Positions 1-35,044 of a stretch of DNA of 35,044 nucleotides are shown here, in pieces. The DNA is from Bacteroidota bacterium (lineage in GTDB: Bacteria; Bacteroidota; Bacteroidia; Chitinophagales; Chitinophagaceae). The notes under the pieces are model-generated. The model made no database searches. It was not told where the DNA came from and saw only the letters and a list, made by a program, of their open reading frames with translations. Made by a program: the position numbers and the translations under genes. Each line of letters starts with the position of its first letter. The stretch's first letter is position 1. Location: the NCBI GenBank assembly GCA_013289065.1, contig JABDAP010000020.1, positions 1 to 35,044 of the forward strand, in the 5' to 3' direction.

Positions 1-135
1 AGTATTTTTATTTCAACGCTTGCTTTTGCAGACCCTTCGCAACAGGATATCGCCAAAATATCTGTGCTGCTTGCTTCATTTATTTCGATGACGGTTGGAT
101 TTTTCTGGCTGAAGTTCGAGAAACATCATGCGTAA
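1..135 (+). CDS. nhaA: Na+/H+ antiporter NhaA, C-terminal end (truncated by window start)
   Basis: Frame 1 reads SIFISTLAFADPSQQDIAKISVLLASFISMTVGFFWLKFEKHHA*, which resembles the last two TM helices of NhaA. Not in the ORF track. Confidence 0.7.
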   Translation, partial: SIFISTLAFADPSQQDIAKISVLLASFISMTVGFFWLKFEKHHA

Positions 136-187
136 ACACAACTGTTTATTCAGGCAATACCATTTTCCGGCGATAATGAATAGCTGA

Positions 188-913
188 TCACTTCCTGTCG
201 AGATAAGATACCAGTTCAACAAACTGCTCCCTGTTCTTTGAATCGATCTTATGTGAAGAATTATAGGAAAGGATATCGCCTGTATAAGATGGCAGGGATT
301 TCCTGACCGACTTTACAGACCATGCATTATCCAATGGGATCATTTTATTTTCGCCGGGCCTGTACAGGTACATGTGTTGAACCAATTCATATTCTTTTTG
401 CTGCGGGCCGTTGTAGACAAAATATTCAACAACTTTTTTATGCAGCCATACGAGAAGCTGCAGATTTTTCCCCTCATACAATACTTCGTAAAAATCATTT
501 TCATCAAGATCGCCAACCGCAGGGAAACCGTTTTTGAAAGTATGCATTACGGGTTGTTCATTTTCGTTCCGGAAACTGAGTTGAAAAGAAGTGACAGGCT
601 GTATCAGTTCGATAAAGCTATTGTTGCGTTGCACATATAATTTATGATCGTAGAGGGAAAAATTTATTCCTGTGTCGGAAAGAACCTGTCCATTTTTAAA
701 CCGCACCGTTCCTCTTCCCCAACCATCCTGCAGCATAGGGCTGCCAAAAACACCCAATTCTTTGCCGCTTTTAATAAGCGTGCCATCCATGTTCCTGTAT
801 TCAACAAGGCGGACGCCTGGATTACCAAGCATCGTTTGCGCGTGGCTTACGGCCGGCGAAGCAATAAACTGCATAAAAAGAAATGCAGCCAACAGCCTGA
901 AATTTGTTTTCAT
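188..913 (-). CDS. hypothetical secreted protein
   Basis: Track ORF 188..991. The internal ATG at 913 gives a signal peptide (MKTNFRLLAAFLFMQFIASPAVSHAQ), so it is the preferred start. Confidence 0.65.
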   Translation of the reverse strand: MKTNFRLLAAFLFMQFIASPAVSHAQTMLGNPGVRLVEYRNMDGTLIKSGKELGVFGSPMLQDGWGRGTVRFKNGQVLSDTGINFSLYDHKLYVQRNNSFIELIQPVTSFQLSFRNENEQPVMHTFKNGFPAVGDLDENDFYEVLYEGKNLQLLVWLHKKVVEYFVYNGPQQKEYELVQHMYLYRPGENKMIPLDNAWSVKSVRKSLPSYTGDILSYNSSHKIDSKNREQFVELVSYLDRK

Positions 914-965
914 AGAGCTGGTTTTAATGTTTGAGATTAAAAACCGGGGATATTTCTGACTAAAG

Positions 966-1001
966 TTACAAAGACTTGTATAAAAATACAAGTCTTTGTA
1001 A
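966..1001. repeat. perfect 16-bp stem / 4-nt loop hairpin TTACAAAGACTTGTAT-AAAA-ATACAAGTCTTTGTAA
   Basis: Read directly; the arms are exact reverse complements. Lies between two minus-strand genes, downstream of the DoxX-like gene. Confidence 0.9.
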
Positions 1002-1054
1002 GCTGCTATAGAAGATTTCTGTGCCGGCTGCCCAGACGCAGGGATGCTGATCTT

Positions 1055-1432
1055 TTACCTGACCATCGGCATGTATTTTTCGCGGTTTTCGATGATGATC
1101 CATAGGTTTATCACGAGCAGTATAACAGCCAATGGTATACCTGATGGTGCATTTACGATATTGGTGAGCAGTATCCCCACCATTACAGGAAAAATAATGA
1201 TCGCGCCAAGCGCCCGGAATTTAGGAATGATAACAAGTATGCCCCCCACAATTTCTGCAACGCCGACCAACGGCATTAACCATTTTATCTGCATAACGGC
1301 AGTCATTAAGTCTGTCATGCTTTGAGGCATATCTTTTGGCATGGGCATATAATTCAGGAATTTGTTCAGCCCGGCATTAATGAACATGAGCCCGAAAAGA
1401 AGGCTTACTATGAACAGGATCGTTTTTTTCAT
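1055..1432 (-). CDS. DoxX-like membrane protein
   Basis: 125 aa, four hydrophobic segments, DoxX-like N-terminus (LLFGLMFINAGLNKFLNYMP). Confidence 0.7.
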   Translation of the reverse strand: MKKTILFIVSLLFGLMFINAGLNKFLNYMPMPKDMPQSMTDLMTAVMQIKWLMPLVGVAEIVGGILVIIPKFRALGAIIIFPVMVGILLTNIVNAPSGIPLAVILLVINLWIIIENREKYMPMVR

Positions 1433-1506
1433 TTTGGTTGTTTTGGTTGGTTATTTTATGAGGATTCTGTTACAAGTTAGAAATTTTTATTCAACAAAAT
1501 GCCGGC

Positions 1507-1932
1507 TTACTTCTGTTCTTCGGCGTATCTCTTAAAATTATTCAGCACGGATTGACAAAAATTTTTTTGTATTTCAAGTGATGGTTCTTTTCCGGGCTCA
1601 AACTCTTCTTCTATTACAGTTCTGTTATTATCCGGTACAAACCGGATGATCGATCTTCTGCCATCCGTTCCGGTGTATTCAATCAATTGATGATGTATTA
1701 CCTCGTCATAAACACCTGTATGATCAAATCCATCCTTTCCGTCTTTTGTTTCCATCCTGAATAAAAACCGGCCGCCTTTTTGTAAATCGTTTTCAACTTT
1801 TGGCGAGTGCCAGTTATCAGAAGGATTGTTCCATTGCATAATATCGGAAGACGTTGCCCAGATCTTCCATACTTTTTCTATGGGTGCGTTTACTGTTACC
1901 TGCACGGTGATCATTGTACTTGTTTTATCCAT
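1507..1932 (-). CDS. SRPBCC / AHSA1-like (START-fold) protein
   Basis: ITVQVTVNAPIEKVWKIWATSSDIMQWNNPSDNWHSP... is typical of the AHSA1 family. Confidence 0.85.
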   Translation of the reverse strand: MDKTSTMITVQVTVNAPIEKVWKIWATSSDIMQWNNPSDNWHSPKVENDLQKGGRFLFRMETKDGKDGFDHTGVYDEVIHHQLIEYTGTDGRRSIIRFVPDNNRTVIEEEFEPGKEPSLEIQKNFCQSVLNNFKRYAEEQK

Positions 1933-2002
1933 ACGATTATTAATGATTGATTGGTACAGCTAATTTCATTAAAATATGTAAGATACTACTATCTGCAAGT
2001 GT

Positions 2003-2123
2003 CTCAGTTTGAAAATCAAAACAAATCAAAACTGCGCCTCGGCGCCCTTGCGCGAAAAATGCACGCAAAGGCGCGGAGGCGCGGTAATTATATTATAAAG
2101 CATATTAAAATTATCAACCCGAA
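2003..2123 (-). repeat. ~120-bp nested inverted-repeat element, copy E1 (reverse orientation relative to E2/E3)
   Basis: CTCAGTTTGAAAATCAAAACAAATCAAAACTGCGCC... is the reverse complement of the right half of E3. Its right half matches the reverse complement of the left half of E3. Confidence 0.8.
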
Positions 2124-2145
2124 ATACTACTTGCTATTCAATTAA

Positions 2146-2180
2146 AAAGGTTCAGTCAACTATGCGTTGACTGAACCTTT
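2146..2180 (-). terminator. intrinsic terminator of the S9 peptidase gene
   Basis: AAAGGTTCAGTCAAC-TATGC-GTTGACTGAACCTTT, perfect 15-bp stem, followed by a T-run on the minus strand; 23 bp after the stop codon. Confidence 0.8.
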
Positions 2181-2202
2181 CAATATCACTCACTAAAATT
2201 AA

Positions 2203-5200
2203 TTAATATCCTAAACCAAGATCACGCCCCTTCATCACAGCGGGCACTCCTTCTGTGATCCATTTGGAAGGCTTGTCTCCTTTCAACATATAATCAAAGA
2301 ACTGCTGTTCGCGGATCTGAATGTCTTTGCGGTTCTTTCTTTCAACAAGGTTATGCGCTTCTCCGTTGTAAGTAAGCATCCATACTTTTTTACCGAGGCG
2401 GCGCATGCCCGAATACATTTCAATTCCCTGGTACCACGGCACCGCATCATCCGCATCATTGGCCATAATAACCAACGGCGTTTTTACTTTTGGCAACGAG
2501 AACAAAGCAGAGTTCTGAATATACAGATCCGGACGCTCCCATAATGTTGCACCGATACGGCTCTGCGTTTTTTCATACTGGAACTGTCTTAAGATGCCCG
2601 GCCCCCAACGTATACCGCCATAGGCACTCGTCATATTTGCAACTGGCGCACCAGCCCATGCGGCTGCATACAGATTTGTTTTGGTGATGAGGTATACGAT
2701 CTGGTATCCACCCCAGCTCTGTCCCTGCAAACCTATTTTAGTACTGTCAACAAACCCCTGTTTTACTACAGCACGTGTTCCGCTTAATATATAATCATAG
2801 GCGCCTTGTCCGGGGTAACCTTTTTTATACCAGATATCCGGAACAAAAACAATATACCCGCGGCTCACAAAGAACGGTATGTTCAAACGTGATGGCGTAG
2901 GCGCCGGTGGCTGGTAGTTGTACAGTGTTGTATTATTTCTCTCATAGAAATAAACGATCATCGGGTATTTCTTTTTGGGATCGAAGTCTTCGGGTTTATA
3001 CAATACACCTTCTGTTTCTTTTCCGGTATAAGCTTTCCATTTAAACAACTCTGATGTTCCCCAGTTATATTCTGCCTGTTGCGGATTGGTATGCGATAAC
3101 TGCACTGCTGCATTACTGCCAACCATCGTAAACACATCCGGCGATCTTACAAATGTTTCTTTTACAAAACTGTACACATCCGCATCTTTTGCTTTCTGCG
3201 GCGCCTGAACGGTTACTTTTTCTTTGAACAGAACGCTGGTATTATTTTTAGACAGATCCAGTACCGCCAACCCGCTGCTTTTATCTTTTTCATCGAACAT
3301 GTGCAGCAATAATTTTTGTCCGGGCGTAATAAATTTCTCTTCACGATCCACATTGATAAAACGGTATTGTACTTTATCTTTTCTTCCATCTGTTAAGCAT
3401 ACCGATCTTTCTTTTCCTTCCGGATCTATTTTCCAGATATCATAACGGTCGTAGATCAATACATATTTATCCGCTTCCATCCATTGTACAACGCCATACG
3501 CATTGGGATCATCGGGTACATCGTTCTCTTCATCAAACAAGGATGTCTTGATGTCTTTAGCAACCGTATTCAATTGTTTGGTGATCGAATTATAAGCGAA
3601 ATAATTTTGTTTTACTTCATCAAAGAACAATAAATATTTTCCTGTGGAAGATGCGGATAATGCGCCGCCTTTAAAGTTCTTCCTGATCAATTCTGTCTTG
3701 CCATTATCCGGGTTTACTGTGTAGATATCACTCAGTGTAAAGCCCTGCCACTGGCTCGCAACACGGCGGCCGGTATCCGATGTTGCGTAAAATACGGCGC
3801 CATCGCCATCCATTGTATGGATCACATTACGCAGGCTTTGATTGCCTATCTGTACAGTTTCTTTTGTGTTGAGGTCGAAACGCGCGAGATATGAACGGTT
3901 CAGGTCTGCATTCAGGCTCCTGATCTGTGCGGCCTGGATCTGATCGTCATTATAATGCCAGATGTCAACACTCACCCTGTCGAACTCAGGAAGCGATGTA
4001 TCTTTTGGCGGCAATACGGGCGCGGTACCAAAGAATAAACGTTGCCCGTTCTTGCTAAAGCTAATGGCCGATCCGCCGCCACCGCCTCTTCTTCCGCCAC
4101 CGCCTCCACCGCCAAAACCGCCTCCGCCGCCTGCTTCGGCAACGGTCCATGTTGGTACCATGCCATTGCTGTTGCGTGAAGCAAGAAGCATAGCGCTGTC
4201 GGCTCCTGTTTTATAATAATATAATTTATAAAATTTCTGCAATGCCTTACTGCTGCTGTCGCGCTCTGCTATGAAGGCAACCTGTGTGCCGTTATCATCC
4301 ATCGCATAGTTCTTGGCATCATTGAATTTTTTAAAGATGGTTTTACTGTTGCCGTTTGCAAGGTCGTAGGTTACCACCGATGCCTGCGTGAGTGAATCGT
4401 TTGCTTTCTTTGTTGTTTCGTATAATAAGATGTTGGCATTGCGGTTAAAATAATATTCGCTTACTAATTTAAACGAATGCTGTTCGCCTGTATGCAGGTT
4501 TTTGAGAATGAGTTCTGTTCCTTCTTCTGCTGCCGCATCATCACCGCCTGCTGCAGGAGCCGCACTGCCCCCGGCTGCGCCGCGTGCGCCGCCTCTTTGT
4601 GCACCGCCCGGGCGGGCGCCGCCACCGCTGCCACTACCACCTTCGCCACGCGGTTGTTGCAGAACGGCCATGCCTTTCATCTTTACATCATTCACTTTAT
4701 TTTTAATACTGTCTGCTACGTGTATCAAACTGTCTGCAACAGATAACATGGTATTCAACCTTGTGAGCGAATCCATTTCCTGCCTGCCGCCGGGCCTGCT
4801 GAGATCGGGTAATCCTTTATCCATCAGGTATGCGAGCCACTGGCTGCCGTTCTCATCGGGTGTTTTGTAACTGCGGACGCGGGCTATCTTTTCAATTTTG
4901 TCTTTACCGAGTTCGAGAATAGCGAGGCTGTCTTTCGGCATATCATCCGGCCGTTTCTTTTTGATGCGGGCATCGCGTGTGTCTTTATAAAAAGGCCTGA
5001 TCCGGCAGATCACAAAACGGTTATCATCCGTGATCGTGGCATTATACCCGCGCGGAATTTCTTTTTTATAATCGCCGGATACGCTTTGTATCATCAGCAC
5101 GCCATCGCCTTCCTGGGGATTGATGGCATAGGCAACATATTTACCATCATTGCTCATCACGCGTTCGCCAACACTTTGCCAGCCATCATACACAGAATGG

Positions 5201-5271
5201 TCGAGCGGTTTTTTCTGTGCAGATACGGTAATGGAAACAATACAGCAAAAAACAAAGAAGCATTTCTTCAT
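2203..5271 (-). CDS. S9 family prolyl oligopeptidase-type peptidase with Gly-rich loops
   Basis: 1022 aa, signal peptide, catalytic motif GQSWGGYQ, DADDAVPW and GEAHNL near the C-terminus. Confidence 0.9.
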   Translation of the reverse strand: MKKCFFVFCCIVSITVSAQKKPLDHSVYDGWQSVGERVMSNDGKYVAYAINPQEGDGVLMIQSVSGDYKKEIPRGYNATITDDNRFVICRIRPFYKDTRDARIKKKRPDDMPKDSLAILELGKDKIEKIARVRSYKTPDENGSQWLAYLMDKGLPDLSRPGGRQEMDSLTRLNTMLSVADSLIHVADSIKNKVNDVKMKGMAVLQQPRGEGGSGSGGGARPGGAQRGGARGAAGGSAAPAAGGDDAAAEEGTELILKNLHTGEQHSFKLVSEYYFNRNANILLYETTKKANDSLTQASVVTYDLANGNSKTIFKKFNDAKNYAMDDNGTQVAFIAERDSSSKALQKFYKLYYYKTGADSAMLLASRNSNGMVPTWTVAEAGGGGGFGGGGGGGRRGGGGGSAISFSKNGQRLFFGTAPVLPPKDTSLPEFDRVSVDIWHYNDDQIQAAQIRSLNADLNRSYLARFDLNTKETVQIGNQSLRNVIHTMDGDGAVFYATSDTGRRVASQWQGFTLSDIYTVNPDNGKTELIRKNFKGGALSASSTGKYLLFFDEVKQNYFAYNSITKQLNTVAKDIKTSLFDEENDVPDDPNAYGVVQWMEADKYVLIYDRYDIWKIDPEGKERSVCLTDGRKDKVQYRFINVDREEKFITPGQKLLLHMFDEKDKSSGLAVLDLSKNNTSVLFKEKVTVQAPQKAKDADVYSFVKETFVRSPDVFTMVGSNAAVQLSHTNPQQAEYNWGTSELFKWKAYTGKETEGVLYKPEDFDPKKKYPMIVYFYERNNTTLYNYQPPAPTPSRLNIPFFVSRGYIVFVPDIWYKKGYPGQGAYDYILSGTRAVVKQGFVDSTKIGLQGQSWGGYQIVYLITKTNLYAAAWAGAPVANMTSAYGGIRWGPGILRQFQYEKTQSRIGATLWERPDLYIQNSALFSLPKVKTPLVIMANDADDAVPWYQGIEMYSGMRRLGKKVWMLTYNGEAHNLVERKNRKDIQIREQQFFDYMLKGDKPSKWITEGVPAVMKGRDLGLGY

Positions 5272-5415
5272 AGCAGTAGTTTATTAGAGTTCCGAAGATA
5301 ATTAAACAATGTACACTGGTTTAACTCTTTCGGTGAATTTTATAAACAACCTGGTGTGGCAAACTTCAGTGGCGCAAAAGGGTGGTTTATCTTTTATTTT
5401 GTCGGGTTCGGTGGA

Positions 5416-5517
5416 GTGAATCGTGAGTCGGCAGTCGGCAGTCGTGAGTGGTGGATAATGAACTTTTTACTGACGACTCACGGCTGACGCTTCACGGCTG
5501 CCGATTCACAACTCACC
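5416..5517. repeat. heptad-word inverted repeat H1 (GTGAGTC/GGCAGTC words)
   Basis: Left arm GTGAATC GTGAGTC GGCAGTC GGCAGTC GTGAGTG (5416-5450). Right arm ACTGACG ACTCACG GCTGACG CTTCACG GCTGCCG ATTCACA ACTCACC (5469-5517). Confidence 0.9.
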
Positions 5518-5561
5518 GCTGCAATAAAAAATATTTATATTTATCCCCTCAACCCTACACT

Positions 5562-6395
5562 ATGAAACGAACTGCTTTTATTTTTTTTGTATCAGCCATG
5601 CCGGTACTCGGCGTATTACATGCACAAACACATACCGTTGTAAAGAAATGGGCATCGGATACTTTATTCAGGACACCTGAATCTGTTTTGTATGATGCAA
5701 AAGATAAACTGTTATATGTATCGAACATGGATCCGGCATCGGGTGATAAAGGCGGTAAAGGATCGATAGGCAAACTGGGGCTTGATGGAAAGATCATTTC
5801 GCTCGACTGGGTAACGGGCCTCACTTCGCCCAAAGGAATGGGTTTGTATAAGAACGAATTATATGCAGCGGAGTTAACAACGGTTGTGGTGATCGATATC
5901 AACAAAGCACAGGTCATCCGCCGTATACCTGTTGAGGGCGCTGTGTTCTTAAATGATATCAGCGTTGATAAGAATGGCGTAATATATGTAAGCGACAGCC
6001 GTACAATGAAAATACACAGGATCGAAAATGGAAAAGTAACCACGCTGCTGCAAAACATGCAGGGCCCGAATGGTGTACTCGCCGTTGGCGATGAGTTGGT
6101 GTATATTGATAAAGGAAGTTTATTGAAAAGAAGTGCAGACGGCAGCAGCACAAAGATCACCGATGGAATGGATCCGAGCACAGATGGGATTGAAATGGTA
6201 AAACCCAATGAATACCTGGTAAGTTCCTGGAATGGTATTGTATATTATGTATATGCAGACGGCCACAAAGATATTTTATTTGATACACGGCCGGAAAAGG
6301 TCAATAGTGCTGATATTGGTTATGATCCAAAGAACCATATCATGTATGTGCCAACATTTTTTAAGAATGGTGTGATTGCGTATGAGGTGAAGTAG
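5562..6395 (+). CDS. SMP-30/gluconolactonase-like beta-propeller protein
   Basis: Track ORF 5448..6395 trimmed to the ATG giving a signal peptide (MKRTAFIFFVSAMPVLGVLHAQ). Repeated propeller-like motifs (GVIYVSDSRTMKIHRI). Confidence 0.75.
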   Translation: MKRTAFIFFVSAMPVLGVLHAQTHTVVKKWASDTLFRTPESVLYDAKDKLLYVSNMDPASGDKGGKGSIGKLGLDGKIISLDWVTGLTSPKGMGLYKNELYAAELTTVVVIDINKAQVIRRIPVEGAVFLNDISVDKNGVIYVSDSRTMKIHRIENGKVTTLLQNMQGPNGVLAVGDELVYIDKGSLLKRSADGSSTKITDGMDPSTDGIEMVKPNEYLVSSWNGIVYYVYADGHKDILFDTRPEKVNSADIGYDPKNHIMYVPTFFKNGVIAYEVK

Positions 6396-6406
6396 GATAT
6401 TCTTAT

Positions 6407-6475
6407 CCGCCCCTGCCCCTGAAGGGGTTTGAGTTTACCATAAAAAATCCTTTTCCCCTTCAGGGGCGGGGGTAA
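6407..6475. terminator. GC-rich hairpin P1 (CCCCTGAAGGGG family), candidate bidirectional terminator
   Basis: GCCCCTGCCCCTGAAGGGG ... CCCCTTCAGGGGCGGGGG between two convergent genes. Confidence 0.7.
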
Positions 6476-6485
6476 CTATGGCAAA

Positions 6486-7304
6486 CTAATAATTTCTTTT
6501 ATACCAACCATCTTCAACAAGATAGGATGCGGTTGTACCATTACCGGTTCTGAATTTTGTTTTGATACCTCTTCTTGTATCGATCCCCGGAAGAAAGCAA
6601 ATGAAATGAAGATGCGGGCCGCGTGTATAACCGGTGTTGCCGCTTAATGCGATCGGGTCGCCTTTATTTACGGAATCTCCGGGTTGTACCAATGCGCCGT
6701 TGTGCCTGAGATGGCTGTAATCCGCAATGGTTCCATCGGAGTGAAGAATTAAAATATGGTTGGCCATCTGTTTACACTCTTCGCGTAAACAGCTTTCACT
6801 GTACTGTTGAACAACAGCGATAACGATGCCGCTTCTTGCTGCTTTTACATTGGTTCCTTCCGGCATATTAAAATCCAGTGCGTTTTCATTTTGGTGTGTG
6901 AATTGCCCGTTATAACCCTGGTCTATCCTGAAGTTCGATCCTTTTTTATAAGGAAGGTCGTAAACATAATTCCTGTCGTAATTAGTCTGGTGCACGTTTC
7001 CAAACACTGCTTTATAATCGTATGCGTAACCGGTTCTGCCTTTTTTGATGCGCGATAATTCAACCAGTTTAATTTTATTGCCTTGCGGGATGATATAAAT
7101 ATGATCGAACGATTCATCTGCGATAAGGTTGTCAAGGCTCAGCGTTAACTGAACAGATACCGTACAATATTCATTGTTATCAGCATACAACACAATTCTG
7201 TCGCCTTCCTTTTCAGCAATCACTTTTATATTATTTTGCGAAAAGGCAAGAATGCTTTTAAAAAAGAAAAAACAAATGAATAATATTTTAACGGAATCTT
7301 TCAG
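6486..7304 (-). CDS. M23 family peptidase (LytM-type), probably secreted; start codon uncertain
   Basis: HQNENALDFNMPEGTNVKAARSGIV...GPHLHF is the M23 core. The track starts at GTG 7223, but the frame continues upstream as KDSVKILFICFFFFKSILAFSQNNIK, a signal peptide, with no ATG/GTG/TTG. A CTG lies at 7304 and an ATA at 7286. Confidence 0.85.
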   Translation of the reverse strand: MKDSVKILFICFFFFKSILAFSQNNIKVIAEKEGDRIVLYADNNEYCTVSVQLTLSLDNLIADESFDHIYIIPQGNKIKLVELSRIKKGRTGYAYDYKAVFGNVHQTNYDRNYVYDLPYKKGSNFRIDQGYNGQFTHQNENALDFNMPEGTNVKAARSGIVIAVVQQYSESCLREECKQMANHILILHSDGTIADYSHLRHNGALVQPGDSVNKGDPIALSGNTGYTRGPHLHFICFLPGIDTRRGIKTKFRTGNGTTASYLVEDGWYKRNY

Positions 7305-7309
7305 TAATG

Positions 7310-7428
7310 TTTCAGTTTAATAATTTTACTATACGCTACAGCTAATTACTACGCCTTCGCGCCTGCGTGAGAAAAATGCACGCAAAGGCGCGAAGGCGCA
7401 GTTTTGATTTGTTGGATCTTAAACTGGT
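7310..7428 (+). repeat. ~120-bp nested inverted-repeat element, copy E2
   Basis: TTCAGTTTAATAATTTTACTATACGC...ACGCCTTCGCGCCTGCGTGAGAAAAATGCACGCAAAGGCGCGAAGGCGCAGTTTTGAT...TTAAACTGGT aligns over its full length with E3. Confidence 0.8.
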
Positions 7429-7455
7429 ATTCTATCCATTTCCCGAGGTTTCTCA

Positions 7456-7491
7456 AAAGAAAAAGTATAGCGGATGCTACACTTCTTCTTT
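7456..7491 (-). terminator. imperfect hairpin, candidate terminator of the glycine-zipper gene
   Basis: On the minus strand: AAGAAGAAGTGTAGC-ATCC-GCTATACTTTTTCTT followed by T-rich sequence, ~50 bp after the stop. Confidence 0.5.
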
Positions 7492-7538
7492 GAAAATTGT
7501 ATATTTTATTACCCGCATCATGCAGGATTGAACATCAT

Positions 7539-8009
7539 TTATTGCTGAGGCGGTGGATCTTTCTTAACCACGCGGCCTGTTTTCCGGTCTTTTGCCCTTC
7601 CGATCAAATAACCTGTTCCACCACCGGCGGCAGCGCCAATAGCGGCACCGGTTATATTATGCCCTATGATACCACCTGCAATGGCTCCTGCTCCTGCGCC
7701 GATCAATGTTCCTTTTGCTGCCGAGCTCCATCCTTTTTTAGCCGGCGCTTCTGTGGCTGCACCTGAACCTGTTGCTGCCTGTGATGAACTTGAACCAACG
7801 TTCCTTGATTCGTCTTCTTCGCGCTGCCTTCTGCGTGCCGCGGCAATGCGGTTATCTTCTTCCTGCTGTGCCTGAACACGGGCGCGTTCCGAATCGATCG
7901 CCTGCTGTTTAATGGCGGTGCTGTCTACCACAACGGCTGTATTGGTTGACTGGCTGCTGCACGCCGCAAATACTGAAGCGATACAGAGCGTTACTAATAA
8001 TCTTTTCAT
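7539..8009 (-). CDS. glycine-zipper lipoprotein
   Basis: Track ORF trimmed to the ATG at 8009: MKRLLVTLCIASVFAACSSQ (lipobox), then GTLIGAGAGAIAGGIIGHNITGAAIGAAAGGGTGYLIGRAKDRKTGR. Confidence 0.85.
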   Translation of the reverse strand: MKRLLVTLCIASVFAACSSQSTNTAVVVDSTAIKQQAIDSERARVQAQQEEDNRIAAARRRQREEDESRNVGSSSSQAATGSGAATEAPAKKGWSSAAKGTLIGAGAGAIAGGIIGHNITGAAIGAAAGGGTGYLIGRAKDRKTGRVVKKDPPPQQ

Positions 8010-8111
8010 GTCAAAGGTTTTTAAGTGAGTTATCATGCACTGATACGCTTAAAATTACCATGCCAGCTGTATTTGATTATGAAATGGGAATAACTGGAAT
8101 GAGTTTACTTA

Positions 8112-8180
8112 TTACCCCAACCCCTAAAGGGGCTTTAATTTATCTAAGAAACATAATTCCCCTTTAGGGGCAGGGGGTAA
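8112..8180. repeat. GC-rich hairpin P2 (CCCCTAAAGGGG variant)
   Basis: TTACCCCAACCCCTAAAGGGG ... CCCCTTTAGGGGCAGGGGGTAA, plus a partial third unit near 8200. Confidence 0.75.
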
Positions 8181-8220
8181 AAAATACAACTTCTCTACAG
8201 GGTTGGGGTAAAATAGATAC

Positions 8221-9093
8221 TCAAACCTTCTTTCGCTTCATCACCCGTAACATCTGCAACACAACAGAGAATGTGATCAATGCGAAGCCGAGATAAAAGC
8301 TGTTCTTCAGGTTCTCATTTTCTTTGAACAAAATAAATGCAAGCAATATTCCATACACCGGTTCTAAATTGAGCGTAAGGTTTTGTGTGAAGGCCGACAC
8401 TTTTTTCAATGCCTGTAACATAAGATCCATTCCGAGTACCGTGCAGAACCAGCTTAATACCAGCAACCATCCAAGATCTGTAAGTGTTGGAAAGATATAG
8501 GCCGTTGGAAAATAGTACAGGTATAGCGGCATCAATATAGTAAGCACTAATAATCCGCCACTCAATTCATATAACATTAATGTTGGCGCGGGCGCCACTT
8601 CCACATTTTTTTTATTGAGTACTGAGAACAACGCGCCTAAAACGGCAGAAGCAATTCCGAAAAGTATCCCTGTCTGGTACCGTGGGTCAAAATGAAAAAT
8701 GAGATAGATACCAAGCAGGCTGATCAACCCCAATCCTGTTTCCTGCCAGCTGAATTTTTTATCGGTCATCAACGGTTCAAGTATCGCTGTAAAAAATCCA
8801 ACCGAAGCAAAACAAACCAGGCCGATAGATACATTCGCGATCTTGATGCTTGCATAAAAACACACCCAGTGCAATGCGATCAATGAACCGATACCCAATA
8901 ATTTCCATACGGAAGATGGCGGGATCCTTGTGATCGTTTTCTTCCAGCTCAGCCAGATAAAAAGTGTAGCAACCGTAAGCATGATACGGTACCATACGAG
9001 CAACCCTTCATTCAGTGTGATCAGTTTGCCTAATATCCCTGTGAAGCCTGCGAGGAAAACGGAAATATGTAATTTGATCAGCGCCTGTTTCAT
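8221..9093 (-). CDS. EamA/DMT-family transporter
   Basis: 290 aa, ten hydrophobic segments, EamA-like (LIALHWVCFYASIKIANVSIGLVCFASVGFFTAILEPL). Confidence 0.88.
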   Translation of the reverse strand: MKQALIKLHISVFLAGFTGILGKLITLNEGLLVWYRIMLTVATLFIWLSWKKTITRIPPSSVWKLLGIGSLIALHWVCFYASIKIANVSIGLVCFASVGFFTAILEPLMTDKKFSWQETGLGLISLLGIYLIFHFDPRYQTGILFGIASAVLGALFSVLNKKNVEVAPAPTLMLYELSGGLLVLTILMPLYLYYFPTAYIFPTLTDLGWLLVLSWFCTVLGMDLMLQALKKVSAFTQNLTLNLEPVYGILLAFILFKENENLKNSFYLGFALITFSVVLQMLRVMKRKKV

Positions 9094-9166
9094 ATCGCAT
9101 CAAAGAAAGTCAATATTAATGTGTTGCCCTATTAAAACACTTGGTTTGTTTTGTCGAGTGATATCT

Positions 9167-9267
9167 AAATGGCACTCGAATGACACGGATCATGCGGATG
9201 TGTGCTGATTTTATTAATTATTCGATCGGCGAATATCTGCCTGATACGTGTCATCCGCGTGCCATTT
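9167..9267. repeat. long imperfect inverted repeat (~45-bp arms) with CACGGAT/GCGGAT words
   Basis: AAATGGCACTCGAATGACACGGATCATGCGGATGT versus reverse complement of right arm AAATGGCACGCGGATGACACGTATCAGGCAGATAT. Confidence 0.8.
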
Positions 9268-9435
9268 TTCAATACAAAAGGCCTTATCGATAGCACAACA
9301 CATTCGTTGAATATATTTGTAATGCCCGAAATAATTGCCATTCCCTTCATCTCTATAAAACGTTTGGATTTCAAAATAAATAGCAGCATCTTGTACTAAA
9401 TTATTCAGCCAACGACTAACCAATAAATACTTTGC

Positions 9436-10209
9436 ATGAACCCGATCATCAGTCTGAACAATGTTTATAAAAGTTATGGTGTAAAACAGGTATTGAAAGG
9501 GATCAATCTTTCCATTTATCCCGGCCAGGTGATCGGTTATATCGGGCCGAACGGTGCCGGTAAAAGTACCACTGTAAAAATTCTTTGCGGATTGATCTCT
9601 GATTATGAAGGGGAAGTAGTGATCGATGGTATTAACCTGAAGGATGATCCCATCGCAGTAAAAGCAAAGATCGGATATGTGCCCGAGCTGGCTGAATTAT
9701 ATGATGTATTAACGCCTGCCGAGTTCCTCGGTTTTATGGCGGAGTTATATAATATGCCGAAAGAAATGGCTACGGACCGCATCACGAGAATACTGTCGGC
9801 ATTCGGTCTGGAAGCAAACATGCACCAGCGCATGGATACATTCAGTAAAGGCATGCGGCAAAAAGTGTTGATCACTTCGGGCATTCTGCATGATCCGGAT
9901 ATTATCATTCTTGATGAACCATTAAGCGGACTGGATGCAAACAGTGTGATCATAGTAAAGGATCTGATCAGCAAAATGGCCAAAGAAGGCAAGACCATTT
10001 TTTATTGCAGCCATATGATGGATGTGGTTGAAAAAGTAAGCGACCGCATCATACTCATCAATGAAGGAACCGTTATCGCCGACGGAAGTTTTGAAGAACT
10101 GCAGCAACAGCAAGGCAACCAGAGCCTGGAAAAAATATTTGCTCACATGACGGCCAAAGAATCATTATCAGATGCAGCTGATCAGTTGATGCATGCTTTT
10201 GGAAAATAA
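9436..10209 (+). CDS. ABC transporter ATP-binding protein
   Basis: Walker A GPNGAGKST, signature FSKGMRQKV, Walker B IIILDEPLSGLD. Confidence 0.95.
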   Translation: MNPIISLNNVYKSYGVKQVLKGINLSIYPGQVIGYIGPNGAGKSTTVKILCGLISDYEGEVVIDGINLKDDPIAVKAKIGYVPELAELYDVLTPAEFLGFMAELYNMPKEMATDRITRILSAFGLEANMHQRMDTFSKGMRQKVLITSGILHDPDIIILDEPLSGLDANSVIIVKDLISKMAKEGKTIFYCSHMMDVVEKVSDRIILINEGTVIADGSFEELQQQQGNQSLEKIFAHMTAKESLSDAADQLMHAFGK

Positions 10210-10223
10210 ACTCATTGCAACAC

Positions 10224-11936
10224 ATGAACATCTTTAATAGATTTTTTCTCTGGTTATTGTTAGGTCCATCTTTCCTGTACAGAAAAATGGGGGTGAATAT
10301 TCCGCACCTGAGAGCCATACTTACCGCCAAACTGATGATGGATGACAGGCGCGTAAGCGGCATACAGCAATCGCGAAGAAAAAAACAAAAGCCGCCGAAA
10401 TTTGCAACGGTCAGTACCATGTTCTTTACCGCTCTCATGGGTTGCGTGTTCCTGTATTCATTTGCAGTGGGCCACGATTATCTTACAGAACTGACCATCT
10501 ATTTTTCTTTCTACGTTTTTATACTTGCCTCCACACTGATCTCAGATTTTACTTCGGTGCTGATCGATGTTCGTGATAATATGATCATCCTTCCCAAACC
10601 CATCAGCGATAAAACATTTGTACTAGCGCGGTTATTACATATTGTGATACATGTATCAAAGCTCATACTGCCCATGGCTTTGCCGGCAAGCATCTATCTG
10701 TGTGTAAAGGAAGGTTTGGCAGGATTGTTCCCTTTTATTTTTTTAATTATTGCCGCTACACTGTTCACTATTTTCCTGATCAATGCTTTGTACATTTTTA
10801 TTTTAAAGATCACTACGCCTGAAAAATTTAAAAACATCATCAGTTATTTCCAGATATTCTTTGCCATATTTTTCTATGCGGGTTACCAGCTCGTTCCCAG
10901 GTTGGTCAGCAAAACGGTGCTTTCCCATTACAGCATCACTTCTTTCAAATGGGCATGGATCACGCCACCGTATTGGTTTGCGGCGGGATGGCAATATTTA
11001 CGGGTATTCAATTTAGCATCACCGCTTTTTATTTATTTTATATTGAGTGTTGCCGTACCGCTTCTCAGTGTATGGCTAGTGATCAAATATTTTGCACCAT
11101 CATTCAACAGGAAATTATCCATGATAGGCGGAAGTGAAATCGGAAGCGCGCCTGTAAAAACCGGGAGTAAAGGCTTACTTTCTACCACCTCGGCTTTTAT
11201 TTCTTCTATCGCAAAATGGTTCACCGAAAAAGGTGCAGAACGTATGTCGTTCCTGAACACCTGGAAATTAATGAGCCGCAGCAGGGATTTTAAAATGAAA
11301 GTATATCCATCCATCGGTTATATACTTGTATATGTGGTGATCATCTTTATGAACAATAAAATGTCAATGGCATCGATCATGGATCAGACGGGCGCAGGCA
11401 GGTTTGTTTTTCTTGGTGTGATCTATTTCAGCAGTTTTGTTCTGGTGATGGCAGTACAGCAATTGATGTTCTCAGAAAAATATAAAGCCGCCTGGATCTA
11501 TTATATCACACCCATTCAATTACCCGGAAAATTATTCAGCGGTGCATTAAAAGCAGCGATCGTAAAATTTTACCTGCCACTTGTTATGCTTACTTCTATT
11601 GTTGCAGTTGCGGTGGTTGGGCCGAAGATCATACCCAATTTATTACTCGGTATTTTTAACCAGTTCCTCATCACAACATTGCGGGCATATATTTCTATGC
11701 GTGCATTGCCTTTTTCAGTACAACAGGCTACGAGTGTAAAGGGCGGAGGTTTTATCAGGGGGTTGTTTTCGATGCTGATAACGATCATCCTCGCCATTTT
11801 GCATTTTATGATCTATGGCTATTTAACTGTTATCATTATTTTTTGTGTATTGTCTGCTATCGCATCCTGGTTGATGATGGACTCATTGAAAAACAAAACC
11901 TGGGCAACCGTAATGATGCGGGAGTATGAAGATTAG
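10224..11936 (+). CDS. ABC transporter permease-like membrane protein
   Basis: Starts 14 bp after the ATPase stop, multiple TM segments. ATG at 10224 preferred over the track's TTG at 10215. Confidence 0.75.
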   Translation: MNIFNRFFLWLLLGPSFLYRKMGVNIPHLRAILTAKLMMDDRRVSGIQQSRRKKQKPPKFATVSTMFFTALMGCVFLYSFAVGHDYLTELTIYFSFYVFILASTLISDFTSVLIDVRDNMIILPKPISDKTFVLARLLHIVIHVSKLILPMALPASIYLCVKEGLAGLFPFIFLIIAATLFTIFLINALYIFILKITTPEKFKNIISYFQIFFAIFFYAGYQLVPRLVSKTVLSHYSITSFKWAWITPPYWFAAGWQYLRVFNLASPLFIYFILSVAVPLLSVWLVIKYFAPSFNRKLSMIGGSEIGSAPVKTGSKGLLSTTSAFISSIAKWFTEKGAERMSFLNTWKLMSRSRDFKMKVYPSIGYILVYVVIIFMNNKMSMASIMDQTGAGRFVFLGVIYFSSFVLVMAVQQLMFSEKYKAAWIYYITPIQLPGKLFSGALKAAIVKFYLPLVMLTSIVAVAVVGPKIIPNLLLGIFNQFLITTLRAYISMRALPFSVQQATSVKGGGFIRGLFSMLITIILAILHFMIYGYLTVIIIFCVLSAIASWLMMDSLKNKTWATVMMREYED

Positions 11937-11960
11937 AGGCATTATTTGATTATCTTTTTT

Positions 11961-12019
11961 GCCCCTGCCCCTGAAGGGGTTCTACAGATACTTCTGCTCC
12001 CCTTCAGGGGTTGGGGGTA
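11961..12019. terminator. GC-rich hairpin P3 (CCCCTGAAGGGG family), candidate bidirectional terminator
   Basis: GCCCCTGCCCCTGAAGGGG ... CCCCTTCAGGGGTTGGGGG between convergent genes. Confidence 0.7.
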
Positions 12020-12050
12020 AAGAAGAAAATTAAAATAAATTTGAAATCAA

Positions 12051-12830
12051 CTACCCCACTTTCGAAGTAACCATATCATCCACCTCATTGTTCTTTACTT
12101 TTTTGCGGTAGTTCTTGAAGAGGCTTTGCCATTGAATGCTGAGTACACCCAGTACGCCTTCTTTAATGATGCCCTTGCTCATTTTACTAACGCCGATCTT
12201 ACGGTCAACAAAAGTGATGGGCACTTCTTTGATCGTGAATCCTAATTTCCATGCGGCGAATTTCATTTCTATCTGGAATGCATAACCCACGAACTGGATC
12301 ATATCAAAATTGATCGCTTCGAGTACATTTCGTTTATAACAAACGAATCCCGCCGTTGGATCATTAACGGGCATCCAGGTAATTATTTTTGTGTAAAGCG
12401 CGCCGCCCTTTGAATAGAGTTGCCTGTCGAGCGGCCAGTTCTCCGTTTTTCCTCCCGGTACATAACGGCTGCCGATAGCAAGGTCTGCCCCCTCGTTCTT
12501 GCAGGCATGGTATAATCTTTCGAGATCTTTTGGATTATGCGAAAAATCCGCGTCCATTTCAAATACATACTGGTACCCTTTTTCAATACTCCATTTAAAA
12601 CCATGTATGTACGCAGTGCCCAAACCTAATTTTCCTTTTCGCTCTTCTAAAAATAACTGGCCGGGATACACACTCATCAGGTCACGCACAATATCTGCAG
12701 TGCCATCGGGAGAACTGTCATCTATCACCAATACATGATAATCCTGTTTAAGTGCAAAGACAGCTGTAATGATTGCAGAAATATTTTCCTTCTCATTATA
12801 AGTGGGTATGATAACAATTTTTTCCAACAA
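12051..12830 (-). CDS. polyprenol monophosphomannose synthase-like family 2 glycosyltransferase
   Basis: IIPTYNEKENI, VIDDSSPDGTADIV, EMDADFSHNPKDL, AIGSRYVPGG are characteristic DPM1-like motifs. Confidence 0.92.
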   Translation of the reverse strand: MLEKIVIIPTYNEKENISAIITAVFALKQDYHVLVIDDSSPDGTADIVRDLMSVYPGQLFLEERKGKLGLGTAYIHGFKWSIEKGYQYVFEMDADFSHNPKDLERLYHACKNEGADLAIGSRYVPGGKTENWPLDRQLYSKGGALYTKIITWMPVNDPTAGFVCYKRNVLEAINFDMIQFVGYAFQIEMKFAAWKLGFTIKEVPITFVDRKIGVSKMSKGIIKEGVLGVLSIQWQSLFKNYRKKVKNNEVDDMVTSKVG

Positions 12831-12916
12831 AAAAGGGGTATGCTTTAAGAAACTAAGTTACAACTTTGAGGGTTTCAAATATTAAATTCTGTCATAAGAA
12901 AGACACAAATATTATA

Positions 12917-13687
12917 TCAGGCTTTCTTCACAAGTGTACGGTTAAGGATCTCAGTAAGTTTTTGCTTGGTATTCATAGCAAAATCGCCTTTCATCATCCA
13001 ATCATAATATTGGGGTTCTTCTTTGAGCACTTGTATAACGGGTTTTCCTTTGTGTTTGCCGAAATTGAATATTTCAATGCCTTTGTCTTTAATAAAACGT
13101 CGGGCAAAATCAACAATATCATCTTCACCGGTAAACTTTACAATGCTTTCGATCGTGTTGCCAATCTGGGGATAACGTTCTACCTGCGCTTCAAGTACTT
13201 CCCATGTTGCGGTTGCATCGATCTCGGCGCTGTGCGCGCCATCCAATGTTTTCTGGCAATAAAATTTATAGGCAGCGCTTAATGTGCGCTGTTCCATCAG
13301 GTGAAATACTTTTTGTACATCCACCAGCTTTCTTCCCTCAATACTGAATTCAATTCCGATGCGCAAAAATTCTTCTATCAGCATCGGCAGGTCAAAACGG
13401 TTGCTGTTATAACCGCCTATATCGCAGCTTTCCATAAACTGTTTCAGTTCATTGGCCGCCTGTTTAAAAGTAGGTGCCTCTTTTACCATTTCGTCGGTAA
13501 TACCATGTATCTCACTGGATCCTGCAGGAATGGGTATTTGCGGGTTGATCAGTTTTCTTTTCACCTGTCTCGCTCCGTCAGGTAATATTTTCACGATCGC
13601 TATTTCTACGATCCGGTCTATACTGATATTGATACCGGTTGTTTCAAGGTCAATAAAAGCGATCGGGCGGGTTAGTTGCAAATTCAT
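12917..13687 (-). CDS. DnaQ-like 3'-5' exonuclease
   Basis: ExoI motif FIDLETTGI, ...EIHGITDEMV..., HSAEIDATATWEVLEAQ. Confidence 0.88.
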   Translation of the reverse strand: MNLQLTRPIAFIDLETTGINISIDRIVEIAIVKILPDGARQVKRKLINPQIPIPAGSSEIHGITDEMVKEAPTFKQAANELKQFMESCDIGGYNSNRFDLPMLIEEFLRIGIEFSIEGRKLVDVQKVFHLMEQRTLSAAYKFYCQKTLDGAHSAEIDATATWEVLEAQVERYPQIGNTIESIVKFTGEDDIVDFARRFIKDKGIEIFNFGKHKGKPVIQVLKEEPQYYDWMMKGDFAMNTKQKLTEILNRTLVKKA

Positions 13688-13705
13688 TAGCGCAGATATC
13701 TTTTC

Positions 13706-15064
13706 TTATTCGGTTATTTGTTTGGCGAAAGTAAGCATATCTAAGCCATCATAGTTGCCACTGCTCATTAAAACCACATTTGATTGCGTGTACTGCTGCA
13801 ACTGCAGCCATTCCCACAACACATTCCTGTCATTCATTACCAAAAGCCCTTCTTTGCCAAAACCTTCATATACTTTTTCGGCGGGCAGCCCGGGCATGCG
13901 TTTCAGTTCCAGTGCATGCCTGGAATAAAATACAACCGCTGTATCCGCTTTATCCATTGCACCCCGGTATTCAAGCATGAACTGTTCATTCAGGCTGCTG
14001 TAAGTATGTAATTCAAGAATGCCGATCAGTTTTCTGTCGGGATATTGTTGTTTCACCGCTTCAATAGTTGCTTTTACTTTACTCGGTGCATGCGCAAAAT
14101 CGCGGTAAACATTCGTGGTCTTATTTGAAGCCAGTAATTCAAGCCTTTTTGCAGCGCCGGTAAAAGATCCGATCGCAGCAATAAAATCCTGCGTGTGAAT
14201 ACCAAGTTCTTTGCACGCATAAAATGCAGCAAATAAATTCATGAGGTTGTGATTACCAAACACGCGCAACGGGCCGCTTACACCTTCGATCGTAACAGTT
14301 GTCCTGCCATCGCGGATCGTATGTTCGGGAACGCCATAGGATTGATAACGGATATCCGCTCTTTTGTTTTCATCCACCAGTTTTTTCAATACCGGATCGG
14401 AAGCGTTATAGATCAGCAACCCATCCTTTTCAATTTTATTGATGAAGATGACAAACTGCTCAAGATAAAAATCAAAAGTTGGAAACACATTGATATGATC
14501 CCATGCGATCCCCGTCAATATCGCCACATGCGGAAAAAGAAAATGGAACTTTGGTTTTTTTTCGATCGCACTTGCCGGGTATTCATCCCCTTCACAAATG
14601 ATCACCGGTGCATCCGTGATATTTACTGATTGATCAAAACCCTCCAGCCGCGCACCCACGAGATAATCGAAATCCAATCCCAGCTGTTTCATTACATGCA
14701 TGATCATGCTGGTGGTGGTTGTTTTTCCATGGCTTCCGCCAACCACTACCCTTTTCTTTTGAATGCTTTCATGATAGATGTATTCAGGAAACGAATAGAT
14801 CTTCAGCCCAAGTTCCTGTGCTTTCAATATCTCTGGATTATCGCTTTTGGCGTGCATGCCAAGTATAACAGCATCTATATCGGCTGTGATCAGGCCGGGC
14901 TGCCAGCCGATACGGTCAGGCAACAACCCTTCCAGGCTTAGATTGGTTTTGGCGGGTTCGAATATTTCGTCATCTGTGCCTGTAACCTGATAGCCTTTTC
15001 TATGTAAAGCAATGGCCAATTGGTGCATTACACTGCCTCCAATTGAAATAAAATGCACCCGCAT
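13706..15064 (-). CDS. mpl: Mur ligase, UDP-MurNAc:tripeptide ligase (Mpl)-like
   Basis: IGGSVMHQLAIALHRKGYQVTGTDDEIFEPAKTNL, GGSHGKTTTTSMI, DFAHAPSKVKATI are Mpl-like rather than MurC-like. Confidence 0.85.
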   Translation of the reverse strand: MRVHFISIGGSVMHQLAIALHRKGYQVTGTDDEIFEPAKTNLSLEGLLPDRIGWQPGLITADIDAVILGMHAKSDNPEILKAQELGLKIYSFPEYIYHESIQKKRVVVGGSHGKTTTTSMIMHVMKQLGLDFDYLVGARLEGFDQSVNITDAPVIICEGDEYPASAIEKKPKFHFLFPHVAILTGIAWDHINVFPTFDFYLEQFVIFINKIEKDGLLIYNASDPVLKKLVDENKRADIRYQSYGVPEHTIRDGRTTVTIEGVSGPLRVFGNHNLMNLFAAFYACKELGIHTQDFIAAIGSFTGAAKRLELLASNKTTNVYRDFAHAPSKVKATIEAVKQQYPDRKLIGILELHTYSSLNEQFMLEYRGAMDKADTAVVFYSRHALELKRMPGLPAEKVYEGFGKEGLLVMNDRNVLWEWLQLQQYTQSNVVLMSSGNYDGLDMLTFAKQITE

Positions 15065-15140
15065 ACGTTATTATTTAGGTAAGAATCAACAAATTAACAA
15101 AATGTGTCAGCCAACAAGGCAACGTTTTCAACTGAAAGTT

Positions 15141-15148
15141 TATCTTTG
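15141..15148 (+). promoter_or_regulatory. candidate Bacteroidota -7 box TATCTTTG for the small lipoprotein gene
   Basis: Matches TAnnTTTG 43 bp upstream of the ATG. No clean TTTG -33 element at the expected distance. Confidence 0.35.
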
Positions 15149-15191
15149 TTGTGTTGCAAAATACAGCCTATCCTTTATTTAAATACCAAGC

Positions 15192-15308
15192 ATGAAAAAG
15201 ATTGTCCTATTGTTTCTCACTATTTTAGTAGCCGCGGCGCTGTTAACTTCCTGCGCACCGTCGAGAAGAGGCTGCCCTACTACTAACCCGAAATACTTCA
15301 GGCAGTAA
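15192..15308 (+). CDS. 38-aa small lipoprotein
   Basis: Manually translated: MKKIVLLFLTILVAAALLTSCAPSRRGCPTTNPKYFRQ*. Clear lipobox LTSC. Too short for the ORF track. Confidence 0.75.
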   Translation: MKKIVLLFLTILVAAALLTSCAPSRRGCPTTNPKYFRQ

Positions 15309-15356
15309 TTTTTTAAACAAGCATTCTTACCGTTTGTTTATACAGAAAAGATTTTG

Positions 15357-15692
15357 ATGAACTGGATCCCCCTCACTACTGAAGACCAACTTTTACAGAT
15401 AAAGGAAAGATCGGCCACTGTTCCGCAGGTGATCTTTAAACATAGTACGCGCTGCGGTACCAGCAGTATGGTATTAAGCAGGCTTGAAAGATCTGATGTA
15501 CCTGCTTTGGTTGATTTTTATTTTCTTGACCTGATCCGATACCGCAACATCTCAAATAAAATAGCGGAAGTATTTAATGTTTACCACGAATCGCCACAGA
15601 TCCTGTTGATCAAAAACGGCGAATGTGTGTATGATGAAAGCCATATGGGCATTCAAATGGATGAATTGGTTGAGCAGGCTGCTGCCAAATGA
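15357..15692 (+). CDS. ytxJ: YtxJ-type monothiol bacilliredoxin-like protein
   Basis: MNWIPLTTEDQLLQIKERSATVPQVIFKHSTRCGTSSMVLSRLER is YtxJ/DUF2847-like. ATG at 15357 chosen over TTG at 15354. Confidence 0.85.
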   Translation: MNWIPLTTEDQLLQIKERSATVPQVIFKHSTRCGTSSMVLSRLERSDVPALVDFYFLDLIRYRNISNKIAEVFNVYHESPQILLIKNGECVYDESHMGIQMDELVEQAAAK

Positions 15693-15780
15693 TCTATAAC
15701 CAACCGTTTGTAGAAAATACTTTTATTCATATACTAACTCATTGTTTATTCAGCATCTTTGCCGCTCAATAAACCAAGAC

Positions 15781-16575
15781 ATGGAAATAGCGGGTTACCT
15801 GGCTGCTTTGCTGATCGGTATTTCTCTGGGCCTGATCGGCGGCGGCGGTTCTATCTTAACCATTCCCGTTCTTGTTTATTTATTTCATATCCCGCCAACA
15901 GTGGCAACAGGTTATTCTTTATTTATTGTTGGGTGCAGCAGCCTTGCAGGTGCGTATAAAAATTACCGCCGCGACAATATCAATTTCAAAGCGGCTTTTT
16001 CTTTTGGTATTGCTTCCATTATTACGGTTGTATTGATCCGCAAATTTTTAATACCGGTCATACCCGATCATTTGTTCATGATCGGCAACATTATTGTTAC
16101 AAAATCATTGGCCACCATGTTGCTGTTTGCCATCGTGATGATCATTGCATCACAAAGCATGATCAAGAAACAGGTGGTGGAAAAAAGCGGCGATAGCGAT
16201 AACCCGATCGTCCTCACCAAAGCATTGTTCCGTGGTGTACAGGTTGGCATATTAACGGGGCTGCTGGGCGCCGGCGGTGGTTTTATTATCATACCGGTAT
16301 TGATCTTTTCTTTTAACCTGAGTATGAAGCAGGCCATCGGTACTTCGCTTCTTATTATAGCGATGAATTCTTTATTTGGTTTTGCGGGCGATCTTTTTCA
16401 TCATCAATTCGATTGGTCGCTACTTCTTCCTATTACCGCTATTGCGGTTACGGGGGTTTTTATCGGCAGAAAAATGGGGGAAACCATTCCCGGTGAAAAA
16501 TTGAAAAAAGGGTTTGGGTGGTTTGTATTGGTGATGGGAGTGTATATTATTATTCATGAGTTGTTTATAAAATAA
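15781..16575 (+). CDS. TauE/SafE family sulfite/anion exporter
   Basis: GISLGLIGGGGSILTIPVLVYLFHIPPTVATGYSLFIVG and GLLGAGGGFIIIPVLI repeats. Start placed at ATG 15781. Confidence 0.92.
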   Translation: MEIAGYLAALLIGISLGLIGGGGSILTIPVLVYLFHIPPTVATGYSLFIVGCSSLAGAYKNYRRDNINFKAAFSFGIASIITVVLIRKFLIPVIPDHLFMIGNIIVTKSLATMLLFAIVMIIASQSMIKKQVVEKSGDSDNPIVLTKALFRGVQVGILTGLLGAGGGFIIIPVLIFSFNLSMKQAIGTSLLIIAMNSLFGFAGDLFHHQFDWSLLLPITAIAVTGVFIGRKMGETIPGEKLKKGFGWFVLVMGVYIIIHELFIK

Positions 16576-16654
16576 GTTTACTAATTCACCGCCGAGGCAG
16601 GGAGAAAGTAAATATCTTCCCGGGATTTTTTATCTTTCGCTGCAATCATCTTTC

Positions 16655-17626
16655 ATGTATTTTAAAACTAACTGGTTCCCGGTATTATTGAGTGCGGTGA
16701 TTGTATTGGCCATCGCCGATGCAGTTTGGGATCATTATGATGCATCAGGAACATCTACCACATCTGCTGCTGATTGCTGGACAGGCGCCGGCCCCAACCA
16801 GATACCGGTTGATGCAAATGGCGCGATGATCCGTTACGGAAGGGATCTTATCGCAAATACTTCCTTCTATCTTGGGCCGAAAGGAACGGTGATGCATATC
16901 AGTAATGGCATGAATTGCCAGAACTGCCATCTCGAAGCGGGCACCAAACCCTGGGGAAATAATTATGGCGCAGTTGCATCAACCTATCCAAAATTCAGGG
17001 AAAGATCCGGGCGTAAAGAAAGTATTGAAAAAAGAGTGAATGATTGCATTGAAAGAAGCCTCAACGGCCGCGCGATAGACAGCAGCAGTAAAGAAATGCG
17101 CGCAATTGCTGCTTATATCAAATGGCTCGGAAAAGAAGTTCCTATGGGAAGCAAACCAAAGGGTTCGGGCATTATGGAACTAACTTATTTATCAAGAGCC
17201 GCCGATCCTGCCAATGGAAAAACGGTGTATGTTGCTTATTGCGAAAGATGTCATGGAAAAAATGGCGAGGGACAAATAAATATTGATAACGCCGGTTATG
17301 CTTATCCGCCACTATGGGGAAACAACAGTTATAATTCCGGCGCTGGATTGTTTCGTTTATCAAGATTGGCGGGATATGTAAAGAACAATATGCCCAATCC
17401 GCTCAACTATCACAACCCCGAACTTACTGATGAAGAATCATGGGATGTGGCGGCTTATATCAACTCACAACCCAGGCCCACGCACGATCTCAGCAAAGAC
17501 TGGCCAAGGATCGCCGGCAAACCATTCGATCATCCTTTTGGCCCTTATGCAGATACGTTTAGCGAAATGCAGCATAAATACGGGCCGTTTGCGGAAATAG
17601 TGAAGGCAGGTAAAAAAAGTAAATAA
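16655..17626 (+). CDS. di-haem c-type cytochrome, thiosulfate dehydrogenase (TsdA)-like
   Basis: Two CXXCH motifs (CQNCH, CERCH); GRDLIANTSFYLGPKG...NGMNCQNCHLEAGTKPWGNNY...RVNDCIERSLNGR resembles TsdA. Confidence 0.8.
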   Translation: MYFKTNWFPVLLSAVIVLAIADAVWDHYDASGTSTTSAADCWTGAGPNQIPVDANGAMIRYGRDLIANTSFYLGPKGTVMHISNGMNCQNCHLEAGTKPWGNNYGAVASTYPKFRERSGRKESIEKRVNDCIERSLNGRAIDSSSKEMRAIAAYIKWLGKEVPMGSKPKGSGIMELTYLSRAADPANGKTVYVAYCERCHGKNGEGQINIDNAGYAYPPLWGNNSYNSGAGLFRLSRLAGYVKNNMPNPLNYHNPELTDEESWDVAAYINSQPRPTHDLSKDWPRIAGKPFDHPFGPYADTFSEMQHKYGPFAEIVKAGKKSK

Positions 17627-17660
17627 AGTAAATATTGTATGTAGTTCAAATGATAATCTA

Positions 17661-17698
17661 TAATTACTAATTATTAATTATTAACTACTAATTAATAG
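17661..17698. repeat. heptad-word repeat H2 (TAATTAT)
   Basis: TAATTAC TAATTAT TAATTAT TAACTAC TAATTAA TAG in strict 7-nt register. Confidence 0.9.
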
Positions 17699-18187
17699 CC
17701 GCATCATCCAATCAACCTGCACATCCTCTCCTAATAAAAATTCGTGTTCGCCAAATTTTTGAAAGCCGCATTTTGTATAGAACTGAATAGCGTTTGGATT
17801 GTGTTCCCATACGCAGAGCCAGATAAATTTTTTGTGTTTGTTTTTTGAATATGCGATCGCAGCATTCATCAATGCTTTACCGATCCCTTGCCCGATAAAA
17901 GAAGTAACGGCATATAATCGTGCTATTTCAATCGCATTTTCTTTCGTATCATCTTTCAAAAAAATATAGCCGGCCGGCTGATCATTTACATAAGCAAGTA
18001 AAAATGTATTTCCCGATTCTCCTACCTGTGCCATCAGTTGTTCTTTGCTGAACTGTTCTGCAAAGAATTTATCCATGTTTTCTTTTGTATTGTGATGCGC
18101 ATATGTATGATAAAATGTTTGATGGCTGATATCAGCGATCAATTCAGCGTCGGCAATTGCAGCGGTGCGGATATTTATCTGATCCAT
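17681..18187 (-). CDS. GNAT family N-acetyltransferase
   Basis: IARLYAVTSFIGQGIGKALMNAAIAYSK...WEHNPNAIQFYTKCGF. Confidence 0.9.
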   Translation of the reverse strand: MDQINIRTAAIADAELIADISHQTFYHTYAHHNTKENMDKFFAEQFSKEQLMAQVGESGNTFLLAYVNDQPAGYIFLKDDTKENAIEIARLYAVTSFIGQGIGKALMNAAIAYSKNKHKKFIWLCVWEHNPNAIQFYTKCGFQKFGEHEFLLGEDVQVDWMMRLLISS

Positions 18188-18217
18188 TGAAATAATTATT
18201 GTGTGATCAACCCTGTA

Positions 18218-18613
18218 TCAGAATTCTTTCGGAACCTGCTGAATACCGATTATAAAAATAATAACACAACCCGTCAGCACGCATGCATGGGCAAACAAAA
18301 AACCAACCGCGATCCAATGGATCACGGTAAAAAAAGAGAGAAAAATACCTTCTACGATAATAAAGTAGGCAAAATTACGGGTCTTATACAGTGTACAGAT
18401 AACGGCTACGATGCTGAATACACCCACTAGAAAAAATACGACCCAGCCCAATACTGCATAGTTAGAGAATACCGACACTTTGATCATTTCCTGGGGATAA
18501 GGAAAAAGCAACGAGTCGTCAGGCTGATGCGTTGCCATGCGAAGCCCACGGACGAGGCCGAAGATCGCAGATATGGATAATAAGAAAACGGAGATTTTCC
18601 GGGAACGTTGCAT
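18218..18613 (-). CDS. hypothetical membrane protein
   Basis: 131 aa with about four hydrophobic helices; no family recognised. Confidence 0.55.
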   Translation of the reverse strand: MQRSRKISVFLLSISAIFGLVRGLRMATHQPDDSLLFPYPQEMIKVSVFSNYAVLGWVVFFLVGVFSIVAVICTLYKTRNFAYFIIVEGIFLSFFTVIHWIAVGFLFAHACVLTGCVIIFIIGIQQVPKEF

Positions 18614-18691
18614 TTATCGGATAAAGCTATAAAAACTTTAGTAAGAAATCAGTGGAGCAAAATATTTTTAATGCGAAGGTGTTGGCTGATA

Positions 18692-19882
18692 TCAATTGTC
18701 AATTAATTCTATCACCATGGCACTTGCACCGCCACCGCCATTGCAAATACCTGCGGCGCCTATTTTTCCGCCATGTTGTTTCAACACATTGATCAAGGTA
18801 ACAATAATTCTTGCACCACTGCAACCTAACGGATGTCCTAATGAAACTGCGCCTCCATGTACATTTACTTTTGCAGGATCCAGTTTCATCTTTTGAATAT
18901 TTGCGATACCTACAACGGAAAATGCTTCGTTCAATTCTGTAAAATCAATATCGCTCATCTGCAAGCCTGCTTTGGCAACTGCTTTCGGAACGGCGAGTGA
19001 TGGTGTGGTAGTGAACCATTCAGGCGCCTGTTCGGCATCTGCATAACTGCGTATCACAGCAAGTGGTTTGATACCCATCGCATCCGCTTTTTCTTTACTC
19101 ATCAAAACAAGCGCTGCGGCGCCATCATTCATAGTTGATGCATTGGCCGCTGTTACGGTTCCGTCTTTTGTGAAAGCAGGTTTCAATTCGGGTATCTTAT
19201 CAAACTTTACATTAAATGCTTCTTCGTCTTTTGCAAATTTGATGGGATCGCCTTTGCGCTGCGGAATGTTTACCGGTACTATTTCAGCATCAAAATAACC
19301 TTTGCTCCATGCCGATTGGCTGCGTTGATAGCTTTCTGTTGCAAATGCATCCTGTTCTTCGCGGCTGATATTACATTCTTTTGCGCAGAGTTCGGCAGCA
19401 TTACCCATTGCATAATTATGATACACATCTGTCAGCCCGTCTTTCGCGAGCCCATCGATCAGATTCACATTACCATATTTATTACCCCAACGCATATTCG
19501 CGTTATAAAAAGGTACATTACTCATACTTTCCATTCCGCCTGCAACAATAATATCGGCGTCACCCAAAAGAATTGTTTGCGCAGCCTGTGCTATGGCTTT
19601 CATGCCACTGGCGCAAACTTTATTTACTGTTGTGGCAATAACATTATCAGGTAAGCCGGCAAATTTAGATGCCTGCCTGGCGGGTGCCTGGCCTGTGTTG
19701 GCCTGTAACACACAACCCATCAAAACTTCCTGTACATCTGTTGGTTTGATACCGGCTTTTTCAACTGCGGCTTTAATGGCTAGCGCACCTAATTGCGGCG
19801 CAGAAAAATCTTTGAGGCTGCCTCCAAAACTACCGATCGGTGTACGAACGGCTGAAACAATATAAACGATCCTGCTACTCAT
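18692..19882 (-). CDS. acetyl-CoA C-acyltransferase (thiolase)
   Basis: VNKVCASGMKAI, NVHGGAVSLGHPLGCSGARI, GICNGGGGASAMVIE. Confidence 0.95.
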   Translation of the reverse strand: MSSRIVYIVSAVRTPIGSFGGSLKDFSAPQLGALAIKAAVEKAGIKPTDVQEVLMGCVLQANTGQAPARQASKFAGLPDNVIATTVNKVCASGMKAIAQAAQTILLGDADIIVAGGMESMSNVPFYNANMRWGNKYGNVNLIDGLAKDGLTDVYHNYAMGNAAELCAKECNISREEQDAFATESYQRSQSAWSKGYFDAEIVPVNIPQRKGDPIKFAKDEEAFNVKFDKIPELKPAFTKDGTVTAANASTMNDGAAALVLMSKEKADAMGIKPLAVIRSYADAEQAPEWFTTTPSLAVPKAVAKAGLQMSDIDFTELNEAFSVVGIANIQKMKLDPAKVNVHGGAVSLGHPLGCSGARIIVTLINVLKQHGGKIGAAGICNGGGGASAMVIELIDN

Positions 19883-19916
19883 TATGTATTATTTGAGACG
19901 CAAATATACGGAAATG

Positions 19917-19934
19917 AACTAACGCCTGTTAGTT
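19917..19934. promoter_or_regulatory. candidate operator AACTAAC-GCCT-GTTAGTT
   Basis: Perfect 7-bp dyad with 4-nt spacer, 35 bp upstream of the thiolase start. Confidence 0.45.
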
Positions 19935-20039
19935 GTATCGAAACGGGAATTTTGAGCCACAAATACGGGGTTTTTCACGTATGGAACAATTGTTGCAAAG
20001 TTTACTTTTAGCTCCTAAGCAATTGTAAACGCACTATTT

Positions 20040-20186
20040 ATGGAACATCAATACATCTCACAGATGACTGCCAACCCCGAACTCGTTTCACTTGGCTTCA
20101 AAGGTTTATTCTCTGTTATTTTACTCGCAGTAATGTTCTTCCCGGAAAAAGATAAAAAGTTAACGGAGAAGCTAGAGAAGGAATAG
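20040..20186 (+). CDS. 48-aa single-pass membrane miniprotein
   Basis: Manually translated: MEHQYISQMTANPELVSLGFKGLFSVILLAVMFFPEKDKKLTEKLEKE*. One TM segment and a charged tail; not in the ORF track. Confidence 0.55.
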   Translation: MEHQYISQMTANPELVSLGFKGLFSVILLAVMFFPEKDKKLTEKLEKE

Positions 20187-20189
20187 TTT

Positions 20190-20238
20190 ATAGACCATAG
20201 TCCATGGACCATGGTCTATGAACTATGAACTATGGCCT
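20190..20238. repeat. heptad-word repeat H3 (ATGGACC/ATGAACT)
   Basis: ATAGACC ATAGTCC ATGGACC ATGGTCT ATGAACT ATGAACT ATGGCCT in strict 7-nt register between convergent genes. Confidence 0.9.
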
Positions 20239-20243
20239 AATAT

Positions 20244-21308
20244 CTATACAATAAAGTTCCAACCGAACTTGTCTTCTTCTTTTCCTGTGCGGAGGCGTTC
20301 TATTTTTAATTTCAGCCTTGATGAGATACTTGTTTTTGTATAAGCCGGCAAACTGTAATCAAGGCCTTCGATATGTATCGTTCCGATAGGCGCTACAACT
20401 GCGGCAGTACCTGCACCAAATGCTTCGGTGATGGTGTTATTTTCAAATGCGTTGACCAATTCATCTACCGATATCCTGCGTTCTTCCGTTTTATAGGCAA
20501 GATCGCGGGCAATCTCCAGTAACGAATCACGTGTGATGCCGTCTAAAATAGAATCAGATAAAGGTGGCGTGACCAATGTATCATTGATCACAAACATAGC
20601 ATTCATCATTCCTGATTCTTCGATGTATTTATTTTCTTTGGCATCGGTCCATAAAACCTGATCGTAGCCTTCTTTCCTCGCAAGATGGGTTGGATAAAAT
20701 GCGCCGCCATAATTGCCGCCGCATTTTGCAAAACCGGTTCCGCCTTTTCCGGCGCGTATATAATTGGTTTCTACTTTTACCTTTATCGGCTCCGCATATA
20801 ATGATGGAACCGGCCCCGTAAAAATAATAAAGCGGTATTCTTCTGCAACCTTAACACCAAACCTTGCTTCACTGGCAAATACAAAAGGGCGGAGATACAG
20901 GGCAGTACCGGGTTCTGAAGGTACCCATAACTGATCCATTTCAACCAGGCGAGCAATTCCTTCAACAAATATTTCCTTTGGTACAACTGCCATGCACATT
21001 CTTTCGAGCGAACGCACAAAGCGGTCGTAATGTTTATCCATCCGGAAGATATTGATGCGACCATCTTCCATGCGGAACGCTTTCATTCCCTCGAAAACTG
21101 TTTGTCCATAGTGCAATGCCAGTGCGGATGGGCTCATAACAAGATTTCCAAACGGTACAATATGCGGTGTTTGCCATTCGCCGTTTGCGTAATCACAAAC
21201 AAGCATATGGTCGGAAGTATACTTTCCAAATTCCAGGTTAGTAAAGTCTACCTCGCCGATCTTTGAATGGGTTGTTTTGCGGATGCGGATGTCTGTGAGA
21301 AGTTCCAT
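20244..21308 (-). CDS. ilvE: branched-chain amino acid aminotransferase
   Basis: LHYGQTVFEGMKAFRMEDGRINIFRMDKHYDRF, YLRPFVFASEARFGVKVAEEYRF, EESGMMNAMFVIND, GTAAVVAPIG. Confidence 0.95.
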   Translation of the reverse strand: MELLTDIRIRKTTHSKIGEVDFTNLEFGKYTSDHMLVCDYANGEWQTPHIVPFGNLVMSPSALALHYGQTVFEGMKAFRMEDGRINIFRMDKHYDRFVRSLERMCMAVVPKEIFVEGIARLVEMDQLWVPSEPGTALYLRPFVFASEARFGVKVAEEYRFIIFTGPVPSLYAEPIKVKVETNYIRAGKGGTGFAKCGGNYGGAFYPTHLARKEGYDQVLWTDAKENKYIEESGMMNAMFVINDTLVTPPLSDSILDGITRDSLLEIARDLAYKTEERRISVDELVNAFENNTITEAFGAGTAAVVAPIGTIHIEGLDYSLPAYTKTSISSRLKLKIERLRTGKEEDKFGWNFIV

Positions 21309-21309
21309 T

Positions 21310-21416
21310 TTATTTATTGGTTTATTCGTTTACTGGTTTATTTGTTTACTGGTTTATTTGTTTACTGGTTTATTCGTTTACTGGTTCATTTGTTTGTTGG
21401 TTTATTCATTTATGAG
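21310..21416. repeat. octad/16-nt direct tandem repeat O1 (GGTTTATT-CGTTTACT)
   Basis: GGTTTATT CGTTTACT GGTTTATT TGTTTACT GGTTTATT TGTTTACT GGTTTATT CGTTTACT GGTTCATT TGTTTGTT GGTTTATT. Confidence 0.92.
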
Positions 21417-21926
21417 TTCGGGGGTGATCAAATATTTATATTTTTCAACTGCTGCGATAGCATCTTCAATGTCGATTGTCATTTTTACATTGGCTCTTGC
21501 ATAAATACCGGTTTCAGGTTGCAGGTGTTTAAATCCGATCTTTTCATATAGCTTAATTGCACCGGCATTTTTTGTGTTGGAATAGAGTATTACTTTTTTC
21601 GCACCTAATGCACGTGCCTTTTCAAAACTTGCATAGCTGATCGCTTCTGCTATTCCTTTACGGCGGAAATTGAGGTCAACAGCCATTTTGGTGAATTCAT
21701 AGGTTGTATCATCGATCTTACGTAATCCTACCGTGCCGGCTACTTCGCCATTATACAATGCCATCAGTATAGCGCCGCCTTTTTGAAGGATGGCGTCTTC
21801 CGGATTGCGCAGAACATATTCATCGATCGGTTCCATGGTAAACAATTCTTCGATCCATTGCCGGTTGAATTTTTCAAAATAAGGCTGATGGCCCAATTGA
21901 TAATCCACGATAGTTATCAGAGACAT
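21402..21926 (-). CDS. GNAT family N-acetyltransferase
   Basis: FTKMAVDLNFRRKGIAEAISYASFEKARALGAKKVILYSNTKNAGAIKLYEKIGFK. Confidence 0.9.
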   Translation of the reverse strand: MSLITIVDYQLGHQPYFEKFNRQWIEELFTMEPIDEYVLRNPEDAILQKGGAILMALYNGEVAGTVGLRKIDDTTYEFTKMAVDLNFRRKGIAEAISYASFEKARALGAKKVILYSNTKNAGAIKLYEKIGFKHLQPETGIYARANVKMTIDIEDAIAAVEKYKYLITPELINE

Positions 21927-22042
21927 ATTTCTGTTGGTTTTAATTGACAGAACAAAATTGTTACAAAAAATAATAATAAAACAGATTCAGTTTTTGTATT
22001 TTTGGCTATATCAGATTTGATCACGCGATAAAAATCAACAGT

Positions 22043-23479
22043 ATGAAATTCAACGGCGGCGACCACCTTTACATGCAGGTAGCAGAGGGATTAGAAAAAA
22101 TGATCTCGGAAGAAGTATTGCTTATCGGCGACAAACTTCCTTCCGTTCGTGTATTGAGTGAAGAGAACGGGATCAGCATGGGCACTGCGTTCCAGGCGTA
22201 TTATCATCTGGAGGCAAAGGGCCTGATCGAGTCGAGGCCGAAGTCGGGTTATTATGTCCGGTTCAATCATAAACGTTTTCCGGCGCTTCCTAAAATGATC
22301 CCAACAGATGCATTGTCGCATGAGGTGAGTGTGAAAGAAATGATCAATTCCATTTATGGTGATATCAGCGCTGCAGGTGTGATCAATTTTGCGCTGGCAG
22401 TACCTGATGCTTCGTTACTGCCTGTTGCCAAGATCAATAAATCGGTGATGCAGGCGCTTCGCAATTCAAAAGATCATTGCATCAATTATGAACAGACACA
22501 GGGAAATTTTGAACTGCGTAAACAGATCGCCAAACTTTCTTTTAACTGGGGCGGCAAAGTAAAACCTGATGAAGTAGTGATCACCAGCGGCTGTTTGCAG
22601 GCCATTACCATGTGTCTGAAAGCCGTTACCAAATACGGCGATACCGTTGCAGTTGAATGCCCCACTTATTTTGGCATTTACCAGGCTATTGAAAACATCG
22701 GTTTAAAAGTTGTGGAGATCACATCCGATCCGTTAAAAGGAGCCGATCTCGATTGCCTCGAAAAAACCATCAAAAAATTTCCTGTGAAAGCCTGCGTATT
22801 CATTCCCAATTATAATAACCCGATGGGCAGTTGCATGCCTGATGAAAATAAAAAGAAATTAGTAAGCATAATTACACGGCATAATATTCCGCTGATCGAA
22901 GATGATATTTATGGCGAAATGTATTTTGGAAAGAACCGCCCGCGTACCTGCAAATATTATGATACAAAAGGGCTGGTGATGCATTGTTCTTCACTGACAA
23001 AATCCTTAGCGCCGGGCTACCGCATCGGCTGGGCTATCCCCGGAAAATTTATTGATGAGGTAAAACAAACAAAACGTATCCAGAATATCAGTTGCCCAAC
23101 CATTACCCAGGCAGCGATGGCGCATTTTTTACAGAACGGGCGATATGAATATCATTTAAAGAACCTGCGGAAAGCTTTGCATACGCAGGGCCTTCGTTAT
23201 ATGCAGGCAGTGATCGATCATTTTCCGGCCGATACAAAAGTGTCGAGGCCTCAGGGTGGATTTATTTTGTGGGTTGAACTGAATAAAAAGATCAACACGT
23301 TTCAGCTTCGCACGGAAGCGATGAAACATAAGATATCCATTGTACCGGGAAGGATATTTTCAGTGAGTACCAATTATACAAACTGTATCCGCATCAGTTT
23401 TGGCAAACCGTTTTCAGAAGATTCGGAATATGGGTTGATGATGCTGGGTAAGCTGATCAAAAAAATGTTGCAGAGTTAA
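22043..23479 (+). CDS. MocR/GntR-type regulator with PLP-dependent aminotransferase domain
   Basis: N-terminal wHTH (GDKLPSVRVLSEENGISMGTAFQAYYHLEAKGLIESRPKSGYYV) fused to a fold-type I aminotransferase (NYNNPMGSCMP, SLTKSLAPGYRIGW). Confidence 0.93.
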   Translation: MKFNGGDHLYMQVAEGLEKMISEEVLLIGDKLPSVRVLSEENGISMGTAFQAYYHLEAKGLIESRPKSGYYVRFNHKRFPALPKMIPTDALSHEVSVKEMINSIYGDISAAGVINFALAVPDASLLPVAKINKSVMQALRNSKDHCINYEQTQGNFELRKQIAKLSFNWGGKVKPDEVVITSGCLQAITMCLKAVTKYGDTVAVECPTYFGIYQAIENIGLKVVEITSDPLKGADLDCLEKTIKKFPVKACVFIPNYNNPMGSCMPDENKKKLVSIITRHNIPLIEDDIYGEMYFGKNRPRTCKYYDTKGLVMHCSSLTKSLAPGYRIGWAIPGKFIDEVKQTKRIQNISCPTITQAAMAHFLQNGRYEYHLKNLRKALHTQGLRYMQAVIDHFPADTKVSRPQGGFILWVELNKKINTFQLRTEAMKHKISIVPGRIFSVSTNYTNCIRISFGKPFSEDSEYGLMMLGKLIKKMLQS

Positions 23480-23492
23480 TGAGGAGGCGTTC

Positions 23493-23544
23493 ATAGACCA
23501 TGGTTGGACTATGGACTATGGTCTATGTCTATGGACTATTCACT
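23493..23544. repeat. heptad-word repeat H4 (ATGGACT/ATGGTCT), same family as H3
   Basis: ATAGACC ATGGTTGG ACT ATGGACT ATGGTCT ATGTCT ATGGACT ATTCACT, with one +1 and one -1 register slip. Confidence 0.85.
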
Positions 23545-24378
23545 CGTAACCAACTGTATCCCTGTTTTTGTAAACGCGATCTTTTGTTGTTTGTATAAAT
23601 TGCCTGTTGTCATTTTGAAGGTCTTTTTGCTCATCCCGAAAAAATCATAGATCTGCTGCGGATCTGATTTATCATGATACGGCAGGTAACCGTTATTTTC
23701 TGCAAGCAGCCTTAATATTTTTCCTGATTCATCTTCCACTTTTTGAAAACCGGGTTTACCGAGTACCACATCAATTTTATTATCGGGGCGGATGGTTTTT
23801 ATAAAGCCCTGCATCCTGTCGCCGATATGTAAAGTGGTAAATATTTCATTCGCATGTAACACACCGGTGTGGCGGTTGTTGATGATCATTACATAACCCA
23901 GTTCCGATTGACGGTAAACCAAGAGGTCAACAATATCTTTTTCTTTTACGGACAGTTCATCATTGCTCAGCAATGATTCGATCTTTTCAGTAGCAGCTAC
24001 CCTGCCCGTTTGTTCATCGATATATAATTTTACGAGGTATTCTTTTCCCTCATGCATGCCGCTAACCTGTTTTGATTTGGGAACGAAAAGATCTTTCATT
24101 AATCCCCAATCTAAAAAAGCGCCTTGTTCTGTTACAGAAACCACTTTCATTTTTACGATATCGCCCACAGCCGCTTTTGCTTTCTGCGTTGTAGCGATCA
24201 AACGGTTATCTGAATCGTGGTAAACGAATACCGCCAACTCATCGCCGATGCGTAGTGTGCGCGGCGCAAAGCGCTTGGGCAAAAGGATCCCTTCGGCGCC
24301 ATCATCAAGGTAAAATCCAAAATCTACTTTACGGGAAACTTTTAGTGTGTTGTATTGTCCAACTTGTACGGGGTTCAT
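23536..24378 (-). CDS. S1 RNA-binding domain protein, CvfB-like
   Basis: Repeated S1-like domains (GDIVKMKVVSVTEQGAFLDWGLMKDLFVPKSKQ...) with a C-terminal wHTH-like region (PQQIYDFFGMSKKTFKMTTGNLYKQQKI). Confidence 0.85.
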   Translation of the reverse strand: MNPVQVGQYNTLKVSRKVDFGFYLDDGAEGILLPKRFAPRTLRIGDELAVFVYHDSDNRLIATTQKAKAAVGDIVKMKVVSVTEQGAFLDWGLMKDLFVPKSKQVSGMHEGKEYLVKLYIDEQTGRVAATEKIESLLSNDELSVKEKDIVDLLVYRQSELGYVMIINNRHTGVLHANEIFTTLHIGDRMQGFIKTIRPDNKIDVVLGKPGFQKVEDESGKILRLLAENNGYLPYHDKSDPQQIYDFFGMSKKTFKMTTGNLYKQQKIAFTKTGIQLVTSE

Positions 24379-24454
24379 AATCTATCTGGTTATTCCGGCC
24401 AGCAAATGTACAATTGTTTATTTTGACAGGTTTTCGGTTAAAGAATATGGTAGT

Positions 24455-24577
24455 CTCAGTTTGATATTTTTAGTATGACTTTTTGTGCAATAACTGCGCC
24501 TCCGCGCCTTTGCGTGAGAAAAATGCACGCAAAGGCGCGGAGGCGCAGTTTTGATCCATTTTGAAATTCAAACTGAG
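24455..24577 (+). repeat. ~120-bp nested inverted-repeat element, copy E3
   Basis: Outer CTCAGTTTGA...TCAAACTGAG. Inner perfect 25-bp stem AACTGCGCCTCCGCGCCTTTGCGTG with 9-nt loop (24492-24550). Confidence 0.88.
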
Positions 24578-24651
24578 GCGCTACCCGGAATGTTTATATG
24601 TTAGCAACTTTCCGTGATATACAAACAAAGCTTTTGATATTTTGCATTTGT

Positions 24652-25548
24652 ATGATCCAACCAATCAAAGCTGCCTTTCTCGCTATCTTTTTACTGACCG
24701 CTACTGTTTTGTTTTCGCAGAATGTGAATGGACACTGGTACGGCATTGGCATGATACAGACCACCAAAGACTATAATTCTTATTTATCTGAACTGATCCT
24801 GCGCCAAAAAGGAAAAACAGTGTGGGGCGAATTTGATTATTATTTTAAAGACAGTCTTGTTAAGGTACCGCTTAATGGGAGCTTTGATGAACAGACACGA
24901 AAATTAAACATCAGGCCTTTTTCGATGATCTATTATAAATCACCCAATGCGCGGAACAGTATTGATTGTAACATGTCGGGGAATTTTAGTTTGGTTACGT
25001 CAAAAGCAGAATCGGTTTTATCCGGTGCATTGGCCACAGATGCGGATCATAAATACACCGTTCCTGATATTAATTTTCGTTTTACAAGGTCGGATGATAC
25101 GGCTTCATTGGTAATAAAAGATGAACCCGAGCCAACAAAAACGCCTGATACCATTATTACCGCTGCACCGGTTTCGCCACAAATGGAAACGGTACAGGCT
25201 TTTGCAAAACGCGGAAAGATCTATACCAAAGAATTAGAAGTAACCAATAATACGCTGCGGCTTGAGTTGTATGATAATGGCGAGATAGATTATGATTCTG
25301 TTTCCGTGTTCTTCAATGATAAACTGATCCTGCCAAAAACAATGCTTACGCACCGTGCGATCCGCATAACCATTGAGCTTGATCCAACACGCGAATTCAA
25401 TGAACTCAGCATGTTTGCAGAAAATTTAGGAATGATACCACCCAATACTGCGGCGCTGATTGTGTATGACGACAAAACACGTTATGAAACTTTACTGACA
25501 AGTGATCTTAGCAAGAGTGCGACTTTGAAAATAAAAAAGAAGCCATAA
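24652..25548 (+). CDS. hypothetical secreted protein
   Basis: Track ORF 24598..25548. The ATG at 24652 gives a compact signal peptide (MIQPIKAAFLAIFLLTATVLFSQ). Confidence 0.6.
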   Translation: MIQPIKAAFLAIFLLTATVLFSQNVNGHWYGIGMIQTTKDYNSYLSELILRQKGKTVWGEFDYYFKDSLVKVPLNGSFDEQTRKLNIRPFSMIYYKSPNARNSIDCNMSGNFSLVTSKAESVLSGALATDADHKYTVPDINFRFTRSDDTASLVIKDEPEPTKTPDTIITAAPVSPQMETVQAFAKRGKIYTKELEVTNNTLRLELYDNGEIDYDSVSVFFNDKLILPKTMLTHRAIRITIELDPTREFNELSMFAENLGMIPPNTAALIVYDDKTRYETLLTSDLSKSATLKIKKKP

Positions 25549-25551
25549 CTG

Positions 25552-26028
25552 TTATTTATAACTGACCAACTCAGCATTTAATTTCTTCGCAAGGCCTTTT
25601 GCACCCCAGCCCATTACCACGTCGTGGTTGTAATTAAATGCAGGCTTGAGCATGAAAGAAAGATAATTCATCCATGCTTTATTGGTAAATACCGTCCAGT
25701 TATATTGAATGTACGTGATGCCGTTCTTTTCTTCGAAGAACCACTCGCCTTCACCTTCCAGCTCGCCAAAGGCTTCGCCTTTCATGTATTTATATTTTTC
25801 CAGTTTCGTTAAACGCATGTTGAATGCAAGCTCGTAAGGAAGTATGCTGCGCCAGGTATATTCGCGAACACCGCCAACTCCATCGGCATCGCCTTTTTCG
25901 AGTTCTTTTACTTTGATCACGCCCTTCCACCAGCCGGGCCATTCGAGTGAGGCGTGAATTGAGCCCCATACTTCTGTCAGCGGCGCTTTAATTTTCCAAC
26001 GCGTTATGAATGCATATTGTGTAGCCAT
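25552..26028 (-). CDS. SRPBCC family (polyketide cyclase-like) protein
   Basis: TRWKIKAPLTEVWGSIHASLEWPGWWKGV... Confidence 0.8.
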   Translation of the reverse strand: MATQYAFITRWKIKAPLTEVWGSIHASLEWPGWWKGVIKVKELEKGDADGVGGVREYTWRSILPYELAFNMRLTKLEKYKYMKGEAFGELEGEGEWFFEEKNGITYIQYNWTVFTNKAWMNYLSFMLKPAFNYNHDVVMGWGAKGLAKKLNAELVSYK

Positions 26029-26070
26029 AAAAATGGTTTAGATAATATACGATAAACAAACATTTTTGGT

Positions 26071-28587
26071 TTAGCCAAATAGTTCGGGTTGCGCATTTTC
26101 ATCTTTGGGCTTCTGTTCCCATTCCATTTCAATTGTTTTGCTGTAGTCTGTAAGCTTGGCTCCCACAGCTTTCCAGCCCATTACTTCTACCATCTTCGCC
26201 ACTTTGAATTTGGCTTTGCGAACCGTTTGGCCGCGGCCCGTTTGTACAACTAATATCGGCTCTTCATCAGTTGTTACGGCTTCCAGCCGGTTGGCTTCTC
26301 CTTCTTTGATAAAGGAGAATTGCGTTTTCAATGTGGTTGTTTCTATTTTAAAACGTTTGATATTGTACTGCTGCTTATCATTATCCAGGTACACAGCACT
26401 GATGATCTTTTCCGGAACAAACTTTTCGATCAAAGTAATTTTTTCCGGTTCAAACCTTTGTGTGATCTCGGTGTCTGTTAATTCATAAGTTCCATCGTTA
26501 TAGAATATGATGATCTTCTCATCTTCAAAACTGCCGAGGTATTGTCCCTTCTCTTCCGTATTCAACCGCCCGAACTTATCATCGAACCATAATTTACGGC
26601 CGGCAAGTGTGCTCTTACCTGCTTCTTTTAGTTTCACGGTTTTTACCGGGTATTTGGTAACCTGGTTGCCCATACTGCCGCGGCCCTTGATCTCCAGTTC
26701 TTCAAAATAGAAATCGAGTTCTTTGATCCGTGCGCTGCAATTCGGGCTCAAAATAATTTTTACAACTTCTGCTTCGCCATTCGGATTGGCGCTGAAATAA
26801 TGCACCCTGCTTTTATCAGAGCCTTTTGTAAGGTCGTATTCTTTTTCGCGGGTAATTCCGGTCACATTAAAACGCTTGGCATAACTCACGCCTGATTTAC
26901 CATCAACATAGATCATGTTGTAAGTAGTACGTTCATCATTTTTTTCAAACACGGCGGCATGAATGATGTCTTTTCCGATAAAGACTTTATCAGAAACCTT
27001 CACCACTTTCATCGTGCCTCCTTTGGTAAAGGCGATGATATCATCATAATCGGAACACTCGCAAAGAAATTCGTCTTTCTTCAAACCTGTACCAATAAAG
27101 CCTTCCGAGCGGTTGAGGTATAATTTGGTATTGGCGATCGCTACATGTTTTACCTGTATCGTATCAAACTCCCTGATCTCTGTTTTCCTTTCTCTTCCCT
27201 TGCCGTATTTTTTTAACAGCATTTCAAAATAACCCACCGCGAAATCTGTAAGGTTATCCAGATCAAATTTTACCTGCTTTATGTCTGTTTCAATGGCTTT
27301 GATCTGTTCTATCAGTTCATTGATATCGAGCCGGTAAATTCTTCTTACCGGTTTTTCAGTAAGCTTGATAATGTCTTCCCGTTCTATCTTCCGTTTTAAT
27401 TTTTTCTTGTACGGCTCGAATGCTCTGTCGATCGCTTCGATCACTTTATCCCATGTAGCATGTTTCTGTTCGAGCTCTTTGTAGATCTTTTCTTCAAAGA
27501 ATATTTTTTCAAGCGAGGTATAATGCCATTTATCTTCCAGCTCGCGCAGCTTTATTTCGAGTTCTTTTTTTAATATTGCTTTTGTATTCTCCGTAGAAAC
27601 TGTCAGCAATTCTTTCGCTGTGAGAAACTGCGGCCTGTCTGCAACGATCACGCAGGCATTGGGCGAGATGCTTACTTCGCAATCCGTAAAAGCATACAGT
27701 GCATCGATGGTGATATCGGGAGAAATGCCGGGCGCGAGATCGATCTGGATCTCAACATCGGCAGCCGTTACATCGATCACTTTTTTTATTTTGATCTTTC
27801 CCTGGTCGTTTGCCTTGGTAATGCTTTCCATTAACTGCGTGGTGGTTACGCCATATGGCACATCACGGATCACTAATGTTTTTTTATCCAGTTCTTCCAC
27901 ATGCGCGCGTACCCTTACTTTGCCGCCGCGTTTGCCATCATTGTAATTCGCCACATCGATCATGCCACCGGTCTGGAAGTCGGGATACAATTCAAACTTC
28001 CTTCCACGCAAACATTTTATCGATGCATCTATCAATTCGCAAAAATTATGCGGTAAAATTTTTGTTGATAGCCCCACCGCAATCCCATCCGCTCCCTGCG
28101 CGAGCAGCAACGGAAATTTCATCGGCAATGTGATGGGTTCATTTTTTCTGCCGTCATAACTCAACTGCCATTCGGTTGTTTTATTATTGAACGCAACTTC
28201 GAGAGCGAACTTCGACAAACGCGCTTCAATATATCTTGAAGCGGCCGCTTCATCACCTGTTCTTACGTCGCCCCAGTTGCCCTGTGTTTCTATCAACAGG
28301 TCTTTTTGCCCGAGGTTTACCAATGCATCGCCGATACTCGCATCGCCATGCGGATGATACTGCATACTCTGTCCGATAATATTGGCCACTTTATTAAAAC
28401 GCCCATCGTCCATTTCCTTCATAGCATGAAGAATGCGCCGCTGCACGGGTTTCAGGCCATCTTCAATAGCAGGCACTGCACGTTCCAGTATCACATACGA
28501 TGCATAATCGAGGAACCAGTTCTTGTATTGCCCCTGCACACCGGTCTCATTTTCAAATACCCTGTTCTCTTGTTTTTCTTTCGCCAT
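26071..28587 (-). CDS. parC: DNA topoisomerase IV subunit A
   Basis: YASYVILERAVPAIEDGLKPVQRRILHAM, YHPHGDASIGDALVNLGQKD, catalytic Tyr context ASRYIEARLSK. Confidence 0.92.
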   Translation of the reverse strand: MAKEKQENRVFENETGVQGQYKNWFLDYASYVILERAVPAIEDGLKPVQRRILHAMKEMDDGRFNKVANIIGQSMQYHPHGDASIGDALVNLGQKDLLIETQGNWGDVRTGDEAAASRYIEARLSKFALEVAFNNKTTEWQLSYDGRKNEPITLPMKFPLLLAQGADGIAVGLSTKILPHNFCELIDASIKCLRGRKFELYPDFQTGGMIDVANYNDGKRGGKVRVRAHVEELDKKTLVIRDVPYGVTTTQLMESITKANDQGKIKIKKVIDVTAADVEIQIDLAPGISPDITIDALYAFTDCEVSISPNACVIVADRPQFLTAKELLTVSTENTKAILKKELEIKLRELEDKWHYTSLEKIFFEEKIYKELEQKHATWDKVIEAIDRAFEPYKKKLKRKIEREDIIKLTEKPVRRIYRLDINELIEQIKAIETDIKQVKFDLDNLTDFAVGYFEMLLKKYGKGRERKTEIREFDTIQVKHVAIANTKLYLNRSEGFIGTGLKKDEFLCECSDYDDIIAFTKGGTMKVVKVSDKVFIGKDIIHAAVFEKNDERTTYNMIYVDGKSGVSYAKRFNVTGITREKEYDLTKGSDKSRVHYFSANPNGEAEVVKIILSPNCSARIKELDFYFEELEIKGRGSMGNQVTKYPVKTVKLKEAGKSTLAGRKLWFDDKFGRLNTEEKGQYLGSFEDEKIIIFYNDGTYELTDTEITQRFEPEKITLIEKFVPEKIISAVYLDNDKQQYNIKRFKIETTTLKTQFSFIKEGEANRLEAVTTDEEPILVVQTGRGQTVRKAKFKVAKMVEVMGWKAVGAKLTDYSKTIEMEWEQKPKDENAQPELFG

Positions 28588-28595
28588 ATGTTAAT

Positions 28596-28730
28596 TTGAA
28601 AATCTGAAAATCTGAAAATCTGAAAATGCAACAGGCCGGTGCCGCATTTTCAAATTCGCAAATTCTCAAATTCTTCTTCTTTTATTTTTTCGGACTGATA
28701 CCATTTTCAAATCCTCAAATTTTCAAATTC
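28596..28730. repeat. octad-word inverted repeat O2 (CTGAAAAT / ATTTTCAA)
   Basis: TTGAAAAT CTGAAAAT CTGAAAAT CTGAAAAT (28596-28627); ATTTTCAA ATTCGCAA ATTCTCAA (28646-28669); ATTTTCAA ATCCTCAA ATTTTCAA (28703-28726). Confidence 0.9.
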
Positions 28731-29091
28731 TATAAGTATCGTCGCGGCCATCTGCCAATGCATTCAGTTCAAGTACGATAATATCCGTATCCGCGATTAC
28801 TTCATGCCAGGCCCATGCCTCTACTGTTACCATGGCTGGTGCGATGGCTCTGCAGGTTCCTTTTTTTGTTTCATCGCGCACATCAAACCAGTTGATGGTT
28901 ATTTCGCCCTGCATGATAATGATGATCTCAGGGTTTTTATTCTTTGCCAACCCTTTGTGATAATGCTTCGCATTGTGCGTACCTGCTTTTCTATAACCCA
29001 CCACAAACTGCCCGCTGCGGTCCGTATCAAAATAATGCGTGGCCCCGCGTTCATCCTCTGCGATCTTTGGTACTGGTGTTACTTCTACCAT
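28723..29091 (-). CDS. cupin-like small protein
   Basis: AGTHNAKHYHKGLAKNKNPEIIIIMQGEITINWFDV...EAWAWHEVIADTDIIVLEL looks like a cupin core. Confidence 0.65.
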   Translation of the reverse strand: MVEVTPVPKIAEDERGATHYFDTDRSGQFVVGYRKAGTHNAKHYHKGLAKNKNPEIIIIMQGEITINWFDVRDETKKGTCRAIAPAMVTVEAWAWHEVIADTDIIVLELNALADGRDDTYRI

Positions 29092-29124
29092 ACATTAATT
29101 ATTACCTGTTGCAATATTAAAATA

Positions 29125-29249
29125 CTCTGCGTTAACTCTGCTTCTCTGCACCTCTGCGGTGAAAACGATTTTAAAATAATCGCTTGTTCAATTTTGCAAA
29201 CCCTTTTCACCGCAGAGCCGCAGAGTTTGCACAGAGTTGCGCAGAGAAA
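29125..29249. repeat. inverted repeat of CTCTGC words
   Basis: CTCTGCGTTAACTCTGCTTCTCTGCACCTCTGCGGTGAAAA ... TTTTCACCGCAGAGCCGCAGAGTTTGCACAGAGTTGCGCAGAGAAA. Confidence 0.85.
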
Positions 29250-29262
29250 TTCATTTATAACG

Positions 29263-30102
29263 TCATGATTCCGTTTCTTCTGCCGTAACATTTCCACCAC
29301 CCGGGAATGTTACGGTTAATTCTTTCCATCCTTTTGCCCAATCGCCGGTTACTTCCAGTTTTCCTTCAGCAGTTAATTCACGGATCCTCCACACTAAAAA
29401 AACATCACCGGTCTTTACTTTCATTTTATTCAGCGTGTTACTGATCAGCCTGGTAAGTTTTTGAGCTGTACCGGTTACATTCACTAAAATGTCTTTATCA
29501 TAAAAATCCACTTCTTTACCAACTAATTTTTTGCCGCCTTCGAGAAAACGCACCATTGAATTTTCATTGCAGATCTTTTTCCATTCGTCCGGATCAACCT
29601 CAAACTCGCTCAAAGTTATGGGCCGCGCTAATTTTTTGGCTTTGATAAATTCTTTCGGCTGTATCTCGAAAAGATAAGTGGGATAAAAAATATTTCCTTT
29701 CTCATTAAAGAATGGAAGATTATTCAGGTACAATACTTCTATCCTGCCGTGATATTCTTTCAGCTGGCTCATCAGCCAGTAATAACCACACACATCATGT
29801 GTATTCTGCCCCATCCAGATCCATACTTTTTCTTCAGGGTTCTCATCGAGCCTCTGCAATAAATGATGAACAGTTAATTTATCATCAACAATAGCCAGCT
29901 GTTCCGTGTATGGAGAAAACTCCAGCAACATTTTCCACCAATTGCCGCGCTGTTGATAGCCTTCAGCACTATATATATCAACCAGGGGCCCAACGGCAAA
30001 ATCATCGTTGATCTCAATGATATCACCCTGTAAACTTTCATCCAGTTCTATTGCCTTCTTTAATGCTTGTGTGTTTGCGGGTTCGAAAACTATGTGAATC
30101 AT
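29263..30102 (-). CDS. DUF1835 domain-containing protein
   Basis: IHIVFEPANTQALKKAIELDESLQGDIIEINDDFAVGPLVDI is a DUF1835-like N-terminus. Confidence 0.8.
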   Translation of the reverse strand: MIHIVFEPANTQALKKAIELDESLQGDIIEINDDFAVGPLVDIYSAEGYQQRGNWWKMLLEFSPYTEQLAIVDDKLTVHHLLQRLDENPEEKVWIWMGQNTHDVCGYYWLMSQLKEYHGRIEVLYLNNLPFFNEKGNIFYPTYLFEIQPKEFIKAKKLARPITLSEFEVDPDEWKKICNENSMVRFLEGGKKLVGKEVDFYDKDILVNVTGTAQKLTRLISNTLNKMKVKTGDVFLVWRIRELTAEGKLEVTGDWAKGWKELTVTFPGGGNVTAEETES

Positions 30103-30104
30103 TG

Positions 30105-30195
30105 TAATTAGTAGTTAGTATTTAATAGTTAGTAATTAAAGTATCCATAGCAGCAGTAAATAATTACTAATTATTAATTACTAACTACTAATTTT
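30105..30195. repeat. heptad-word inverted repeat H5 (TAATTAG / TAATTAC)
   Basis: TAATTAG TAGTTAG TATTTAA TAGTTAG TAATTAA (30105-30139); TAATTAC TAATTAT TAATTAC TAACTAC TAATTTT (30161-30195). Confidence 0.9.
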
Positions 30196-32072
30196 TCTAC
30201 CAGGTCCAGGTCAACCCGTAAGTTGTCAATGATCTTATCCTGCCGTTCGGGTGTATTTTTTCCCATGTAAAAATCAAGGATATCATGAATGGCTACTTCA
30301 TTGTTGATGCTGATCAGTTGTTTGCGCATATCCTGGCCGATGAACTTTCCAAACTCTTCCGGGCTTATCTCGCCCAATCCTTTGAAGCGTGTGATCTCAG
30401 GTTTGTTTCCTAATTTCTGAACGGCTTTCTGTTTTTCGCTCTCATCATAACAATAGATCGTTTCCTGTTTATTGCGAACGCGGAACAACGGCGTTTCTAA
30501 AATATATACATGCTCATGCTTAACAAGATCAGGAAAGAATTGCAGGAAGAATGTCATCAGCAACAAACGGATATGCATGCCATCCACATCGGCATCGGTT
30601 GCAATGATCACCTGGTTATAACGTAGCCCTTCCAGGCCGTCTTCTATGTTCAATGCATGCTGCAGTAGATTGAATTCTTCATTTTCATACACCACTTTTT
30701 TGGTGAGGCCAAAAGAATTCAATGGCTTACCACGCAGGCTGAACACAGCCTGTGAATCTACATTGCGCGATTTGGTAATGCTGCCGCTCGCGCTGTCGCC
30801 TTCCGTAATAAAAATGGTCGAATTATTCTGCAAGGCAATAAATTCTTCTTTGTTCTTTGCCGGCAATTCATCATTCAGGTGTACGCGGCAGTCGCGCAGC
30901 TTTTTATTATGCAGGTTGGCTTTCTTGGCACGTTCGTTCGCTAATTTTTTGATGCCGGCCAGTTCTTTTCTTTCCCTTTCATTTTGTTCGATACGTTTTT
31001 TCAACGCATCAGCAACAGACGGGTTACGGTGTAAAAAATTATCCAGCTCTTTGGCTAAAAAGTCAAGTATAAAATTTTTCATGCTCGGGCCGCCTTCATA
31101 CACATTCTGCGAACCCAGTTTTGTTTTTGTCTGGCTTTCAAATACCGGCTCCTGCACACGCACGGAAACTGCGGCTACAATACTGGTGCGGATATCCGAT
31201 GCCTCATAATCCTTCTTATAAAAATCGCGCACCACTTTCATATACGCTTCCCGGAATGCCTGCTGGTGCGTTCCGCCCTGCGTGGTGTATTGGCCGTTTA
31301 CAAAAGAAAAAATATCCTCGCCATAATCATTGTTATGCGATATGGCCACTTCAATATCTTCTCCTTTTAAATGTATGATCGGGTAACGAAGTTCATCCGG
31401 ATTTGTTTTGCGCTGCAACAGATCGAGCAATCCATTCCTGCTCACATATTTTTTACCATTGAAATGCATGGCCAGCCCTGCATTCAGGTAACAATAGTTC
31501 CACAACTGGTTATCTAAATAGTCGTGTATGTAATGAAAATTGCGGAACACCGTATCATCCGGTGTAAACACTACCAATGTTCCGTTGGGCTCATCGGTTT
31601 TTGTTTCTTTGTATTCTTTTACCAGCACGCCTTTTTCGAACTCGGCTGTTTTCTCTTTGCCATCACGAAATGCGGTCACTTTAAAATACTGGCTCAGGGC
31701 ATTCACCGCTTTCGTACCCACGCCATTCAGCCCAACGCTTTTCTGGAATGCTTTGCTGTCGTACTTCGCGCCGGTATTTATTTTACTCACTACATCCACC
31801 ACTTTCCCCAACGGAATACCGCGGCCATAATCGCGAACGGTTACATTTTTCCCTTCTATCGATAATTCAACCTGTTTGCCATAACCCATCGTGTATTCAT
31901 CAATACAGTTATCGATCACTTCTTTGATCAGCACATAAATACCATCATCCGGCGCGGAGCCATCACCCAGTTTACCGATATACATGCCGGGCCGTAGCCT
32001 GATATGTTCCCGCCAATCCAGCGAGCGGATCGATTCTTCATTGTACTCGAATAAATTCTTCACTTCTGCCAT
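30174..32072 (-). CDS. parE: DNA topoisomerase IV subunit B
   Basis: [85 protein letters not shown]. Confidence 0.93.
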
Positions 32073-32160
32073 GTCTCAATCGTTATTTTTTTACCAGCTT
32101 TTGTTCGTTAATCAACTTCGTTGTGTCACTCACTTGTACGTTCAGTCCGCTATGCAGTTT

Positions 32161-32188
32161 AGTCAGTAGTGAGTGGCCAGTGGTGAGT
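32161..32188. repeat. heptad-word repeat H6a (AGTCAGT/AGTGAGT)
   Basis: AGTCAGT AGTGAGT GGCCAGT GGTGAGT. Confidence 0.75.
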
Positions 32189-32200
32189 AAAAATCACTCC

Positions 32201-32235
32201 AATTATTAATTATTAACTACTTATTATTAATTACC
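32201..32235. repeat. heptad-word repeat H6b (AATTATT)
   Basis: AATTATT AATTATT AACTACT TATTATT AATTACC. Confidence 0.8.
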
Positions 32236-32382
32236 CATACAACCCGCAAATCTAACCACCTGTCAACGCGCCCCAATTTTACTTTTCTACAAATCGCGTA
32301 AGAATGTGGATAAAAGGGTCAAAAATCTTAGTTTCTTTGAATCGCGGCTTATTTTCGCGGCATCGAACAGGAACAACCATAT

Positions 32383-32880
32383 ATAGAAACCGATCTCAAC
32401 AGGATCGTCTCTTTTTCAGCGGCCCATACAGAAGAGAACGACCGCTTCAAAACATTTGTAAAAGAACGGAACCGGGAGCAGGTAGACCAGCTTGTCAATC
32501 AACTCAACCAAGCCGTTTCACCCCGGATAAATTGTACCGATTGCGGTAACTGTTGTAAAAGCCTGATGGTTCTGATCAATGATGCAGAAGCGGATAACCT
32601 TTCCGGACATCTTGGCCAGTCGCGCGAAACATTTGATGAAAAATATCTTGAGAAGGGAAGCAACGGCCTCATGATCATGAACCGGATGCCTTGTCATTTT
32701 CTAAACGATAATAAATGTACTGTTTACGAACACCGGTTTGAAGGCTGTAAAGAATTTCCGGCATTACATTTACCCAATTTCAAAGACCGGCTCTTTACCA
32801 CTTTTATGCACTATGAACGTTGCCCGATCATTTTTAATGTAGTGGAACAATTGAAGGATGCAATGTCTTTTGAAAGATAA
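32383..32880 (+). CDS. YkgJ-like cysteine-cluster protein; start codon uncertain (ATA candidate)
   Basis: The track gives 32566..32880, but the frame is open from 32341: ETDLNRIVSFSAAHTEENDRFKTFVKERNREQVDQLVNQLNQAVSPRINCTDCGNCCKSLMVLINDAEA. The CTDCGNCC motif lies upstream of the track start. Confidence 0.8.
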   Translation: METDLNRIVSFSAAHTEENDRFKTFVKERNREQVDQLVNQLNQAVSPRINCTDCGNCCKSLMVLINDAEADNLSGHLGQSRETFDEKYLEKGSNGLMIMNRMPCHFLNDNKCTVYEHRFEGCKEFPALHLPNFKDRLFTTFMHYERCPIIFNVVEQLKDAMSFER

Positions 32881-32925
32881 CGGCGTGTTTATATTTCCTC
32901 ATTACAGTTAGGTTATCTTTATTAC

Positions 32926-34107
32926 ATGATACAATTCGGCATAGATATTTTATTATCACAACAACCCACCTGGAAAAAAGGACGCATCGGTTTGGTTACC
33001 AACCATGCGGCAACAACGAACGATCTTATTCCATCACGCGAAGCATTACTGGAGCGGCAATTCGATCTTGTAAAACTATTTTCACCCGAACACGGGCTTG
33101 ATGTGCAGGGCGCAGACGGGCATGAAATGAAAGATGGCATTGATGTATTAACCGGTTTGCCTGTTATCAGTTTATACAGTAACAAACTCGCGCCTTCGCA
33201 AAATGACCTGGCTGATATCGATATCATTTTATTTGATATCCCGGATGTTGGCAGCCGCTTCTATACTTATTTATGGACGATGACGCATGTAATGGAAGCC
33301 TGTGCACAAAACAAAAAGAAACTGATCATTCTCGACAGGCCCAATCCGGTTTCCGGCAACATTGAACTCGCGGAAGGCCCAATGCTTGATGAATCACAGG
33401 CTTCGTTTATCGGCAGGTGGCCAATACCCATACGGCACAGTTGCACATTGGGAGAACTCGCTTTATATTTTAATAGCGCAAAAAATATTCATTGCGATAT
33501 TGACATAATAAAATGTGAAGGATGGAACCGCAATGATCTTCAACCGGATTGGGGAACTCATTTTGTACCAACTTCGCCGGCGATACAGAGTTTTGAAAGT
33601 ATGTTGTTATATCCCGGGCTTTGTTTGTTGGAAGCAACCAATATCAGCGAGGGGCGCGGAACAGACAGATCATTCATTACAGCAGGCGCACCATGGATCA
33701 AAGGAGAGGCTATTGCAGTAATTTTAAATGAAATGGGATTAGATGATGTAGGCGTTACACCGGTAACCTTTATGCCGGCAGATAAAAACAGTAAATATTA
33801 TCAGCAATCATGCAGCGGTGTAGAAATGGAAGTAAGGGAACCTCATTATTTTCAATCCGTTTTATATGGATTGATATTGATCAGGCTTATCAAACAGATA
33901 TACCCGCAACAGTTTGCATGGAAACCATACCCCACGCTCGTTAATCCAACCGGCAAACATCATCTGGATAAATTATTGGGAATAGCGGATAGTGAAAAAT
34001 TATTTGAATTGCCTTTACCAAAGTTTATTGCAGAAGTGACGAGGTTGACGCAATGTAAAAATTGGAAGGAAGAAATAGAAGAATTTCTTTTATACCCCTG
34101 CCCCTAA
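32926..34107 (+). CDS. DUF1343 / NamZ-like exo-beta-N-acetylmuramidase family protein
   Basis: GRIGLVTNHAATTNDLIPSREALL, LFSPEHGLDVQGADGHEMKDGID, DIPDVGSRFYTYLWTM, ILDRPNPVSG, EATNISEGRGTDRSF. Confidence 0.9.
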   Translation: MIQFGIDILLSQQPTWKKGRIGLVTNHAATTNDLIPSREALLERQFDLVKLFSPEHGLDVQGADGHEMKDGIDVLTGLPVISLYSNKLAPSQNDLADIDIILFDIPDVGSRFYTYLWTMTHVMEACAQNKKKLIILDRPNPVSGNIELAEGPMLDESQASFIGRWPIPIRHSCTLGELALYFNSAKNIHCDIDIIKCEGWNRNDLQPDWGTHFVPTSPAIQSFESMLLYPGLCLLEATNISEGRGTDRSFITAGAPWIKGEAIAVILNEMGLDDVGVTPVTFMPADKNSKYYQQSCSGVEMEVREPHYFQSVLYGLILIRLIKQIYPQQFAWKPYPTLVNPTGKHHLDKLLGIADSEKLFELPLPKFIAEVTRLTQCKNWKEEIEEFLLYPCP

Positions 34108-34141
34108 AGGGGTTCTCCAATTCCCCTTTAGGGGCAGGGGC
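34093..34141. repeat. GC-rich hairpin P4 (CCCCTAAAGGGG variant)
   Basis: CCCCTGCCCCTAAAGGGG-TTCTCCAATT-CCCCTTTAGGGGCAGGGG, perfect 18-bp arms. Confidence 0.9.
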
Positions 34142-34187
34142 AAAAAGGCGTATCACTATTTAATTGTATTTTCAACCAAACATCTTT

Positions 34188-35044
34188 ATGCCATTTACCA
34201 GACTCATTTCATTTGTATGTTGTTTGTTGATATTACAGCAAAGCATCGCACAGCAACCTGCTATTAAAATTCTTGAATCAGGAAAAAGGATCAGTATCCG
34301 CGGGTTAAGTGTGGTAAATGATAAAGTGATCTGGGCCAGCGGCAGTGCGGGTTCTGTGGCACGCTCAACAGATGGCGGCAATACCTTTACCTGGATGAAG
34401 GTAACCGGTTATGAAAGATCTGATTTCCGCGACATAGAAGCGTTTGATGAGAATACAGCTATCATTATGGGCATTACCACACCGGCTGTTATCCTAAAAA
34501 CAACCGATGGCGGACAAACATGGAAAAAGGTTTTTGAAGATACCACCAAGGGTGCATTTTTTGATGCCATGGATTTTCCAAAACCACAATATGGCTGGCT
34601 GGTTGGGGATCCGGCCAATGGGCATTTCTTTTTAGCACGCACAACAGATCATGGCGAAACCTGGAAAGGGGGTTATACGAATGAGCCCGGGCTAACAGCA
34701 AAAGATGGAGAAGCTTTTTTTGCATCCAGCGGAACAAATATTAAGGTGCTGAATAGTAATGGATATAACCATTTTGTATTGGTGTCTGGCGGAAAAGCAT
34801 CGAGGTTGTTCCTGGCGTCTGCAGATTCTATTCCGATCATGCAGGGTAAAGAATCAACCGGTGCAAATTCGATCGCCATATATAACGATGAGAAAGCGGT
34901 CATTGTTGGTGGCGATTTTAGCAAGGATACCATCAGTTCAAACAATTGTGTTCTGTTTGATCTCGACCTGCGCAACCCAACAAAATTTACTTTCCCGCAA
35001 ACCAATCCGCATGGTTACAGGTCGTGTGTGATCTATCTCAATAA
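34188..35044 (+). CDS. Ycf48/Hcf136-like beta-propeller protein (truncated by window end)
   Basis: Manually translated: MPFTRLISFVCCLLILQQSIAQQPAIKILESGKRISIRGLSVVNDKVIWASGSAGSVARSTDGGNTF...ILKTTDGGQTWKKVFED. Open to the last base; no stop, so absent from the track. Confidence 0.8.
   Translation, partial: MPFTRLISFVCCLLILQQSIAQQPAIKILESGKRISIRGLSVVNDKVIWASGSAGSVARSTDGGNTFTWMKVTGYERSDFRDIEAFDENTAIIMGITTPAVILKTTDGGQTWKKVFEDTTKGAFFDAMDFPKPQYGWLVGDPANGHFFLARTTDHGETWKGGYTNEPGLTAKDGEAFFASSGTNIKVLNSNGYNHFVLVSGGKASRLFLASADSIPIMQGKESTGANSIAIYNDEKAVIVGGDFSKDTISSNNCVLFDLDLRNPTKFTFPQTNPHGYRSCVIYLN

Follow-up and report, generated by a model that had tools for sequence, protein, structure and literature searches.

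Several spacers of the window, a stretch of 35,044 nucleotides that is the entire contig C20 of a Chitinophagaceae MAG (G000; 2.43 Mb, 53% complete), carry runs of degenerate seven-nucleotide words, some of them paired with an inverted run. Are these runs separate repeat families, or does one process write them, and if so, how? The first-pass annotation had named six of them, H1 to H6, and by direct reading and TRF all lie in 7-nt register where it had placed them. H1 has a 5′ arm that reads as the AGT strand on the plus strand (5416–5450; GTGAATC, GTGAGTC, GGCAGTC, GGCAGTC and GTGAGTG, of the AGTCGTG family), a unique loop (5451–5469; loops of the heptamer type are not common to different hairpins) and a 3′ arm on the minus strand (about 5470 to 5521) with the inverted words CTGACGA, CTCACGG, CTGACGC, TTCACGG, CTGCCGA, TTCACAA and CTCACCG. 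H2, a single arm (17653–17697, minus strand), repeats TAATTAC/TAATTAT (reverse complement AGTAATT) and overlaps the 3′ end of a GNAT gene (17681–18187). H3 (20183–20239) is an AGT-first hairpin of the near-palindromic words ATAGACC, ATGGTCT and ATGAACT. H4 (about 23493–23537) lies between two convergent genes, is made of TGGACTA words and extends as far as the 3′ end of the gene at 23536–24378. The remaining tracts lie at the two ends of a ParE/GyrB-type gene (30174–32072, minus strand), recognised by identity to homologues and probably encoding topoisomerase IV subunit B, whose junctions were compared across congeners. H5 has a plus-strand arm adjoining the start codon of a DUF1835 gene (30104–30139), a loop (30140–30160) and a minus-strand arm (30161–30195) that includes the parE stop codon and whose AGTAATT/AGTAGTT words read out of parE. 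H6 comprises AGTGAGT/GGTGAGT words in the parE 5′ leader (H6a, 32161–32189, plus strand) and AATTATT words (H6b, 32199–32233, minus strand).

We sampled 40 stretches of 20 kb from the host genome together with the window (835 kb in total, 90 kb of it intergenic) and counted tracts against first-order Markov shuffles of the intergenic sequence. The intergenic DNA held 52 period-7 tracts against 1.8 expected, 11 of period 8 and 4 of period 9, with little at other periods except one poly-N artefact; the genome-wide excess at periods 7 and 8, whose absence would have refuted the first-pass annotation by its own criterion, was found. A looser threshold listed 160 tracts. Hairpins numbered 112 in the spacers and 1 in shuffled spacers, and their arms autocorrelated at lags of 7, 14 and 21 (z of 16, 15 and 11, respectively), with a weaker signal at lag 8. 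The period-8 tracts of the window (7348–7404, 21313–21412, 24492–24550, 28593–28729 and 29136–29246) belong to families separate from those of period 7, at least one of which (CTGCGCC...) behaves as dispersed palindromes commonly do, the letters of its loop being conserved.

When the tracts were aligned by phase and strand, a single circular consensus emerged, TAYTNAY, which on the other strand places A, R and T among freer positions. The alignment score per tract was 2.51, compared with 1.68 ± 0.04 for column-permuted words, a gap that carries no formal z-score because neither the dispersed copies nor the arms of a pair count as independent. AGT was the top triplet at a spacing of 7 (47 runs), with no runs at spacings of 5, 6 or 8. 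The word families, previously taken to be unrelated in sequence, thus have a polar core in common, A-G-T/C, accompanied by four less constrained bases. Column over-dispersion was significant in three genome sets, though it lends weak support to a constraint on the core because the words share ancestry. What is shared between loci is more than single words: a dozen loci carry the AGTCTGG family, with outer ends that do not vary, the same order of multiple words and unrelated loops, and the order AGTCTGG-AGTTAGA-AGTCTGG recurs identically at unlinked loci. Since the loops of heptamer hairpins were shared between copies no more than shuffled loops, the shared unit is the arms and not the whole hairpin. 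In several hairpins both arms are identical in word order (L015:2100, 32 of 32 pairs), suggesting inverted copying as well; in others, such as that in UvrA, the arms differ in word order.

A palindrome keeps the same 5′ arm on either strand, so whether that arm reads AGT or ACT is meaningful. The 5′ arms of 39 period-7 hairpins in G000 carried 172 AGT and 12 ACT, and all 31 scoreable hairpins were AGT-biased on the 5′ arm, with none in reverse and divergent spacers included, a ratio that overstates independence because the polar families are few (about ten). An unbiased triplet scan gave AGT-first 10:0, TGA 7:0 and GAA 4:0 in G000. For congeners the figure was AGT-first 3:0, and for another family of the class it was GTT 5:0. 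The architecture is thus a 5′ arm in AGT orientation and a 3′ arm in the inverse, flanking 15–60 bp, sometimes reduced to a single arm. Scored by G content, 26 of the arms upstream of start codons were antisense to the gene and 10 were sense, a majority showing the opposite strand; downstream of stop codons the bias was weak (42:31).

Comparison of orthologous sites revealed rapid, lineage-specific gain. In many congeners the parE–DUF1835 spacer is short and the entire H5 insert is missing. Relatives that do carry words there keep the 7-nt register and the AATT core and differ in the other letters, AATT being joined with AGT, AGG, AGA, ACG or TGT in different species (G150 has AGA/AAT, G096 ACG/TGT and G140 AGG/AAA/AAG); in some a single arm is present, and the words of G055 (AGTGAAG) and G080 (TATAGGG-like) are unrelated. 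Words thus turn over while the register stays, in line with the first-pass view that the period appears more constrained than the sequence. At the H6b site, both arms of a hairpin of the AATTATT type are present in sister genome G104, and the junction comparison found no H2 words in the orthologous spacer of relatives. The spacer at 7998 holds AGTCTGG in G000 and AGTTAAT in G104, and of two duplicated copies in G140 (L209 and L224), one has about ten extra ACTGACG units. Presence or absence of arrays also differs between sister genomes at orthologous junctions. Such array gain and word replacement indicate that these spacers do not change by point mutation alone, the outcome that the first-pass annotation had named as its second ground for refutation.

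The arrays are found within coding genes as well, with 15 in-ORF tracts per 835 kb in G000 and none per 400 kb in G017. One lies in the linker of an E1 alpha-beta dehydrogenase fusion gene (PF00676, PF02779, PF02780), where five of nine relatives have two-armed in-frame arrays with their own words, one has a single arm (G086) and three have none (G050, G127, G106). The vocabulary is specific to each genome: AGTCTGG in G000, CGTGAGT/CGTCAGT in G140, GGTGAGT in G096, GGTTTGG in G104, AGTCTGG/AGTGAGA in G150, and CGTGAGA with a shortened partner in G095. The spacing from one conserved flank to the other is the same modulo 3 in all of them, and the ORFs stay open. The loop-coded residues of array-bearing species (KLINTP, TIDFSNP, EILDSP, TINAP and TTINEP, or I-D/N-x-P) return from one species to the next and resemble IIDHD and IELNE of array-free species, a short and partly degenerate motif. 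In UvrA (L027:16752-19679), two arms stand around 58 bp. When this protein was aligned with the solved Thermotoga UvrA, the loop-coded IISRIEELLELSDKDLKK matched EIYRLEEVPELDKNKR and each arm fell in a gap, the loop residues IISRIEELLEL aligning with EIYRLEEVPEL. In both genes, the two testable coding sites, the flanked DNA is resident coding sequence, with the arms alone inserted. TilS and LigA also contain in-frame arrays, and in neither is the loop demonstrably native. Rickettsia palindromic elements likewise insert into conserved protein genes without breaking the frame, and the open frames here match that behavior. Those elements, however, are homologous units with a loop of their own, whereas our arrays form no such single family, their arms flanking native codons and their words being species-specific.

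Among congeners, the arrays are distributed in a switch-like manner. The pattern (AGTN4)x5, scanned in 147 congeners, had no match in 104 and 10–240 matches in about 35; across the phylum it was matched by 192 of 297 genomes. The complete genome G017 had no period-7 tracts in 400 kb, while the sampled positives had 24 (G044), 9 (G080), 3 (G090) and 2 (G055) per 100 kb, period 7 being dominant where counts were high.

Tentatively, we propose that the tracts are one genome-wide class of fast-turnover insertions, whose arms are written by polar 3′-end extension at sites on opposite strands. For each arm, a 3′ end would grow by seven nucleotides at a time, as the AGT strand. A pair of 3′ ends on opposite strands, 15–60 bp apart, could arise at staggered nicks or at a short gapped or looped stretch, and extension of both would give L-(AGTNNNN)n-resident loop-(NNNNACT)n-R; extension of one would leave a single arm. 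The words may come from a template common to the whole genome, either other arrays or an RNA, and a template shared in this way could explain why the vocabulary is genome-specific. Ordinary slippage would afterwards change copy number and homogenise words within an arm, and copies would survive where extra DNA is tolerated, in spacers, gene ends and protein linkers, with no host function needed. Polarity, native loops, single arms, a genome-wide vocabulary and family replacement are together consistent with such 3′-end extension. Arms of identical word order, as at L015:2100, speak against two independent additions and better fit inverted copying of one arm. We found no enzyme, nick site or template behind the writing of arrays in this analysis, and in the third of the MAG that was sampled, one motif scan yielded no clear reverse transcriptase. 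A bolder version, in which a putative telomerase-like or template-switching bacterial enzyme adds genome-specific heptamers, in every case the AGT strand, to 3′ ends at paired nicks, even inside essential genes, strikes us as quite improbable. In head-to-head telomere fusions, (TTAGGG)n(CCCTAA)n, the G-rich strand on either side points inward in the 5′ to 3′ direction. The direction of the G-rich strand and the imperfect short units are similar here, but this is an analogy only: our arrays have a resident loop in the middle, and no telomerase is known in the host.

Host replication alone is a possible, if doubtful, alternative. Slippage by 7 nt, a step proposed to reflect polymerase contact length, would make the words, fold-back template switching would make the inverted arm, hairpin and flap nucleases would be missing, and selection would keep the harmless sites. 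In E. coli, palindromes and template switching are held in check by SbcCD and ExoVII/ExoI, and only 4 of the 147 congeners had SbcD above the cut-off, and one XseA. This loss is nevertheless genus-wide and extends to repeat-free species, including the 104 genomes without a pattern match, so that absence of SbcD and XseA is at most permissive, and loss of SbcCD or ExoVII was rejected as the switch. Among long SSRs, units of seven nucleotides outnumber all others in many bacteria (Mrazek 2007, as cited in PMC4679880 and PMC4692102), and both perfect inverted arms and copy-number expansion do occur in our genomes; fold-back copying, however, should also yield ACT-first hairpins, of which none were seen, and slippage cannot swap a word family at one codon position or copy blocks to unlinked sites. 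The first-pass annotation had suggested a shared generating mechanism, and a common period-7 process is indeed supported, but the "templated slippage plus inversion" it offered is not enough, given the strict polarity, the genome-specific vocabularies copied in multi-word blocks to unlinked sites and the family replacement at the same codon position. Its other suggestion, a dedicated enzyme, is a candidate at most.

Compared with 3′-end extension, the notion that these are REP/MITE-type palindromes, moved in trans by some transposase and acquiring their word repetition later, seems unlikely. It would account for the constant outer ends of the AGTCTGG copies, for hairpins beginning with AGY in 12 of 27 cases (2–3 for every other phase), for presence and absence between sisters and for in-frame insertion as in Rickettsia. 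Yet copies differ in their loops, native in UvrA, where MITEs would be homologous over their whole length. No consistent target duplication was visible by eye, in flanks too diverged for a firm reading. Inspection of the hairpin ends found no GTAG or CGTC tag at the foot. Both Y1 transposase genes sit among different, ordinary REP sequences (CAGCCTAAAGGCTG/GCTGCGGC-type palindromes), Y1 transposases do not track the array trait among congeners, and the strong positives G055 and G056 (167 and 128 pattern matches) had no Y1_Tnp match, on which grounds a RAYT/REP origin was discarded. Selection for function, as terminators acting in both directions, as stop-codon traps downstream of genes or as RNA-binding arrays, we consider very improbable, even though convergent spacers are filled by hairpins from one stop codon to the other and contain them most often (12 of 83 convergent, 19 of 280 tandem and 6 of 98 divergent spacers) and some arrays, e.g., CAGT-NNN, show position-specific constraint. 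The 5′ arm strand does hold more stop codons (250 vs 126), but hairpins of the AGC type are still polar although their stops lie on the opposite strand, and divergent spacers are polar too, so selection for stop codons was dismissed as the cause of polarity. Moreover, there was no Rfam match, H2–H6 were not among the terminator-like sites (GC-rich stem plus U-tract) of a scan of 17000–33000, in-frame copies lie in UvrA, E1 and TilS, and most congeners lack arrays. Slippage alone, REP/RAYT and loss of SbcCD or ExoVII do not explain the arrays.

How do the arrays relate to known repeats? The cyanobacterial STRR precedent invoked by the first-pass annotation is apt, though Beggiatoaceae TAACTGA and Xanthomonas/Nostoc heptamers are closer; in our literature search, PMC4679880 and PMC4692102 were the only direct precedents for heptamer repeats in Bacteroidetes. 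Like STRR and long SSR heptamers (Mazel; Mrazek 2007), the arrays are 7-nt tandem units, above chance, mainly intergenic and taxonomically patchy, and their copy number changes by unit steps between relatives (the G140 copies and the parE–DUF1835 spacer). Unlike those plain direct arrays, they consist of degenerate polar-core words, commonly in inverted arm pairs of fixed polarity, with family replacement at orthologous sites and in-frame copies in conserved genes. TAACTGA repeats, known from Beggiatoaceae, some Cyanobacteria and Bacteroidetes, hold AGT in their reverse complement, take the same orientation before start codons, show 7-nt indels and are patchy, but are direct repeats of one word, the type genome holding a single indirect one (PMC4679880). 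The GGGAATC and GGGGA(C/T)T heptamers of Xanthomonas and Nostoc likewise present the G-rich strand sense after stops and antisense before ORFs, are few in divergent spacers, and occupy the same spacers with changed sequence between species; they were studied as quadruplex formers, whereas the words here are not G-tract sequences (PMC4692102). REP/REPIN palindromes with RAYTs are also intergenic, mostly in tandem and convergent spacers, with several families per genome (PMC3733652), but the arrays lack their tags, do not lie beside Y1 transposase genes and have a 7-nt internal register.

Heptameric SSRs are thus already known, and it is the architecture described here, paired polar arrays flanking native DNA, with family swaps between sister species and in-frame copies in essential genes, that appears undescribed in the literature searched. 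Heptameric repeats in bacteria are a decades-old observation that still lacks a mechanism. With about 100 species free of repeats and about 40 that bear them, this one genus turns the origin of 7-nt repeats into a gene-association problem, and polarity, native loops and in-frame arrays place sharp constraints on slippage models. Arrays of this kind change stop codons, leader sequences and the linkers of proteins, and they will mislead gene prediction and assembly. If the telomerase-like reading were true, polar 7-nt arrays would continually be added to the chromosomes of these bacteria, on either side of native DNA.

Besides the heptamers, i.e., the period-7 word arrays that often form paired inverted arms, the window holds a period-8/16 array, GTTTACTG/GTTTATTC, of more than six 16-nt units (window 21313-21412), flanked by an aminotransferase gene and a GNAT gene. 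In the sister species G104, the spacer between these two genes is only ~35 bp, as opposed to the array found in the host.

Among stretches sampled from another taxonomic family of the class (L188-L207), we observed arrays of CAGT plus three almost random bases (e.g., CAGTAGG, CAGTTTG and CAGTATT) and NNNGAAC arrays, and in both types the 4-nt core is fixed and the 3-nt part free. The E1 operon region, in which the linker of a dehydrogenase fusion gene holds heptamer arrays, is duplicated in the congener G140 (L209 and L224), one copy being longer by ~ten ACTGACG units.

Other spacers contain near-identical direct repeats of 95-318 bp, each confined to a single spacer (L017:4622-5033 and L027:16209-16751). 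Genus-wide, nearly all 147 congeners lack SbcD, and nearly all lack the large subunit of ExoVII.

Two transposase genes of the Y1 (RAYT-like) type carry classical REP-like palindromes, CAGCCTAAAGGCTG and GCTGCGGC, on their flanks (L021:5880-6090 and L047:15230-15970). A separate, period-8 palindrome family, CTGCGCCTCCGCGCCTTTGCGTG, recurs at window 7348-7404 and 24492-24550, at L038:14199 and L045:16445, and in G140 at junction 9, an orthologous gene-gene spacer. Its loop letters are conserved among copies, which occupy different junctions and vary in presence or absence between sisters. Unlike the heptamers, this family behaves as an ordinary dispersed palindrome.
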